DNA from: Nostoc sp. CENA543
GTDB lineage: Bacteria > Cyanobacteriota > Cyanobacteriia > Cyanobacteriales > Nostocaceae
Direction of reading: 5' to 3'
NCBI RefSeq assembly: GCF_002896875.1
Contig: NZ_CP023278.1
Coordinates: 5,278,501-5,342,500 of the forward strand
Length of the DNA stretch: 64,000 bases
Below the pieces are notes generated by a model. It was given only the letters and a program-made list of their open reading frames with translations. It was not told the DNA's origin and did not search any database. Position numbers and translations under genes: made by a program. Positions 1 through 64,000 of this stretch are shown here, in pieces; position 1 is the stretch's first letter; the number at the start of each line of letters is the position of its first letter.

Positions 1-1
1 A

Positions 2-214
2 ATGCCAGATGCTCAAGTGCAAATACAAGACTTGACCGGTGGCGGCGACCATTATCAGGTGACAGTAGTTTCATCGCAGTTTGCGGGTAAAGGACTAGTG
101 CAGCAGCATCAGTTAGTTTATGGAGCTTTGCGCCAAGCTATGTCCACTGAAGCTATCCATGCCCTGGCATTAAAAACATATACTCCAGAAGCTTGGCAAG
201 GGACTGCTTCTTAA
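2..214 (+). CDS. BolA/YrbA-family protein (5' end cut by window)
   Basis: The visible 70 residues match the C-terminal part of a BolA-like protein, with the GGGDHYQV strand, the [17 protein letters not shown] segment and the helix ending in [10 protein letters not shown]. BolA proteins partner with CGFS monothiol glutaredoxins through a shared [2Fe-2S] cluster and act in iron-sulfur handling; the gene 158 bp downstream is exactly such a glutaredoxin. The methionine at position 2 is probably internal, because family members have about 10-15 residues before this point, so the true start lies left of the window. The pair probably forms one transcription unit ending at the hairpin at 865-892. Confidence 0.85.
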
Positions 215-310
215 ATAAATAGTCAATAGTCCACACTCATCATTCCATTTCTGCTTTTTATTCAGTCTCAAGACCAATCAGCATCAGAGCGAACACCAAA
301 AGCAGAAAAA

Positions 311-350
311 CTAATGACCAATGACTAATGATTAATAACTATTAACTATC
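311..350. repeat. Short tandem heptamer-like repeats
   Basis: Imperfect copies of TAATGAC / TAATAAC-type units lie between the BolA and glutaredoxin genes. Such short tandemly repeated repetitive sequences are typical of intergenic DNA in heterocystous cyanobacteria and recur many times in this window. Confidence 0.6.
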
Positions 351-371
351 AACAAAGCTAGGGAAAAAACC

Positions 372-695
372 ATGACACCAGAACTTCAAGAAAAAATCGA
401 TAACTTAGTAAAACAAAATAAAATCTTAGTTTTCATGAAGGGAACTAAGTTAATGCCCCAATGTGGCTTCTCTAACAACGTTGTGCAAATTTTCAATAGT
501 TTCGGTGTTCCCTTTGAAACCGTTAACGTTTTAGACGATTACGAAATTCGCCAAGGCATTAAAGAATACTCTAATTGGCCGACAATTCCCCAGGTTTATA
601 TTAACGGTGAATTTATCGGCGGTTCTGATATTATGATTGAACTTTACCAACAAGGTAAATTGCAACAAATGGTAGAAATCGCACTAGCTTCTTAA
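372..695 (+). CDS. grxD: Monothiol glutaredoxin, CGFS type (Grx4/GrxD family)
   Basis: This 107-residue single-domain glutaredoxin has the active-site motif PQCGFS at about residues 30-35, the [19 protein letters not shown] segment that binds glutathione, and the usual family length. CGFS glutaredoxins bind a [2Fe-2S] cluster with glutathione and pass it to target apoproteins, often in complex with BolA; the upstream neighbour is BolA-like, which supports that role. The ATG at 372 follows an AGGGAAAAA purine stretch. A strong hairpin terminator follows at 865-892. The family assignment is secure; the specific client proteins are unknown. Confidence 0.95.
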
Positions 696-864
696 TCAAT
701 TCTGCATCAGTGAGAAATAAAATTTAAATTAGCTTTATTTGGGTTGCAACAAAGCATCCCTTTTTTTTAATCCAAAATACAACGCCATCATTAAAACTCC
801 GCGCCCCTCTGCGTCAACCCCCGCGATACTTTGCGTTTATTTTCCAGCCAACCTTAATTAAATA

Positions 865-892
865 CCCCTCAAAGGTTGAGGGGTGATTTTTG
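865..892 (+). terminator. Rho-independent terminator after grxD
   Basis: CCCCTCAA (865-872) and TTGAGGGG (876-883) form an 8-bp perfect stem with a 3-nt loop, followed by TGATTTTT. It is placed to end the bolA-grxD transcript, and may also serve the convergent gene ending at 999. Confidence 0.75.
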
Positions 893-930
893 TAATTACA
901 AGATTCCCAAAGTTAACATGAATACAGTTG

Positions 931-958
931 TTGACATTACCAGATAATGTGCTATGAT
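931..958 (+). promoter_or_regulatory. Sigma70-like promoter facing into a convergent gene
   Basis: TTGACA at 931-936 and TATGAT at 953-958 are separated by 16 nt. No sense gene follows on the plus strand; the predicted transcript would start near 965 and run antisense into the 3' end of the small gene at 999-1247. This is a pattern match only. Confidence 0.4.
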
Positions 959-998
959 TATCTGCGTTGCTTTATGGCCACTATGAATAGCTTTTGAA

Positions 999-1247
999 TT
1001 AGTAATAATCATGCTGTGGCTGTGGTTGTGGCATAACAAAATTTGACGCATCGTACAAGTAACGACTAGCTTCTTCCTCCAAACGATGGATCAGGAATGG
1101 TTCAATAACGTTGCCATTTCGCAGTGCGGCTAGATAGCCATCCAAATACATCCGCATATCATCCGAGCGATACCCGCGATTCCATAACTCGACGAAGGCG
1201 TCAGTAATTTTTTGGTAATGGCGGATGGTTTGTGTGTCTTGGAGCAT
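999..1247 (-). CDS. Small conserved cyanobacterial protein (DUF6761-like)
   Basis: An 82-residue soluble protein, mostly helical, with the core ELWNRGYRSDDMRMYLDGYLAALR and a C-terminal tail rich in Pro, Gln and Tyr. It resembles a small cyanobacterial family annotated as DUF6761, recalled from memory and not checked. No catalytic motif, signal peptide or membrane segment is visible. It is monocistronic, with a long upstream region shared with the divergent response regulator. Function unknown. Confidence 0.75.
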   Translation of the reverse strand: MLQDTQTIRHYQKITDAFVELWNRGYRSDDMRMYLDGYLAALRNGNVIEPFLIHRLEEEASRYLYDASNFVMPQPQPQHDYY

Positions 1248-1894
1248 AACTGCTATGTTGATCTCTTTGGAATGAGAATTTTAATTGATTCCGACTAAAA
1301 AGTGAAGGGGGTCTGTTTCCGGCTCTGCTCTCAAAAGCTCTAATATTGACTGGTGGCAATGCCTCCAGCAACTACAACATAGTTACATCCTATTCCAGAA
1401 AACATCGATTAGATAGTCTCATCAGCTATTTTTATACTTTTTTAGGATGGTAGCTGGTTGCGAAACATCACATCGCCCGGACTTAAATCTTGTGTTGTCT
1501 TACGAGAAATCTTCATCTTTGGGTGAGGGTTGTGCTGCTATTAGTTAGCTAGTATAGGTAATTGCAACCATTAAATCGGTGAGGAACATCAAACACCGAC
1601 GGTATGATTGTCAGTTTTGTGTGTCAATTGGATTTTGGCCACTTTGGCTATTGTGATTAATTCTTGACTGGAAAATAGCGAACAGGATAATTGGCAGGAA
1701 AAATTTTAATAATCATAACAAAAATTTAATAAAAATCCTAATTTATCTCTGGAACAGGCAAAAAATAAACATTTGGCCAATTTTTGTATTGAGGAAATAT
1801 AAAGGGAATTATTAAGGGAGTAACAAAGACTACAAAACCTTGAGCATGGGCTTGTTACTTTGAAATTCATCAGACGCTAAGGGGTCTAGCCGCC
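1248..1894. other. Intergenic region with inverted repeat upstream of the response regulator
   Basis: About 650 bp between two divergent genes with no credible ORF. An 8-bp inverted repeat, AGTAACAA (1819-1826) and TTGTTACT (1852-1859), sits 36-76 bp before the GTG start at 1895. It could be an mRNA 5' hairpin or an operator. Nothing else is recognisable. Confidence 0.4.
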
Positions 1895-2665
1895 GTGGGT
1901 TCGGTTTGTATTGAAATCGTTGAGGGGAATCCCCATCTTAGGTCGTTGCTTGGTTGGCACTTGCAACAATTGGAATATAGAGTTCATCAAGCTGCTAGCA
2001 TTTATCAAGCTAGAGAAGCTTTCTTGAGCCATCAGCCAACTTTGGTGATTCTCGATGCAGATTTGCCAGATGGAGACGGTATTGAGTTTTGTCGGTGGTT
2101 GCATCGTCAGCAACAGCCGTTAATCTTAATGCTGTCGGCTCGTAGCAATGAGGCTGATGTAGTTGCTGGCTTGAAAGCGGGAGCTGATGACTACTTGAGT
2201 AAACCCTTTGGAATGCAGGAGTTTTTAGCGAGGGTAGAAGCACTAATTCGGCGTAAGCGCACACCAACTGCACCTGCTTACCTGGACTATGGTACTTTGC
2301 AAATTGACCTAGTACAGCGTCGTGTACGCTTCCAAGGGGAGTTTATTGACCTCACACCCCAGGAATTTAGCTTGCTGTACGTGCTAGCACAAGCTGGTGG
2401 TGTACCATTGAGTCGGTCTGAGTTGTTGCGCCGTGCTTGGCCTGATGCGATTGACAACCCCCGTACCATTGATACTCATGTGCTATCGCTACGCAAAAAA
2501 GTTGAACTTGATCCCCGTCAACCAAGTTTGATTCAAACTATTCGGAATGTGGGATACAGATTCAACATGGAAATTTTGAATGCTAATCTTCCCCAAACAC
2601 AACCAAAGTTACCAAAGGAGAGATTTAGCAATCAACGCTCAACACTAAGTGGACAACTATCATAG
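1895..2665 (+). CDS. OmpR/PhoB-family response regulator
   Basis: A 256-residue two-domain regulator. The receiver domain (about residues 4-120) has the phospho-acceptor Asp54 in LDADLPDGDG, the SAR switch and Lys in LSKPF. The winged-helix DNA-binding domain (about 130-225) has LTPQEFSLL, SRSELLRRAWP and IDTHVLSLRKKVE, followed by a low-complexity tail of about 30 residues. The usual pair of acidic residues near the N-terminus is reduced to one (IVEGNP), so phosphorylation chemistry may be atypical, as in some cyanobacterial regulators such as NblR. The GTG start at 1895 is adopted because the receiver fold begins immediately after it. No kinase gene is adjacent. Target genes are unknown. 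Confidence 0.85.
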   Translation: MGSVCIEIVEGNPHLRSLLGWHLQQLEYRVHQAASIYQAREAFLSHQPTLVILDADLPDGDGIEFCRWLHRQQQPLILMLSARSNEADVVAGLKAGADDYLSKPFGMQEFLARVEALIRRKRTPTAPAYLDYGTLQIDLVQRRVRFQGEFIDLTPQEFSLLYVLAQAGGVPLSRSELLRRAWPDAIDNPRTIDTHVLSLRKKVELDPRQPSLIQTIRNVGYRFNMEILNANLPQTQPKLPKERFSNQRSTLSGQLS

Positions 2666-2732
2666 GTCAATTTCCCATCAACAAAATGCTGAGGATGTAA
2701 ACCAGTAGATTGTTAAATTGCACTTCATGGTG

Positions 2733-3485
2733 TTAGCTCCATTCTTCACTGATTTGAGCTTCAGTGTGCAGTAACCTTTCGCGTATATTAACCCAGTCGA
2801 TATGAGAGGCTGTTTGATCAGATAACAAACTTCCTTGCTGGAGATTTAACAACCGGGTGCAAAATATCTGGGTTAAATCTAATTGATTATTGACCATCAA
2901 AATTGTAGTTTGATGAGTTTGATTGAGTTTAATTAAAACTTCCATTAAATGGGTAGCTTTGCCACTATCTAGACTAGAGGTTGGCTCATCTAACAGCAGA
3001 ATCGGCGGTTGAATGATTAAAGCACGCGCAACTGCTACTAACTGTCTTTGTCCAACCGAAAGCTGTAATTCAGTGCGTCCTAACCAATCATTGGGAATTT
3101 GTAGTTCTTCTACCCAATAATTCACTCTCTCCTGAATTATTTGTTTAGGTAATTTTCGTAAAACTAAAGGATAAGCCAAGGCTTGCTGGACTGTCATCCC
3201 CAAAAGCCTTGGCTCTTGTAATACCAGTGTGAGCATCTGGCGCAGTTTGATAATCGGAATGTGACGATAATCTTGATTATCAAGATAGATTTTGCCGCTA
3301 GCAGGTTCAGTTAAGCGGTTAATTAAGCGTAATAGCGAAGTTTTACCAGCACCAGAAGCACCAATAATAGCTAAACGTTCTCCAGGGGACACAGTAAAAG
3401 AAATATCCCGCAAAATGGGGTATCCCTGAAGCTGCGTTTTCAGCTTGGCAAACAGATTAACTTGTTCTAGCCGGAGTTGGTGCAT
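2733..3485 (-). CDS. ABC transporter ATP-binding protein
   Basis: About 250 residues forming one ABC ATPase domain. Walker A is GASGAGKT, the Q-loop lies in LVLQEPRLLG, the signature is LSVGQ, and Walker B plus D-loop is ILLLDEPTSSLD. The open frame reaches further to 3578, but those extra codons are translated from short tandem repeats; the ATG at 3485 (MHQLRLEQVNLF) starts the conserved domain and is preferred. It lies downstream of a membrane protein gene on the same strand, separated by 95 bp of repeat DNA. The permease partner is not obvious, as the neighbour is not a typical ABC permease. The substrate cannot be inferred. Confidence 0.85.
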   Translation of the reverse strand: MHQLRLEQVNLFAKLKTQLQGYPILRDISFTVSPGERLAIIGASGAGKTSLLRLINRLTEPASGKIYLDNQDYRHIPIIKLRQMLTLVLQEPRLLGMTVQQALAYPLVLRKLPKQIIQERVNYWVEELQIPNDWLGRTELQLSVGQRQLVAVARALIIQPPILLLDEPTSSLDSGKATHLMEVLIKLNQTHQTTILMVNNQLDLTQIFCTRLLNLQQGSLLSDQTASHIDWVNIRERLLHTEAQISEEWS

Positions 3486-3575
3486 TAGAGGTGTAGGGGT
3501 GTAAGGATGTGGGGTTGTAAGGGTATGAGGGTAGGATAGAGCTTTTCCCAGTCCCCAGTCCCCATTCCCTATTCC
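3486..3575. repeat. Short tandem repeats (GTAAGGG- and CCCAGTC-types)
   Basis: Two repeat families abut here: imperfect GTGTAGGG/GTAAGGGT units on one side and CCCAGTCCCCAGTCCCC units on the other. They create a false N-terminal extension of the ABC ATPase frame. Confidence 0.6.
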
Positions 3576-3580
3576 CATAT

Positions 3581-4135
3581 CTAAATAGCTAAGGCTGTGG
3601 TAATAGTCCAGCCATCAATTAACAATAATAGGACTGTACAACCGAATAAAATCATATACATCCAAGGTTGTGCTAAAGGACGTACATCTGTGGTGTCTAT
3701 CCCCGTTTTAGCTTGAACTATATTTACTAAACGGGCAAATCCGACTACGCGCATTGGGAGTAGATAAGCTTTGCCATCTTGACTGAGAAAATAATAAACT
3801 AAACCGCCTTGACCTGTAGTGCGGGGTTTGATCTGTTGAATTTCTGACCAAGCTAAAGACCAACCTTTACGCCAGAAGCGAGAGACCCAAGCGGGGTAAG
3901 TGACTTGTATGGTTTGGTCGTCTACGATAACTCTTTCGGTTAATACCGCATATAAACCAATAAAGCCAACACAAATTCCTACCCACAACAAAGCAGGGGG
4001 AGTAGGTGCGGCGGTAGCTTTGGCTAAAAAAGGTAAAGGTAAAGTGAGTGCAAGATAAAGACTCAACAGTGTGATCCGAATTAGGGGAGATAAACGGAAA
4101 ATCGACGCTGAAGTATTAGCTGAATTTGTGGTCAC
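3581..4135 (-). CDS. Hypothetical membrane protein with PH-like core
   Basis: 184 residues with three likely transmembrane segments (about residues 15-40, 48-66 and 160-182). Between the second and third lies a soluble beta-rich segment (VIVDDQTIQVTYP ... WSLAWSEIQQIKP ... AYLLPMRVV), which looks like the small bacterial pleckstrin-homology-type domains found in membrane proteins. No enzymatic motif is visible. It precedes the ABC ATPase on the same strand, possibly co-transcribed. Function unknown. Confidence 0.7.
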   Translation of the reverse strand: MTTNSANTSASIFRLSPLIRITLLSLYLALTLPLPFLAKATAAPTPPALLWVGICVGFIGLYAVLTERVIVDDQTIQVTYPAWVSRFWRKGWSLAWSEIQQIKPRTTGQGGLVYYFLSQDGKAYLLPMRVVGFARLVNIVQAKTGIDTTDVRPLAQPWMYMILFGCTVLLLLIDGWTITTALAI

Positions 4136-4356
4136 AGTTCAATCAATCATCAATTATGGGCTGTTTATTTTAGTCTAACTGAACTGGAGATTGGGGAATA
4201 TAATAGCGAAAGGTAAAAGGCACACTTCCAACAGAGAAAAACTGTACATCATCATACAGAATTGATATTAGCTTTTACTTTTTACCATTCCCTGAGATTT
4301 GAGTCCGCCCCCAGGGTTGATTTATAATTTAGCTGGATAGTTAAAAGGTAGCAGGC

Positions 4357-4611
4357 ATGACCATTCAAGTGAATTTGAAGCCAGAAATGGAAGCACATTT
4401 GATTGCCCAAGCTACTATGCAGGGAATCTCCGTTGATCGTTATTTAGAATTGCTGATTGAACGCCATTTAGCTACATCGCAAGAATCTGAATGGAAATTA
4501 ATCCTTGATCAATTGGGCAGAAGTCCTTCTCTGGCGAAAGCATTGCCACTATCAGATGAAGCAATCAGCCGAGAGAGCATCTACCAAGAACGAGAAGAAC
4601 AGCAGTTATGA
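4357..4611 (+). CDS. Antitoxin of a PIN-domain toxin-antitoxin pair
   Basis: 84 residues starting with MTIQVNLKPEMEAHLIAQA and continuing ISVDRYLELLIERH, a short strand plus two helices as in ribbon-helix-helix antitoxins, with an acidic, Glu/Gln-rich C-terminus. Its stop codon overlaps the start of the PIN-domain gene by 4 nt (ATGA). In VapBC-type systems the antitoxin neutralises the toxin and represses the operon. The assignment rests mainly on size, fold pattern and neighbour. Confidence 0.7.
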   Translation: MTIQVNLKPEMEAHLIAQATMQGISVDRYLELLIERHLATSQESEWKLILDQLGRSPSLAKALPLSDEAISRESIYQEREEQQL

Positions 4612-5045
4612 GTTATTTGGTCGATTCAAATGTACTGCTGCGTTTGGTATATCGACTTGATCCTATGCACAAGGATGCTGAGAAGGCTTACGTGTTGCTG
4701 CGGCGGAGCAATGAGTCACTTTATGTTGTGTCACAGAACTTGATTGAGTTTTGGGCAGTAGCAACAAGACCTACAAGTGCAAATGGATTAGGGTTAACAA
4801 TAGAAGAAGTAGCTCATGAAAGTTCGCTTTTGAAGAGTCTTTTTGCTTTAAAATCCGATACTCCTGAAATCTATACAACTTGGGAGCAGTTGGTAATTAA
4901 GTACCAAGTTAGAGGAAAGCAAGTTCACGATACACGACTGGTAGCTGCGATGATTGTTCATCAAATCAGTCATTTGCTTACCTTCAATACAGATGATTTT
5001 AAACGATTCACTGAAATTACTGCGATCGCCCCCCAGCATCTTTGA
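4608..5045 (+). CDS. PIN-domain toxin (VapC-like ribonuclease)
   Basis: 145 residues with the PIN nuclease pattern: Asp6 in VDSNVLLRL, a glutamate in NLIEFWAVATRP, an aspartate in HDTRLVAAM and the final TFNTDDF aspartates. These acidic residues coordinate the metal in VapC RNases, which cut tRNA or rRNA in known examples. It is translationally coupled to the upstream antitoxin through a 4-nt overlap. The catalytic set looks intact, so the toxin is probably active. The substrate is unknown. Confidence 0.85.
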   Translation: MSYLVDSNVLLRLVYRLDPMHKDAEKAYVLLRRSNESLYVVSQNLIEFWAVATRPTSANGLGLTIEEVAHESSLLKSLFALKSDTPEIYTTWEQLVIKYQVRGKQVHDTRLVAAMIVHQISHLLTFNTDDFKRFTEITAIAPQHL

Positions 5046-5055
5046 AATATTAAGA

Positions 5056-5520
5056 TTATGGTAAATATTTCTGTACTACACTCCAACCTGTGAGTGATAC
5101 CCAGGTAAAGCCGAAAAATAAAATAATATTCACAGTAATATGTAAAGTTCTAACCCAAGGTCTTTGGCTATTAATTTGTGTGGCACTAAAAGCTGAGATG
5201 AAAACTAATCCTACTACTGCTAATCCTGCCCATAGGTGGGAAGAGTGTCCTAGTGAACCAAAGTGACCTAAAGTACCGACTATACCAATCGCCAAAAGTA
5301 ACAGCACTAAACTAACCATGCTGATACCTATTGTATAGTGGAGCGATCGCCACACCCTCAAAGTATCCCAATTACCCAACCAAAAATCTGGAACATCCTC
5401 ACCATTTCGCACCCGCCACATCCAAAAACCTGTAACAGCCAAAAATAAATAAGCCACTATCGATAATCCCATCGACCAAGCAGCTATTTTCCACAACCAG
5501 AGAAAAGAAGGTAGGTGCAT
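5056..5520 (-). CDS. Four-helix membrane protein (DUF4079-like)
   Basis: 154 residues with four hydrophobic segments (about 10-35, 60-85, 95-115 and 128-150). Several histidines lie at membrane edges (SLHYTIG, GHSSHLW, RTLHITVN), a pattern reminiscent of small haem-binding or ferric-reductase-like membrane proteins. It resembles the cyanobacterial and plastid-lineage family DUF4079. It converges with the toxin gene. Function unknown; a redox role is only a suggestion from the histidine pattern. Confidence 0.7.
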   Translation of the reverse strand: MHLPSFLWLWKIAAWSMGLSIVAYLFLAVTGFWMWRVRNGEDVPDFWLGNWDTLRVWRSLHYTIGISMVSLVLLLLAIGIVGTLGHFGSLGHSSHLWAGLAVVGLVFISAFSATQINSQRPWVRTLHITVNIILFFGFTWVSLTGWSVVQKYLP

Positions 5521-5647
5521 AAATGGGGAATAGGGAATGGGGAATAGGGAATGGGGAATGGGGAATGGGGACTGGGAGACAAGGTAGATTTTACCCCAAT
5601 GCCCAATAACTAATAACTAATGACTAATGACTAATGACTAATGACCA
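5521..5647. repeat. Two blocks of short tandem repeats
   Basis: The first block (about 5523-5570) is GGGAATG/GGGAATA heptamers; the second (about 5608-5647) is TAATGAC heptamers. Both are typical of Nostocales intergenic DNA. Confidence 0.75.
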
Positions 5648-5681
5648 AAAATAAAAAGGCTGCTGCAATCAGCAACCTTTG
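5645..5681 (-). terminator. Terminator downstream of the DUF1830-like gene
   Basis: Read on the minus strand, AAGGTTGCTG...CAGCAGCCTT forms a hairpin followed by TTTATTTTT. It lies 35 bp beyond the stop codon of the gene at 5716-6093. Confidence 0.7.
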
Positions 5682-5715
5682 AAGTTTTAAATTTGTTTTT
5701 TTTATCAATTGATGC

Positions 5716-6093
5716 TTAACCGGAAACTGTTAAAGGTTTTGTTGTATCACTAGATTTTGTATTATTTGGTTGCACAATTGCCTTTGTACTAATAGGGTCT
5801 GCACCGGTTGAGTTTGTATCTGATTCACTGTTGCTGTGTTCGATCACGGCCAAGCGATCGCACGGTATTGTATCCGATAAAATCGCACTCGCCATCATAC
5901 CTGTATGAATCTCCATGTGAGCATCTAAAGGAGCTTCAAACACGAGGCGTTGTCCAGGAAAAACCACCCTTTCAAAATACCAATTGGGAATGTTGGTGAT
6001 GCGGGCTACCTGAATTTTGCTCGTGGCATTGATGTAACAGCAGAGAACTTTCCCCAATTGCTCAGGTGGTAGAGGATCTAATATTTGAGCCAT
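5716..6093 (-). CDS. DUF1830-like cyanobacterial protein
   Basis: 125 residues. The first about 85 form the conserved core (LCCYINATSKIQVARI, NWYFERVVFPGQRLVFEAP, LEIHTG-type segment), matching the small cyanobacterial family DUF1830. The C-terminal about 40 residues are Ser/Thr/Asn-rich and disordered. No signal peptide or membrane segment is present. It is single-gene, with a strong terminator downstream. Function unknown. Confidence 0.75.
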   Translation of the reverse strand: MAQILDPLPPEQLGKVLCCYINATSKIQVARITNIPNWYFERVVFPGQRLVFEAPLDAHMEIHTGMMASAILSDTIPCDRLAVIEHSNSESDTNSTGADPISTKAIVQPNNTKSSDTTKPLTVSG

Positions 6094-6690
6094 AACTGCC
6101 GAGGAGCTTTACGCCACAATTTTACATTACACCAGCAAAGTTAACACTTGCTGATCCCTATATGCTGTAACTCCGACTACCAACTGGAATTTTCTACGTT
6201 ATTTCTATCTAAAGTTATGTTCAAGTTATGAACTTTTGATAAAAATTTTACAACCTACATAATTTTACACTACAAATGAAATTTTTTGAGTTTTTACCTA
6301 AATTAATTAATCTTGATCATCGCAATACTGTTTACTTTCGGCACTCTTGAATATTAAGTGTGGGTAATTTCTGTCTTCATCCGCTTTGGGCAATGGCGAT
6401 AGGGATCACAGGTTAATGATTAATACTCTGCGTGCCTCAAGCTGACACCAAAATTTTCCTCTCCATTCATCAAATCACGTCAACGGAGAGCAACTTTCTG
6501 AGAAACTCAATGTTATGGTAAAGATATATGAAAATTTTCTTCATAAAACTTGATCCATACTCTGCAATACTAAGCAAACTCATTTATCAAGAATCTGCTT
6601 AAATGTCAAGTATGATTGCTAGTTAAATGCTTACTCAAGTAGCACATAAGAAATTAATAGTTTCTCTGACTTTTCCCCAAAACCGGCAAG
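6094..6690. other. Intergenic region before the radical SAM operon
   Basis: About 600 AT-rich bases between divergent genes. No ORF, RNA gene or clear promoter is recognised. It presumably holds promoters for both flanking genes. Confidence 0.4.
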
Positions 6691-8268
6691 ATGATGGAAA
6701 ATCGAATTTTGTATGTTCGCCTTCCTTGTAACCCTATCTTTCCCATAGGGGTTGTTTACTTAAGTGATCACGTCCACAAGGTTTTTCCCCACATCGAACA
6801 ACGCATTTTTGACTTGGGAACAGTCCCACCTCTAGACTATGCTTTAGCGTTAGATCGTTGTATCGATGAATTTCAGCCCACACTATTGGTATTTTCTTGG
6901 CGGGATATTCAAATCTACGCCCCAGTCGGTGGACGTGGTGGGAATCCACTACAAAACGCCTTTGAGTTTTACTACGCGACAAATCCCTTCATTAAATTGC
7001 GTGGTGCTTTGGGCGGTTTACGCATCTTCATTGCTTACTATGTGGAGTTATGGCGTAACCAGGGACTAATCAAACGGGGTTTAAAACGCGCCAGACAATA
7101 TTATTCTCAAGCTCGTGCTGTCGTTGGTGGTGGTGCAGTTAGCGTATTTTACGAACAGCTAGGAAAAAGCTTACCCCCAGGCACAATTATTTCTGTGGGC
7201 GAAGGGGAAACCTTGCTGGAAAAATTTCTTAGTGGTAAAGAATTTCGTGATGAACGTTGTTATGTAGTCGGGGAAGCCAAACCAAGACAACGACTCATTC
7301 ACGAACAACCCACGCCTTTAGAAAAAACCGCCTGTAACTATGACTATATAGAAACTATTTGGCCAGAGTTTAATTATTACCTCCAAGAACAGGACTTTTA
7401 CATTGGTGTACAGACTAAACGAGGTTGTCCCCACAACTGCTGTTATTGTGTCTACACCGTGGTTGAAGGGAAACAGGTAAGAATTAACCCCGCCGAAGAA
7501 ATAGTGGCAGAAATGCGCCAACTATATAATCGTGGTGTGCGTAATTTCTGGTTTACAGATGCCCAATTTATCCCGGCGCGGCGATTTATTGACGATGCTG
7601 TAGAACTCTTACAGAAAATCGTTGATTCTGGGATGACAGATATTCACTGGGCAGCATACATCCGAGCCGACAACCTCACACCAGAGTTGTGCGATTTGAT
7701 GGCGAAAACAGGGATGAATTACTTTGAAATCGGTATTACTAGTGGTTCTCAAGAACTCGTGCGGAAAATGCGGATGGGTTACAACTTGCGGACTGTGCTG
7801 CAAAATTGCCGTGATTTAAAAGCAGCTGGTTTTAACGATTTAGTCTCTGTTAACTATTCCTTTAACGTTATTGATGAACGTCCCGAAACCATCCGCCAAA
7901 CCATTGCATACCACCGAGAACTAGAAAAGATTTTCGGTGCTGATAAAGTTGAACCTGCAATTTTCTTTATTGGTTTACAACCCCATACTCACCTAGAAGA
8001 ATATGCCTTGAAACAAGGTGTTCTCAAACCAGGGTATAATCCCATGAGTTTAATGCCGTGGACTGCTAAAAAACTACTATGGAATCCTGAACCCCTTGGT
8101 TCATTCTTTGGTGAAGTTTGTTTACAAGCCTGGCAAAGAAACCCCAACGATTTCGGACGAGAAGTCATGAACATCTTAGAAGAAAGGTTGGGTTGTGCCG
8201 ATTTAGAAGCAGCACTATCTGCACCGATAGAAACGAAAGAGAAACAGTTAGTGAGTGCTGAGTTGTGA
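6691..8268 (+). CDS. B12-binding-type radical SAM protein (PSII high-light acclimation family, tentative)
   Basis: 525 residues. The N-terminal about 190 residues resemble a B12-binding-like Rossmann region. The radical SAM core follows, with the [4Fe-4S] motif C246-PHN-C250-CY-C253 (CxxxCxxC) and the downstream strands FWFTDAQFIP and YFEIGITSGSQE. The family occurs in cyanobacteria and is annotated in databases, as I recall, as a photosystem II high-light acclimation radical SAM protein; I could not check this. It heads a three-gene set with a DICT/HD protein and a pentapeptide-repeat protein, separated from the former by a block of tandem repeats. The reaction and substrate are unknown. Confidence 0.8.
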   Translation: MMENRILYVRLPCNPIFPIGVVYLSDHVHKVFPHIEQRIFDLGTVPPLDYALALDRCIDEFQPTLLVFSWRDIQIYAPVGGRGGNPLQNAFEFYYATNPFIKLRGALGGLRIFIAYYVELWRNQGLIKRGLKRARQYYSQARAVVGGGAVSVFYEQLGKSLPPGTIISVGEGETLLEKFLSGKEFRDERCYVVGEAKPRQRLIHEQPTPLEKTACNYDYIETIWPEFNYYLQEQDFYIGVQTKRGCPHNCCYCVYTVVEGKQVRINPAEEIVAEMRQLYNRGVRNFWFTDAQFIPARRFIDDAVELLQKIVDSGMTDIHWAAYIRADNLTPELCDLMAKTGMNYFEIGITSGSQELVRKMRMGYNLRTVLQNCRDLKAAGFNDLVSVNYSFNVIDERPETIRQTIAYHRELEKIFGADKVEPAIFFIGLQPHTHLEEYALKQGVLKPGYNPMSLMPWTAKKLLWNPEPLGSFFGEVCLQAWQRNPNDFGREVMNILEERLGCADLEAALSAPIETKEKQLVSAEL

Positions 8269-8437
8269 GTGCTGAGTAATGAGTGCTGAGTAATGAGTAA
8301 TGAGTAATGAGTAATGAGTAATGAGTAATGAGTAATGAGTGCTGAATGACTCATTAGTTTTTCTTCTCTGCTTCCCCTGCCCCCCTGCTTCCCCTGCCCC
8401 CCTGCCCCCCTGCCCCCTGCCCTCTGCCCCCCTGCCT
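8263..8437. repeat. Long block of heptamer repeats (GAGTAAT, then CCCCTGC types)
   Basis: From about 8263 to 8345 runs a chain of GAGTGCT/GAGTAAT units, followed by pyrimidine-rich CCCCTGC units to about 8435. The block occupies the whole gap between the radical SAM gene and the DICT gene and creates a false in-frame extension of the latter. Confidence 0.8.
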
Positions 8438-9817
8438 ATGCTAGAAGGTTCCATTCTCCAACTACTAGAAACCGCCCATCGCTCGACTACTAGGCCGATT
8501 CACTTCGGGGTGTATTATAAAAATACGCTGGTGGCTTTGTGCCATGCGCTGGAAGACCACATATTAAGCGATGACAGCACACCCCTAGTCATCACAGCTT
8601 TTCAACGAGGTAAGTGGTATTTACAGGAGGCGGAAAGATACGCAGACATTGCCAAAAATAGCCGCCAAATCGTGATTATGGCTGCACCAGATACAGGCTT
8701 TGCGGAACATCCTACTAGTCAATTGTCGAATGTGGACTTGGTAGCATTGGATGAAACTGATCCAGTGGCGCAGGAATGGCATTTGATTATTTTATCGCCC
8801 AAGTACACAGCAATGGTACTTTGTCAAGAGTTATCAGATGCTGATTATGGTGCTAGAGGATTACCTGCTACCGATTTAGAACGCAAGTTTTATGGGTTGT
8901 GGACATTTGAGCCGACGTTGGTGAGTGAGACAACAGAATTAGCGATCGCTCACATTCAAAAGTACAATCCAGAATTAGCACAGAAACTCTCGGCACATCA
9001 ACAAGCTATTCCCCCAGCCATCATCAACCCAGAAGACTTAAGTACAGTTGTCTCCCGTGTTGTAGATTATCTACAGACAGGACAGGAACAATTATCGATT
9101 CCTACAGCAATGCGTCAGCAAGCCTTAGATAACAACTTGCTATCTAACGAAGTGCAAGCATTTTTGCGGATGGCGCAGCTGATGGAATTAGGGGATATTA
9201 ATAATCCTATGGCCGCCACGGAAGTGAGTGCGATCGCGGAAACAATGGCGCAACTTCTGGATCTCCCTGCATGGCAAATCAAAAGGCTAAAACTAGCAGC
9301 ATTATTACATCGCATAGATCCATTCCGCACAGCACCCAGCGTCCTCACCAGCAGTCATACTACAAATCAGCAAGAAACCGCACCTAGTTGTCCACTAGTT
9401 CCAGGCGCGCAAGTATTACGAAAAATGCCAAGGTTAAGGGCAGTAGCCCAAATTATCACACACCAAACCGAACATTGGGATGGTACAGGAGAACCAGCCG
9501 GATTAGCAGGTGATGCGATTCCTTTAGAGTCCAGAATTTTGGCTTTAGTTGCTGAATTTCAATGGCGAGTCAATCAACAAAAATCTTCCCAACAGCCACG
9601 GGAAGAAATATTTACTCAAGCCTTAGCCGAATGTAGACAACAATCTCACCGCTTTGACCCTAAATTATTAGATGCACTCACTTTGTTAGTTATGGGCTTA
9701 CAACAGGGTTTAGACTTACCCCTAATGACACCCAAAGCTAGCACAGGTATGTGGTTACTCGATTCCCGATGGCAAAGTCAAAACCAGACCAGTGAAGATA
9801 TTAAAATTTACCCATGA
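8438..9817 (+). CDS. DICT sensory domain protein with C-terminal HD-like region
   Basis: The ATG at 8438 (MLEGSILQLLETAHR) is preferred because everything upstream in frame is repeat-derived. The resulting about 459-residue protein has an N-terminal DICT domain (about residues 1-160), a sensory domain known from cyanobacterial and other light- or redox-linked proteins. Its C-terminal half contains HWDGTGEPAGLAGDAIPLESRILALV, the signature of HD-GYP-like phosphohydrolase folds. The full HD metal set is not obvious, so the domain may be regulatory only. Its stop overlaps the pentapeptide-repeat gene by 4 nt (ATGA), indicating translational coupling. Confidence 0.75.
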   Translation: MLEGSILQLLETAHRSTTRPIHFGVYYKNTLVALCHALEDHILSDDSTPLVITAFQRGKWYLQEAERYADIAKNSRQIVIMAAPDTGFAEHPTSQLSNVDLVALDETDPVAQEWHLIILSPKYTAMVLCQELSDADYGARGLPATDLERKFYGLWTFEPTLVSETTELAIAHIQKYNPELAQKLSAHQQAIPPAIINPEDLSTVVSRVVDYLQTGQEQLSIPTAMRQQALDNNLLSNEVQAFLRMAQLMELGDINNPMAATEVSAIAETMAQLLDLPAWQIKRLKLAALLHRIDPFRTAPSVLTSSHTTNQQETAPSCPLVPGAQVLRKMPRLRAVAQIITHQTEHWDGTGEPAGLAGDAIPLESRILALVAEFQWRVNQQKSSQQPREEIFTQALAECRQQSHRFDPKLLDALTLLVMGLQQGLDLPLMTPKASTGMWLLDSRWQSQNQTSEDIKIYP

Positions 9818-10455
9818 TGAATATTGAAGCCATTAAACAAGGACAACTGAAACATCTTCCAGGGGTAAATTTAGAAGATGAGGAACTCTCTCAACTGGAT
9901 TTAAGCCGCATTAATTTAGCCGGTGCTACCCTCGTCGGGACTAATTTTACAGGTTCTAAACTTGAAGGTGGACATTTAGAAGGCGCAAATTTAATGGGTG
10001 CTAACCTCCAAGCCACCGACTTACGGGCTAATCTGATGGGGGCTAACCTCATGCAAGCAGATTTAACTGGTGCTGACTTACGAGGTAGTAACTTGCGTGG
10101 TGCTAGCTTGATGGGCGCAAGACTGAGTGATGTGTCCCTAGCTGGTGCTTTTTTAAGTGGTGCTAATTTGATGAACGTTAATTTGCAAGGCGTTGATTTA
10201 CGCGGTGCTGATTTGCGGGGTGCTAACTTGACGGGTGCAAATCTCAAAGGCGCAGACTTAAGCCGTGCTGACTTGCAAGGGGCGTTATTGAGTGAAGCCA
10301 ATTTAGAAGAAGCTGATTTACGAGGGGCGAATTTAGCCGGAGCAAATTTCATCGGGGCTAACTTGCTTTGTGCTGAGTTGGAAGGCGCGAATTTAAATGG
10401 TGTGAATTTAGAGAAAGCTTGTTTAGTCGGTACTTTAATGGAGAAAGTTTCATGA
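9814..10455 (+). CDS. Pentapeptide-repeat protein
   Basis: 213 residues made almost entirely of A(D/N)LXX pentapeptide repeats (for example ANLMGANLMQADLTGADLRG), which fold into a right-handed quadrilateral beta helix. A short non-repeat N-terminus of about 25 residues precedes it. Such proteins are abundant in cyanobacteria; most have no known function. The 4-nt overlap with the DICT gene suggests a shared pathway. A hairpin terminator follows at once. Confidence 0.9.
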   Translation: MMNIEAIKQGQLKHLPGVNLEDEELSQLDLSRINLAGATLVGTNFTGSKLEGGHLEGANLMGANLQATDLRANLMGANLMQADLTGADLRGSNLRGASLMGARLSDVSLAGAFLSGANLMNVNLQGVDLRGADLRGANLTGANLKGADLSRADLQGALLSEANLEEADLRGANLAGANFIGANLLCAELEGANLNGVNLEKACLVGTLMEKVS

Positions 10456-10460
10456 AAATT

Positions 10461-10483
10461 TGAGGACAGTATCCTCATTTTTT
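10461..10483 (+). terminator. Terminator after the pentapeptide gene
   Basis: TGAGGA (10461-10466) pairs with TCCTCA (10472-10477) over a 5-nt loop, followed by six T. It sits 6 bp after the pentapeptide gene and touches the stop codon of the convergent gene, so it may work in both directions. Confidence 0.7.
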
Positions 10484-10778
10484 ACCCTTTAAAAAAACTA
10501 CAAATCATTTCACCAGGACTATTCTCAGTAAATGGAATTACAGTCCTGTCTTTTTGTAATTTAAACTTACCTCGACAATTGTAAATTTCTACAGGTGTTT
10601 TAACTCCATCAACACTTACAGATGCTTGATATTCCCAATATTTTTTTGCACTACGTTTGATACTGAGAATGCAAATTTCATGTCCTTCATAGTTGCGGCA
10701 GACTATAGCCCAAGTAGGAGATGCCCAAGAAAAAGATACTATTAATATTAATAAAATCACACCGTATTTCTTCATCAT
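10482..10778 (-). CDS. Small secreted hypothetical protein
   Basis: About 98 residues with a clear N-terminal signal peptide (MMKKYGVILLILIVSFSWA, then SPTWA). The mature part has three cysteines (VCRNYEGHEICIL, YNCRGKF) and CSFFKG near the end, suggesting disulfide bonds outside the cytoplasm. The ATG at 10778 is chosen because it shares one base with the upstream stop codon (TAATG), a coupling arrangement, and puts the signal peptide at the N-terminus; the frame is open further upstream but that would bury it. Function unknown. Confidence 0.65.
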   Translation of the reverse strand: MMKKYGVILLILIVSFSWASPTWAIVCRNYEGHEICILSIKRSAKKYWEYQASVSVDGVKTPVEIYNCRGKFKLQKDRTVIPFTENSPGEMICSFFKG

Positions 10779-11602
10779 TAACCTTTCACACTCCGCCGCC
10801 ACATCCATATTGCTAAGATACTCATAAAAAATACCCCCATTAATCCTTGCAAGGGATTATTATTAACCCCAGTTACCCAGTTGGGAACTCGACCAGAATA
10901 TTGACTTAATCCCCCCACATTAATAATGTAGTAACCACCTACTAAACCACTATGTAACCCTATAGGTAAGCCCAAAAGTCCCCGCCGCCAACGCTTTCCC
11001 AATACCTGCGTTAAACCTAACAAGACTAAAGCGGGAAACTGTGGCAATGTTTCAATAATTGCTGCTAGTGGTTTGATAAAGTGTAAAGCTGCAAAGATGA
11101 GTGCATCTATCCACAATGCTACACGTTGAGTGTAGTCTCTTTGCAACTCATCTAATAACCAGCCACGAAATAATAATTCTTCCGCAAACCCTACACCTAT
11201 ACCCACAAGTAACCCTTCTAAAATTAACCTTGGCAAAAATATTTTCGGTGATTGCCAAACTAGCCAACCTAAAATACTTTGCGCTCCAAATAAAATAAAA
11301 ATATTAATTATGCCTAAGATAAAGCCACAAAGTAGTTCTACACCATTACGTCGTGTGAATTTCAATCCATACAGCTTTAATATTTGTGGTTGCTGATAGA
11401 CTTTTTGACCCCAGAATCTCAATAGGAAAATAAACTCTACATACAGCACCACCATTGTGATGATGCTGACTCTATTAGAATCATCTACTAGTAAATAAAT
11501 TGGTGCAGCTATAGGCAACCACAGCAATAATAGAACCAAAATAAAACAACCCAGCCGAATGGGGGCGGGGCGTTGAGCTAAGTTCATCAAATTAATTTTC
11601 AT
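10778..11602 (-). CDS. CPBP-family intramembrane glutamic protease
   Basis: 274 residues with about eight hydrophobic segments. It carries the family motifs EELLFRGWLLDEL (the catalytic Glu-Glu...Arg set), FAALHF (first histidine) and HSGLVGGYY (second histidine). CPBP/Abi proteins are membrane endopeptidases of the Rce1 type, and some members serve in bacteriocin immunity or protein processing. Coupled to the secreted small protein gene by a one-base TAATG overlap; a relation between the two is possible but unproven. Confidence 0.85.
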   Translation of the reverse strand: MKINLMNLAQRPAPIRLGCFILVLLLLWLPIAAPIYLLVDDSNRVSIITMVVLYVEFIFLLRFWGQKVYQQPQILKLYGLKFTRRNGVELLCGFILGIINIFILFGAQSILGWLVWQSPKIFLPRLILEGLLVGIGVGFAEELLFRGWLLDELQRDYTQRVALWIDALIFAALHFIKPLAAIIETLPQFPALVLLGLTQVLGKRWRRGLLGLPIGLHSGLVGGYYIINVGGLSQYSGRVPNWVTGVNNNPLQGLMGVFFMSILAIWMWRRSVKG

Positions 11603-11661
11603 ATCTAATTGAGTCCAAAGTCACAACTTGATCATTTCAGATTATGACTAATGACTCACAA

Positions 11662-11943
11662 CTATTCTTCAGGTTCTATGGTACTACTAAGTCCATGACT
11701 TTTGAGAGTTTCACAATAAAACTCGGCGTGTTCTTGCGCGCAGGTAATGACTAAAGCTAGCCCATTGGTGTGGGCTTCCATCATAATGCTGACAGCTTGG
11801 GGCTGAGTCAGGCTGGGTACTGTAGTGAGTAGCACTTGTACCACATACTCCATAGGGTTGTAGTCGTCATTATGGAGCAAAACGCGATACCGAGGCGCAA
11901 GCTTGCGGGATGTAGAACGCTTCTCAATGGTTTCGACTGACAC
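11662..11943 (-). CDS. clpS: ClpS adaptor of the Clp protease
   Basis: 93 residues with the ClpS core: YRVLLHNDDYNPMEYVVQVL (N-degron pocket residues Asn-Asp-Asp), the A-x-x-I-M-x-x-A-H helix and the final strand. ClpS hands proteins bearing destabilising N-terminal residues to ClpC/ClpA for degradation. Cyanobacteria often encode two ClpS forms; which one this is cannot be decided here. Not linked to a clp ATPase gene in the window. Confidence 0.92.
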   Translation of the reverse strand: MSVETIEKRSTSRKLAPRYRVLLHNDDYNPMEYVVQVLLTTVPSLTQPQAVSIMMEAHTNGLALVITCAQEHAEFYCETLKSHGLSSTIEPEE

Positions 11944-12223
11944 GACTTTTGCTCTTCTAATTTGCTGGTTTACTACAACAGGGTTCTGTTTAGGCGATCG
12001 CTTAACAGTTATTCACTTATTCTAGGGCATTTTTACCAAAACCTGATATTTGATCAAAAGTTCACCGCCGAAAAGTTAGAAGATAGAAGGGAAGAGGGTT
12101 TTCAGGTGTCGGGTTCTCCCCATCATTCTACTGAGCTTGACGGTAATTCGTGCCTTTCACTTCTAAAATAAAGTTAGAAGAAACCATCAACTAATCCGTG
12201 CTACTGCCCTAAATTAAGTAATT

Positions 12224-12586
12224 ATGGACATGATTTTTGATTTTCAACCAGGACAAATAGTGTCTTTAGAGCATGATGATCAAAATCTGTATGCGGAAGT
12301 AATTCAAGTTGTGGTTTCCCGTCAGCTATGCTGGGTACGTCCCTTACTCCTAGTGACACACACCCCAGAAATACCCATAATTACTGACTTGCGGGATGGT
12401 GCTGACCTGTTGTGGCCTGGTGAATTGTTTCGTCCCGCCCTAGATACAGAAGTTATCACCTTTTTAGGTCAACTTTTGGCTAAAGAACCAAAATCAGAAC
12501 TAGACACAACAGCTAAAAGCAAACTCCATCAGTTTATTCACCAACTTTGGCAAGCTTATCAGGAGAGAGTGAGGAGTGCTGAGTGA
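12224..12586 (+). CDS. Conserved hypothetical protein
   Basis: 120 residues, acidic, beginning FDFQPGQIVSLEHDDQNLYAEVIQVV, which reads like a small beta-barrel, followed by WVRPLLLV and DLLWPGELFRPALDTEV and ending in a helix. It looks like a small cyanobacterial family but I do not recognise a function. The last residues (ERVRSAE) are encoded by the first units of a downstream tandem repeat, so the C-terminus has probably been altered by repeat growth. Start could be 12224 or the second ATG at 12230. Confidence 0.65.
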   Translation: MDMIFDFQPGQIVSLEHDDQNLYAEVIQVVVSRQLCWVRPLLLVTHTPEIPIITDLRDGADLLWPGELFRPALDTEVITFLGQLLAKEPKSELDTTAKSKLHQFIHQLWQAYQERVRSAE

Positions 12587-12591
12587 GGAGT

Positions 12592-12653
12592 GCTGTTAGC
12601 GGAAGCGGGGCGTTTAGCCCGTGCTGTTAGCGGTAGCGCGGCGTTTAGCCGGT
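12592..12653. repeat. Two adjacent 31-bp direct repeats
   Basis: Copies at 12592-12622 and 12623-12653 begin GCTGTTAGCGG and end GCGTTTAGCC(C/G)GT, differing at a few positions. They are GC-rich, able to fold on themselves, and embedded in GAGTGCT-type heptamers. This is a dispersed cyanobacterial repeat type. Confidence 0.7.
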
Positions 12654-12789
12654 GCTGAGTGAGGAGTGTTGAGTTAGAAGTGTTTAGTAGTGAGTGGGGT
12701 GAGACTATAGTTCTGTCAGGTGTTATGCCAAATTGTGACAAGTAGTATGGTTTCAAGATTCTGGAATAGGCTATGAATCTAAGCTTTTA

Positions 12790-12820
12790 ATCCAAAATCC
12801 AAAATCCAAAATCCAAAATT
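12790..12820. repeat. ATCCAAA tandem repeat
   Basis: Four and a half units of AATCCAAA lie just downstream of the aminotransferase stop codon. Confidence 0.75.
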
Positions 12821-12833
12821 GGTGTACTCGCCA

Positions 12834-14006
12834 TCAACTGTAGCGAATTCCCGCATCTCGCATCCGTTCTATTGCTGCTTGTAACCGTTCATCAGGGATA
12901 GTCAAGGCAATTCTAATGTAACCTTCCCCTGATGCACCGTAGCCGTTACCTGGAGGGACTAAGATACCGCATTTATCTAAGAGGAGGTTGGCAAATTCAA
13001 TAGAAGAATATCCTGAAGGTACTGGTACCCAAACGTAGAGAGTGGCTTTTGGTGGTTCAATAGGCCAGCCTAAAGATTGTAGTCCTTGAATAACTATGTC
13101 ACGGCGATTTTGATACACCGACATTAAGCTAGTTAATTCAGCTTCATCAGTATTGTAAGCTGCGATCGCTGCCTGTTGAATAGCTTTAAACACCCCAGAA
13201 TCAACGTTGGTTTTGACTTGGCTTAAAGCTTTAATCCCGTTGACATTGCCCACTACAAAACCAATCCGCCAGCCTGTCATATTGTAAGACTTAGACAGAC
13301 TGTGGAATTCAATAGCCACATCTTTAGCCCCTGGTACTTGCAACACACTCGGCGGCTTGTAACCGTCATAAGCCATTTCGGAATAAGCATGATCATGACA
13401 TAGTAGAATCTCATGCTGCCGACAAAACGCCACCAATTCGGCAAAAAACTCTAGGCTAGCTAAAGCCCCAGTGGGATTATTCGGGTAATTAATCCACAAT
13501 AGTTTTGCTTTTCGGGCTACAGTTTCTGGAATAAGACTGAGGTCAGGTAAAAATTTATTTTCTGCCTTGAGAGGCATAGTAAATGGCTCACCCCCAGCAA
13601 AAATTGTGGCAGTTCGATACACTGGATAACCAGGATCTGGTATTAATACATAGTCTCCCGTTTCCACAAAGGCTAAGAAAGTATTATGTATCGCTTCCTT
13701 AGAACCAATAGAAGATATAACCTCTTTGTTCGGGTTTAATCCTTCAACGCCAAACCGCCTTTTCATCCACTCCACTGCTGCTTCCCGAAAAGCTGGCATA
13801 CCATCATAGGGTGGATAATTATGATTACTCGCTTGATCAATTGCTGTGTGCATGGCCTGGAGAATATGAGCAGGAGTTGGCTTATCAGGATCACCCACTG
13901 CCATATTAATGATGTCAACTCCTTGGGCGACAAGTTCTTCCCGTTTGCGGTTAATCTCAGCAAATAGATAAGGAGGAATTTTTTCTAAACGTTTAGCAGG
14001 CTGCAT
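12834..14006 (-). CDS. Class I/II aminotransferase, LL-diaminopimelate aminotransferase type
   Basis: 390 residues with the fold-type I PLP enzyme layout: substrate arm MAVGDPDKPTP, NYPNNPTG for cofactor contact, the tyrosine/aspartate region CHDHAYSEMAYDGY, the Schiff-base lysine in SLSKSYNMTGWR and the C-terminal arginine in YIRIALTIPDERL. The sequence looks like the DapL-like branch that converts tetrahydrodipicolinate directly to LL-diaminopimelate for lysine and cell-wall synthesis, but related aminotransferases are hard to separate by eye. Monocistronic on the minus strand. Cyanobacteria usually also have a second, plant-like DapL, so this may be the paralogue. Confidence 0.8.
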   Translation of the reverse strand: MQPAKRLEKIPPYLFAEINRKREELVAQGVDIINMAVGDPDKPTPAHILQAMHTAIDQASNHNYPPYDGMPAFREAAVEWMKRRFGVEGLNPNKEVISSIGSKEAIHNTFLAFVETGDYVLIPDPGYPVYRTATIFAGGEPFTMPLKAENKFLPDLSLIPETVARKAKLLWINYPNNPTGALASLEFFAELVAFCRQHEILLCHDHAYSEMAYDGYKPPSVLQVPGAKDVAIEFHSLSKSYNMTGWRIGFVVGNVNGIKALSQVKTNVDSGVFKAIQQAAIAAYNTDEAELTSLMSVYQNRRDIVIQGLQSLGWPIEPPKATLYVWVPVPSGYSSIEFANLLLDKCGILVPPGNGYGASGEGYIRIALTIPDERLQAAIERMRDAGIRYS

Positions 14007-14166
14007 GGCGACTTTTTACTAATGCACAAGTGAAGACTCACTAGCACAGTTTACGCCACACCAGGTAAATAAATAGTAAATATCGTGTAGAAGCAGCAGG
14101 TTTTCTAGATGGTTTTGATCAATAACATTTCAGGGAGGAAAATCATCAAGCTATCACTGATGAAAT

Positions 14167-14367
14167 TTAATATCCCAGACTCGGCACTAACTGAATACGC
14201 CCAGCATCCATTTCGGTCATTAACAATTCCAAAGCTTCGTAATCTACATCCGATATGTAACCTTGTTGGGTCAATTCGGAGTTAATTTCATTCTCTATCT
14301 CTGGAGTTAATTTCTTGATATCGAGGGCTTTCTGTACTAACTGACGAATTACGTATCTAGTTCTCAT
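14167..14367 (-). CDS. Small conserved hypothetical protein
   Basis: About 66 residues from the inner ATG (MRTRYVIRQLVQKALDIKK), helical, with an acidic middle (YISDVDYEALELLMTEMDAG). The frame extends five codons upstream to 14382. It looks like a small cyanobacterial protein of unknown role. No motif recognised. Confidence 0.6.
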   Translation of the reverse strand: MRTRYVIRQLVQKALDIKKLTPEIENEINSELTQQGYISDVDYEALELLMTEMDAGRIQLVPSLGY

Positions 14368-14382
14368 AGGTAATGAACCCAA

Positions 14383-14848
14383 TATAAAGTGATACTAAAT
14401 TATCCAGGATGAAGCTCAGTATAAAATGTGATTGTCACACTATTGTACTAGTGATTTAAATCACACTTAATTCAAGTAGATAGTTCCTGATTAAACTTAA
14501 CAGTTGCCACAAATATCATCAACAGCAAATGCCCTTCAAACCTGGCTATATCACAGTTCAATTTGCTGTATTTCTAAAGACGGGCATCACTTTTCCGCAC
14601 AATTATGGATGACTGTTTTGCCGTCTTTTGCTTTGTGGTTATCTATGTTGATTTTTTTGGCAACTCATCAGAAAAAAAGTATTCATATATACTTTTTACT
14701 CCGAAATTATGACAACTTTAAACAGACACAGGAAAAAAATAAAGATTCAGCAAAGAGATGTAAGACATCTGGTCGATGTATGAGCAAACAGTTTATGTTC
14801 AAATAAATTCAAGCTTCATGGTTAAATAACTCTGATTAGGATGCCTAT
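14383..14848. other. Intergenic region before the STAS gene
   Basis: About 465 bp. An open frame at 14504-14806 has no recognisable protein features and an unlikely composition, so it is not called. No RNA gene or clear operator is seen. Confidence 0.4.
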
Positions 14849-15157
14849 ATGCAAGCACTACTAAAGAGTCAAAAAGTAGCAGTTATTCGTCCCCATAGCT
14901 GCCTCAATGCAACTAATGCGCTGGAGTTTGAGCGAGAATTGTCCACAATGCTAGCCCAAGAAGACATTGCTGGGTTATTAGTAGACCTAGCAGCAGTGGA
15001 GTCTTGTGACAGTTCTGGACTGATGGCTTTAGTATCTGCGCTGAAGTCAGCTCAGAATCTAGGCAAAGGCTTTCAGCTTGATTCCGTATCCCCAGCGATC
15101 AAAATAGTTTTAGAGTTAACTCAACTTGATCAGGTTTTTGAGATATCTCAGGGATAA
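14849..15157 (+). CDS. STAS-domain protein (anti-sigma factor antagonist type)
   Basis: 102 residues forming a single STAS domain: a first strand KVAVIRPHSCLN, and the conserved CDSSGLMALVSAL loop and helix whose serine is the phosphorylation site in SpoIIAA/RsbV-type proteins. In that family the unphosphorylated form binds an anti-sigma or switch kinase; cyanobacteria use such modules in stress and surface-related signalling. No kinase or phosphatase gene is adjacent, so the partner is unknown. Confidence 0.85.
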   Translation: MQALLKSQKVAVIRPHSCLNATNALEFERELSTMLAQEDIAGLLVDLAAVESCDSSGLMALVSALKSAQNLGKGFQLDSVSPAIKIVLELTQLDQVFEISQG

Positions 15158-15319
15158 ATTCCAGCACACAGTCTGGCTAGAGTAACACAAGCTACGCCTT
15201 TGAGCAACTAAGTGTAAAACAGTTGTAACTTGCTACAACAAAAGCCACCCAAATAGCTAATCAATGCTAATGTTGGAGGGAAGACATAGCTGTAATTCGA
15301 GTAGCTCAAAGTTGGCAAA

Positions 15320-18004
15320 GTGGCTATTGCATTTGAACAATTAATCACATCTGATATCTTAAAACCAGCCCGTTACTTGGGTAATGAACAACTGGCGGTA
15401 CATAAGCCTTGGAATCAGGCAGTTATACGCTGGGTTTTGACTTATCCAGAGGTATACGAAGTTGGTGCATCTAATCTGGGGCATATCATCCTGTATAACA
15501 TTTTGAATGCCCAACCCCGACAGTTATGCGATCGCGCTTACCTACCAGGTACAGACTTAGCCGACAAACTCAGGGCGACAAATACCCCCTTGTTTGCGGT
15601 TGAGTCGAAGCGAGAGCTAAAAGAATTTGATATTTTAGGTTTTAGTCTCAGTTATGAATTAGGAGCAACCAACATTCTCGAAATGTTGGACTTAGCGGGA
15701 ATTCCCCTAACATGGCAAGCAAGATTGCAGGGGGATTATCCGCTTATCTTCGCAGGAGGGCAAACAGCAACATCCAATCCTGAACCCTACGCCGACTTTT
15801 TTGACTTTTTCGCCTTGGGAGATGGTGAAGAACTTCTGCCAGAAATCGGCTTAGTTTTAGAAGAAGGAAAACAAGCCGGATTAAGTCGGGAAAGTTTACT
15901 CCTAGACTTGGCGCAAATCCCTGGGGTGTACGTACCGCAGTTTTACGCACCAGATAAAGACGGTTCCGTCAAACCAGTCCTTCCAGATGTACCCCAACGG
16001 ATTTTGCGGCGAGTCGCTACCCCCATCCCCGCCTATTCCATTGGACTAGTACCATACGTCCAAACTGTACATGACCGCTTGACAATAGAAATCCGTCGTG
16101 GTTGCACCCGTGGTTGTCGCTTCTGTCAACCAGGAATGCTGACTCGACCCGCTAGGGATGTCGAACCAGAACAGGTGGTAGAAGCCATTGAACAAGGCAT
16201 GAGAGCCACTGGTTATAATGAGTTTTCCCTCTTGTCTTTGAGTTGTTCTGATTATTTATCCCTACCATCTGTGGGGATGGAAATTAAAAATCGATTAAGA
16301 AATGAAAATATTTCCCTGTCGCTCCCTAGCCAGCGTGTAGATAGATTTGATGAAAACATCGCCAATATTCTTGGTGGTACACGCCAAGGCGGCATCACCT
16401 TTGCCCCCGAAGCTGGCACACAGAGAATGCGTGATATCGTCAATAAAGGTTTAACTAACGAAGAACTATTACGAGGTGTCAAAACTGCCTGGGAACAAGG
16501 CTGGGATAAAATCAAGTTATATTTTATGATCGGCTTACCTGGCGAAACAGATGCTGACGTTTTAGGTATTGCCGAAACAGTCAGTTGGTTACAAAGGGAA
16601 TGTCGGGGTAAAGGTAGAAGACCACTTAACTTCAACCTGACAATTTCCAACTTCACCCCCAAACCCCATACACCATTTCAATGGCACTCAGTTTCTACAG
16701 CAGAATTTCGCCGGAAGCAAGATCTACTACGGCAAGCTTTCCGTCGTATTCGGGGGGTAAAAGTCAATTTTACGGATGTGCGAATTTCCGCAATGGAAGA
16801 CTTTATTGGTAGAGGCGATCGCTCTTTAGGTAAAGTCCTGCAACGTGCTTGGGAATTAGGCGCAGGGATGGATTCTTGGTATGACAGCCTAGATAAAGCT
16901 TTTGCCGCCTGGGGAGAAGCGATCGCAGAAGCTGGTCTAGATTGGAAATACCGCCAGGTAGAAAACGGAGAATGGAATCTGTTTGCAGACGAGGAGGAGG
17001 GTAGAGGAGACAAGGTAGACAAGGTAGAATTACCTCCCAATACCCAGTCCCCAATCCCCAGTCCCCAGTCCCTCGAAAACCCACTCCCCTGGGATCATAT
17101 AGATACCGGCATTGACAAAAAGTGGCTGATTGAGGACTTACAACGCGCCCTCGCAGCTGCTGTTGTTCCAGACTGTTCTTTTGATGGTTGTTCCCATTGT
17201 GGTGTATGTGGCACGGATTTTGGCCATAACATCGTTATCGAACCACCTGCTATTCCAGAATTCGCCGGTGAATTTGTCCCTAACATTAACAAAGCCCAAC
17301 GCCTGCGCGTTTGGTTTGGTAAACAAGGTGACATGGCCTTGCTGAGTCACTTAGATTTAATGCGGTTGCTGGATCGAGTGGTGCGGCGCGCTAGTTTACC
17401 AGTGGCTTACACTAACGGTTTCCATCCCAGTCCTAAAATTGCTGTCGCCAGTGCCTTAGCTTTAGGGGCTACTAGTAGCGGTGAAATAGTTGATTTTGAG
17501 TTAACTGAACCTGTAGATTTGGCAGGATTTCAACAAAAACTGGCTCAAGAACTGCCCCCAGATATCCCAGTGTATCGTGTGGCAGAAGTAGACTTAAAAG
17601 CTCCCGCCGCGAATAAATTATTGGAACAAGCAGAGTATTTAATTACTATTGCTGCCCCCAGTGAAGTCACACCAGCACAATGGCAAGAGTGGATAGCCGC
17701 AATCGAGCAGCAAACAGAAATTTTGTGTGAGCAAACAACTAAATCTGGCAAGACTCAGATGATAAATCTGCGCTCACGGTTGTTTGAGTTGGAATTAATT
17801 TCTACCAGCAGTACGGAAACTGAAGCGATCGCCGTTATCCGCTATGTGGGTAGCTGTCGCCAAGATGGTTTTTTATTGCGTCCAGAACAAATTCTGTCTA
17901 TGCTAGAAATAGTCTCAGGGGAAAACTCAGACAACCTGAGAACAGACTTCACAAAATTTCATCTTCTGCATATTCACCGCAATCAGCTCATCTTAGCGGT
18001 ATAA
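15320..18004 (+). CDS. B12-binding-type radical SAM protein fused to a DUF2344 domain
   Basis: 894 residues from a GTG start. The N-terminal part (about 1-600) is the radical SAM family known as TIGR03960, with the cluster motif C262-TRG-C266-RF-C269. The C-terminal part (about 650-894), beginning RLRVWFGKQGDMALLSHLDLMRLLDR, matches the TIGR03936/DUF2344 domain, a separate protein in many bacteria. Between them is a cysteine-rich stretch (CSFDGCSHCGVCGTDFGH) that may hold another cluster. The linker at about residues 560-590 (EEEGRGDKVDKVELPPN, then a TQSPIPSPQS stretch) is encoded by tandem-repeat DNA. In many bacteria this family lies next to rne/rng, as here. Biochemical function is unknown. 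Confidence 0.85.
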   Translation: MAIAFEQLITSDILKPARYLGNEQLAVHKPWNQAVIRWVLTYPEVYEVGASNLGHIILYNILNAQPRQLCDRAYLPGTDLADKLRATNTPLFAVESKRELKEFDILGFSLSYELGATNILEMLDLAGIPLTWQARLQGDYPLIFAGGQTATSNPEPYADFFDFFALGDGEELLPEIGLVLEEGKQAGLSRESLLLDLAQIPGVYVPQFYAPDKDGSVKPVLPDVPQRILRRVATPIPAYSIGLVPYVQTVHDRLTIEIRRGCTRGCRFCQPGMLTRPARDVEPEQVVEAIEQGMRATGYNEFSLLSLSCSDYLSLPSVGMEIKNRLRNENISLSLPSQRVDRFDENIANILGGTRQGGITFAPEAGTQRMRDIVNKGLTNEELLRGVKTAWEQGWDKIKLYFMIGLPGETDADVLGIAETVSWLQRECRGKGRRPLNFNLTISNFTPKPHTPFQWHSVSTAEFRRKQDLLRQAFRRIRGVKVNFTDVRISAMEDFIGRGDRSLGKVLQRAWELGAGMDSWYDSLDKAFAAWGEAIAEAGLDWKYRQVENGEWNLFADEEEGRGDKVDKVELPPNTQSPIPSPQSLENPLPWDHIDTGIDKKWLIEDLQRALAAAVVPDCSFDGCSHCGVCGTDFGHNIVIEPPAIPEFAGEFVPNINKAQRLRVWFGKQGDMALLSHLDLMRLLDRVVRRASLPVAYTNGFHPSPKIAVASALALGATSSGEIVDFELTEPVDLAGFQQKLAQELPPDIPVYRVAEVDLKAPAANKLLEQAEYLITIAAPSEVTPAQWQEWIAAIEQQTEILCEQTTKSGKTQMINLRSRLFELELISTSSTETEAIAVIRYVGSCRQDGFLLRPEQILSMLEIVSGENSDNLRTDFTKFHLLHIHRNQLILAV

Positions 18005-18559
18005 TCCTAGAGGGCAACTGGCTAGTAGTTGCCCCCAGTCGCAATCATAGGAATTGATTTTTAGCAAGGTTGCGTTAGAATGAAATGAAGAGAAATTTTC
18101 TGACGCTGCATTGAAGAAACTGGTTCACAACTACCCTGGTCGTCAGGGAGCAAACGAGCAAGATATCAGAGTGAAGCTTCTTGGATTTTATCCCAGACAA
18201 ACTAAGGCAGATTAAAGAACACTCTCTCTATAGCTACCTTGTGAATCAGTAATTAACAGCAGATTCCAGTCAACTTCTCTATCTATGCTTTTTAAAACAC
18301 CTGCTGAATGCCCAATCCCTAGAGGGTGAAGGTATCGCATCAGAAATCAACCACGGACGGTTGATTTATTTGCTTAAACAGTATGCAGCCGTTCTGGAAT
18401 AATCAGGCGTGTGAACGCAATTCCTTAGCCAATAGCTCTTTAATTTTGAAGTTCGACTTCACAATTTTTATTACTAACAGCGTCTTTGGAGGCTGGCAGG
18501 GGCGAGAGGCATAACAAACCTCCAAGCCCGTTGACGCTGCCGATTTTTGAGGAAATTGA
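18005..18559. promoter_or_regulatory. Long leader region of rne with hairpin
   Basis: 555 bp without a gene. A 9-bp perfect stem, AAATCAACC (18344-18352) with GGTTGATTT (18359-18367), closes a 6-nt loop about 190 bp before the rne start. RNase E mRNAs in bacteria commonly have long leaders through which the enzyme controls its own level; the length and hairpin here fit that, by inference only. No operator was recognised. Confidence 0.45.
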
Positions 18560-20665
18560 ATGCCAAAACAAATTATTATCGCGGAGCAGCATCAAATCGC
18601 TGCCGTGTTTTCGGAAGATCAAATACAAGAGTTAGTTGTAGCCACAGGGCATCATCAAATCGGTGACATCTACTTAGGTGTAGTAGAAAACGTCTTACCT
18701 GGAATTGACGCGGCCTTTGTCAATATTGGTGATCCAGAACGTAACGGTTTTATTCACGTAACAGATTTAGGCCCACTGCGAATCAAGCGCACAGCAGCAG
18801 CAATTACAGAATTATTAGCACCACAACAAAAAGTTTTGGTGCAGGTAATGAAAGAGCCAACAGGCACAAAAGGGCCAAGACTGACAGGTAATATTACTTT
18901 ACCAGGACGCTATGTAGTATTGATGCCCTATGGCAGAGGTGTCAACTTATCTCGACGCATTAAAAGCGAAAATGAGCGTAATCGATTACGGGCATTAGCA
19001 ATTTTAATTAAACCCGCAGGTATGGGTTTACTAGTGCGGACAGAAGCCGAAGGAAAACCAGAAGAAGCTATCATCGAAGATTTGGAAGTGCTGCAAAAGC
19101 AGTGGGAAGCGATTCAACAAGAAGCTCAATCTACCCGTGCGCCAGCTCTATTAAATCGAGACGATGATTTTATTCAGCGTGTATTGCGGGATATGTACGG
19201 TGCGGATGTCAACCGGATTGTGGTGGATTCCAGCACCGGATTAAAGCGAGTCAAGCAATATTTACAAAACTGGAGTGGAGGTCAAACACCGCAAGGATTA
19301 TTAATTGACCACCACCGCGATCGCTCCCCAATTTTAGAATATTTCCGCATTAACGCTGCTATTCGCGAAGCCCTCAAGCCCAGGGTAGACTTACCTTCTG
19401 GTGGGTATATTATTATTGAGCCAACGGAAGCCCTAACTGTTATAGATGTTAACTCTGGTTCCTTCACGCGATCGGCAACAGCCAGAGAAACCGTATTGTG
19501 GACAAACTGCGAAGCCGCCACAGAAATTGCCCGTCAACTACGTTTAAGAAATATTGCAGGGGTAATCGTCGTAGACTTCATTGATATGGAATCACGGCGT
19601 GACCAACTACAAGTTTTAGAACACTTTAACAAAGCCCTGAGAGCAGATAAAGCTCGTCCCCAAATTGCTCAACTGACTGAGCTAGGTTTAGTAGAACTGA
19701 CTCGCAAACGCCAAGGTCAAAATATTTACGAATTATTTGGTGAAACTTGCTCTACTTGCGGTGGTTTAGGACATACAGTCCGCTTACCAGGAGAAACTGA
19801 AAGCCGCTTACCTACCCCAGTAGACGTACCAGATAGATTTATACCTTTACCCCAAAGAGAAACTCAAAGAGAAACCCCAAGAGAAACCCAAAGAGAACCT
19901 CGTTTACCCGTGACTCGCCTCACAGATATGCGGGACACTTACGATGGGTTTAATGAAGGATTTGATAATGATGGTGACTTGGGATCTTTCAATCTAATGA
20001 ATCATCCCAGCTATCAAGAACTCAATGATCACAACAAACGGCGTACCCGCACCCGCCGGAGTCGCATTGGTATCAATGGAGCCAATGGTAAAGATGAAAA
20101 TCGCATTTCCCACAATTCTCTAGGTTATATCAACGAGTCAGATTTAGATTTAGATAACGACACAGAACTGGGAACAACACCAGAATTACCCTCACCAAAT
20201 TTGGGTAAATCTGGTTGGGTAGAAAGGGGAGACAGGACGAAAGTCAGTAAAGCAGAGCCGATTAAGCCTGTGGTAGAACCGCCGGAAATTCGCACTGTGG
20301 AAATGACACAACCGGAGCAAGATATCTTTGCTTTAATGGGAGTTTCGCCGCTAATTAAATTAGAACAAGAGGTGAAAAATCCTAAATCGGTCATCATTAA
20401 TATTGTGCAACCAGGACAACCATCAACGCCGCCCCCAGAAGAAACCCCTAAAGCGACTGTTGTTGAGCCAACATCCTCAGAATTTACCCCGCCCAAACTC
20501 AAGTCAGAACCCAAGCCAGAACCTAAATCATCCCCTGTCACCGTACCTGAGCCAACGGTAACAGCCGTCAGCACGGAAGAAAATGAAACCTCAATGGCTG
20601 CTACTCCCAACCGTCGCCGTCGTCGTCGCTCCTCTGCGGCGGAATCTGATAGTGACGAAATTTAA
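18560..20665 (+). CDS. rne: Ribonuclease E/G
   Basis: 701 residues. An S1-type RNA-binding domain at about 35-125 precedes the catalytic core with the two metal-binding aspartates in VIDVNSGSFTRS and VVDFIDMESRRD, and the zinc-link cysteines CSTCGG. The C-terminal about 280 residues are low-complexity, with RETQRE repeats and Pro/Glu-rich stretches, and end with NRRRRRRSSAAES, the arginine-rich peptide by which cyanobacterial RNase E binds polynucleotide phosphorylase. It starts mRNA decay and processing. rnhB follows 9 bp later, the conserved cyanobacterial rne-rnhB pair. Confidence 0.95.
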   Translation: MPKQIIIAEQHQIAAVFSEDQIQELVVATGHHQIGDIYLGVVENVLPGIDAAFVNIGDPERNGFIHVTDLGPLRIKRTAAAITELLAPQQKVLVQVMKEPTGTKGPRLTGNITLPGRYVVLMPYGRGVNLSRRIKSENERNRLRALAILIKPAGMGLLVRTEAEGKPEEAIIEDLEVLQKQWEAIQQEAQSTRAPALLNRDDDFIQRVLRDMYGADVNRIVVDSSTGLKRVKQYLQNWSGGQTPQGLLIDHHRDRSPILEYFRINAAIREALKPRVDLPSGGYIIIEPTEALTVIDVNSGSFTRSATARETVLWTNCEAATEIARQLRLRNIAGVIVVDFIDMESRRDQLQVLEHFNKALRADKARPQIAQLTELGLVELTRKRQGQNIYELFGETCSTCGGLGHTVRLPGETESRLPTPVDVPDRFIPLPQRETQRETPRETQREPRLPVTRLTDMRDTYDGFNEGFDNDGDLGSFNLMNHPSYQELNDHNKRRTRTRRSRIGINGANGKDENRISHNSLGYINESDLDLDNDTELGTTPELPSPNLGKSGWVERGDRTKVSKAEPIKPVVEPPEIRTVEMTQPEQDIFALMGVSPLIKLEQEVKNPKSVIINIVQPGQPSTPPPEETPKATVVEPTSSEFTPPKLKSEPKPEPKSSPVTVPEPTVTAVSTEENETSMAATPNRRRRRRSSAAESDSDEI

Positions 20666-20674
20666 AGAGCCAAT

Positions 20675-21379
20675 ATGGTAGAGAGGAGAAAGCAGATTGT
20701 TCAGGTATCGCACTCATCACCAACGGTAGACACAACCCCAACCACTCACCAGGAAATTCATTGGCTAGAGTTTTCTTCCACCTTGGCCAATGTTTCTGGG
20801 TTAATAGCAGGAGTGGATGAAGTAGGTAGAGGCTGTTTGTTTGGCCCTGTAGTCGCAGCAGCAGTCATCTTACCTAACCATGCTTTACCCGAACTGATAG
20901 CGGCTGGGGTTAGAGATAGTAAAAAACTATCTAGTGTTCGCAGATGTCAGCTAGCGCAGCAAATTTGTACGCTAGCGACAGATTGGAAAATTGGTTATGC
21001 TGCCACGGCAGAAATTGACCAAATTAATATTTTGCAGGCGACACTGTTGGCGATGAAGCGGGCTGTACAAAAACTTCAGGTACAGCCTGCAATTTGCTTG
21101 ATAGATGGCAATCAGTTGGTCAAAGATTTAGCGATACCACAACAAACTATCATCAAAGGGGATGAGCGATCGCTCTCCATTGCGGCTGCTAGTATTGTGG
21201 CTAAAGTTTGGCGCGATGATTTAATCATGCGTTTAGCTGCCAAATATCCCATGTATGATTTAGCAAATAACAAGGGTTATGGCAGTAAGAAACATTTATC
21301 AGCACTGCAAAAGTATGGCTCTTCCCCGCTACACCGTAAGTCTTTTAGTCCTTGTCAGGATAGGGGTTTAGGGGTTTAG
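20675..21379 (+). CDS. rnhB: Ribonuclease HII
   Basis: 234 residues with the RNase HII signature AGVDEVGRGCLFGPVVAAAV, the glycine/lysine region KLSS, IDGNQ and the final metal aspartate in the VWRDDL segment. It removes ribonucleotides from DNA and RNA-DNA hybrids. About 35 N-terminal residues before the core are poorly conserved; an inner start is possible. The last residues (DRGLGV) are encoded by GGGGTTTAG tandem repeats, indicating repeat growth into the 3' end. Co-transcribed with rne. Confidence 0.95.
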   Translation: MVERRKQIVQVSHSSPTVDTTPTTHQEIHWLEFSSTLANVSGLIAGVDEVGRGCLFGPVVAAAVILPNHALPELIAAGVRDSKKLSSVRRCQLAQQICTLATDWKIGYAATAEIDQINILQATLLAMKRAVQKLQVQPAICLIDGNQLVKDLAIPQQTIIKGDERSLSIAAASIVAKVWRDDLIMRLAAKYPMYDLANNKGYGSKKHLSALQKYGSSPLHRKSFSPCQDRGLGV

Positions 21380-21434
21380 GGGTGTGGGGGTGTAAGGGAA
21401 AGAATTATAGATGATTCTTCCCCTACTACGCCCT

Positions 21435-22022
21435 TTATTCTGGATTGAGGAAGGGTAAGTTAGGATCATCGCGTCTCAGACTCTGGTTATGAGTTTGAGA
21501 CACTACCCATTGACGATAGTCTACTAACAGTTGATGTGTTAATCGCTGTTTAACTGTTAATAAGACACTCTTGAGTAAACCATTACCTGTGGTTTCTAGA
21601 ATGGGTTTTGGTGTAAAAGAAAACGGTGGGGGTAATTCCACTTGCACTTCTAAATCAGCTTGACCCCGCAGACGTGTGTCTTCACCCTGTATGAATGGAG
21701 ACAAATACCCCCTCAAATTCAAGGAAAAACGCTGATTAATATACTCAAAACCCAGAATTTCACAGCCTAGCGATCGCAAGTAAATTGTGCCATTTGATTC
21801 TGCCCAGATTCTCATGTCTACAGTAGGTTGAATACTTAAGGACATAAAACTCAAAGGCCGCATTTTTAACCGAAATACTTCCTCAGAAAGCTGCTGAATG
21901 CGTCTTTGATCAACCAAAGCATGAACGAGACGTTGCGGCTGACGCAAGTAGTGCTGAATAGGAATAGTTTGCTGTTCCACAGCAATTTCTACCGATTGGG
22001 AGGCAGTAAACCTGGTAGCCAT
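21435..22022 (-). CDS. DUF1997-like protein
   Basis: 195 residues without signal peptide or membrane helix. The segments HYLRQPQRLVHALVD, LRMRPLSF-type (FRLKMRPLSFMSLSIQP) and LRGQADLEVQVELPPPF match the DUF1997 family found in cyanobacteria and plants. The beta-rich pattern suggests a lipid- or ligand-binding fold of the START/coenzyme Q-binding type, which is only a guess. Convergent with rnhB. Confidence 0.75.
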   Translation of the reverse strand: MATRFTASQSVEIAVEQQTIPIQHYLRQPQRLVHALVDQRRIQQLSEEVFRLKMRPLSFMSLSIQPTVDMRIWAESNGTIYLRSLGCEILGFEYINQRFSLNLRGYLSPFIQGEDTRLRGQADLEVQVELPPPFSFTPKPILETTGNGLLKSVLLTVKQRLTHQLLVDYRQWVVSQTHNQSLRRDDPNLPFLNPE

Positions 22023-22339
22023 GAATTAAAGACAGTAATTGTTTAATAATTTTATTATTGATTAATTTACGAATTAATTGTTTTTCATTCGTAAAAGATT
22101 ATTGAGAAAATCTCATTGCTCAGACAAGATATATTTGCTTATAGTTGACCTTGGATATTTCAATGCTTGATGAGATTTTTGGCGATTAAAAACGTAAAGT
22201 TATAACTTAAATATTGCAGAATATCTCACAATAATTTCTAATACTCTCAGCAAATTAAAAATCATAGTTATATTGATAACCGATTATTATCATCAATACG
22301 GATAGCTCTCACCCCACTTTTGCAATTTGGAAGTCCTGG
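22023..22339. other. AT-rich divergent promoter region
   Basis: About 317 bp between divergent genes, very AT-rich. No RNA gene or operator recognised. Confidence 0.4.
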
Positions 22340-24022
22340 ATGAAGACTCACGCTCACCTATTATTGTTAATGCTATGGGTCGTTATCGGCACTAGTTTAC
22401 GTTTTTTTCATCTGGATTCCTTGCCACCTTGGACTGATGAGTGTGCCACGATGGTATTTAGCTTGGGGAATAGTTTTCGGACAGTACCACTCAATCAACT
22501 AATTAGTGCAGATATTTTGTTACAGCCACTCCAACTAACATCAGTAACTGGTATCAGCACAGTCATGCAAAATTTATTACAAGATAGTACCCATCCCCCT
22601 GTATATTTTGTCTTGGCTCATGTGTGGATGAAGTTGTTTTCACCTGTTGGGGAAGTTGCATCTGTCTTCACAGCGCGATCGCTCAGTGCTTTACTGGGAG
22701 TAATATCAATTCCCGCCATGTTCTGCTTTGGCTATTTGACCTTTCGCTCTAAATTAGTTGGTCAGTTAGCAGCTGCAATGATGGCCGTTTCCCCTTACAC
22801 AATCTTTTTAGCTAGAGAAGCCCGTCATTACAGTTTAGTGATGTTGCTGGTGATTGCTTCTTTATGTTGTCTCGTCACGACTATGCACAAAATCCGTCGT
22901 CAGCAATCTTTACCTCTATGGTTATTGTTGACTTGGATAGTGATTAATGGTCTTGGGGTAGCCACTCATTATTTTTTCATGTTGACCCTGGGTGCAGAAG
23001 GTGTAGTTGTACTCAGACAACTTTGGCGGCTTCAAAATCAGCAGATCAATTGGTGGCAGTTGGGGATAGTTGCTTTGGGTACTGCTATCGGCTGTCTAGT
23101 TTGGATACCTAACCTACAAAATATTCCTGGGAGTGATTTAACCAGTTGGGTAGCCGCTAGTAGTCCCCATAGTAGATGGTTAGAACCGTTGGCGCGCTTA
23201 CTACTGTGGCTGATGAGTATGCTGTTGTTGTTACCATCGGCACTCACAACTTTACCCCTAACGGTGGTAATTACTTCTGGTGTGGTGACTTTGGTGTTTT
23301 TACTATGGAGTCTGCCACAAATAATTCATGGACTGAAAAGTTATCAAGGTGATGCTGATACAAATCTGACTCTGCAAATTTTAATTGATTATGTCTTGGC
23401 TGCGATCGCTTTAACTTTGCTATTGACTTATGGCTTAGGGAAGGATTTGACTTTAGCAGCGCGTTTCCAGTTTTTTTATGCACCAGCAGTCATTTTACTT
23501 TTGGGTGTGGCTTTAGCAAGCTGTTGGCATGAAGTGGCGAAATCAGGACTATTTACACATAGTAAAGTTGCAGTCAGTATCATTTTATTGATGGCAACTC
23601 TGGGAGGCGTGATAGTTACGGGAAATTGGGGTTACTTGCAAAACCAACGTCCTGATGTGCTGGCCGCAATCATTGAAAAAGCTTCAGGGAACAATGTATT
23701 GATTGCTACAACACATATCCATCATGGTCAAACTGGCAGAATGATGGGTTTAGCATGGGAATTGCAAAATCAACCCAACCAGAATCTACAATTTTTCCTA
23801 GCTGCTCAAGATCCCAATACTCATACCTATACTCAAAGTCAACAAATTTTGGTACAAAAACTCACTCAACTTCCCCGACCTCTAGATTTATGGTTAGTGG
23901 AGTATCGCAATCCAGTTGATTTAGTATCTCAAAACTGCACTTTGGATAAGCAATATGGCAGCTTTGCTGGTGAATATAGTTATAAACTTTATCGTTGTCT
24001 AGCTTCAGAAACTTCTAGTTAA
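22340..24022 (+). CDS. Membrane glycosyltransferase, GT-C fold (GT39/ArnT-like)
   Basis: 560 residues with about eleven to thirteen hydrophobic segments. The first periplasmic loop carries LPPWTDECATMVF, an Asp-Glu pair of the kind that forms the catalytic site in GT-C enzymes, and AREARHYSLVMLL follows the third segment, another hallmark. These enzymes use lipid-linked sugars to glycosylate lipids or proteins outside the cytoplasm. The large C-terminal soluble part is as expected. The acceptor is unknown and no sugar-pathway gene is adjacent. Confidence 0.85.
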   Translation: MKTHAHLLLLMLWVVIGTSLRFFHLDSLPPWTDECATMVFSLGNSFRTVPLNQLISADILLQPLQLTSVTGISTVMQNLLQDSTHPPVYFVLAHVWMKLFSPVGEVASVFTARSLSALLGVISIPAMFCFGYLTFRSKLVGQLAAAMMAVSPYTIFLAREARHYSLVMLLVIASLCCLVTTMHKIRRQQSLPLWLLLTWIVINGLGVATHYFFMLTLGAEGVVVLRQLWRLQNQQINWWQLGIVALGTAIGCLVWIPNLQNIPGSDLTSWVAASSPHSRWLEPLARLLLWLMSMLLLLPSALTTLPLTVVITSGVVTLVFLLWSLPQIIHGLKSYQGDADTNLTLQILIDYVLAAIALTLLLTYGLGKDLTLAARFQFFYAPAVILLLGVALASCWHEVAKSGLFTHSKVAVSIILLMATLGGVIVTGNWGYLQNQRPDVLAAIIEKASGNNVLIATTHIHHGQTGRMMGLAWELQNQPNQNLQFFLAAQDPNTHTYTQSQQILVQKLTQLPRPLDLWLVEYRNPVDLVSQNCTLDKQYGSFAGEYSYKLYRCLASETSS

Positions 24023-24170
24023 AAATAGACTGATTTTGCTTATGATACAGTCTATCAACCTAGCAAAGATAAATATTTTAAGTCTGTAATCAAAACGCCA
24101 ACATCATAATCTAAATGGCGTTGGGGTAATTAATTTTCAAGTTGGAATTTGGAATTGGGAGTGAAGCAAC

Positions 24171-25049
24171 GTGACTATCTCAATTGCCCATTTAGGGCCA
24201 CCTGGAACTTACGCAGAACAAGCAACTCTTTTTTATGTTAAATGGCTAACAGAGAATACAGGTATCGAAGCAGTTTTACGTCCCTATCCTAGTATTGCTC
24301 AATCATTAAAAGCTGTTGCCCAAGGTCAAACCCAATTGGCTGTTGTACCTGTGGAAAATTCTATTGAAGGTAGTGTCACCATGACAATGGATACCTTATG
24401 GCAATTAGATAGTCTCAGGATTCAATCAGCCTTGGTGATGCCGATTGCCCATACATTGATTTCTTGCGCTTCTAGTTTAGATGAGATTCAAACTGTCTAT
24501 TCTCATCCCCAAGCCTTGGCACAGTGTCAAAACTGGCTAGGAGAGTTTTTAGCTCATGTGAGTTTGATTCCTACTAACTCTACTACCGAAGCATTACAGG
24601 CATTAGAAACAAATATAAAAGCTGCCGCGATCGCTTCTACAAGAGCCGCACAAATTTATAATTTACCGATACTAGCTCATCAAATTAACGATTATCCTGA
24701 AAACTGTACGAGGTTTTGGGTGATCAGTCAGGGAGAAACGGAGATCACAGAGCAACTGCGCTTACATACTCCAACTCATACGTCTGTAGCTTTTAGTGTC
24801 CCTGCTAACGTCCCTGGAGCGTTGGTGAAAACTCTACTAGTATTTGCTCTACAAGGAATTAACCTCAGCCGGATCGAATCTCGACCGACAAAGCGATCGC
24901 TAGGCGAGTATTTATTTTTTATTGACTTAGAAGCTGCCGTCAACACACCACAAATGCAATCTGCTTTGGCTGAACTAACTACCTATACAGAAGTTCTCAA
25001 AATATTTGGTAGTTATAATGTTTTACCAATTAGCACGCAAGAGTCTTGA
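24171..25049 (+). CDS. pheA: Prephenate dehydratase
   Basis: 292 residues from a GTG start. The catalytic domain (about 1-185) contains HLGPPGTYAEQAT, VVPVENSIEGSV, the SSLDEIQTVYSHPQAL region and NCTRFWVIS. The C-terminal ACT domain (about 200-285) contains GALVKTLLVFALQGINLSRIESRPTK, whose ESRP motif binds phenylalanine for feedback control. The enzyme converts prephenate to phenylpyruvate. It lacks a chorismate mutase domain, as usual for cyanobacteria. Monocistronic, convergent with the Lon-N gene. Confidence 0.95.
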   Translation: MTISIAHLGPPGTYAEQATLFYVKWLTENTGIEAVLRPYPSIAQSLKAVAQGQTQLAVVPVENSIEGSVTMTMDTLWQLDSLRIQSALVMPIAHTLISCASSLDEIQTVYSHPQALAQCQNWLGEFLAHVSLIPTNSTTEALQALETNIKAAAIASTRAAQIYNLPILAHQINDYPENCTRFWVISQGETEITEQLRLHTPTHTSVAFSVPANVPGALVKTLLVFALQGINLSRIESRPTKRSLGEYLFFIDLEAAVNTPQMQSALAELTTYTEVLKIFGSYNVLPISTQES

Positions 25050-25064
25050 CAATTAACTCACAAT

Positions 25065-25715
25065 TTATGAATTTTGACTAAAGGTGTCTTTGAGTACAGA
25101 ACGAGCCGCTAAGTGATTACGAGTAGTCATCAAGATTTCGGCTTCTCTTTCTAAGCGGGCAGCTGTATCTTGCATTTCCAGTAAAGACTGCTGCTCTGCG
25201 GCGACACCATAAAGATTACTCGCCACCCAATAAGACAATTCCGTGGGCAAATCAGGTAATTCTTCTGGAAGTTCAATATTTTGTTCTGTGATTTTGGCGG
25301 ATAGCCTGACCACATCACGGAGTAGTTGTTCGACTTCTGTAGCTAAAGGATATAAATCTTTACTGGGTGACTGGTCTTCTATCCATTCTACCAAGCCTAC
25401 ACGGTAGGGTTTTTCCCGCACATACTCTAAAACGCGAAACCGTTGTTGTCCCAGGGTGAGCATTTTCATACGGTCATCTGGTAGACGCTGGTAGTGAACA
25501 ATTTCCGCACAGCAACCGACGTTAGCAATTTGACCTGTTACCGGGTCAACCATTAGCACACCAAACCTGCGATCGCTCTCCAAAATCGTGTTCATCATGA
25601 TTCGGTAGCGGAACTCAAAAATATGTAGTGGTAAAGGTCTAGTGGGAAAAAGAACTACTTCGGGTAACGGGAACAGAGGTAGTTCACGAACTGCTATTCT
25701 GGAAGAAGATGTCAT
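25065..25715 (-). CDS. Lon substrate-binding-domain (LON-N) protein
   Basis: 216 residues consisting of the Lon N-terminal domain alone: RELPLFPLPEVVLFPTRPLPLHIFEFRYR, GVLMVDPVTG, and a C-terminal helical bundle. The AAA+ and protease domains of Lon are absent and this is the normal length for stand-alone LON-N proteins in cyanobacteria, so it is not a truncation. Possibly a peptide-binding or quality-control role; no experimental function is known to me. Confidence 0.85.
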   Translation of the reverse strand: MTSSSRIAVRELPLFPLPEVVLFPTRPLPLHIFEFRYRIMMNTILESDRRFGVLMVDPVTGQIANVGCCAEIVHYQRLPDDRMKMLTLGQQRFRVLEYVREKPYRVGLVEWIEDQSPSKDLYPLATEVEQLLRDVVRLSAKITEQNIELPEELPDLPTELSYWVASNLYGVAAEQQSLLEMQDTAARLEREAEILMTTRNHLAARSVLKDTFSQNS

Positions 25716-25900
25716 TGTTACCTAAGTATAAATTTAATGCTAAAAATTGATGCTTCTCTGCTTTCCCCGTAATATCAATTTTGGATTTTAGATTTTAGAT
25801 TTAGTGCCTTTTTTCTGGGCTAGGTCAACGGTTTCAAGCAAGACTACTTATCTCAACTTGGCTTAATGTGTCTACATTCTATCATCTGTTTTAGAGCTAA

Positions 25901-25933
25901 TAAAAAAGCCCTGAAATAAATTTCTCCAGGGCT
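25901..25933 (-). terminator. Terminator of the str operon
   Basis: On the minus strand AGCCCTG...CAGGGCT forms a 7-bp stem followed by TTTTTTATT. It lies 140 bp beyond the rpsJ stop and is the last strong stop signal of the cluster. Confidence 0.75.
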
Positions 25934-25995
25934 AAGTTAATATTCATACATTCGTCAATAATTCATAGTCCAGGAATTCTTCACTGTTGACTGTT

Positions 25996-26061
25996 GTACG
26001 GGCGGGTTTAACAAACATATCTGTTTTTAAGTGAGAACATCTGCCAAAACCCGCCCCTACT
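25996..26061. repeat. GC-rich inverted-repeat element
   Basis: GGGCGGGTTT (26000-26009) is the exact reverse complement of AAACCCGCCC (26047-26056), and pairing continues imperfectly outward (TGTAC/CTACT). The about 66-bp unit would form a long hairpin. It stands in the 3' region of the rpsJ transcript and looks like a dispersed palindromic repeat. Confidence 0.65.
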
Positions 26062-26074
26062 GACTCTGGACTAA

Positions 26075-26392
26075 TTACAGTTTTACTTCAATGTCTACAC
26101 CAGATGGCAAATCTAGTTTCATCAGAGCATCAATAGTTTTAGAAGAGGGTTGGTAGATATCGATAATGCGACGATGGGTACGAGTTTCAAAATGTTCCCG
26201 TGAGTCTTTGTCTACGTGAGGAGAACGCAGTACGCAGTAGATTTTCCGTTTTGTCGGTAAGGGGATAGGGCCGATAGCTGTAGCGTTAGTCCGATTAGCT
26301 GTGTCTACAATCTTCTCGCAAGATGTATCCAGTAATCGGCGGTCAAAAGCCTTTAAGCGAATTCTAATCTTTTGCTGCTGTAGAGTTGCCAT
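26075..26392 (-). CDS. rpsJ: 30S ribosomal protein S10 (uS10)
   Basis: 105 residues, full length for uS10, with [24 protein letters not shown] and [26 protein letters not shown]. Fifth gene of the str cluster, separated from tuf by 190 bp with a strong terminator at 26527-26560, so it probably also has its own promoter. Cyanobacteria keep rpsJ with tuf, unlike the S10-operon position in many bacteria. Confidence 0.97.
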
Positions 26393-26526
26393 CTTTAGTT
26401 TTCCAGGTTCTGATTTTAAGTGTGAAATTGAGGATAATGCTTTGGCAATTGAGTAATTAGAACTATCTCATTACCAGTTTTTAATGCCCAAGATTTAATA
26501 TCTAATTCCTTTATCAAGGTTCAGAT

Positions 26527-26560
26527 AAAAGAGCAGAGAGGATTTTCCCGTCTCTGCTCT
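26527..26560 (-). terminator. Hairpin terminator between tuf and rpsJ
   Basis: AGAGCAGAGA (26530-26539) pairs with TCTCTGCTCT (26551-26560), a 10-bp perfect stem; on the minus strand it is followed by TTTT. It lies 23 bp after the tuf stop and would attenuate or end transcripts before rpsJ. Confidence 0.75.
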
Positions 26561-26582
26561 TATTTATTTGGGTAACAAGGTA

Positions 26583-27812
26583 CTATTTGAGAATTTTGGA
26601 GACGACACCAGCACCGATGGTGCGGCCACCTTCGCGAATCGCAAAGCGCATACCTTGTTCGATCGCGATGGGGTTGATCAATTCTACGGTCATTTTGATG
26701 CGATCGCCGGGCATTACCATTTCAGCTGCACCACCATCATCAGAGGTGAATGCAGTGATTGTGCCTGTTACATCAGTTGTCCGTACGTAGAATTGAGGAC
26801 GGTAGCCAGAGAAGAAGGGTGTTTTACGACCACCTTCTTTTTCGGTGAGTACGTATACTTCACCTTCAAATTGGGTGTGAGGAGTGATAGAACCGGGTTT
26901 AGCAATTACCATACCCCGTTCAATATCGGTCTTTTGGATACCACGCAGGAGTACACCAGCGTTATCACCAGCCATACCTTCGTCCAAGCTCTTCTTGAAC
27001 ATTTCAATACCGGTAACAGTGGTGTTACGGGTGTCTCTGATACCCACTAACTCCACAACATCACCAACCTTGACCTTACCACGTTCAATCCGGCCGGTTG
27101 CTACTGTACCACGACCAGTGATTGAGAATACGTCTTCTACCGCCATCAAGAAAGGTTTGTCAATGTCACGCTCAGGATCGGGAATGTAGGAATCTACAGC
27201 ATCCATCAAAGCGTAAATTTTATCTACCCAAGGATTCTCGCCACGGACGGTTTTGCCATTCTTGGTCATGGCTTCTAGAGCTTGCAGACCTGAACCTCTA
27301 ACGATGGGAATATCGTCACCATCAAAGCCATACTCTGTTAGTAGTTCTCTCAATTCAAGTTCTACTAGTTCCATCAATTCTTCGTCTTCCATCATATCTT
27401 CTTTGTTTAAGAAGACGACTAGCTTAGGAACACCCACCTGACGTGCTAAGAGAATGTGTTCACGGGTTTGGGGCATGGGGCCATCGGTAGCAGCTACTAC
27501 AAGAATAGCTCCGTCCATTTGCGCTGCACCAGTGATCATGTTTTTCACATAGTCAGCGTGGCCAGGACAATCTACGTGAGCATAGTGACGTTTTTCAGTC
27601 TCATACTCAACGTGAGCAGTATTGATAGTGATACCCCGTGCTTTTTCTTCGGGGGCGTTGTCGATTTGGTCGTAAGCTTTAGCTTCAGCTTTACCCAAAG
27701 CAGCCAAGGTCATGGTGATAGCTGCTGTTAAGGTAGTTTTACCGTGGTCAACGTGGCCAACAGTACCGATGTTAACGTGAGTTTTGGTTCTTTCAAACTT
27801 TGCGCGTGCCAT
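26583..27812 (-). CDS. tuf: Elongation factor Tu
   Basis: 409 residues with GTPase motifs GHVDHGKTT (P-loop), DCPGHADY (G3) and NKEDM (G4), the switch [14 protein letters not shown], and the two beta-barrel domains ending GVVSKILK. It delivers aminoacyl-tRNA to the ribosome. The gene follows fusA by 22 bp. Length and motifs are typical for cyanobacteria. Confidence 0.98.
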
Positions 27813-27834
27813 GTATGCTCGTTTCCTTTTCTAA

Positions 27835-29913
27835 TTATGCGTTCCCTTTGCTTTTTGCTATGATTGCCTCGGCCACGTTGCGAGGCACTTCTTCGTAATG
27901 GCTAAACTCCATAGAGAAGATACCCCGACCTTGGGTTTTTGACCGGATATCGGTAGCATAGCCAAACATTTCTGCCAAGGGGACTTTTGCTGTCACTTTG
28001 GCAAGACCTTGTTCAGATCCCATCCCTTCAATTTGACCACGACGAGAATTGAGGTCGCCCATGACATCACCAAGGAAGTTTTCGGGAACTTCTACCTCAA
28101 CTTTCATCATAGGCTCTAAGAGTACAGGTGAAGCTTTGGTTACTGCCTCTTTCATCGCCATTGAACCAGCGATTTTGAAAGCCATTTCTGAAGAGTCTAC
28201 GTCATGGTAAGAACCATCTACTAAAGTAGCTTTCACATCGATGAGTGGATATCCAGCTAATACACCAGATTCACAGCATTCTTTCATTCCCTGTTCTGCG
28301 GGGTTAATGTACTCTTTGGGTACAACACCACCGACAATTTTGGAAACAAATTCAAAGCCACTTCCAGGTTCACCAGGTTCTAGGTCAATCACAACGTGAC
28401 CGTATTGACCTTTACCACCACTTTGACGGATGAATTTACCTTCAATTCTGTTGACGGCTTTGCGAATGGTTTCACGGTAAGCTACCTGTGGCGCACCTAC
28501 GTTAGCTTCCACTTTAAATTCGCGTAACATCCGGTCTACGAGAATTTCTAGGTGTAATTCTCCCATCCCCGCAATTACGGTTTGGTTAGTTTCTGGATCA
28601 ACACTGACACGGAAGGTAGGGTCTTCTTCTGAGAGTGATTGCAGTGCTTTGGACAATTTGTCCATGTCGTTTTTCGTTTTGGGTTCGACCGCAACTGAGA
28701 TCACAGGCTCAGGAATAAACAAGGATTCTAAAATGACTGGTGCGCTTTCATCACAAAGGGTGTCACCTGTCAAGGTATCTTTTAAACCTAGTGCTGCACC
28801 TAAATCACCTGCTCGCAGTTCTTCTACATCAAGTCTTTCGTCTGCTTTCAAAACCACGAGGCGAGAAATTCGTTCTTTTTTATTCTTGGTAGCGTTGAGG
28901 ACGTAACTACCTTTTTTCAGTACGCCAGAATATACACGAACGAAGGTGAGGCGACCGTAGGGATCAGCCATAATCTTGAAGGCTAGAGCCGCTAGGGGTT
29001 CGTTGTCATCAGCACGACGTTCAACTGTGTCGCCACTGCTGACTGTACCTTGAATAGCTGGTACATCAATGGGTGCTGGTAGATAATCGACTACCGCATC
29101 CAACATCAACTGCACACCTTTATTCTTAAAGGCTGAACCACAAAGTACGGGTACGATTGTGCCGGCAATTGTACCTTTACGCAGTGCATTTTTGATTTCT
29201 GCTTCTGTGAGTGCTTCGCCCTCAAAGTACTTGTTCATTAAGTCGTCATCGACTTCTGCAACTGCTTCTACCAGCTTGGTGTAGTATTCTTCAGCCAGTT
29301 CTTGCAATTCTGCGGGGATATCGGTTTCTTGGATATCTGTACCTTGGTCGTTGGTGTAAATGTATGCACACTTGCGTACCAAGTCTACAATGCCTTGGAA
29401 TTCGTTTTCACTACCAATTGGTAGTTGAATTGCAATGGCATTGGCACGTAGGCGATCGCGCATTTGCTCATGAACTCTGTAAAAGTTCGCACCTGTACGA
29501 TCCATTTTGTTGATAAAGGCAATCCGAGGCACTTTGTAACGGTCTGCTTGCCGCCAAACTGTCTCTGATTGAGGCTGTACACCACCAACGGAACAGAATA
29601 CCGCAATTACACCATCCAACACCCGCATAGAACGTTCAACTTCGATGGTGAAGTCTACGTGACCAGGAGTATCGATAATGTTAATTTGATGATCTTTCCA
29701 ACTGGTACTAATTGCCGCCGCAGTAATGGTAATACCGCGCTCCCGTTCCTGATCCATCCAGTCAGTAACGGCAGTTCCTTCGTGTACTTCGCCAATTTTA
29801 TGAATTATCCCAGAGTAAAATAATATTCTCTCTGTTGTAGTTGTTTTGCCCGCATCTATGTGCGCCGCAATACCGATATTGCGTACTTTCTCTAGCGGGT
29901 TGGTACGTGCCAC
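27835..29913 (-). CDS. fusA: Elongation factor G
   Basis: 692 residues with GTPase motifs [21 protein letters not shown] and NKMDRTGA, and the domain IV/V segments [16 protein letters not shown] and [15 protein letters not shown]. It drives ribosomal translocation and helps ribosome recycling. Located between rpsG and tuf in the classic order. No unusual feature. Confidence 0.98.
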
Positions 29914-30053
29914 AGTAGCCTCCTATGGTTTTTGCCTCATGATATCTTGTATATTACTCTTTGTTAAGATTCTATACTTTTAAAGAAAACCGACTTTTGT
30001 TTGGTAATTCTGCGATATACCGCTTTTAGATGCACGATATACCGCTTTTGTAC

Positions 30054-30524
30054 TTAGTAACGATAATGTGCAAATGCTTTGTTTGCTTCCGCCATCCGGT
30101 GTGTTTCTTCCCGTTTGCGGATTGCATTCCCGCTTTCATTGGCTGCATCAAGTAATTCGTTAGCCAGTCTGCTGGCCATTGTGCGTCCTGGTCGAGACCG
30201 AGAAAACTGTACTAACCAACGCAGTGCGAGGGTAGTACCGCGATCTGTACGCACTTCCATTGGTACTTGATAGGTAGCTCCACCAACACGGCGAGCTTTT
30301 ACTTCTACTAGAGGGGTAGCATTTCGCACTGCTCTTTCAAATACTTCCAGTGCATTTGTGCCTGTGCGTTCCTCTATAGTCTTCATTGCATCATACACGA
30401 TGCGTGCCGCCAGTGATTTTTTGCCATGACGCATTACCCGTCGGATGATCATACTCACAAGCCGACTGTTGTATACAGAGTCAGGCGGAACTGGACGCCT
30501 TTGAATAACACCACGACGAGACAT
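30054..30524 (-). CDS. rpsG: 30S ribosomal protein S7 (uS7)
   Basis: 156 residues, full length, with [41 protein letters not shown] and the C-terminal NKAFAHYRY. Primary 16S rRNA binder that starts assembly of the small-subunit head. Gap of 140 bp to fusA and 387 bp to rpsL. Confidence 0.98.
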
Positions 30525-30911
30525 ACTATACCCTTAATTCGGATTTTGGCAACGAAATTATATGCTATCAGACAGATGTTTATCTGAAGCAATGGTTAGC
30601 TACAGACTTGTCTACTGCAAAGGGTTGCTTTACGGCTGCAATCACCCTAATTTTACAGACTTGTTTCCTCAAAAACTGGGATAACAAAGCGACAACGTCT
30701 TTTTTAAGTGGAATGTCATTATGCAAACGTTGCTGTCGCTTACAACGGTTGAAATTTTGCTACACTTGCTCGCTGAGTGTAGATTGGTGGGAGAAGCTGG
30801 AATAATTTCTGGAAACTGGTTTCAGAATTAGCGACCAATGAGTTTGTTACGCAATCTGGACGCTTTAGATTCCAGGGACTAATCGCAATAGATTACGATT
30901 AATCACCTGCT
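30525..30911. other. Wide gap between rpsL and rpsG
   Basis: 387 bp inside the str cluster. An open frame of 65 codons on the plus strand has no protein character. No terminator strong enough to call was found; the length suggests a separate rpsG promoter. Confidence 0.4.
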
Positions 30912-31295
30912 TTATTTTTTCGCTTCTTTAGGACGCTTGGTTCCATATTTGGAACGGCCTTGTTTGCGGTCTTTAACTCCGGCTGTATCCAAAGTACCGC
31001 GAATGATGTGGTATCTCACACCAGGTAGATCCTTTACCCGACCACCACGAATCATCACAACTGAGTGTTCTTGTAAGTTGTGACCAATTCCAGGAATGTA
31101 AGCTGTGACTTCAAACCCGGAGGTTAGTCTGACCCGTGCTACTTTACGTAGCGCGGAGTTGGGTTTTTTAGGTGTAGTCGTGTAGACTCTGGTACAAACG
31201 CCCCGACGCTGTGGGCATTGTTTAAGAGCAGGGGACTTGGTTTTCTGACGCGCTTTTTCGCGTTCACTACGTATTAGTTGCTGTATGGTTGGCAT
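30912..31295 (-). CDS. rpsL: 30S ribosomal protein S12 (uS12)
   Basis: 127 residues, with [26 protein letters not shown] (the lysine region linked to streptomycin resistance) and [12 protein letters not shown], plus a basic tail. It works in decoding at the A site. First gene of the str cluster. Confidence 0.98.
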
Positions 31296-31509
31296 GAGTT
31301 ACAGCGCGTGAAGCTGCTTGCTAGTCTAAGTTTTAACAAATCCTGATTATAGCTTTTTTTATGAATTCATGTCAAACTTTCATATTATTTTTAATTTTTG
31401 GATATAAATTAGGGGACTGGGGATTAGGGACTAGGGATTGGGAAAGACGAAATTTAGGGGAGTAATCTTTGGCTGGTTGCTTATTTAAGCTCGCATTCTC
31501 TGTCAAAAA

Positions 31510-31830
31510 TCAAGTTGCAAAAGAGTTACCACAGCCACAAGTAACGACAGATTGGGGATTATGGAAGCGGAAACCACCACCCATGAGATCCTCGGAGTAA
31601 TCTATGGTTAAACCATTAACGTAGTTGCAGCTATCAGCATCGATGACTACTTGCAGGCTGTCAATTTGCAAAACGCGATCGCCAACTCTGGTTTGATCAT
31701 CAAAAGACAGATCATAAAACCAACCAGAACAGCCACCTGATTTAACCGCTAACCGAAAAAGTGTATTAGGCTGCTGTTTTGCCTGTAAGCGAGTGATTTC
31801 ACTAGCAGCAGATGGGCTTAAATGAATCAT
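31510..31830 (-). CDS. IscA/HesB-family iron-sulfur assembly protein
   Basis: 106 residues with the A-type carrier fold: IHLSPSAASEITRL, the first cysteine in SGGCSGW, DYSEDLMGGGFRFHNP and the C-terminal pair CGCGNSF. The three-cysteine pattern is complete, so it can bind an Fe-S cluster or iron and pass it on. Monocistronic, just downstream of rpsL on the same strand with repeat DNA between. Confidence 0.92.
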   Translation of the reverse strand: MIHLSPSAASEITRLQAKQQPNTLFRLAVKSGGCSGWFYDLSFDDQTRVGDRVLQIDSLQVVIDADSCNYVNGLTIDYSEDLMGGGFRFHNPQSVVTCGCGNSFAT

Positions 31831-32109
31831 GAAACTGTTTAAGGCAACTCAAGACATTATATCTAAGTATCGCAGATGACTGAGCTACCATAATCAATCT
31901 TGAGAAAAGAAAGAACCTTGAGGAAGTACAGGAATGTAAGGGTGTAGGGGACAATGTAGAAATTTTCCTCAGTTCCCAGTGATTTTGGAATTTTGAATCG
32001 GTGAGTCCCCACCAAAAATTTAGCAGGGACTTAAAGATTGCCAGGTTGAATTCAGACGGTTTGCGAGATGATGTTGTTAACTCAAAACCATAATAGTTTG
32101 ATCTGTAAA

Positions 32110-32550
32110 TTAATTCGCAGTACGGGCATAATCATCTTGGTAGCGAATAATATCGTCTTCACCTAAATATTCGCCATTTTGGACTTCAATCAAAATAAGG
32201 GGAATGACTCCAGGATTCTCTAGACGGTGGGCTGTACATTGAGGTACATAGGTTGACTGGTTATTACTGAGTAATATTTCTTGTTCACCACAAACTACTC
32301 TAGCTGTGCCGGAAACGACAATCCAGTGTTCACTGCGGTGATGGTGCATTTGCAGGCTGAGGCGGTGTCCTGGCTTGACTTCAATGCGCTTAATTTTGTA
32401 GCCGCGTCCTTCTTCTAAAACTGTGAAAGAACCCCAAGGACGTAATTCAGTAGCAGCAACACTGCGGCTAGCGATCGCACTTGGCAAGGTGAGAGTGTTA
32501 GTCTTAGTATTTTCTTGATGTTGAGCCATAGTTACCTCATTTGAAGACAT
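32110..32550 (-). CDS. Cupin-domain protein, mannose-6-phosphate isomerase type II family
   Basis: 146 residues. The cupin core includes RPWGSFTVLEEGRGYKIKRIEVKPG, the metal-binding set HHHRSEHWIVVSG and the C-terminal APHRLENPG-like QCTAHRLENPG, as in the isomerase half of bifunctional GDP-mannose pyrophosphorylase/phosphomannose isomerase (AlgA/ManC). Stand-alone versions of this domain are common in cyanobacteria. The first about 25 residues are unstructured; starts at 32550 or 32529 are both possible. Likely role in sugar-nucleotide supply. Confidence 0.85.
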   Translation of the reverse strand: MSSNEVTMAQHQENTKTNTLTLPSAIASRSVAATELRPWGSFTVLEEGRGYKIKRIEVKPGHRLSLQMHHHRSEHWIVVSGTARVVCGEQEILLSNNQSTYVPQCTAHRLENPGVIPLILIEVQNGEYLGEDDIIRYQDDYARTAN

Positions 32551-32749
32551 AATACAAACCGTCGTTACTCTTATCCATTGATGGAAAATTGAGGGGCAAT
32601 CTTACAACCGTGAAAATCAGCAATTTAATTTCACCTTGCTAAACATAGCAAAGTGAAACTTGGATGGAGCGTTCATTTTTGCCCAAAATAGATGGTCTAC
32701 ACCAACTCTTCATTAAGTCTCAGGGTAGCTTATTCTCAACTTTAAAGAG

Positions 32750-32880
32750 GGAATGGGGAATGGGAAGATGGGGAAGTGTGGGGAGTGTGGGGAGAGAGGG
32801 GGGAAAGATTTCTTCCCACACCTCCCACACCTCCCACACCTCCCACACCTCCCACACCTCCCACCCCTCCCACACTTCCT
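32750..32880. repeat. Complementary blocks of tandem repeats
   Basis: A purine-rich block (about 32750-32805; GGGAATG then GGGAGTGTG units) is followed by at least six copies of the 9-mer CCCACACCT (about 32814-32879). The two blocks are largely reverse complements and could form a long imperfect hairpin. Confidence 0.75.
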
Positions 32881-32908
32881 GCTTGCCCTATGCCCAATGT
32901 CCTATGTA

Positions 32909-34900
32909 TTATCTTGGCTGAAGAAATATACCGATACCGTTGTGTACACGGGCGGCGGTGTTAGGATAACGGTCGAGTAATTGTCCTCCTAGATAAAGAC
33001 TTGTGGAACTACCACCGTCTAAATTGAGGGCATTCACACAACCTAAAAGCTTCATGAGTTGGGCATGTTCTGCCAAAGTGGGGCCAGAACCTCCTACACG
33101 GTTATGTACGGCAGCAATTAATACAGTGTTGTTGGCCGTTGTACAAATGGCACTGCGGCTAGCTTTTTGAGTGATGAAAGCATTGCTGAATTGTTCACTT
33201 TGGGCATCAAGGACAATTTTCCCATTTTGTAGTAAGAGTGGCCCTGCTCCTACGATATTGGGGTAACGATTAAATTCGCCTGGAGTAGTCCCCGTTGTAA
33301 TCTGTACGTCAGTACCAATGGTTAACTGTGATGCTTGGGATATAGCATTACCACGAAACACTAGTAAGTAGCTATTTGGGGGAATGGGAAAGTTGGTTTG
33401 ACCGGCTTTATCACCGACAAACTGATTGGTGACTTTGTTGTTTTGGACAATAAACACCCGTTCGTTATCTGTAAGGGATGTATAAGTTTGTCCCCAGGCG
33501 GGAGTGTAACGGGCTATACCACTCTGGACATAACCACTGTTGAGAAAGAGAATTGGCGAGCGCAAATTACTAGATGTTGTTAAAGTTTCTTGGAGGGTGA
33601 GACGACCAAAATAAAATTGTCCCGCATCGTTCCAAGCGATCGCACCTCGGTTGAGAATGGGACTAGATAACCATTGACCGTCCCGACGAATTGCACCCAG
33701 GGGTAAACGATTATTGCGGTTAAAATAACCAGCATTAATGGCGGCTACGGCTAAATCCTTTTGGGCTGTTTGAATTAAGGGGGCTGTCCCAACTAAAGTA
33801 TTAGCCGTTGCCCAAATTGGTTTAATCGCTAAACCCGCAGTGCGGGGGTTGACTTCTAGCCAAACTATACCAAAGCGGTCTGTGCCTAAATTGACAAAAT
33901 CTTGTCGCCATTGTAATCCCCTTGCCCAGTTGATATTTTTGGGTTTGAGGGCATCAGGACGCAGATTCAACACCAGGCGATGAGGATTATTGATAGTGGT
34001 GGCTTGCAAAGATAAATCTAGGGGGACGCTGAGAGTAATGACTGTTTGATTGTTCACAACCTCAACTTTTTGAATTAAAGACGCGGATGTTTGAGATTGT
34101 TTGAGTAAATCTGGTGAGGTCGCTGGTGGGGGTGTGTAGCGTTGAATTAAACTGGAATCAGCGATCGCATCTAAGGTAATTTTCCACTCTCGGTTAGTTG
34201 GTGCAGCATTATTGGGAGTGGGTGCATTAGGGTCATCCTGGAGGGTTTTGATGGGTAATCCTTGCTGGATTTGCCAAGGGGTAGGACGGTCTAAGTCCAG
34301 TACAATCTGAGGAACTGATCCAGGATTAAGATTTTCACTAATATTTCTTACCTGTGTTGACGGTGTGACAATTACCAAGGTGTTACCTTGGGCTTGCATT
34401 TGCCAGCCTGCGGCTGTGGCTAAATTGGTCACATCTAGATAACGATAGCCTCGCCAGAGGTTGGCAGAGAGAATTAGGGGTTGGTTATTGCTAGAAAACC
34501 ATTCTATGGGCTGCCTTCCAGGGTTATTAGTGCTTAATAGGTCTATACCGAGTAGTTGCCTGAGTGCTGCATCACTGATGTATATTTTGACTGGGTTTTT
34601 TGGCTGAAGTTGTTGTAACCAAGCACCTGATAAATTACGCCCATTCAGGGAAATTTGGCTACCAGTGGATACGTTGCGCGGAACAAAGGCAGCAGGAGAC
34701 TGGGAAAGTAACTGCGGATTTGCCGGAGTGTTAGCTAAAGACTTTTGGGGAATGGTAGCAGATAAATATAAGGCGATCGCGACAATTGTCACTCCCGTCT
34801 TCTGCAATAAGTGGTGATTTAACTTGTGGATAATCATCTGATGATTTGTGAGTCGGCAGTAGTTTGGCATTTTCACCCTGATTAATGAGGAATGAGACAA
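32909..34900 (-). CDS. Secreted phosphodiester glycosidase-family protein (NAGPA-like)
   Basis: 663 residues with a hydrophobic N-terminal segment (GVTIVAIALYLSA) ending near an alanine cleavage site, so exported. The C-terminal about 300 residues hold the NAGPA/DUF2233 domain: AAINAGYFNRNNRLPLGAI, NTVLIAAVHNR and the hallmark ALNLDGGSSTSLYL. The N-terminal half contains repeated beta segments resembling copper-amine-oxidase-like and AMIN-like modules that bind cell wall. It may remove sugars from phosphodiester-linked wall components. The start is uncertain: 34900, 34870 and 34837 are alternatives. Confidence 0.8.
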   Translation of the reverse strand: MSHSSLIRVKMPNYCRLTNHQMIIHKLNHHLLQKTGVTIVAIALYLSATIPQKSLANTPANPQLLSQSPAAFVPRNVSTGSQISLNGRNLSGAWLQQLQPKNPVKIYISDAALRQLLGIDLLSTNNPGRQPIEWFSSNNQPLILSANLWRGYRYLDVTNLATAAGWQMQAQGNTLVIVTPSTQVRNISENLNPGSVPQIVLDLDRPTPWQIQQGLPIKTLQDDPNAPTPNNAAPTNREWKITLDAIADSSLIQRYTPPPATSPDLLKQSQTSASLIQKVEVVNNQTVITLSVPLDLSLQATTINNPHRLVLNLRPDALKPKNINWARGLQWRQDFVNLGTDRFGIVWLEVNPRTAGLAIKPIWATANTLVGTAPLIQTAQKDLAVAAINAGYFNRNNRLPLGAIRRDGQWLSSPILNRGAIAWNDAGQFYFGRLTLQETLTTSSNLRSPILFLNSGYVQSGIARYTPAWGQTYTSLTDNERVFIVQNNKVTNQFVGDKAGQTNFPIPPNSYLLVFRGNAISQASQLTIGTDVQITTGTTPGEFNRYPNIVGAGPLLLQNGKIVLDAQSEQFSNAFITQKASRSAICTTANNTVLIAAVHNRVGGSGPTLAEHAQLMKLLGCVNALNLDGGSSTSLYLGGQLLDRYPNTAARVHNGIGIFLQPR

Positions 34901-35748
34901 AATTAGTTAGATATATTGTCTTGGCGTTGCCTTTTGCTTGTTCCCTATCTTTGCGCCTGAATTTAATTGAGGAAAACAACTCAATAGGTTTCTGTGGAAA
35001 AATATCACCCAACTTAACAGATTCACCAAATGTCTGGAAATCTTAAAAAATCATGATTCATCTTATGTGAAAACGTGATAGTCTATATATTGGCTAGTTA
35101 TCTCTTATAAACTAGATTCAGCAATTCGTCGCTAAAATCATTGTCACCAGATACATAACTAGCATGAGCGATCGCCAAACTATAGCCAATGGTTTTGGTA
35201 ATCAAATTTAAATTAAAATATTAGATCCTGACAAGGATGTGTGCTGCTGTCACCGCTATTTAGTTAGTGCAGGATAGTAGCTATATTTTGGCGGCAAAAA
35301 TTATTAGTAAAAACTCAAATCAAAACCAAAAACACTGGAAAATTGTCAAAGGAGTCCATAGTGTAATACGCTGATTTTGCTACTAAATCAGGATAGTTTC
35401 TGTCTGTCAAGCAATGCAGTATTTAACTAGGGTTTTGTGCTTGCTTGTCAAAATATTTTCTGTTTGAAAATTATATTCACCACAGAAACAAAAAACTGAA
35501 GAAAATACCGAACTTTATAAAAGAAATAAAATGTCAAAATAAGGGTATTTTGTCTTACACAGGATAAACACATAAGAAATAGCGTCAAAATTTTAACGTG
35601 GGCAATAGGAGAAACCGCAGTTAAAATTTTTTTTCTCTAAAATTTCGTTGATGTTTATGTATTTGTACAGGACAAAATTGGGAAATTGCTCTCACCAGCA
35701 GTGGCGAAGTTAGTGACTCAACATCTCAGGACATCTCAGGAATAGGCT
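34901..35748. promoter_or_regulatory. Long upstream region of Fd-GOGAT
   Basis: 848 bp between divergent genes. No ORF is credible. I looked for an NtcA site (GTA-N8-TAC) because the downstream gene is a nitrogen-assimilation gene and did not find a clean one. A short palindrome TGTATTTGTACA lies at about 35657-35668 with unknown meaning. Confidence 0.35.
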
Positions 35749-38700
35749 ATGAATGATCAACCGATGAATCTAAACCAACAAATCACAGCAAGTATGAAAT
35801 CAGGGGATACCTACCAAGGGCAAAGGTGGTTAGTAGAAGAACGAGATGCCTGTGGTGTAGGTTTTATCGCTCATCGTCAAAATCAAGCCAGTCATGAAAT
35901 TGTGGCGAAGGCTTTAGTAGCACTGACCTGTTTAGAGCATCGGGGAGGTTGCAGTGCAGACTACGACTCTGGTGATGGGGCGGGAATTTTAACGGCGATT
36001 CCTTGGGAATTATGGCAAACAGAATATACCTCTGGACAGATAGACTTTTCCTCCTCTAGTAATCTGGCAGTGGGGATGATCTTTTTACCCCAAGATGCAG
36101 CAGTCGCCCAACAAGCTAAAGCCGTATTTGAAAAAATAGCCAATGAAGAAAAATTAACTGTACTGGGCTGGCGCGTAGTCCCAGTCAAACCTGAGTTACT
36201 GGGTGTGCAAGCCAGAGCCAACCAACCCCGAATTGAACAAGTTTTTCTTCAATCCGCGCACAGTGGGGATGACCTAGAAAAGCAACTGTATATTGCCCGT
36301 AAACGTATATTCAAAGCAGCGAAAAGCGTCACCGAAGAACTTTATATTTGTTCTTTATCTAGCCGCACAATCGTCTACAAAGGCATGGTACGTTCAGCAG
36401 TTTTGGGAGAATTTTACGAAGATCTACAAAATCCTGCATATAAGAGTGCGTTTGCTGTTTACCATCGCCGTTTTAGCACCAACACTATGCCCAAGTGGCC
36501 GCTAGCACAACCGATGCGGTTATTAGGTCACAACGGGGAAATTAATACCCTGTTGGGTAACATTAACTGGATGATGGCTAGGGAAGCCACCTTAGAGCAT
36601 CCCATTTGGGGCGATCGCATTGAAGATATCAAACCAGTTGCTAACATTAATAGCAGTGACTCCGCGACCTTAGATAACGTAGTGGAATTATTAGTGCGCT
36701 CTGGCCGTTCACCAGAAGAAGCATTAATGATTATGGTGCCGGAAGCTTATAAAAATCAACCATCTTTAGTTGATTATCCTGAGATTGTTGATTTTTACGA
36801 ATATTACAGTGGTCTGCAAGAAGCTTGGGACGGGCCAGCCCTGTTAGTATTCGGTGATGGTCAAAAAGTCGGTGCAACCCTAGACCGTAACGGCTTAAGA
36901 CCAGCCCGTTATCTGATTACCAAAGATGACTACATTGTGGTAGCTTCCGAAGCAGGGGTAGTAGACTTCCCCGAAGCTAACATTGTCGAAAAAGGTAGAC
37001 TAGGCCCCGGACAAATGATCGCTGTGGATTTAGTCAACCACGAAATCTTGAAGAATTGGGATATTAAACAGCGTGCAGCCAAGAAACATCCCTACGGTGA
37101 ATGGTTGCGCCAGTATCGCCAAGACCTCAAACAAATTGTCGGAGAACCTTCAACCCACAATGGTAACGGGAACGGTCACAAAGCAGCCGAAAACGGACAT
37201 CTGACCACCAACAACATTGATAAACAAACCCTCCTACGCCAACAAATCGCCTTTGGTTACACCAACGAAGATGTAGACATGGTGATTAACCCAATGGCTA
37301 GCAACGGTGCAGAACCAACCTTCTGTATGGGGGATGACATTCCTCTGGCGGTGCTGTCGGAAAAACCCCACCTGTTGTATGACTACTTCAAGCAGCGTTT
37401 CGCCCAAGTCACTAACCCTGCAATTGACCCCCTGCGGGAAAAACTAGTGATGTCTTTGAAAGTGGAACTAGGTGAAAGAGGAAACTTACTATCACCCAAA
37501 CCAGAATTTGCCAGAAGAATTCAACTAGAATCCCCAGTTTTAACAGAAACAGAACTAGAAGCCATTAAGCTTTCAGGGTTTGGGACAGCTGAATTATCCA
37601 CCCTATTTGCCATTGCCAATGGCCCGTCAGGGTTACAAGATGCGGTCAAGGCTTTACAACAGCAAGCCGCCGAATCAGTACGCGCTGGGGCGAAAATTTT
37701 AATCCTGAGCGATCGCGCCAATGGTGGCATTACATCAGAATATAGTTACATTCCTCCCTTATTAGCAGTGGGTGCGGTACACCACCATCTAATTCGGGAA
37801 GGTTTGCGGATGAAAACTTCCCTAGTAGTCGATACCGCCCAATGCTGGAGTACCCATCACTTTGCTTGTTTAATTGGCTATGGTGCAGGTGCGGTTTGTC
37901 CTTACATGGCTTTGGATACCGTGCGTGATTGGTGGTACGACCCCAAAACCCAAAGTTTCATGGAACGGGGTAAACTCAAAGCCATTAGCTTAGAACAGGC
38001 GATCGCTAACTATCGCAAAGCAGTGGAATCAGGATTGTTGAAAATTCTCTCCAAAATGGGAATTTCTCTGCTTTCTAGCTACCAGGCCGCCCAAATCTTT
38101 GAAGCAATTGGGATTGGTGGCGACTTATTACAACTGGGATTCCAGGGGACAACCTCCCGTATTGGTGGCTTGAGTGTCAGCGATTTAGCTCAAGAAGTCC
38201 TCTCCTTCCACAGTAAAGCCTTCCCAGAACTCACCATTAAGAAACTAGAAAACCTGGGCTTCTATAACTACCGTCCTGGTGGCGAGTACCACATGAACAG
38301 CCCAGAACTAGCCAAAGCCTTACATAAAGCCGTAGACGGGAAGCATTACGACCACTACGAAGTTTACAAACAACATCTCCAAGGCAGACCAGTTACAGCC
38401 CTCCGGGACTTATTAGACTTCCAAAGCGATCGCGCTCCCATCCCTGTAGAAGAAGTAGAGTCAATTACCGAGATTGTGCAACGCTTCTGTACTGGCGGGA
38501 TGTCCTTGGGTGCATTGTCACGGGAAGCCCATGAAGTTTTAGCGATCGCGATGAACCGCTTGGGTGGAAAATCCAACTCTGGGGAAGGTGGCGAAGACCC
38601 TGTACGTTACAAAGTCCTCGATGATGTAGACGCTTCCGGTCACTCCCCCACCCTACCCCACCTCAACGGCTTACGTAATGGTGACACAGCTTCTAGTGCC

Positions 38701-40434
38701 ATCAAACAGGTAGCATCAGGACGCTTTGGTGTCACCCCTGGATATTTAGCCAGTGCAAAACAAATCGAAATTAAAATCGCCCAAGGTGCAAAACCAGGGG
38801 AAGGTGGACAACTACCAGGGCCAAAGGTCAGTCCTTACATTGCGATGTTGAGACGCTCTAAGCCCGGTGTTACCCTAATTTCACCACCACCCCACCATGA
38901 TATTTACTCCATCGAAGACCTCGCCCAGTTAATTTTCGACTTGCATCAAATTAACCCCAAAGCCCAGGTATCGGTGAAGTTAGTCGCAGAGATCGGTATC
39001 GGAACGATCGCCGCAGGTGTAGCCAAAGCCAACGCTGATATCATCCAAGTTTCTGGTCATGACGGCGGTACAGGTGCATCACCTCTATCATCCATTAAGC
39101 ACGCTGGTTCACCTTGGGAATTAGGGTTAACAGAAGTGCATCGCGTATTGATGGAAAATCGCCTGCGCGATCGCGTGATTTTACGTGTAGATGGCGGTAT
39201 CAAAACAGGCTGGGATGTGGTCATGGGTGCGTTGATGGGTGCAGAAGAATTTGGCTTCGGCTCCATTGCCATGATTGCAGAAGGTTGTATCATGGCGCGT
39301 ATTTGCCACACCAACAACTGTCCTGTGGGCGTAGCTTCCCAAAAAGAAGAACTGCGGAAGCGGTTTCCAGGTACCCCCGAACACGTTGTGAATTTCTTCT
39401 ACTTCATTGCAGAAGAAGTCAGAAGTATACTGGCGAGATTGGGTTATCGTTCCTTGTCAGAAATTACCGGACGTGGCGATTTACTCACCACCCGCCAAGG
39501 CGTAAAACTCACCAAAACCCAATCCCTCAACCTCAACTGCTTGCTGCAACTCCCTGATAGCAAGACTGACCGCAGCTGGTTAGTCCATGAAGAAGTTCAC
39601 AGCAACGGCCCAGTTTTGGACGATCAACTGCTAGCTGACCCAGAAATTCAAGCCGCGATTCGCAATCAATCCACAGTCACTAAGAACTTAGCGATTGTGA
39701 ATACTGACAGAACCGTAGGAACTAGATTAGCAGGTGCGATCGCGTCCCAATATGGTGATAGTGGTTTTGAAGGTCAAATTAACCTCAACTTCACCGGTAG
39801 CGTCGGACAAAGCTTTGGTGCGTTTAACCTTCCTGGCGTGACCTTGACCTTAACTGGAGAAGCTAACGATTACGTCGGTAAAGGAATGCACGGCGGCGAA
39901 ATCATTATTAAACCACCAGCTGATGCTAACTACGAACCATCAAAAAACGTCATTGTCGGTAACACTTGCCTTTATGGTGCTACAGGTGGTGTATTATTTG
40001 CCAACGGTTTAGGCGGAGAACGCTTTGCTGTTCGCAACTCCAAAGGTGTAGCCGTCATTGAAGGCGCAGGTGATCACTGCTGTGAATATATGACCGGCGG
40101 TGTGATTGTAGTGTTGGGTAAAGTTGGACGCAACGTCGCGGCTGGGATGACTGGCGGACTGGCGTACTTCTTAGAAGAAGACAGCGCATTTCCTGATCTA
40201 GTTAACAAAGAAATTGTCAAACTCCAACGGGTGATGACAGCTGCCGGCGAGAAACAATTGAAAGATTTAATCACTGCTCACGTAGAACGTACAGGTTCAC
40301 CCAAAGCCAAGTTTATCTTACAAAACTGGTCAGAATTCCTACCCCGATTCTGGCAATTAGTGCCACCTTCTGAGGCGGATAGTCCAGAGGCTAATCCCCA
40401 AGCTGTGGTAGAAAAACATCTGAGTTCTGTGTAA
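35749..40434 (+). CDS. glsF: Ferredoxin-dependent glutamate synthase
   Basis: 1561 residues. The mature N-terminus is predicted at Cys35 (ERDACGVGF), the glutaminase nucleophile left after propeptide removal. Following are the amidotransferase domain (to about 440), a central domain, the FMN-binding synthase barrel with SGEGGEDP and [10 protein letters not shown], the [3Fe-4S] cysteines in [12 protein letters not shown] and the C-terminal beta-helix ([21 protein letters not shown]). It makes glutamate from glutamine and 2-oxoglutarate with reduced ferredoxin, the second half of the GS-GOGAT cycle. The absence of an NADPH subunit gene beside it fits the ferredoxin form. A strong terminator follows. 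Confidence 0.95.
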
Positions 40435-40469
40435 TTAAATCAGGTTCAGATTGATCAATAAATCGTGAG

Positions 40470-40500
40470 AAGAGACGCTGGATTGCAGCGTCTCTTTTTT
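40470..40500 (+). terminator. Terminator of Fd-GOGAT
   Basis: AGAGACGCTG and CAGCGTCTCT form a 10-bp stem with a short loop, followed by TTTTTT. Confidence 0.9.
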
Positions 40501-40626
40501 AGCAAAGACATACCAGAAGTTGGAAAATTAGATGAACTAGAAACACAAAATTTGGTTGTGTACAGCAGTAAATTACTTCCGAGAAGGGATTTTAACCTGG
40601 GTCATCGGCGATGTCTGCGACAAGCA

Positions 40627-40756
40627 GTAATACCAATTCACTAAAATTCTGATACAGATCGAAACCCAGAAAACCTTGTCAAGTCAGGATTTATCAATTG
40701 CGAATTGCGTTAGCGAAGCGGGACGAAGTCCATTGCGAATTGTGAATTGGTATTAC
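40627..40756. mobile_element. MITE-like element, 130 bp
   Basis: Perfect 15-bp terminal inverted repeats, GTAATACCAATTCAC (40627-40641) and GTGAATTGGTATTAC (40742-40756), enclose 100 bp with no coding capacity. The interior has GCGTTAGCGAAGCGGGACG flanked by two copies of ATTGCGAATTG. The same short word (AAGC) is found next to both ends, a possible target duplication. The structure is that of a non-autonomous element moved by a transposase elsewhere in the genome. Confidence 0.8.
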
Positions 40757-40894
40757 AAGCTTTCCTTGATGAACAAGCAATATTAAATGAAAAGTAGGGC
40801 ATTACGGATCAATCTATTTGTGTAAAATCAAAGTGCAGCAGAGATTTTTCTATATAAAAGTGTGCGAGTCATCCAACCCAGGAGTTTCCCCACC

Positions 40895-41458
40895 ATGATC
40901 GCAACCAAAGAAAACTTCCCCACCCTAACCCCCGAAGAATATTTCACTTGGGAAGAACAGCAACTAGAAAAACACGAACTGATCAACGGTCAAGTTTATG
41001 CCATGACAGGTGGCAGCGTAAATCATAGCCGCATTGCTGTCCGCATCACCACACTATTCTCCAATCATCTAGAAAATAGCCCCTGCGAAACTGGTAATTC
41101 CGACCTCCGGATCAATATTGTCGGCACAAATAACTACACCTACCCAGATGTCAGCGTCACCTGCGACGTTCGCGACAAAACCACAACCCAATATATTACC
41201 TACCCCTGCTTAATCGTCGAAGTCCTCTCCGCCAGCACCGAAGCCTACGACAGAGGCAGTAAATTCCGAATGTACCGCCAAAACCCAGCCTTAATCGATT
41301 ACCTACTAGTCAGTTCCACCAGCATCGAAATCGACCTGTATCACAAAAACGACGCAGGCGATTGGTTGATTATCAACTACAAAGCAGGCGACACAATCGA
41401 ACTCAAAAGTATTAACCTCAATTTCCCCATTGAACAAGTTTATCGCGGTTTAATGTAA
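40895..41458 (+). CDS. Uma2-family (DUF820) putative endonuclease
   Basis: About 187 residues from the ATG at 40895, which has AGGAG about 10 bp upstream; a GTG at 40862 gives a longer frame. The sequence follows the Uma2 pattern: TPEEYFTWEEQQLEKHELINGQVYAMTGGS, LRINIVGTNNYTYPDVSVTCD and PCLIVEVLSASTEAYDRGSKF. The aspartate and Glu-Val-Leu-Ser residues correspond to a PD-(D/E)XK nuclease core. Cyanobacteria carry dozens of paralogues of unknown role. The final codons (TTA ATG TAA) overlap the predicted left terminus of the Tn7-like element, so the C-terminus may have been re-set by insertion. Confidence 0.8.
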   Translation: MIATKENFPTLTPEEYFTWEEQQLEKHELINGQVYAMTGGSVNHSRIAVRITTLFSNHLENSPCETGNSDLRINIVGTNNYTYPDVSVTCDVRDKTTTQYITYPCLIVEVLSASTEAYDRGSKFRMYRQNPALIDYLLVSSTSIEIDLYHKNDAGDWLIINYKAGDTIELKSINLNFPIEQVYRGLM

Positions 41459-41609
41459 TTTAAAGTTTGGTTTTGCCGCAGTTTAAAGTTTGATTTTGCC
41501 ACCACATTGTCTGAAATCCCGGTAACTCAGTTCCACAAATATCCTAAGATAAGCAGTTTTTAAAGCCTGAGTTTGCCGATATAGCAATTTTAAAGTTTGA
41601 CATTGCCGA
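41459..41609 (+). repeat. TnsB-binding-site-like direct repeats at the transposon end
   Basis: Four direct copies of TTTAAAGYYTGRBWTTGCC start at 41459, 41482, 41559 and 41589. The spacing is 23, 77 and 30 bp, resembling the arrays of TnsB sites at Tn7-family ends. They fill the gap between the Uma2 stop codon and the tnsAB start and probably also place the tns promoter under TnsB control. Confidence 0.8.
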
Positions 41610-41673
41610 AATAGTCTGGACTTGTTATGGTGTTTTTATAGGTAAAATTGTACTAATTTCAGAGGAGATAACC

Positions 41674-44436
41674 ATGCTCTATGATGTCGATTTTCAAGCA
41701 TGGTGTAATAGTTTGCCGCTCTCCCAACAACAAAGAGATTTGGTTAACCAAATTAGAACTTCCCCTCCTGCTCGTAAAGTCAAAGGAGGAGGAAGAAACG
41801 TTCATGGCCCCTATGCTAGCTCAAAGATGGGTAGAACGATTCAATTTGAGTCTCATACTGTTGAATTACCAGCTATGACTCAATTTTATGAATATGACGA
41901 CCAAGTTTTAGAATATTGGGATCAACCGATTAAATTCAGTATTAAATGCTCACCACAAGGTAAACAAGCCACAACTATCAGTCATTATCCCGATTTTTTT
42001 GTAATGAGAAAGAATTGTTGTGGTTTTGAAGAGTGGAAAACAGAGAAAAGACTGGAAAAACTTAGTGAGGAACAGCCTTATCGCTATCAAAAAATAGAAA
42101 AACAATGGGTGGATGTCATTGTTCAGGAATATATCGAAAGCTTAGGATATTATTATCGTCTTCGCTCTGATAGTGAAATTGATTGGGTCAAATATCGCAA
42201 TCAGAAATATTTACAACCCTACAAACAAGGATATTTAAAGCAACAATATATCCTTAATGACCAAGTAGAAGCCAATGTTCAAGAGATTATCGTTAATTAT
42301 CCCGGTATTAACCTCACCAATCTGTTTGAGAAGGCGAAAAATGCCACTATTGATGATATTAATACCTTAATTGCCCTCGAAAAAGTCTATGTGAATTTAA
42401 GCGAAGTAGCTTTAGTGGAGCAAGAGAAAGTTCATCTATTCCGTGATCAAGCTACAGCCGAAGCTTATATCACGGCCACTCACGATTATTGTGAACCTGT
42501 ATCCAGCAATGTGCCGATCGTTGAACTTAAAGTGGGGTCATCATTTTTGTTAGATGGAAAAAGCCTCACCATTGACCATATTGGGGAAAGTAAAATCATT
42601 TTTAGAGGAGAACAAGGAATTATTCGCTGGACTTATGCAGAATTTCAACAATTAATCGAATTAGGAGAAATTAGTAATCTTCAGACAGAAAACCACACAA
42701 CTTTAGATGAGGAAGGATGGCAATACTTTCTAGAGGCCAGTCCTAAAGCCTTAGAAACTGCAAATTATCGTTATGCAGCTATTAAGCATTTTTTAGGAAA
42801 AGAAGCTGATAATTCTCAAAAATACGATTTATCAGAACGAACTCTACGCGACTGGAGAGCAAAATATCGAAAAGCCCAACAAAAATACGGATGTGGGTTT
42901 ATTGGCTTGATTCCCCAATATAAAGGCAATCCAACCCCCCGTTATTCTGATGAAGACTTAGAATTTATTGATACAGTGATTGAAGAACAATATGAAACTT
43001 CTAAACAAAAAAATGTTTGGCAGACGTATGAATTTTTAAAGGATGAATGGCAGAAAGTGGGACGAATTTCTCCTGTTCCCAGTCATACCTTTTATTACGA
43101 GAGAGTGAAAAAACGAAACAGCTATCAACAAACTAAAAAACGAATGGGATCTCGTGCAGCAAATAATCTGTTGGGGCCTTGGTTAATTCAACCTACCACT
43201 CCCCGTCATGGAGATCGCCCGCTCGAAATTGTTCATATTGACCATACACAGCTTGATGTTGAGTGTATATGCCCCTATAGTGGCAAAAATTTAGGCAGAC
43301 CTTGGGTAACAGGCATGATTGATGCCTATAGTCGGAGGATTTTAGCTTTATACCTTACCTTTGATAATCCGAGCTACCGTTCTTGTATGATGGCTATTCG
43401 CATCTGTGTACAACGGTTTGGACGATTTCCTGAATGGATTGTTGTGGATAACGGAAAAGAGTTTAGTTCTACTTATTTTGAGACATTGTTAGCGCGTTTT
43501 GAAGCCAGCAAAAAGCATCGTCCCAAGGATTTCCCTAAATTTAGTTCAATTATTGAACGTTGGTTTGGCTCACAAAATACTGAATTTATTAATAATTTGA
43601 GGGGGAATACCCAAATCATGAAGCACGTCCGCCTCGTTAAAAAAGCAAATAATCCCAAGAGTTTAGCTGTCTGGAATTTAGAAGAATTATACGATTATTT
43701 GGCATTTGGTTATGCTTATGGAGTTTATGATAAAGCAGAACATCCTGCTTTAGAAGGAATGTCACCTCAAAAGGCTTTTGAATTAGGGTTAGCTAAAACG
43801 GGACATCGCCCTCATCAATATATTAAATATGATGAGCAATTCAAGATTTTAACTTTACCGACGAACAATAAAGGAATGGCCAAAGTTATTCCTGGTCAAG
43901 GAATTAGAGTCAACTATCAAAATTATTGGACAGATGAATTTTACAGTGTTGAGAATCAATGTATTCCCGTTCGCTATGACCCACTAGATTATGGTGTTAC
44001 TTATGCCTATGTTAATAATCATTGGGTAAAGTGTTTATCTAATTATTATATGAAGTTTCAAGGACATTCAGAGAAGGCAGTAGCAATAGCCACAACAATT
44101 TGCAGACGAAAACGGCAAATCTATAATCAAAGTCAATATGTAGGTTCTAAAGAGATTGTGGACTTACTTAATAATGCGGAAGAGCATGAAGAATTAATAC
44201 TACAAATTCGTCGAGATCAATCTGCTAAATTAGTTTTCAATTTAATTGAAGGAAAACTGAGTAGTGCGGTATTATTAAATACATTAAATACTGAACAACA
44301 TTCATATCAAGATAGTCAAGCAATAGAAAAAAATCTAGATTTAATAGATTTAAAAGAGGAGAGTTTACAGCCTAGTCTACCCAAAAAATTTAATCCTGAT
44401 GACATTAAGGCTTTTGCTGAAGAGGAATTGTGGTAA
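41674..44436 (+). CDS. tnsAB: TnsAB fusion: TnsA-type endonuclease plus TnsB-type DDE transposase
   Basis: 920 residues. Residues about 50-200 form a TnsA-like nuclease, with QP in YWDQPIKF, Asp107 in HYPDFFV and Glu120-Trp-Lys122 (PD-(D/E)XK set intact). Residues about 380-490 contain helix-turn-helix regions. The DDE core has Asp523 (HIDHTQLD), Asp592 (VVDNGKEF) and Glu628 (SIIERWFG), a D-35-E spacing. TnsA cuts the 5' ends and TnsB the 3' ends, so the fusion implies cut-and-paste transposition and not cointegrate formation. AGAGGAG precedes the ATG by 8 bp. It overlaps tnsC by 7 nt. Confidence 0.93.
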   Translation: MLYDVDFQAWCNSLPLSQQQRDLVNQIRTSPPARKVKGGGRNVHGPYASSKMGRTIQFESHTVELPAMTQFYEYDDQVLEYWDQPIKFSIKCSPQGKQATTISHYPDFFVMRKNCCGFEEWKTEKRLEKLSEEQPYRYQKIEKQWVDVIVQEYIESLGYYYRLRSDSEIDWVKYRNQKYLQPYKQGYLKQQYILNDQVEANVQEIIVNYPGINLTNLFEKAKNATIDDINTLIALEKVYVNLSEVALVEQEKVHLFRDQATAEAYITATHDYCEPVSSNVPIVELKVGSSFLLDGKSLTIDHIGESKIIFRGEQGIIRWTYAEFQQLIELGEISNLQTENHTTLDEEGWQYFLEASPKALETANYRYAAIKHFLGKEADNSQKYDLSERTLRDWRAKYRKAQQKYGCGFIGLIPQYKGNPTPRYSDEDLEFIDTVIEEQYETSKQKNVWQTYEFLKDEWQKVGRISPVPSHTFYYERVKKRNSYQQTKKRMGSRAANNLLGPWLIQPTTPRHGDRPLEIVHIDHTQLDVECICPYSGKNLGRPWVTGMIDAYSRRILALYLTFDNPSYRSCMMAIRICVQRFGRFPEWIVVDNGKEFSSTYFETLLARFEASKKHRPKDFPKFSSIIERWFGSQNTEFINNLRGNTQIMKHVRLVKKANNPKSLAVWNLEELYDYLAFGYAYGVYDKAEHPALEGMSPQKAFELGLAKTGHRPHQYIKYDEQFKILTLPTNNKGMAKVIPGQGIRVNYQNYWTDEFYSVENQCIPVRYDPLDYGVTYAYVNNHWVKCLSNYYMKFQGHSEKAVAIATTICRRKRQIYNQSQYVGSKEIVDLLNNAEEHEELILQIRRDQSAKLVFNLIEGKLSSAVLLNTLNTEQHSYQDSQAIEKNLDLIDLKEESLQPSLPKKFNPDDIKAFAEEELW

Positions 44437-45554
44437 TGGTTACAAATCGTCGTTTCCCTCAAGAATTTTTACAAGCACCAACTGATAATAAACTTAAGTA
44501 TTTTAAAGATATAATTGTTCCTCATCGCAATATTAAACTGGTTCTAGACCAGCTACTAAAAAATGCTATAGAACCGGATGATGCTTTAGTTTATCTAGTA
44601 TTTGGGGTAACAGGGGTAGGAAAATCACGGTTAAAAGCAGAATTTGAAAAACGATTGCTTAAACATTTTGCAGACGAAATTATTTCTAATCCAGGAAGTT
44701 TAGTGGTAGGAGGAATCGAGGTAGATGGTGCTGAAGCAGGAAAGTTTAACTATTCTAACTACTATATTCAAGTTTTGGAATCTTTGAAGGAAGTTTTAAT
44801 TGATTATAAAGAAAATTATGGAGTTGATTTAGAGGATGACAACTCAGATAACCTAATAGGAGATCATGAAGGAAGAAACTCTAAAGCTTTGCGTCGAACA
44901 ATACAAAAGGTTTTTCTACACCGTCAATTAAAAGCTTATACCTTAGATGAAGCACAGCACTTATTTGATGTTGCGGGAGGAAGACAAATAAATGTTCAAA
45001 TGAACTGGCTTAAGTCACTGGCTAATAAAACTCAAACAGTTCATATTTTATTTGGAACTTATGAACTTTTAAAATGTCAAGAAGTCAATGGTCAAGTGGG
45101 AAGAAGAAGTGAAGATTATTATTTACCTCCCTACTATCTGACTAAACCGGAAGATCAACAAGAATTTATTAAAGTAATTAAGACTTTACAACAGTATTTG
45201 CCAGTTGAAAATGAACCCCAATTAGAGGAACATTGGGAATATTTTATGAAATACTCGATAGGGTGTGTGGGCATTCTTAAAAGTTGGTGGTATCGCGCTC
45301 TCAAAAATGCGTTAGATGAGGGGGCTAAAACAGTGAGGATGAAAGATTTTAAAGCGAGGGAATTATCAGCAGGAAGACGAAGAACAATTCAAGAAGAGTT
45401 AAAAGCAGGAGAAAGCCGTTTAGCTAATCTATATACGAACGAGCAAAAAGATGAAAATCCTGAATTTACCAATTCTCAACCAGAGAAAAAAGGTAGCAAA
45501 GTTGGGGAACGTAAGGTAGGAAGAGACTTAGTAGGAGTTAATCAAGAGGGATGA
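44430..45554 (+). CDS. tnsC: TnsC-type AAA+ transposition regulator
   Basis: 374 residues with Walker A GVTGVGKS (Lys65), Walker B AYTLDEAQHLF (Asp173-Glu174) and a following sensor region ILFGTYELL. TnsC forms ATP-dependent filaments on DNA that connect the target selector (TniQ/TnsD) to the transposase. The C-terminal about 60 residues are charged and probably flexible, as in TnsC tails that touch TnsAB. It overlaps both neighbours (7 nt with tnsAB, 4 nt with tniQ), so the three are one operon. Confidence 0.93.
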   Translation: MVMVTNRRFPQEFLQAPTDNKLKYFKDIIVPHRNIKLVLDQLLKNAIEPDDALVYLVFGVTGVGKSRLKAEFEKRLLKHFADEIISNPGSLVVGGIEVDGAEAGKFNYSNYYIQVLESLKEVLIDYKENYGVDLEDDNSDNLIGDHEGRNSKALRRTIQKVFLHRQLKAYTLDEAQHLFDVAGGRQINVQMNWLKSLANKTQTVHILFGTYELLKCQEVNGQVGRRSEDYYLPPYYLTKPEDQQEFIKVIKTLQQYLPVENEPQLEEHWEYFMKYSIGCVGILKSWWYRALKNALDEGAKTVRMKDFKARELSAGRRRTIQEELKAGESRLANLYTNEQKDENPEFTNSQPEKKGSKVGERKVGRDLVGVNQEG

Positions 45555-46540
45555 GTATTTATGAGGAGATTTGGAGTCCAAAATCTCTAGAAATCCCGCA
45601 ACGGAGTCGCTTATTTTGTCTTGAACCTGTGGCGGTGGGAACTCCCTACACAGAAAGTCTTAGTAGTTATCTCCATCGTTTAGCCCAGGCGCATTGTTTA
45701 ACCTCTCAAAAGCTCGTTATGGGAGAAATTGCGCCACTTATCCTCAAAGATGAGGATAAATCTGAGCTATTGGTAAAAAATCTGAGTCACTTATTGGGAA
45801 ATAGCGACGCGAAACCAGCTATCAACGGAATGCGAGAAATGACAGGAAAGTTAGTCACTGTCTTAGAAGAGTTAACAATGCGTCGGGATTTACGCTTTTT
45901 GACCCTTTTAAGCTGGAAAGGAATGATTTATGACAAGGGGTTATTTCGGAACTATCGCGCTTGGTGTCCTTGTTGTTGGCAAGAGTGGATGCAGGAGAAC
46001 AAAACTATCTATGAACCATTATTATGGTCATTTAAGAATGTGGAATTTTGTTTGATTCACAAACAGCGATTAGTAGAAGAATGTCCTCGTTGTGGTTCGC
46101 GTTTACCTATGATTGCTAAGTTTTCACCTGCGGGATTTTGTTCTCGTTGTTACGGGTGGTTAGGACAGGAAATTAAAGGCGAGGCAGAAATAGAGAAATA
46201 TAGAGTTAATATTCAAGGAATTAGCGAATTAATTGCACTTACTCCCCAATTAGGATATAAACCCATCCCAATCGAGTTAACCCGAAAATTACAATTAATT
46301 TTGTTAGTGTTTGAACAAGCAATTGGCAAGGATGTGAAGTTATTGGGAGATTTAGGGGGAGTTATGGAGTCGTTGAGAATAGCTTCAACAAGAAATCAAA
46401 GTCAACCTTATCATTTGGTGAAGTTGATTATTCCTGTGTGTGAGAAGGCGAAGATTAGTGTATCCCAGTTGTTTGGGTCAGATTTTCAGGAATTGGGCAA
46501 GACATTGTTCGGTAATTTTAGTTTGGAATTAAAGTTGTAA
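45551..46540 (+). CDS. tniQ: TniQ/TnsD-family target-selection protein
   Basis: 329 residues. The N-terminal TniQ domain includes PYTESLSSYLHRLAQAH. Two zinc-binding knots follow, WCPCCWQEW and CLIHKQ...CPRC...FCSRC, then a helical C-terminus. TniQ bridges Cascade and TnsC in RNA-guided transposition; larger TnsD versions bind a fixed attachment site. At 329 residues it is shorter than Tn7 TnsD, and which role it plays cannot be decided from sequence. I-B CASTs often carry two such proteins, the second near the cas genes; that would be beyond 64000. Confidence 0.88.
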   Translation: MSIYEEIWSPKSLEIPQRSRLFCLEPVAVGTPYTESLSSYLHRLAQAHCLTSQKLVMGEIAPLILKDEDKSELLVKNLSHLLGNSDAKPAINGMREMTGKLVTVLEELTMRRDLRFLTLLSWKGMIYDKGLFRNYRAWCPCCWQEWMQENKTIYEPLLWSFKNVEFCLIHKQRLVEECPRCGSRLPMIAKFSPAGFCSRCYGWLGQEIKGEAEIEKYRVNIQGISELIALTPQLGYKPIPIELTRKLQLILLVFEQAIGKDVKLLGDLGGVMESLRIASTRNQSQPYHLVKLIIPVCEKAKISVSQLFGSDFQELGKTLFGNFSLELKL

Positions 46541-46652
46541 ATTCATTTAGACTGTGTGTTTAATACCCCATAACTTAAATCATTTGCTGAATTAAAAAAT
46601 ACTGGTTGGGTTATTGGCTAATAAATATTGCAGGAGTATGCCACTTAAACTG

Positions 46653-47969
46653 TTAGCCAATACCTTCGCTTGGAATGAAACTCAGGGCTTGCTCAATTGA
46701 TTTCAGAGCTGATTGAATATCTGCACTCAGTGCATCTGCCTCAGCTTTAATTACAGATACACCCTTCTCGATTTCCGTCAGAGATTTTTTGATAGTTCTA
46801 ATACGCCCCAAAGCTGTGCGAATTTGTTCAAGCTGCTGTTCAATAACAGTCACATCTATCTTTGACTGATAAGTACGCAGTTGATTCACTCGTTGTTGAA
46901 TGACTAGAAACCGAATCGCAACAATCAAAAATGGCTGAGTTGTAGCAATCCAGTAACCAGCTTCAGTCACACCCTCTGCCCAATCACCAATTTCCTGTGC
47001 TAGTCCCTCACGGGAATAACTTAAAAAAATTGCTGCATTTGCAGAACGCCGCAGCATCGCCTGCTGTAAGTGTTGAGCAATTGCTTGGCGACCAAACGGC
47101 TTGGAAGGTCTGTTTCTCGCTTCAATTACAATTGATAGTTCTATTGCCGCTAGGGATTTGCTAGTGAACTTGACGAGAATATCACCTGTATCCTTATCGT
47201 TACCAATATGCTCTACCTCTATGCCATTAGACTTTGACCAAGTTTGTTGTAATTCACCAACAACTAATTCTTCATAGCTAATACCTTTTGCTGTTGTCTG
47301 TTGAAGTACCTGTTGTGTCACCTGGGTGTCGTGGATTTCTAGAGTCAGTTTTTCCACCTGTTCAATCAAGGGTTTGATAGACTCAGCAACTACATTTCTC
47401 ACTGTCACTGCCAAAGTACCGTTTTCAGTAGTGACATTTGCTAATGCTGCTTTGAATGCCCCTTGAATAGAATCTGAGCGTTTGGCATCTAATAAATGAC
47501 GTAATGTTTGAAGGAAGCGACCAACAACAGAGGTTTCCTTGGCAGGGTCGATGTCCTGTGTCAGCAAAGTGCTGACGCTATTGAGTTTCTCTGTGAGAAT
47601 AGCTGAAGTTTGACTAATTTGGGATTGCAGTGGGGCTAATAATTGACCATTATCTGTGCCAATCTGACTAACCAATTCTTGCTGGAAAGATTCAGCAATC
47701 ACTTTGACAGCTTGGTGAAACTCCACCAATAAAGATTCCATCTGCTGCTTGACTAATTCGTTGCCGTTACGAGCTTGAGTAGTTTGCAAGCAGAGAAATC
47801 CCAACTCAAAGGCATCGAGACAAATATCTTCATATTCTGACTGGGGAAATTGTTTGAGGTAGCTGATGGCATTCTGAAGCGGGAGAGCCATGCGAGAAAT
47901 CAGGACATGATTCTCTGTGATTTCAATACTAAAGGGCAGATAGTAAGAGTCCTGAGTGGCGCGGTTCAT
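46653..47969 (-). CDS. Coiled-coil protein with PD-(D/E)XK-like segment, unknown
   Basis: 438 residues. The first about 215 are long amphipathic helices (coiled coil). A globular part follows at about 225-330: YEELVVGELQQTW, DTGDILVKF, LSIVIEARNRPSKPFGRQA and AAIFLSYSREGLAQEIG. The order of helix, Asp, Glu-x-basic and alpha/beta elements is that of restriction-endonuclease-like folds, with Arg where Lys is usual. A second coiled coil ends the protein. First cargo gene after the tns operon, convergent with tniQ. A defence role is plausible by context only. Confidence 0.6.
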   Translation of the reverse strand: MNRATQDSYYLPFSIEITENHVLISRMALPLQNAISYLKQFPQSEYEDICLDAFELGFLCLQTTQARNGNELVKQQMESLLVEFHQAVKVIAESFQQELVSQIGTDNGQLLAPLQSQISQTSAILTEKLNSVSTLLTQDIDPAKETSVVGRFLQTLRHLLDAKRSDSIQGAFKAALANVTTENGTLAVTVRNVVAESIKPLIEQVEKLTLEIHDTQVTQQVLQQTTAKGISYEELVVGELQQTWSKSNGIEVEHIGNDKDTGDILVKFTSKSLAAIELSIVIEARNRPSKPFGRQAIAQHLQQAMLRRSANAAIFLSYSREGLAQEIGDWAEGVTEAGYWIATTQPFLIVAIRFLVIQQRVNQLRTYQSKIDVTVIEQQLEQIRTALGRIRTIKKSLTEIEKGVSVIKAEADALSADIQSALKSIEQALSFIPSEGIG

Positions 47970-48073
47970 GAATCAGTTGGTTGCTGGTGACGATAACAAG
48001 CACCCTACTATCTGCTTTTTGGCTTGGTCAAGGAGATAGAGAAAAGTTTTGTCAATTTGCAAAAACTGGCTGA

Positions 48074-48358
48074 TTAATTTGGCGGTTGAGACTGATGCCA
48101 CTGTTCCAACAGAGGTTGAATGACCTCCGTGTTGGCAAGTAAAAAGTCAGCGACAGCCATAATTCTCTGGTAAGGTAATCCAGCAGCACGGCGACTGGCT
48201 TGTCCACCTAGCCAATGATAGGTGGTGGATTTTGAGATGGAGCAGATTTTGGCTAGTTCTTCATAACCTAATCCCCAACGGTAGCTAAAGTTTTGGGGGG
48301 AGATGAACATTTGGTTGTGCAGTTCTAGCAATTTCTGTGATTTTTGAGTTTCAGACAT
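48074..48358 (-). CDS. Small helix-turn-helix protein
   Basis: 94 residues with a clear HTH, WGLGYEELAKICSISKSTTYHWLGG, followed by a helical tail. The HTH (GYEELAKICSIS...TTYHW) resembles XRE/Cro-type DNA-binding helices in mobile or plasmid-borne cyanobacterial genes. Its start overlaps the preceding gene by 8 nt, so the two are co-translated. Probably a DNA-binding regulator of the cargo; no partner site identified. Confidence 0.65.
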   Translation of the reverse strand: MSETQKSQKLLELHNQMFISPQNFSYRWGLGYEELAKICSISKSTTYHWLGGQASRRAAGLPYQRIMAVADFLLANTEVIQPLLEQWHQSQPPN

Positions 48359-48662
48359 AATTGCCCCTAAGCTGTTCTAAGGATGACTGGTCTAGGGATT
48401 CGATATCTTCCTCAAAGGCGAAGTCGCAGGTACAGATTTCATGGGAGGGGCTACGTTCATCTAAAAGAACCAAGTAGTGTAACCCAGTGAGAATGCAACT
48501 GGCTTGGTGGGTATAGATAACTCCAATGATGCAACCAAAGTCGCCATTGGGTACTTGCCACCATCGTACCCACTCACCTAGTTGGAATCTCTGTTGGGGT
48601 AAGACTGGAGGGATTCGCTCTGGCAAGGCTACAGGCGGTATTGAAAGGGGTATCTCAGGCAT
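48351..48662 (-). CDS. Hypothetical protein, unknown
   Basis: 103 residues beginning with a Pro-rich segment (IPLSIPPVALPERIPPVLP), then a likely small beta-barrel (FQLGEWVRWWQVPNGDFGCIIGVIYTHQ) and an acidic tail. No recognised family. The upstream member of a two-gene unit with the HTH gene, divergent from the XRE regulator at 48761. Confidence 0.6.
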   Translation of the reverse strand: MPEIPLSIPPVALPERIPPVLPQQRFQLGEWVRWWQVPNGDFGCIIGVIYTHQASCILTGLHYLVLLDERSPSHEICTCDFAFEEDIESLDQSSLEQLRGNYV

Positions 48663-48737
48663 AAATGTTTTTGTTAATTATTCCCTAATGTTATTTATAC
48701 ACTACAAAAGTTTATTTATAATCTATAGACAAGTTTC

Positions 48738-48761
48738 CTGCACTTTCTGAAGATTGTGCAG
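48738..48761. promoter_or_regulatory. Palindromic operator candidate at the XRE start codon
   Basis: CTGCAC (48738-48743) and GTGCAG (48756-48761) are perfect inverted repeats 12 nt apart; the second half ends on the first base of the GTG start. A TATAAT at 48717-48722 lies just upstream. The placement fits autorepression by the XRE protein. Confidence 0.5.
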
Positions 48762-49024
48762 TGAGTGAAAATAATGAACTAGACATCAAACAACGCTTTG
48801 GCAAAGCAGTTAGGCGGCGTAGACGTGAACTGGATTTGTCGCAAGAACAGCTTGCAGAACAGGCTGGGCTTCACCGTACTTACATTTCAAACCTGGAACG
48901 AGGTGAACTAAATCCTTCGCTGGAAACCATTGAAAAGCTGGCAAATGCTCTAAACATATCTATTCCTGCGTTGTTTATTAATTACAGCGTTCAGGTAGAG
49001 CATCAACAACACAAAGATTCTTGA
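48761..49024 (+). CDS. XRE-family regulator (controller-type)
   Basis: 87 residues from a GTG start, nearly all one HTH_3 domain: FGKAVRRRRRELDLSQEQLAEQAGLHRTYISNLERGELNPSLETIEKLANAL. The size and sequence are like restriction-modification controller (C) proteins, which bind palindromes near their own start and time expression of the endonuclease. A palindrome overlaps its own start codon (48738-48761). It stands alone on the plus strand, converging with the restriction operon that ends at 49235, so control of that operon's promoter at about 59650 would have to act at a distance. Confidence 0.8.
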   Translation: MSENNELDIKQRFGKAVRRRRRELDLSQEQLAEQAGLHRTYISNLERGELNPSLETIEKLANALNISIPALFINYSVQVEHQQHKDS

Positions 49025-49234
49025 CTTCTTGAAATTGTAATGTTTATCTAAGCCATTAAAGAGCCGTGACAGTTGAGTAGAAAGATTGATTACTAAAAAG
49101 AGATTTCAATTATTAAATAATGTCCATTTTTGTCAGATGTCAAGGGGTTCATGATTATTGCGAATGATATTTAGCATCATATGTAATCAAGAGTAAAGAA
49201 ATCACAAGATTATTTAAATAAAGCAAAATAATTT

Positions 49235-50566
49235 TTATAAGGCAACATTATTATAAGCAGATTTTCTCCAGTTTCTACCATTATTAATGCTTGAGAGGGC
49301 TTTAGGTGTTTTGAATCGGTTTGCTGTAGTTGATTCTTCTATAGACAAGTTACCTATTGTTTGCCCTAATCTAAGTTTTAGTTCATCAATCAAAGCTGAT
49401 GATTTTAATCCAGAAGTTGAAGAATTATTCAAAAATTCTTCAGTTTCATTGATTAATGTAGCTAACAGCCAAGCTCTAGCAATGGAATATGGCTGTTGAC
49501 CCCGTTCTTCTATATAATCTGTACTAAGGAAATAATCGAAGCAGTCAAGTAGAGTTTGTGAGTCATCCAAAGAAACATGGAACGCATTTAGTAGAGCTTC
49601 AATCTTTCGATAAATAAGTGGTTCTATTTCATTTACTTGTTCGCTCCAACGTTCTGGTACTCGATAAGTTTCTTGTAGAGCATCTATCCTATCACCAATA
49701 TTTAGTCCTGCCTTTGGCTTTAATAATCCTATTTGTGTAGGGAGATTTTGACTTTTGAGGCTAACTTCTAAATAAGTTTGATTCCACAATCCAGGTTCTC
49801 GATATAAGCTAAATATATCTTCTAGTCTACGTCTAGTACCAAGACTAATTCTTTTGCAGGTCAAAGGGTCAGTTGTTGTTTTTATTCTTTGATTACAGAG
49901 AAGACAACTAGGAACTAAATTATAAGGATGACAAGCTAGATGTGGATATTTACTTTTAGGTAGATAGTGGTCGATGTCTGTTTTAATATCTCCTGCTTTT
50001 GTACTGTATTTGGTTTCATCACAAGCAGGACAAATAGATAATCTGGAATTTTTGACTTGAAATGCTGTTAAAAAGTCTTGCGCTCCAAAGCTAGAGGGAT
50101 TATCCCCGGAAAATATATATTCTGGAAAACCAGGGGTTTTTTTTCTTGGACTAGCAGCTTCTCGTAAAACGTTTTCGTAGAACCCAATTAAAAAATCAGA
50201 TGCTGCTTCTTGCCAAGAAGTTATGGTTTGAGGATCGAGAGGTTCAATGATACCACTAGGTTTTTTAAGAAGTCGAAATGCTTCACAAGCAAGTTGCTTT
50301 ACCCATTTGCGTTTCTCGTTACTAGGAGTAGAATCTTGTGCAAAAATTTGAAGAGGTTTGAGTCTGCTTTCTGCTGCTTGCCATATCCATTTAGCTATTT
50401 TGTCTCCTCTTCCACGGAATCTGTGACACCGATTTAAGCGATCGCCGCAGTTAGTTTGGTCTAAAGTGGAGTTAGAAGCTGCGTAAAATAACAGCCAGAT
50501 TTGTAAAACTACAACATCCGTCAGTCGGTCACGGGTTAAGTCTGGTAAATGAACATCATGAATCAT
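49235..50566 (-). CDS. HNH endonuclease (Septu PtuB-like)
   Basis: 443 residues. The nuclease core at about 178-235 has zinc knuckle CPACDETKYS, the catalytic DIDHYLPKSKYPHLAC and NLVPSCLLCNQ, i.e. an HNH fold with two CxxC pairs. The N- and C-terminal helical regions have no recognised family. The gene overlaps the upstream ATPase by 4 nt. An SMC/ABC-like ATPase followed by an HNH nuclease is the layout of the Septu anti-phage system (PtuA-PtuB), where both act as one complex. This protein is longer than many PtuB proteins. Last gene of the six-gene operon. Confidence 0.75.
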   Translation of the reverse strand: MIHDVHLPDLTRDRLTDVVVLQIWLLFYAASNSTLDQTNCGDRLNRCHRFRGRGDKIAKWIWQAAESRLKPLQIFAQDSTPSNEKRKWVKQLACEAFRLLKKPSGIIEPLDPQTITSWQEAASDFLIGFYENVLREAASPRKKTPGFPEYIFSGDNPSSFGAQDFLTAFQVKNSRLSICPACDETKYSTKAGDIKTDIDHYLPKSKYPHLACHPYNLVPSCLLCNQRIKTTTDPLTCKRISLGTRRRLEDIFSLYREPGLWNQTYLEVSLKSQNLPTQIGLLKPKAGLNIGDRIDALQETYRVPERWSEQVNEIEPLIYRKIEALLNAFHVSLDDSQTLLDCFDYFLSTDYIEERGQQPYSIARAWLLATLINETEEFLNNSSTSGLKSSALIDELKLRLGQTIGNLSIEESTTANRFKTPKALSSINNGRNWRKSAYNNVAL

Positions 50567-52137
50567 TCTGGCTCTATTTCTAGCAACTCCCGACGTATTT
50601 TATAACTCCAATAACCCTGAGCAACCACTAAGAGCAAATTTTCCAAAGTTTGTCGTCGTTCTTCCAGGTTTCCATTAGTTGCTTCTAATAGTATGCGCTG
50701 AATGTATGAGACACTTCTTTGACCAGCAGGATGTGGCGCATTAAAAACATGAACCATGATATCACTTGGGTCTGCCGCAAAGGTTTTGAGGTCAGGTGGT
50801 TTGGCGTTGTTAGTATAACTTGCAGGACGCTTGAGGATGACAATATCTTCTTCTAACACATCCGTGAGGGTAATACTAGAGTGTGTTGTAATTAAAACGT
50901 GGCTCTGTCTTTGTTCGAGAGTTTTATCTAAGAGAGAAACAATTTTACGTTTCCAGAAATCGTTGAAGTGAACTTCTGGTTCATCTAATAAAATCAAAGC
51001 TTCAGTTTCACCTAATAGTGTAAACAAGCACATTCGAGCCAAAAAGCTACGCTCACCGTCACTTAACCAGTCAAGCAAAAGTAAAGGTGGGTCATCCTGT
51101 TCTTCATGATCATCACTATCCGAACTAGAACGCTCTAAAAAAATATTGACTTCCCTTAACACGGACTGACCATCATCACCGATTTTACCTAATGGACATA
51201 AGATTCTAAAAAGTTGTAGACCACTGGAAAATTCTTGAATTATTGTCTGGGCTGTAGAATTTCCTGAAGTTGTCAGGTCAAATACTAGTAGATAGTCACT
51301 ACCTAAGCGTAATTTACGCGTTGCAAAGTTTGCCAGACGTTCTACCTCATTTCTGTCTGCTTGGCTTGTTGTACCTTGAGTCAACCGAAACTTCAGAGAA
51401 AAACCTGCAATCGCCTTTATATTCGCGCCCTTATCAGTATTTTTCTTCGTTCCTTGCAGTACTTCTTCTAAACGCCTATTTTCTGGGTTTTGAGCTATGT
51501 CGGCTAATAACCCGCAAAGAGTCACAAGCGAAAGTTGATGAGCTTCAATAAATAGGAATTGACTTTCTTCTTCTGGTTGGAAATTTTCTAAGGTATCAAG
51601 ACGAAGTGGTTTACCGGGTATTTCTCCTATTGCTCGGTCAAGTAAAGATAATTCTTGTATTGCGTCTAAATATCCACCACTAAGAGGCTGAATTTCATCA
51701 AGTTTTTTCCAAGCTGTTTCGCTACCTGTCGTAAAAGCAACAACTATTTCTGGTAAAACACTACGGCTAAGTTGCACTTCTGTGTTGTCTTCCCAAACCT
51801 TCAGTTCTCCAAGAGGTAAAATTTCCTCAGTGTCTAAGTCTGCAAATTCTGTTTCTTCTGGAAAGTTGGAAAGCTTGATGTAACGTTTAGTGTCTGTTTC
51901 TCCCAATTCATACTCTAATTCAAAACCGTACTCAATGGGAGCATGACGCTCTAGCTTTCGCATTAGATCAAATAATACCCGCAATACAGTTGACTTGCCA
52001 GTACCATTGACACCGACTAAGAAATCTAGGCTGTAAGAAGGGGGGTGAGTTAAAAAGTTTTCTGTTCGTGGACTAAAATCAATTTCTAGATTCCGTAGAA
52101 CCTGATAACTTTCCAGGTAAAGTCGATGTAATTTCAT
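50563..52137 (-). CDS. SMC/ABC-like AAA ATPase (Septu PtuA-like)
   Basis: 524 residues from the ATG at 52137, which overlaps the methylase stop as ATGA. N-terminal MKLHRLYLESYQVLRNLEIDF is the usual start of RecF/SMC-like ATPases. Walker A is GVNGTGKST, the ABC signature LSDGERSFL, Walker B EALILLDEPEVHF and the switch histidine is in ITTHSSI. No TOPRIM nuclease domain is visible, so it is not an OLD-type protein. With the next gene (HNH) it forms a Septu-like pair. The frame continues upstream to 52182 but the inner start fits the overlap and the conserved N-terminus. Confidence 0.8.
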   Translation of the reverse strand: MKLHRLYLESYQVLRNLEIDFSPRTENFLTHPPSYSLDFLVGVNGTGKSTVLRVLFDLMRKLERHAPIEYGFELEYELGETDTKRYIKLSNFPEETEFADLDTEEILPLGELKVWEDNTEVQLSRSVLPEIVVAFTTGSETAWKKLDEIQPLSGGYLDAIQELSLLDRAIGEIPGKPLRLDTLENFQPEEESQFLFIEAHQLSLVTLCGLLADIAQNPENRRLEEVLQGTKKNTDKGANIKAIAGFSLKFRLTQGTTSQADRNEVERLANFATRKLRLGSDYLLVFDLTTSGNSTAQTIIQEFSSGLQLFRILCPLGKIGDDGQSVLREVNIFLERSSSDSDDHEEQDDPPLLLLDWLSDGERSFLARMCLFTLLGETEALILLDEPEVHFNDFWKRKIVSLLDKTLEQRQSHVLITTHSSITLTDVLEEDIVILKRPASYTNNAKPPDLKTFAADPSDIMVHVFNAPHPAGQRSVSYIQRILLEATNGNLEERRQTLENLLLVVAQGYWSYKIRRELLEIEPE

Positions 52138-54125
52138 CTGCTTTCCTCCCCTGAATTTAATGTGCCTGAGTCTAAATCCCATACATCTCGTTGGGTAACG
52201 CGACGATAGAACAGGAGGGGTTCATTAGTTTTTGGGTCTGCTATGGTTACAGGCACTATAACCCCCATACGTTCTAAAAGGTCAATAGTTGAGCGAGTAA
52301 CATCTGTTGTTTCATTTACATCAGGATTACTTAATTCCTCAAGGGTAAATAGTGCTGCTGTATGATAATTATTTATTTCATTATCAGTCACTATCTCTGT
52401 TTTTTCACATACTTTCCGCCAAATTTTCCTTTGTTCTTGGCTTAAATTACCAAAAGGTTGAATTTCTGCTTGCAGGGGAGAAGGTAATTGTTGGGTTGTT
52501 ATTGGTGGTGACTCTAAATGACCAAAAAGATTATCAATACGTTGGGCTAATTGTCGTTGATTGCGATAAATTTTTGCTAAAAGGGCTGTGGGAGATTCAA
52601 TAGTATTTGATTCAGTTTGAGTTCTAATATAGGTTTCTGGACGCAGGTCATAAGCTTGTTCTTGTATTGCAGATTTGGCAACAGATGCCCCTAGCAGTTT
52701 TACCTGATTTAGACCAGCGATTTCTTTTTGTGGCGAGAAGGAAATGGCTACAGCTTTGACAGGATGCGAAAGTAACTGAATTACTTGCTTGGCTTTTTCT
52801 TCTGCTTTTAATTCTTCTATATCTATATCGGTTTCTGTTTCTTCCTCAGTTTCTAATTGTTCGTTATTATCAGAATTATTTAAGAAATCTAAGGGTATCT
52901 GCAAGTTGATTCGCTGATGCGGAGGATCTGCGCCCACTTCCACCAGTAAAAGAGGAGATTCTTGACCTGTTTGAGAATCGAAAGGTTGATATTTAATATT
53001 TTCTAGGTTATTTCCTATACCTTGACAAATTACACCTATACAAATTTCATCATTTGTTACCCATTTAATACCAAGTTGTGGGTTAGTTTCATCAGGCAAT
53101 AAAGTATCAAAATCAGAGTTATATTTTGTCCAGACTGCTTCTAAAAAAGGTAAATCACTAGGTTGAGAAGGCTCTTGAGTTAAATCGCGTCCTCTACCTG
53201 CCGGATAACCATCTTGTTCGACTTGAAAAAACCAAGTTAGGTGTTGTTCTGAGGGTTCTACTTTGCTAAATAGCAGCAAATGAGTTTGCAGAGGACTATA
53301 GGGTTGAAAAGCGTCTTTTGGAAAAGAAACTACTGCTTCAAGAAAATTTTCATTAACTAATTGATGACGCAGATTTTTCTCGGCTGTACTACTACTGAAC
53401 AAAACTCCAGATGGAGCTAAAACTCCTGCACGTCCATTGAAAGATAATTTTTGCAATGCTAGATTGAAGAGTACAGTTTCACTACGACTGCCAATTTTTT
53501 GTTTTGAGTTTGTTTCTGCTAACTTAGCATCAATTTTTTCCCCAAAAGGGGGATTCATTAAAATCCTATCAATTGCTAAATTATAGATTTCGCCTTGTTT
53601 ATTAAATGTTTGTAGCGCGTTTTCATTGAGAATGATAGTATTTTTAAATCCATGCAGTTTAACATTAGCAAAAGCAATTCTTGCCCATTCTGAAGATATA
53701 TCAATACCTAAAGTCATCGAAGACACATAATTTACTAATAATCCACCACTACCACAAGCAAAATCTGCTACGTTATGGGTTGACTCAACTTGGGCAAGAG
53801 AAATCATGCTTTTAGCAATATGTCTAGGTGTAGGGTAGCCTCCACCTGCAAGCATATTAGGTAAAGAAAATATGATATGACGGTCTAAGAGTTTTGCATA
53901 TCCTCCTGCTGTGTTTGCTGCTTCAGTGAGGAGTTGTTTAATTTTTTCTGTATTTAAATTTGGATGATTTGGCTTTCTTGGCTGTAATGTTTCGTCAGGA
54001 AATTTTAGTTCGTTAATTTCAAGTAGAAATGCAGCGATATGCTCAATAATCGCAAGGTCATAAGAAATTCCTACTTTGCGAAATTCCGACCATAATTGAT
54101 TTAGCAAATCGCGGACTGTTTGCAT
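52134..54125 (-). CDS. Second N6-adenine DNA methylase (HsdM-like)
   Basis: 663 residues. Motif I is VADFACGSGGLLVNYV and motif IV (catalytic) is RILMNPPFGEKID, so a competent N6-adenine methyltransferase is expected. The region after the methylase core contains a very acidic stretch (about residues 420-445) and a C-terminal about 100-residue helical part seen in neither standard HsdM. It lies 3 bp after hsdS and overlaps the ATPase. A second HsdM-like gene in a type I operon is unusual; it may modify a second site, belong to the ATPase-HNH pair or act as a regulator. Confidence 0.8.
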   Translation of the reverse strand: MQTVRDLLNQLWSEFRKVGISYDLAIIEHIAAFLLEINELKFPDETLQPRKPNHPNLNTEKIKQLLTEAANTAGGYAKLLDRHIIFSLPNMLAGGGYPTPRHIAKSMISLAQVESTHNVADFACGSGGLLVNYVSSMTLGIDISSEWARIAFANVKLHGFKNTIILNENALQTFNKQGEIYNLAIDRILMNPPFGEKIDAKLAETNSKQKIGSRSETVLFNLALQKLSFNGRAGVLAPSGVLFSSSTAEKNLRHQLVNENFLEAVVSFPKDAFQPYSPLQTHLLLFSKVEPSEQHLTWFFQVEQDGYPAGRGRDLTQEPSQPSDLPFLEAVWTKYNSDFDTLLPDETNPQLGIKWVTNDEICIGVICQGIGNNLENIKYQPFDSQTGQESPLLLVEVGADPPHQRINLQIPLDFLNNSDNNEQLETEEETETDIDIEELKAEEKAKQVIQLLSHPVKAVAISFSPQKEIAGLNQVKLLGASVAKSAIQEQAYDLRPETYIRTQTESNTIESPTALLAKIYRNQRQLAQRIDNLFGHLESPPITTQQLPSPLQAEIQPFGNLSQEQRKIWRKVCEKTEIVTDNEINNYHTAALFTLEELSNPDVNETTDVTRSTIDLLERMGVIVPVTIADPKTNEPLLFYRRVTQRDVWDLDSGTLNSGEESR

Positions 54126-54128
54126 ATT

Positions 54129-55346
54129 TTACAATTCTCCCCGAAAAGCTCGCTCTAAAATTGATTGTTCAAGTAAATCAAATAATTTGGCATCTTGCTT
54201 TAAACCTTTTAATATTTCATCAACTTCATGCTGGATATGGTCTAGGTAGGTAACTGCTTGGCGTTGTTGATTGATAGGTGGTAACGGTACTGAAATTTCC
54301 ACGACATTTTTAGGATATATATGCGTTTGCCCTCGTTTATCGGCAAAAGCAATACCGGTTCTTCTAGACAAAATTTGTCGTTGACCTTGTTCAGACCATA
54401 GATAATAGTAGAGCCACTTACCTAATAATTTTGACTTATTCTTGGAACGAAGAATCATAATTTGTGTATCAACTGTCCAAAAATTCTCACATTCTTGAAC
54501 GTAGCTTACACGCCCTAGTGTCCCTTCTGCTATGTTTGCCATCAATACATCATCTGGTTGGATATATCTATCTTGAGGCATTTTTGTTACTTGTTCAGAT
54601 TTCATATAAGAAGGATTATTTAAGCGCAAATAGTGAGGATAGACGTGTTTAGTTTTAAATACTCTAATATTGGAATGACCCTCACCGCTTGCACGACCAT
54701 TAAATGCTGTAGCTACTTCCGATAAAGGTAAAATTTTAATAACAGATTTAAGATTTGTAAATACTTCATCGAGTGCGATAGATAATAATCGCTCTGCATC
54801 CTGACGAGTTGTATTAATCAGGTTGCGAGAGTCTTTAACTTCATCTAGTAGTGTTTCTATACGTGCAACAATTCTACGCTGAATTTCTAATGAATAAGTA
54901 GGCTGATCTACTAATGGTATAGGTATAGGAAGTGCATGAACGTCATCTCTGCCTAAACCTGGTATAGCAGCAGATCTGTTCAGCTTATCCAAACCAATTA
55001 TTTTTAGATAGAAATATAAATACTTTGGATAAATGTGTAAAGAAAAATTATCTACATAATAAGTAGTATCTATAGGCCAACAAGGGCTTTCAGAAAAGAA
55101 GACTGCTCCAATAGAACCTTTACGCCCAATAATTATTGTAGGCGATTTTGTAAGGGGTTTATTATGTAAACCTATTTGACCTCCTGAACCAAAAACAGGA
55201 TAATTTCCGCTTGATATTCTTTTACTAGCTGGTAGGGATTTACCATACTCAAGCTTTAGGAAATCTCCTATTTTTATCCAACTCCATTTCTCTGGTAGTC
55301 TCCACAAAGATTTAATTGATTTTGCTACTATCATCTTAAGTATCAC
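54129..55346 (-). CDS. hsdS: Type I restriction specificity subunit
   Basis: 405 residues with two target-recognition halves separated and closed by conserved helical repeats (IQRRIVARIETLLDEVKDSRNLI and INQQRQAVTYLDHIQHEVDEIL). Each half recognises one part of a split DNA target. Both halves appear complete, so the specificity is likely bipartite and functional. The GTG at 55346 overlaps the hsdM stop (GTGA); an ATG at 55334 is an alternative start. C-terminus LEQSILERAFRGEL is typical. Confidence 0.9.
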   Translation of the reverse strand: MILKMIVAKSIKSLWRLPEKWSWIKIGDFLKLEYGKSLPASKRISSGNYPVFGSGGQIGLHNKPLTKSPTIIIGRKGSIGAVFFSESPCWPIDTTYYVDNFSLHIYPKYLYFYLKIIGLDKLNRSAAIPGLGRDDVHALPIPIPLVDQPTYSLEIQRRIVARIETLLDEVKDSRNLINTTRQDAERLLSIALDEVFTNLKSVIKILPLSEVATAFNGRASGEGHSNIRVFKTKHVYPHYLRLNNPSYMKSEQVTKMPQDRYIQPDDVLMANIAEGTLGRVSYVQECENFWTVDTQIMILRSKNKSKLLGKWLYYYLWSEQGQRQILSRRTGIAFADKRGQTHIYPKNVVEISVPLPPINQQRQAVTYLDHIQHEVDEILKGLKQDAKLFDLLEQSILERAFRGEL

Positions 55347-56866
55347 GCCTCCTCTTGCCCACTTACAAGTTTATGAAGGCGTTCTATCTTCTCATGAAGT
55401 TTCTTTTGATTTTCAAGAATTCTAGCAGTCAATTCTGATGGATGCGGTAAATTTTCAATCTCCAAGCGATGAGGATTTCTAGCTGATAAATCATATTCAC
55501 GTTCAACCAGATTTTCTCTATCTACAAACCAACTATTATTAGTAAATTCCTCTTGGGTAACTTTTGCCAGACGATACGCAAGTAATTTTTGAAAAACTTG
55601 CCTTGTTTCAGCAAAATGTTCATCTGTAATGGGGTTATTTTTACTAAATTTCTTCAATTTTTCAGGTAGTGGCATTTCATAATAAAGCACTTCTTTTGTA
55701 GCACGGGAACGCTCAAAAAATAACAGTGCTGTTTTTACATCAGAATAAGGTGCAAAAGCTCCAGGCGGTAAACTCACTACTAAAAATAAGCTAAAATCAT
55801 TCAGCAGCATTTGCTTAACTGTTGCAAAAGCTCCACTCCTGAAAAGTGTTCCTGCTGGCACGACCATACCACAACGTGCTTTACTTGATAATTTTAGTTT
55901 TTTGATAATATGTTCAACTGCTAACAGTTCTGTAGCATTACTTTTTACAGGAAAATTCTCTTGAATTTGAGCATTTTCTTTGCCTCCAAATGGAGGATTT
56001 GTTAAAACGATATCAAACCGCTCTGAGACATTTTTTAAATTTTCTGCCAGGGTGTTGCGTCGGCGTATATCGGGAACTCTAACCCCATGCAATACCATAT
56101 TCATAGTACCAAGCAAGGCAGGTAGTGCTTTTTTCTCCTGCCCTACAAAAGTGTCATATTGAAGAATTTTGTGGTCTTTAGTTGTTTTCTCCTGTTTTTG
56201 CATATGTAAATATGCTTCTACCAAAAAACCACAGGAACCACAAAAAGGGTCATAAACAGTCTCCCCAATTTGAGGGTCAATTACCTCTACCATAAAACGA
56301 ATAATTGAACGGGGTGTGTAAAATTCCCCTGCCATTTTATTTTCGCTTCCTAGTCGCTTTAGTAAGTCCTCATAAATATGGGAAACAGTATGAATATCAT
56401 CAGCATTTTTAAAGTCAATACTATCGACAATTTCCAGCACATCTTTAAGGTTATAGGGTGAAGCGCAAACGATTACAGTGCGATCGCTGAAAATCCCAGC
56501 AATAACCTCACGTTCCGATGAACCATATAGACTAGCTAAATAAGATATCAGTTCTCCCCGCACAAACTGCATTAACTTTTCGCCATCCCATTCTGGCGTG
56601 GAGCGACGACCATTCTCTCCTATTTTTTGACCTAAAGCCTTGGGTATCCAGCTAGACCAGCGATAAGGCTCATCAATAACTCGCTTATAAGTTCTACCTG
56701 CTAGTTCGGCTTCTACTTCAAAAATTGCTTCCTGCTCATCAAAAAATTTCAAGAACAACAGCCAAGATAAATGTTCGACATACTCCATGACACCACCACA
56801 GTTGTCGTCGCGGCGTAATATGTCACAAGCTCGCCAAATGTCATTCGTTAGTTGTTCTCTACTCAC
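55343..56866 (-). CDS. hsdM: Type I restriction modification methylase subunit
   Basis: 507 residues. N-terminal HsdM_N helices (MSREQLTNDIWRACDILRRDD) precede the methylase with motif I YDPFCGSCGFLVEAY and motif IV IVLTNPPFGG. ENKMAGEFYTPRSIIRFMV is the conserved stretch before motif I. With HsdS it methylates adenines in the host target. It overlaps hsdR by 4 nt upstream and hsdS by 4 nt downstream. Confidence 0.93.
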   Translation of the reverse strand: MSREQLTNDIWRACDILRRDDNCGGVMEYVEHLSWLLFLKFFDEQEAIFEVEAELAGRTYKRVIDEPYRWSSWIPKALGQKIGENGRRSTPEWDGEKLMQFVRGELISYLASLYGSSEREVIAGIFSDRTVIVCASPYNLKDVLEIVDSIDFKNADDIHTVSHIYEDLLKRLGSENKMAGEFYTPRSIIRFMVEVIDPQIGETVYDPFCGSCGFLVEAYLHMQKQEKTTKDHKILQYDTFVGQEKKALPALLGTMNMVLHGVRVPDIRRRNTLAENLKNVSERFDIVLTNPPFGGKENAQIQENFPVKSNATELLAVEHIIKKLKLSSKARCGMVVPAGTLFRSGAFATVKQMLLNDFSLFLVVSLPPGAFAPYSDVKTALLFFERSRATKEVLYYEMPLPEKLKKFSKNNPITDEHFAETRQVFQKLLAYRLAKVTQEEFTNNSWFVDRENLVEREYDLSARNPHRLEIENLPHPSELTARILENQKKLHEKIERLHKLVSGQEEA

Positions 56867-59511
56867 CCAGTTTCCTCTTGATAAAGGCGACTTTGCACCT
56901 CATTTAATGTTTGTCGCAGATGGTTAATTGTACCAAAACGCTGAACAATTCCTGGAGCCTGCCCCATTTCCCGAAAAGGAGAAAGCCGGAATACTTGATT
57001 AAACATTTCTTGTACACCTGCCAAGCGATATTTGTCGAGCAAAGCTAAGATAACTTCACGCGCTTCTGGGGTTCGCTCTTCAAGAAATCGTTGTTCATAG
57101 TTTAGAAATGCTTCAACTCGCTCATCCCTGGTATGAACTGGCTTGTTAAAGGCGAGATGTGCTAGTAAGTCAAATTGGTCTGCTTTAGGTTGAGATAAAA
57201 CCTCTGCTAATACCTCTATGTGTATGCTTGCTGCTTCCAGTTCTTCCAAAAAAGCTTCTCTTTGGTTGGCATCTGTCCAAATTTCATAGAGTTGACTCCA
57301 CTTAGGCACATACCCTACAACTTTTGCCTTCGTGTAATCTAAATATTGTTCCAAAGTTAACTGTTCACCCGTAGACTCTACCAGAAAAGTTGCTTCATCA
57401 GCGATAGTGACTTCCAAACCCCGAACGCTAATTTTACCAATAGGTGCTTCTTGTGGTTTCAGCTCAATGACAACTGTTTGAGTTATATCTTGTTCTGTTT
57501 CAACTGTGACTGTTCGAGGACGGAACTTAGTACCAGTTACAGACAAGCGAAGTGTTCCTGCTGGCAGATGCTCAAAGCGGAAGTACCCGTCATCGTTAGT
57601 GCGGAGTGGGCCAAGTTGTTGATTAGCACCAATTAACACAGTCACAGCAGCACCGACTATTAAGTCGCCTATAACAGCATGAAGAACAGTTCCTTCCAAA
57701 ATACTTGTTCTTGGGCCTGTAATTTCAGTAGTTGGTACTTCAGGTGGACGATCCCACTCATCAAACAGTCGGGAAGCACCTACATAGTCGATAATGCGAA
57801 ACCACTCCTTGCCAGTCGTAGAATCAACCCGTGAACCTCGACCAATGATTTGCTTGAAGAGAATTGGTGAAGAAATTGGTTTCATAAATACGATATTCCG
57901 GCACGAGGGAACATCAACACCTGTACTTAAAAGTTCAGCAGTAGTAGCAACAACTGGTGTTCTGCGATCGCTATCTTGAAACTGTTCTAACCAGGTACTG
58001 GCTTCTCCTTCCTCAGCAATAATTGGTACTGCATAGTCTGAATAACCAAGACTAGAAAATTCATTTTGCAGGAGACGAGCAACCAATCTGGCATGGCTCA
58101 TATCTACGCAGAAGACCATTGTTTTATCGATCGCTCCAAAGCGATTGAGCAACCCTGCTAGATGTTTCACCATAGTTTCAGTGCGATCGGGCAAGGTAAT
58201 TTCTCGCTCAAACTGTGGCGTTAAATAAGTATCGCGCAACCTGGAATTTTCAGGTACATAGATTTCTGCTCCCTGAACTTGTGCATCTTCTACATGAAGT
58301 CCATCCTTATCAACACTGGTACGAACTTTATGCACCTTATAAGTTGCCAGAAAACCATCTTCAATCCCTTGACCTAAGCTGTAACTGTAAGCAGGTGGTT
58401 GCCAATTTCCTTTTGATGGATCATCATAATCAAGGGGAATTTCTGGTTCCTCACAGCAAAAATAAGCATAAGTATCAATACTTTCACTTTGTTTGGGCGT
58501 TGCTGTCATGCCCAATTGAATTGCACCTGAAAAATGCTGAAGGATAGCATTCCATTTCCCAAAACCAGAACGATGACATTCATCGATGATAATTAATCCG
58601 AAAAAGTCAGGCGGAATACTTTTGAATAAAGCCTTGCCATTGTCTTCTGCATCCAGTGCTTGATAAAGGGCAAAGTACAAATCACGGTTGTAATTAAACT
58701 TGCCTCCCCTAATTATTCCGCGTGGATCAGCTTGTGTATTAGCAAAGGGAGAAAAAGCATTATAGGCTTGGTTACGTAGCGGAATACGGTCAGCGATGAA
58801 GAGAATAGGTTTTTTCAGCCAACCTGATTTTCTAAGTTTCCATACAATTTGAAAAGCTGTGAAAGTTTTACCAGTTCCCGTTGCCATTGTTAACAAAATA
58901 CGCTTTTGAGAAGTTATCATTCGCTCAATGACTCGGCGAATAGCTACTTCTTGAAAATAGCGCGGTTCTTTACCACAAATAGCAGCAGAGCAGAAGGGGT
59001 GAAGTAGGGGGTTGTTTTGCTGAAGTGGTTTAGTTATGTAAGTGCCTTTTACATCAGCCACTCGGTTACTTGTGAGCGCAACTTTCTTCCTGCGGTAATT
59101 CTCCCAACGATTCCATAACTGTTCCGGTGCTGGAAAAGACGACAATTCACAACTCTGATTTGAGAAGAAATCAAACTCTACAAATCCATGTCCATTACTA
59201 GAATAAGCAAAAGGAACATCCAACATTTTGGCATAGGACTTTGCCTGCTCCAAGCCAGCATCTACCGCTTTCGTCTCATCCTTTGCTTCCAATACAGCAA
59301 TCATCTGCCCTTTGTAACGCAGCAGGTAATCTACTCGCCAAGGTTGACGGCGACGTGATTCTTCTCCTATCAAGTAAATTCTGCCAGAAGTAACAGCCTC
59401 TCCCTTTACGAAATAGTGTTCACGTTCAATTTGAGTTTCACCCCAACCAGATAATTTAATTTGGGGATCTATCAGCTTTGCCCGTGTGTCCGCTTCGTTA
59501 TAAGGAGCCAA
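56863..59511 (-). CDS. hsdR: Type I restriction endonuclease subunit with an inserted Ig-like domain
   Basis: 882 residues from a TTG start with AGAGAGG upstream. The nuclease domain (about 1-130) shows VDYLLRYKGQMIAVLEAKDE (PD-ExK). The motor has Walker A MATGTGKT, DECH box IIIDECHRSGFG, and motif VI IIGRGSRVDS. At about residues 597-693 is a segment (EGTVLHAVIGDLIVGAAVTV ... DDGYFRFEHLPAGTLRLSV) that reads as a carboxypeptidase-regulatory-like beta-sandwich, which is not part of standard HsdR. The C-terminal helical domain resembles the EcoEI R-type C-terminus. Cuts unmodified DNA after translocation. First gene of the six-gene operon. Confidence 0.9.
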   Translation of the reverse strand: MAPYNEADTRAKLIDPQIKLSGWGETQIEREHYFVKGEAVTSGRIYLIGEESRRRQPWRVDYLLRYKGQMIAVLEAKDETKAVDAGLEQAKSYAKMLDVPFAYSSNGHGFVEFDFFSNQSCELSSFPAPEQLWNRWENYRRKKVALTSNRVADVKGTYITKPLQQNNPLLHPFCSAAICGKEPRYFQEVAIRRVIERMITSQKRILLTMATGTGKTFTAFQIVWKLRKSGWLKKPILFIADRIPLRNQAYNAFSPFANTQADPRGIIRGGKFNYNRDLYFALYQALDAEDNGKALFKSIPPDFFGLIIIDECHRSGFGKWNAILQHFSGAIQLGMTATPKQSESIDTYAYFCCEEPEIPLDYDDPSKGNWQPPAYSYSLGQGIEDGFLATYKVHKVRTSVDKDGLHVEDAQVQGAEIYVPENSRLRDTYLTPQFEREITLPDRTETMVKHLAGLLNRFGAIDKTMVFCVDMSHARLVARLLQNEFSSLGYSDYAVPIIAEEGEASTWLEQFQDSDRRTPVVATTAELLSTGVDVPSCRNIVFMKPISSPILFKQIIGRGSRVDSTTGKEWFRIIDYVGASRLFDEWDRPPEVPTTEITGPRTSILEGTVLHAVIGDLIVGAAVTVLIGANQQLGPLRTNDDGYFRFEHLPAGTLRLSVTGTKFRPRTVTVETEQDITQTVVIELKPQEAPIGKISVRGLEVTIADEATFLVESTGEQLTLEQYLDYTKAKVVGYVPKWSQLYEIWTDANQREAFLEELEAASIHIEVLAEVLSQPKADQFDLLAHLAFNKPVHTRDERVEAFLNYEQRFLEERTPEAREVILALLDKYRLAGVQEMFNQVFRLSPFREMGQAPGIVQRFGTINHLRQTLNEVQSRLYQEETG

Positions 59512-59622
59512 ACTTTTAGCCTCTCTGGCTGGTTTACTCTATATGCCATCAGTAAAGAAAGACTAGAGATACCTCTTACCTACACTGAAGTAGAGGTAAC
59601 TATAATTTCATCTATATACTTA

Positions 59623-59651
59623 ATTTTATTGGTAAACCTAGAGACGGTCAA
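59623..59651 (-). promoter_or_regulatory. Predicted promoter of the hsdR operon
   Basis: On the minus strand TTGACC (59651-59646) is followed after 17 nt by TAAAAT (59628-59623), about 110 bp before the hsdR start. A second TTGACC lies exactly 30 bp further upstream (59681-59676), so this -35-like word with its flank is duplicated. Pattern match only. Confidence 0.45.
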
Positions 59652-59770
59652 TTAATACCAGGTATTTCAACTTGCGGTCAATTATTGCTTGTTGATGGGT
59701 TTTTCTGCTGTGATCACCCGTATAAATAAGAATCAGAATTTCAGAGTCTGTCTTTTCCTTTAAGTCACAG

Positions 59771-59813
59771 AGTTGTCCATTATCTTCTTCCAAAGTTGTC
59801 CAATTTCTTCTTC
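59771..59813. repeat. Two 20-bp direct repeats below the CRISPR array
   Basis: AGTTGTCCATTATCTTCTTC (59771-59790) and AGTTGTCCAATTTCTTCTTC (59794-59813) match at 18 of 20 positions, 23 bp apart, and are flanked on both sides by AAGTCAC. They do not match the 19-bp motif of the transposon left end. Function unknown. Confidence 0.6.
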
Positions 59814-59977
59814 AAGTCACACCACGAATCACCTTACACTTATTTTTCCCGACATCGGGAATCTAGGAATTGAGCAACGCCTAACGGCAATAAGCCACGA
59901 ATCATCCAGTATTGCGGGAGGGTGATTCTTATCCCCAAAATTTGAGCAACGCCTAACGGCAATAAGCCACGAATCAT
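59811..59977 (-). CRISPR. Mini CRISPR array: two perfect repeats, one degenerate repeat, two spacers
   Basis: Identical 36-bp repeats occupy 59942-59977 and 59870-59905; on the minus strand they begin ATGATTCGTGG and end GGCGTTGCTCAA. The spacer between them is 36 nt (59906-59941). A second spacer of 37 nt (59833-59869) is followed by a repeat that keeps only its first 11 bases well (GTGATTCGTGG, 59832-59822) and then diverges, so this is the terminal repeat. Orientation is the same as the cas genes, whose stop is 248 bp upstream. The second spacer contains a perfect 7-bp inverted repeat. Arrays this short are common in CRISPR-associated transposons. Confidence 0.85.
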
Positions 59978-60116
59978 AGCAAAGGTGAAAACCCTTAACT
60001 GAGGAAGGCTCATTTACAATCTTACAAGTACCTTCCAGATCGAGAAACCAAAAACACAAAATTTACCAAAGTTACCCTTACTTTCAGCCCCTCAAACCCA
60101 GTGCCGATAAACTGTC

Positions 60117-60146
60117 CCAAAAATGGCAAGCACCTTTTTGCTTGCC
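60117..60146 (-). terminator. Terminator of the cas operon
   Basis: On the minus strand GGCAAGCA (60146-60139) and TGCTTGCC (60132-60125) form an 8-bp stem with a 6-nt loop, followed by ATTTTTGG. It separates cas5 from the array, so the array should have its own promoter between 60117 and 59978. That interval is AT-rich but I could not place a clear promoter in it. Confidence 0.75.
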
Positions 60147-60225
60147 TAAATTACTATATCCCTTACCGTGTAAACCTTCCCGCCATTCTTTGACCCTAAA
60201 TTCCCTTTCCCATAAGAGATACTTG

Positions 60226-60864
60226 TCAAATTGGAGATTGAATCATCGTCCACGCCAAATCAGGAGGTGGAGAGCTTGGCATTTCCTCAATCCGATACCT
60301 CAAAAATCGGGTATTTCTTGACCCCACATGGTCAACCCAATAGGGTAAGGTTAACCTGCCTCGATTATCCTTAATCGCCCACTGTCTCACCCCCTCTAGA
60401 TAATCTTGGGAGACAAGTTTAATCGTTTTAATCAACTGGTCACTTTCACCTAAAAATAAACAACCAAACCGTCTTACTAGCTCAGGATGGTCAAACGCTA
60501 ACTGTATTCTCTCCCTTAAACTTGGTTTTATCTTCTCCCCGTCAGAACGAATCCAAATCAAACACTTCAGATTAGACAAAACTTCTTGATAACAGGGAAT
60601 AACATTCTCTGGATTACTAAAATCAGCATTCTTAAACCGTCTCATTTGACGCAAAATCCGCGACTTTTTGGGGCTAGATAACATTGCGATCGCCAATTCT
60701 ACCCCACAGTGGCGATAGACATCCGTTTCCCCTACCAAAGACAACAACATCCCATACACTGTTGCTGGAGGAGGGACAGGATAGGTTTTTCCCATTTCCC
60801 TTGCATGGGACTCCCGAAAAGTCGCAAATGGAACATCCACATAGAGAATTAATGGTGCAGTCAT
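60226..60864 (-). CDS. cas5: Cas5, type I-B (MYXAN-like)
   Basis: 212 residues. The N-terminal strand LYVDVPFATFRESHAREMGKT and the conserved YPVPPPATVYGMLLSLVGE loop are typical of the Cas5 family, with GCLFLGESDQLI further on. Cas5 holds the 5' end of the crRNA within Cascade, next to Cas8. The start ATG overlaps the cas7 stop by 4 nt. No endonuclease residues as in type I-C Cas5 are evident, consistent with a separate Cas6. Confidence 0.88.
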   Translation of the reverse strand: MTAPLILYVDVPFATFRESHAREMGKTYPVPPPATVYGMLLSLVGETDVYRHCGVELAIAMLSSPKKSRILRQMRRFKNADFSNPENVIPCYQEVLSNLKCLIWIRSDGEKIKPSLRERIQLAFDHPELVRRFGCLFLGESDQLIKTIKLVSQDYLEGVRQWAIKDNRGRLTLPYWVDHVGSRNTRFLRYRIEEMPSSPPPDLAWTMIQSPI

Positions 60865-61829
60865 TTTGATTCTTCTAAGACCAAATCTCTTTTAATGACT
60901 GCTTTCAAAGCTTCAGCCAGTTCATTGCGATTACGATAAATATGCGCCTGTTTAAAAGGAGAATTATCAAAATTATCTAATTGATGTAACTCCTTAACAA
61001 TTGTTCCCCCAATCCATAATGTACTAGGGTCAATCTGTCCGCATTCCACTTCATCTATAAACTCTTGTGTAAATCTTGCTTCCTTACTCTTAGGCTCGCA
61101 ATATTCAAAGCAGTAAGAAATATATGAAGGCAAATTATTTGTCCATTGAAATACAAAACTATCAGGACAAAAAGGATAATTAAAAATATTACTACTTCCT
61201 CCTACCTTGGGAAGATTCATAATGCCATCTATCAGAGGTAAAATCCGCGAAAAATCTCTGAGATGAGTGGCATCGATTCCAAAATAATATTGATATCGAG
61301 TTGCATGATATTCTGTGAAATGCAGCGATGTACTATCCTTGTCTCTGCCACTTTTTGCCCCTAACTTGACTGCACCATCATAAGGCGTTAGCGAAACAGC
61401 CATATTCATCCCTAAAGCACCCGTTCGCTGATTAAGAGTGCTGGCTTTTGTTTGTTTCTTTTTTCTTTTTGTTGTTGAAATCTCCTCTTCTGTTTCAGCA
61501 GACTCTAATAAAGCAAACCCAAAAATATCATCATCATAAAATTCTTCTGGATCGAAATCTTCACTTGTTAACCGATTAATATGTTCATCTTCATCCCAAA
61601 CTCGATTAACTAGATAACCTTGCTGTTGAAGATAAAAACGTAAAGCCCAACGAATCGCACTTGAACCTACGAAAGAATGAATTTTACCATTCCAATAGCC
61701 TTTTTGCAGAGTAGTCTTATTTCCTCGTCTCATGTCATGATTTAAAGAAGCTAAACCATAACGAGTGAGGACTGTTCCGTAAAGATAATAATTGGGGATA
61801 TTATTGTCATTCTTCTTCTGAGTCATCAT
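60861..61829 (-). CDS. cas7: Cas7, type I-B (DevR/Cst2-like)
   Basis: 322 residues with the RAMP-type backbone: YLYGTVLTRYGLASLNHD, GKIHSFVGSSAIRWALRFYL, GALGMNMAVSLTPYDGAVKLG and FHFTEYHATRYQYYFGID-type segments (here LHFTEYHATRYQYYFGID). Cas7 forms the helical filament along the spacer. An insertion of about 40 charged residues (about 95-135, DPEEFYDDD ... KRKKKQTK) interrupts the first third. It overlaps cas8 by 23 nt, so translation is tightly coupled. Start at 61829 or the next codon. Confidence 0.88.
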   Translation of the reverse strand: MMTQKKNDNNIPNYYLYGTVLTRYGLASLNHDMRRGNKTTLQKGYWNGKIHSFVGSSAIRWALRFYLQQQGYLVNRVWDEDEHINRLTSEDFDPEEFYDDDIFGFALLESAETEEEISTTKRKKKQTKASTLNQRTGALGMNMAVSLTPYDGAVKLGAKSGRDKDSTSLHFTEYHATRYQYYFGIDATHLRDFSRILPLIDGIMNLPKVGGSSNIFNYPFCPDSFVFQWTNNLPSYISYCFEYCEPKSKEARFTQEFIDEVECGQIDPSTLWIGGTIVKELHQLDNFDNSPFKQAHIYRNRNELAEALKAVIKRDLVLEESK

Positions 61830-63342
61830 TCATTTTGGTGAGTTTATTTTTGGGTTTATAACTGGCGATCGCTAACAAAGACCAAATTCTTAATTCTTGC
61901 CAAGGTATTTTTTTAATTAGTAGTACAATCTCTTCTTGATGCTGATTGAAATACTTATTTAATCCCCCTCTTACTAAAAAGTCGGATAAATATTCCTTAA
62001 ACGACAATTCATCATAACAATAGTTTAACTCTGCCCTTAACCGTTCAACTTTCTTCTTAATTGGAGGGTCTTTCCCTTCCTGGGCTTTGGCATACATTTT
62101 AGCAAAGTTGCCCTTCATAGCTTGCTGAAATACCTTAATAAAAATAAGATACTGCTTGTCTTCTTCACTATTCTCTGCCATTATTATGAATCCTTCGCGG
62201 TTGAAAAATAGCTGGTTAAATAAATATCCTTGTGAATCATCTATCACCAATTTTTCCCAAAAATTAGACCACCAATGGATTCCTTTCACTAAATTATCAG
62301 CAATCAGGGAGCGAATCGGATTCACTTTAATAAAAATTTGCTTGGGTTGAATCTTCTGATAATTAGTTGGAAAATATTTTTGAATCTGTTGATAAGTGAT
62401 TAAAGTATTTTTATCGATTTTAATTTCTTCTATACTCATCAATGTTCTTTGACGAGAATCTTTATTCATTTTTTCATATAACCAAACTTGACAAGCTTGA
62501 TAGTAGTCACCTTGAGGCTGAATATCGTCTAAGCTGTAATAAAGTAATCCAGCTTCACCAAGACTACTAACATGAAGCTGTTTCGTTTCTAATTGCTGTA
62601 ATCGCCATCTTCTTTGAGAAGCATCTTCAAAATCCTTGATTTCTGGAATCACCACCAAGTAGCGATGGGTTTTCTTTTCCTTCAAGTCTTCTGATGGAAT
62701 ATGAAGTAAGCAATAATGACAAACTACTGGTACAAATAATAATGCTAAGGCGTATTCAGGCTTTTCTTCCAGTTTTGTAGTATTCTGCGTCCTAGCATGG
62801 CGAACAATTCCCCCTAAATACAACCAACTGGTTATTTGAACATAATCCTGTCTGAGTTGTTGGGTATCTGTATCACATAACTTCTCTGCAAAGGTTTGAT
62901 GTGCGTACCAAGTTAGGGATTTATATTGATACTCGACTTTTTTTTCTTCAAACGTTAGTTCAGTGTTAACTAGCTTTCCTGCTTGATAAAACTTATTAAG
63001 ACGCAGAAAAACAGCACACATTCCCTCATGAATCTGGATTTTTTGAGTTAAATCTATTGCATTATTGTCTAATCCTGCTAAATGAATTAAACCTGTATCA
63101 TCTAATTGAAAAGACTCATTAATTAACCAAGATATGGCGACAAAATCACTTCCTTGCCAGAATAATTCAATAGTATCAGCAGTTAAAGACCATGATATGT
63201 GTCCTCCCCGTTGACGAGATGAGGGATATTGCTTTTCTAATTGCTTTAAAGTCATATAAAGTCCCGTCATTCCCACCCTGTGTATTATTGTCGTATCCGC
63301 AGCACCGAGAGATAGAGAAATTTTGGGTTGGGTAGCAACCAT
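61807..63342 (-). CDS. cas8: Cas8, type I-B (MYXAN/Csx13-like) large subunit
   Basis: 511 residues from the ATG at 63342, which lies 2 bp after the cas6 stop; the frame is open to 63396 but inside cas6. The N-terminal SLSLGAADTTIIHRVGMTGLYMTLKQLEKQYP is the signature of the I-MYXAN Cas8/Csx13 family. The C-terminal part has ALLAIASYKPK at its end. Cas8 reads the PAM and starts R-loop formation; in CASTs it also contacts TniQ. The N-terminal region carries no nuclease motif. No cas3 lies beside it, so DNA degradation is not expected. Confidence 0.85.
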   Translation of the reverse strand: MVATQPKISLSLGAADTTIIHRVGMTGLYMTLKQLEKQYPSSRQRGGHISWSLTADTIELFWQGSDFVAISWLINESFQLDDTGLIHLAGLDNNAIDLTQKIQIHEGMCAVFLRLNKFYQAGKLVNTELTFEEKKVEYQYKSLTWYAHQTFAEKLCDTDTQQLRQDYVQITSWLYLGGIVRHARTQNTTKLEEKPEYALALLFVPVVCHYCLLHIPSEDLKEKKTHRYLVVIPEIKDFEDASQRRWRLQQLETKQLHVSSLGEAGLLYYSLDDIQPQGDYYQACQVWLYEKMNKDSRQRTLMSIEEIKIDKNTLITYQQIQKYFPTNYQKIQPKQIFIKVNPIRSLIADNLVKGIHWWSNFWEKLVIDDSQGYLFNQLFFNREGFIIMAENSEEDKQYLIFIKVFQQAMKGNFAKMYAKAQEGKDPPIKKKVERLRAELNYCYDELSFKEYLSDFLVRGGLNKYFNQHQEEIVLLIKKIPWQELRIWSLLAIASYKPKNKLTKMNDDSEEE

Positions 63343-63344
63343 AA

Positions 63345-64000
63345 TCAGGTTTCCTCTTCTTCCTTGCTGCGAGTCGCTGGGACAAATATTCCACACATCA
63401 TCTTTCGTTTCCCACCAATCCCCTGTTCTTGCAAGGTTAAAGAATCTTCTGGGTTGAGTTCGCTGATTTTTACTCCAAATCCTCGAATTTCAAACTTTTT
63501 CTCTTCTTTATTGATGGTTAATTGTCTTTTTTGAGGCGTTCCATCTTGCCGGGTAAGTAATTCAATTTTCCCTTGTATTCCTATATTATCTAGTTGTCTT
63601 TGAACAGCTTCAATAAAGTTATTAGAGTCTTGAAAACCTTTAATTATCACTAATCTGGAATAGACACTTTCTGAAGAAATTAACGGTTTGTAGTCGGGAA
63701 TATCTAGTTGATAAGAATTTTGACCTATGTGAAAAGCTTGACCCGCTAAATAAGGATAAATTAAAGGAATTTGTTGATGATTAATCCGAATTTTTAGACG
63801 AGATTGAGCAGTTAGTTCAAGCAAATTGTTCCTAGTCGGAATTCCAGTAATTGGATGAATTCCAATAGATTTTAGTTCGTGAAGGCTAGGACAAATCCTG
63901 GACAAAGCACTATAGACAGCATAACCATTATCAAGAGGAATCGGTGCGCCTCTAAGTTTAAAGGTTAGGTCTAGGTAATATTCACTGTTTATAGCTGTGG
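63345..64000 (-). CDS. cas6: Cas6 crRNA endonuclease, N-terminus beyond window
   Basis: The frame is open to the window edge: reading on from 63905 gives YYLDLTFKLRGAPIPLDNGY then AVYSALSRICPSLHELKSIGIHPITG, the N-terminal half of an I-MYXAN Cas6. The codon at 63903-63905 (TTG) is internal, not a start. The C-terminus has the glycine-rich loop GIGGKRKMMCGIF that binds the repeat RNA. Cas6 cuts pre-crRNA within each repeat. Its stop is 2 bp from the cas8 start, so it heads the visible cas6-cas8-cas7-cas5 operon. Confidence 0.9.
   Translation of the reverse strand, partial: TAINSEYYLDLTFKLRGAPIPLDNGYAVYSALSRICPSLHELKSIGIHPITGIPTRNNLLELTAQSRLKIRINHQQIPLIYPYLAGQAFHIGQNSYQLDIPDYKPLISSESVYSRLVIIKGFQDSNNFIEAVQRQLDNIGIQGKIELLTRQDGTPQKRQLTINKEEKKFEIRGFGVKISELNPEDSLTLQEQGIGGKRKMMCGIFVPATRSKEEEET

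Follow-up and report, generated by a model that had tools for sequence, protein, structure and literature searches.

Type I-B CRISPR-associated transposons (CASTs) are divided, in the available part of the review PMC11406308, into I-B1, the class of Anabaena variabilis, and I-B2, with a fused TnsAB and a tRNA gene as insertion site. For the I-B2 element PmcCAST, the subject of cryo-EM work, the TnsABCD transpososome has been solved (PMC12585508), as has, by the names of the PDB entries, the Cascade-TniQ complex. The modularity of Tn7-like target selectors has already been published, and the same part of the review notes exchange of TniQ partners in the I-B2 branch. In the accessible sections of Faure et al. 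(PMC10293859), duplication of tniQ/tnsD in place is preferred, with few loci said to fit exchange between transposons. The element described here is a 24.3-kb CAST, most of which occupies positions 41454-64000 of the window (the whole stretch of DNA analysed, 64,000 nt from Nostoc sp. CENA543). What is new about it is that its guidance genes and its transposase genes have discordant histories.

Structure and class of the element

The initial annotation had read 41454-64000 as a type I-B CAST with defence cargo, with tnsAB, tnsC and tniQ at one side and cas6-cas8-cas7-cas5 and a mini CRISPR array at the other. This is borne out by intact core open reading frames (ORFs) lying where they were placed, by the families matched and by the presence of both ends. 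Past 64000, where a second TniQ-domain protein and the right end were to be looked for, the start of cas6, tnsD, the right end and a tRNA-Val(GAC) gene follow (coordinates beyond the window are L003 positions plus 56999, the right end being L003:8792). The features outside the cargo are:

41454..41660, +, left end of the transposon, with the terminus TGTAATTTAAAG and the four repeats listed next
41459-41477, 41482-41500, 41559-41577 and 41589-41607, +, left-end TnsB-site-like repeats (repeat search of the window)
41674..44436, +, tnsAB, TnsA endonuclease fused to a TnsB DDE transposase, 920 aa (Pfam)
44430..45554, +, tnsC, AAA+ regulator, 374 aa (Pfam)
45551..46540, +, tniQ, Cascade-linked target selector, 329 aa, 4-nt overlap with tnsC (Pfam)
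59870..59977, - (strand taken from that of the cas operon), mini CRISPR array, two repeats at 59870-59905 and 59942-59977 around a spacer at 59906-59941
60226..60864, -, cas5 (TIGR02586, over cut-off)
60861..61829, -, cas7 (TIGR02585, 2.5e-18, just under cut-off)
61807..63396, -, cas8 (TIGR03485/03486, over cut-off; PDB 8fcj_I, 8fcj_J)
63345..64000, -, cas6, start codon at 64007, beyond the window
64287-65663, +, tnsD, 458-aa TniQ-domain protein, beyond the window
65791, right transposon end, beyond the window
65823-65896, -, tRNA-Val(GAC), beyond the window

Pfam families were matched for the TnsA-like N domain, rve, TniB/AAA, TniQ and Cas6. The TnsA-TnsB fusion is seen in the single 920-aa ORF, which carries the TnsA-like N domain at 75-165 and rve at 536-612, the latter scoring 31.9 bits, slightly below the Pfam cut-off of 32.6. 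Two TniQ-domain proteins stand beside TnsC, the short TniQ and the long TnsD, each matching PF06527. The cas genes match Cas5/Cmx5, Cas7/DevR, Cas8a1/Cmx1 and Cas6/Cmx6 of 'type I-MYXAN', with Cas7/DevR below its cut-off (66.2 bits vs 72.75). TniQ matches the TniQ of PDB 8fcu_P with 675 bits, and Cas8 is identical to 8fcj_I at 452 of 508 positions (89%). The Cas11 in the same PDB entries matches the C-terminal 121 residues of the cas8 product. The residues singled out beforehand are all present in the alignments, TnsAB D107, D523, D592 and E628 as well as TnsC K65, D173 and E174 being kept in 15/15 rows and TnsAB K122 in 14/15.

The element has cas5, 6, 7 and 8 and an array, and lacks adaptation and Cas3 genes, as had been claimed: the Cas1 and Cas3 profile models match only elsewhere in the genome, and there is no cas2 among the listed ORFs. 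Upstream of cas6, where a cas3 or a cas1-cas2 set would have spoken against a CAST, stand tnsD, the right end and the tRNA-Val gene. The left-end repeat TTTAAAGTTTGNTTTTGCC has four matches in the window at up to 3 mismatches, all at 41459-41607 (expected 0.25; four matches reached in 0/100 shuffles), and the same search gave no match at 46540-59500, where a right end would likewise have told against the assignment. The left terminus TGTAATTTAAAG is common to this element and those of G138 (Nostoc sp. NMS9) and the sister G130a. The mini array consists of two identical 36-nt repeats and one 36-nt spacer; the repeat has no other copy in the genome when up to 3 mismatches are allowed, and a search of the element's own genome for a common I-B-like repeat pattern gave no match.

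The evidence supports a type I-B CRISPR-associated Tn7-like transposon with defence genes, in which every core gene is intact and neither end is missing, and which probably aims itself by guide RNA. The comparison with the Anabaena variabilis class was off, since that is I-B1 with a glmS site; the fused TnsAB and the tRNA site indicate I-B2 instead, and the I-B1 traits, a separate TnsA and TnsB and the glmS site, are absent. The guidance module fits I-B2 and not I-B1, TniQ and Cascade belonging to the PmcCAST family by structure-chain matches and trees. Following the I-B2 literature, TnsD would recognise the tRNA gene and recruit TnsC and TnsAB for homing, and the crRNA of the mini array, with Cas5-6-7-8 (a Cascade without Cas3) and TniQ, would bring this TnsC and TnsAB to targets of a second class.

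Insertion site, spacer and cargo

The element is homed to the tRNA-Val(GAC) gene, which lies 31 nt from the right end, and the empty site to be sought in a related genome is present in the same-genus genome G208. The sister G130a shows a 5-bp target duplication, CAAAT; none is present at the window copy, where about 80 bp of the target are also missing, and none was seen in G138 either. The Uma2 gene left of 41454 was considered as cargo and rejected, since the empty site shows it to be a chromosomal gene that the left end interrupts. The spacer has no further copy in its own genome (up to 3 mismatches) and none in plasmids; viral contigs gave no match, either exact or with each sixth base free to vary, and three phage records matching at 22/36 nt (E 5) were taken as chance. 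The cargo comprises:

46653..47969, -, 438-aa protein (no hit at E 0.001 in Pfam, PADLOC or NCBIfam)
48074..48662, -, two small ORFs, 94 and 103 aa (no family assigned by Pfam, PADLOC or NCBIfam)
48761..49024, +, Xre-type regulator, 87 aa (Pfam HTH_3)
49235..50566, -, HNH-like protein, PDC-M62B-like (PADLOC PDC-M62B 2.3e-17; HNH motif by eye; no Pfam match)
50563..52182, -, AAA ATPase, PtuA-like (PADLOC PtuA 3.1e-33; NCBIfam restrict_AAA_1 1.6e-30, below cut-off)
52134..54125, -, N6-adenine methylase, 663 aa (Pfam N6_Mtase)
54129..55346, -, hsdS specificity subunit (Pfam Methylase_S)
55343..56866, -, hsdM methylase (Pfam N6_Mtase and HsdM_N)
56863..59511, -, hsdR restriction subunit, EcoAI-like, with a carboxypeptidase-regulatory-like domain (Pfam; NF046051 687 bits, over cut-off)

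The adjacent hsdR, hsdM and hsdS make up a type I restriction-modification system. Septu consists of the ATPase PtuA and the HNH nuclease PtuB, and the PtuA and PDC-M62B matches form a Septu-like pair, with the PtuA model NF041760 giving only 51.5 bits against a cut-off of 500. PmcCAST-type elements have a homologue of the Xre regulator immediately ahead of tniQ: in 13/21 loci searched, all 13 of them PmcCAST-type, a 59-65% match ends 53-71 nt short of tniQ. The initial annotation had expected novelty in cargo and target; the cargo is ordinary, and the tRNA-Val target is of the known I-B2 kind.

Histories of the guidance and transposase genes

Against seven PmcCAST-type elements, TnsAB is 42-43%, TnsC 36-37% and TnsD 39-41% identical, and TniQ 88-91%; Cas8 is 89-90% identical in the two of the seven in which it was tested. 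Four cousins without the short TniQ give 55-56% for TnsAB and 48-49% for TnsC. The TnsD of the window's backbone is about equally far from all others and was therefore unhelpful for grouping. Twenty named loci were assigned to backbones, 14 as PmcCAST-type and 6 as window-type. Aphanothece, Trichocoleus, Xenococcus and Pleurocapsa have the window's backbone with tniQ adjoining tnsC, and their TnsAB, TnsC and TniQ are all less alike to the window's, in much the same order.

In trees of 15 rows, one branch could part all CAST rows from the cousins (TnsAB 98/96, TnsC 66/54), and holding window-type and cousin rows together for TniQ was not rejected (p 0.38); deeper relatives were needed to settle the question of a shared history. 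The 19-row trees combine 13 of those rows (without G130b and G161b) with Gloeothece and five of the 20 named loci. The remaining 15 were left out as belonging to genomes already present, as further PmcCAST-type or as having genes cut off, the TniQ of Cyanocohniella (L177) being truncated. The 7 window-backbone rows form one clade, outside that of PmcCAST, in TnsC (100/100) and TnsAB (100/99), but grouping them in one clade is rejected for TniQ (AU p 1.9e-4). A set of 11 rows with recent TniQs receives 99/97 in the TniQ tree and is rejected for TnsC (1.4e-7) and TnsAB (7e-48). The AU tests reject one shared history for guidance and transposase genes. For the TniQ and TnsAB trees the program warned of long branches meeting, and the Pleurocapsa TnsAB covers 41% of columns. 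The PmcCAST set has 92/94 in the TniQ tree, and the window's TniQ as its sister only 84/75. The Cas8 tree (8 rows, 2 of them PmcCAST-type, rows with stops left out) interleaves both backbones.

TniQ and Cas8 share a recent pool with their PmcCAST counterparts, and TnsAB and TnsC belong to a different backbone. Our preferred explanation, with a probability of about 0.8, is that the tniQ-to-cas6 cassette was native to the window's backbone and moved into the backbone that became PmcCAST, which would be a hybrid. The cassette tniQ-cargo-array-cas5-7-8-6 would have been transplanted inverted, and PmcCAST's TniQ would now be paired with a TnsC that has only 37% identity to the one it first worked with. 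In the PmcCAST-type element G019 the order is cas6-8-7-5 ... tniQ(-) tnsAB tnsC tnsD, and in this element and G130a the cas-to-tniQ block of G019 is inverted and lies between tnsC and tnsD. Of the 14 named loci of PmcCAST type, 13 retain an intact tniQ start (L178 has none), and in all 13 the sequence GGTTAATC stands at most 25 nt before tniQ; it matches the 3' end of the tnsC of the window's backbone, as a tnsC-like remnant; it is short, its local alignment score being reached by 10, 2, 56 and 453 of 2000 shuffles at four of the 13 loci. The interleaved Cas8 tree means that a single transplant is too simple. Gloeothece, on a third backbone, has a TniQ just as distant (52%), and the TniQ tree is unresolved at its base, so the preferred explanation does not extend to the ultimate origin of the module.

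That this is an ordinary I-B2 CAST, its second backbone being already described within I-B2, is a less likely reading, which would be compatible with the cassette transfer. The gene content and the tRNA site are as given for I-B2 in the available part of PMC11406308, where the exchange of TniQ partners in this branch is noted too, but TnsAB and TnsC lie outside the PmcCAST clade, and neither a cassette transplant nor two TnsAB clades with an I-B2 Cascade were found in the literature surveyed, a partial set without Hsieh and Peters 2023 and Saito 2021. It is improbable that the transfer ran the other way, the module being native to the PmcCAST backbone and borrowed by the window's. Near-identical modules on both backbones and the greater number of PmcCAST-type loci agree with this direction, but of the 20 named loci the three with a diverged TniQ (Aphanothece, Xenococcus and Pleurocapsa; 75, 52 and 47%) all have the window's backbone, the TniQs of PmcCAST type arise within the group of Aphanothece and its window-type relatives, and the tnsC-like leader stands on the PmcCAST side. 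Common descent from one CAST ancestor, TniQ and Cascade staying alike while TnsABC drifted, is allowed by the 15-row TnsAB tree, but is very improbable and was rejected as TniQ evolves no slower than TnsAB or TnsC within each backbone, tniQ across backbones (21 pairs) is 88.8-93.2% identical in DNA with an unsaturated dS of only 0.17-0.41, and the 19-row AU tests reject it.

For the prototype PmcCAST, exchange is a better account than in-place duplication. A wider proposal, which we put forward tentatively, is that RNA-guided targeting is here a self-contained, swappable cassette: TniQ and Cascade could be set onto a Tn7-like backbone with a TnsC less than 40% identical, re-matching would need little beyond changes in the first ~23 residues of TniQ, PmcCAST would be the natural proof, and the window element would be near the donor. 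TniQ columns 2, 7, 10 and 23 are the only ones separating 4 donor-type from 9 recipient-type rows, the cut at residue 23 having been chosen after the columns had been inspected. If the TniQ and Cascade of PmcCAST are recent imports, its TniQ-TnsC contact is a young partnership, for which the window element would supply the older pairing as a reference; the two together would be a swap made by nature, in which TniQ barely differs and TnsC differs by 63%. This bears on how transposons gain RNA guidance and may help in the choice of compatible parts for DNA insertion tools.

Comparison with known systems

Several elements share the window's backbone: Nostoc sp. NMS9 (L170, the locus of G138), G130a, Cyanocohniella LLY (L177, G037), Trichocoleus FACHB-40 (L173) and Aphanothece hegewaldii (L179), no characterisation of which was found in the partial literature surveyed. 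They have contiguous tnsAB-tnsC-tniQ, with TnsAB 81-94% and TnsC 79-94% identical, and differ in cargo in G138 and G037, the two looked at, and in the truncated TniQ of G037. The cousin G209 has the same tRNA-Val(GAC) site and flank, the right terminus TGTGATTTAAAG, and TnsAB and TnsC 55-57% and 49-52% identical, but a 437-aa TniQ-family protein replaces the short TniQ. Its genome gave no Cas8 match, the only cousin for which this was shown; G159, G117 and G108 were called cousins since both their TniQ-family proteins are long and tnsAB-tnsC-tniQ-tnsD is contiguous.

AvCAST (Tn7743, I-B1, Anabaena variabilis) resembles the element in its type I-B Cascade and two TniQ-family proteins, and differs in being a close relative of Tn7 with a glmS site, according to the available part of PMC11406308. 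PmcCAST (Tn7744, I-B2, Nostoc 'Peltigera membranacea cyanobiont' 210A, L169) is alike in TniQ (91%), Cas8 (89%), Cas6 (439 bits over 219/220 residues), the fused TnsAB and the tRNA-Val gene as site, although the anticodon there is Val-TAC (G124) and here Val-GAC. It differs in TnsAB (43%), TnsC (37%) and TnsD (43% over 444 aligned residues, 210A), in the inverted cassette and different ends, as read in its kin G019 rather than in 210A, and in a tniQ divergent from tnsAB, whereas tnsAB-tnsC-tniQ are contiguous in the window element.

Layout, insertion site and cargo of the element

The element (24,338 bp, in a genome of 7.2 Mb) starts within the window (G000:C1:5278501-5342500) and extends past its end, with the following features (window numbering).

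From 41454: left transposon end, TGTAATTTAAAG plus four repeats
64007: start of cas6, beyond the window end at 64000
64287-65663: tnsD, divergent, a 458-aa TniQ-domain protein
65791: right end stops, terminus ...CTTTAAATCACA
31 nt beyond the right end: start of a tRNA-Val(GAC) gene

The tnsAB, tnsC and tniQ genes form one overlapping run directly inside the left end. Cargo genes, most of them on the minus strand, come next, then a CRISPR array of two repeats and finally cas5-cas7-cas8-cas6. Gene order and families confirm the initial annotation, which had placed tnsABC and tniQ on one side and the cas genes with a mini array on the other. The sequence past 64000, where it had proposed to look further, holds a second TniQ-domain gene (tnsD) and the right end, both beyond cas6. 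The claimed lack of cas3 and cas1 also holds: Cas1 and Cas3 models have zero matches within the element, and the two Cas1 genes and one Cas3 gene above the cut-off in a genome-wide model search all lie outside it. No further copy of its CRISPR repeat was found in its own genome with up to three mismatches allowed.

Each flank query has at least a partial match in every one of the 13 genomes of the genus. An empty site, as sought in related genomes, is present in G208, a genome with no TnsAB match, where both flanks (97 and 96% identical) adjoin without the element, in the order full-length Uma2 gene, about 80 bp, tRNA-Val. The copy in the window's genome has its left end within the Uma2 gene, is bordered by unlike 5-base sequences (TTTAA vs CGATG) and lacks about 80 bp of the target. 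The sister element G130a, at tRNA-Val, has a perfect 5-bp duplication (CAAAT), which indicates that the element ends are correctly placed and that the window copy has probably undergone a deletion on its left side. No target duplication was seen in G138 (Nostoc sp. NMS9; flanking bases ACCTG and GACAA). The same tRNA-Val site is occupied in G209 by a cousin element without Cas8. The insertion removed the final codons of the Uma2 gene (40862-41458); G208 (locus L141) has the longer form of this gene, and a close homologue is cargo of the sister element in G138 (L038, 4993-5625).

The anticipated defence cargo is present as a type I restriction system (HsdR, HsdM, HsdS), adjoined by an N6 methylase, a PtuA-like ATPase and an HNH-like protein. 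HsdR (56863-59511) carries a carboxypeptidase-regulatory-like domain (residues 605-683), seemingly an unusual feature in restriction subunits. The cargo Xre regulator (48761-49024) shares 59-65% identity with a regulator whose end precedes tniQ by 53-71 nt in 13 of the 21 loci searched, all 13 of them PmcCAST-type; the limited stored flanks of the six named loci with the window's backbone gave no match. It is a candidate controller of I-B2 elements. Defence cargo, including restriction systems, has been described in many Tn7-like elements (PMC8649781).

Different histories of guidance and transposition proteins

In a PDB search, the window proteins were very close to the PmcCAST complex for TniQ (675 bits), Cas8 (1044) and Cas6 (439), while the score was only 238 bits for TnsC (368 residues covered) and 769 bits for TnsAB (857 residues). 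Nostoc 210A, represented by locus L169, is the PmcCAST host, and residues 1-102 of TnsC at this locus are identical to PDB 8fcu_Q; identity between the locus and the window is 91% for TniQ, 37% for TnsC and 43% for TnsAB, and window Cas8 matches PDB 8fcj_I at 452/508 positions (89%). The same holds for seven PmcCAST-type elements from seven genomes (TniQ 88-91, TnsC 36-37, TnsAB 42-43, TnsD 39-41%), with Cas8 at 89-90% in the two compared; TnsC of one of them, G019, scores 796 bits against that of PmcCAST. Slow evolution of TniQ does not account for this contrast: within each backbone (3 and 7 elements) TniQ varies as much as TnsAB and TnsC do, and tniQ DNA between backbones is 88.8-93.2% identical with dS of 0.17-0.41 (21 pairs).

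In trees of 19 rows (seven window-backbone, six PmcCAST-type, two third-backbone and four cousin rows), the window-backbone rows form a single clade for TnsC (100/100) and TnsAB (100/99). In the TniQ tree, four of them group with the six PmcCAST-type rows and G203, a third-backbone element (99/97). Aphanothece attaches next to this group (100/100), and Pleurocapsa, Xenococcus and Gloeothece branch at the base of the tree, whose order is not resolved. Constraining the window-backbone TniQs as one group was rejected (p 1.9e-4), as was constraining the recent-TniQ set for TnsC (p 1.4e-7) and TnsAB (p 7e-48). For two of the 19-row trees the program flagged long branches that meet, and an earlier 15-row set without deep relatives was insufficient to decide all these groupings. 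Of the two proteins suggested for tree comparison with published I-B elements, TnsAB falls in the separate window-backbone clade, and Cas8 sequences from both backbones intermingle (eight rows), which favours repeated exchange between them.

Probable exchange: its direction and a possible route

Of 20 named loci found by a TniQ profile search, 14 have the PmcCAST backbone and six are nearest the window's, including all three diverged loci.

Identity of the diverged loci to the window (TniQ, TnsC, TnsAB)
Aphanothece: 75, 80, 83%
Xenococcus: 52, 67, 66% (TnsAB partial)
Pleurocapsa: 47, 67, 66% (TnsAB partial)

In these three, tniQ lies immediately 3' of tnsC, whereas in PmcCAST-type elements it is separate from, and divergent to, tnsAB. 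The DNA match of PmcCAST-type elements to the window backbone starts within the last tnsC codons of the latter, the sequence reading GTTAAT-CAAGAGGGATGA in the window element vs GTTAATCCAAGAGGGATGA in PmcCAST-type ones, and GGTTAATC occurs within 25 nt of tniQ in 13/13 PmcCAST-type named loci with an intact start. As this tnsC-like leader is short and shuffles do not always score below it (10, 2, 56 and 453 of 2000 reached its score in four loci), it counts as support for transfer from the window's backbone, not proof. The leader of G203 is similar (AGTTAATCCAAGAG) and its further upstream sequence matches, by eye, that of G019, so that its tniQ looks as if derived from a PmcCAST-type element. 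At this locus (L143) TnsC is 29-31% identical to the window's and the adjoining TniQ 89%. Because Gloeothece PCC 7822 has a diverged guidance module on the third backbone, the direction concerns transfer between the two backbones and not the module's first origin. In that locus (L182, Gloeothece verrucosa PCC 7822) TniQ is 52% identical, the module lies on a plasmid typed as conjugative, and the TnsAB match begins at about residue 170, the N-terminal TnsA part seemingly being absent.

The block of tniQ, cargo, array and cas5-7-8-6 has an identical layout in G019, the window element and G130a, and is inverted relative to tnsABC in G019 compared with the other two. Both backbones are co-resident in G130 and in G161, and tRNA-Val(GAC) genes adjoin both (G138 and G130a vs G019, G107, G013 and G161), which makes it plausible that neighbouring insertions at this gene, followed by recombination, would have moved the block.

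Over 329 residues, just four TniQ columns (2, 7, 10 and 23) separate the four donor-type from the nine recipient-type sequences, column 23 (C vs S) being the sole one fixed in both. The chance of all four falling within the first 23 residues is 3e-5 (115 variable columns) or 4e-4 (48 informative columns), with the cut at 23 picked after viewing the columns and related rows being non-independent. TnsC is reportedly bound by the N-terminal part of TniQ in the PmcCAST recruitment complex; nearness to the breakpoint is a possible alternative reason for the clustering.

Comparison with known elements

Within the limited coverage of our literature search, we found neither an account of I-B2 guidance that is nearly identical across two TnsAB clades nor a description of PmcCAST as a hybrid, and priority is not claimed. 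TnsD groups of PmcCAST-type elements, as seen by alignment, track the adjoining tRNA gene: Val(TAC) for G136/G122, Ala(GGC) for G096/G130b and Val(GAC) for G019/G107/G161b. A review describes I-B2 elements as having TnsA and TnsB fused, with a TnsD that targets tRNA, and I-B1 (AvCAST) as a close relative of Tn7 that targets glmS (PMC11406308). By these criteria the window element is I-B2-like, and its earlier comparison with the Anabaena variabilis class, that of AvCAST, does not stand. The 31-nt spacing to the tRNA gene agrees with the 30-33 nt at which the I-D element CyCAST is reported to insert under protein guidance (PMC10293859).
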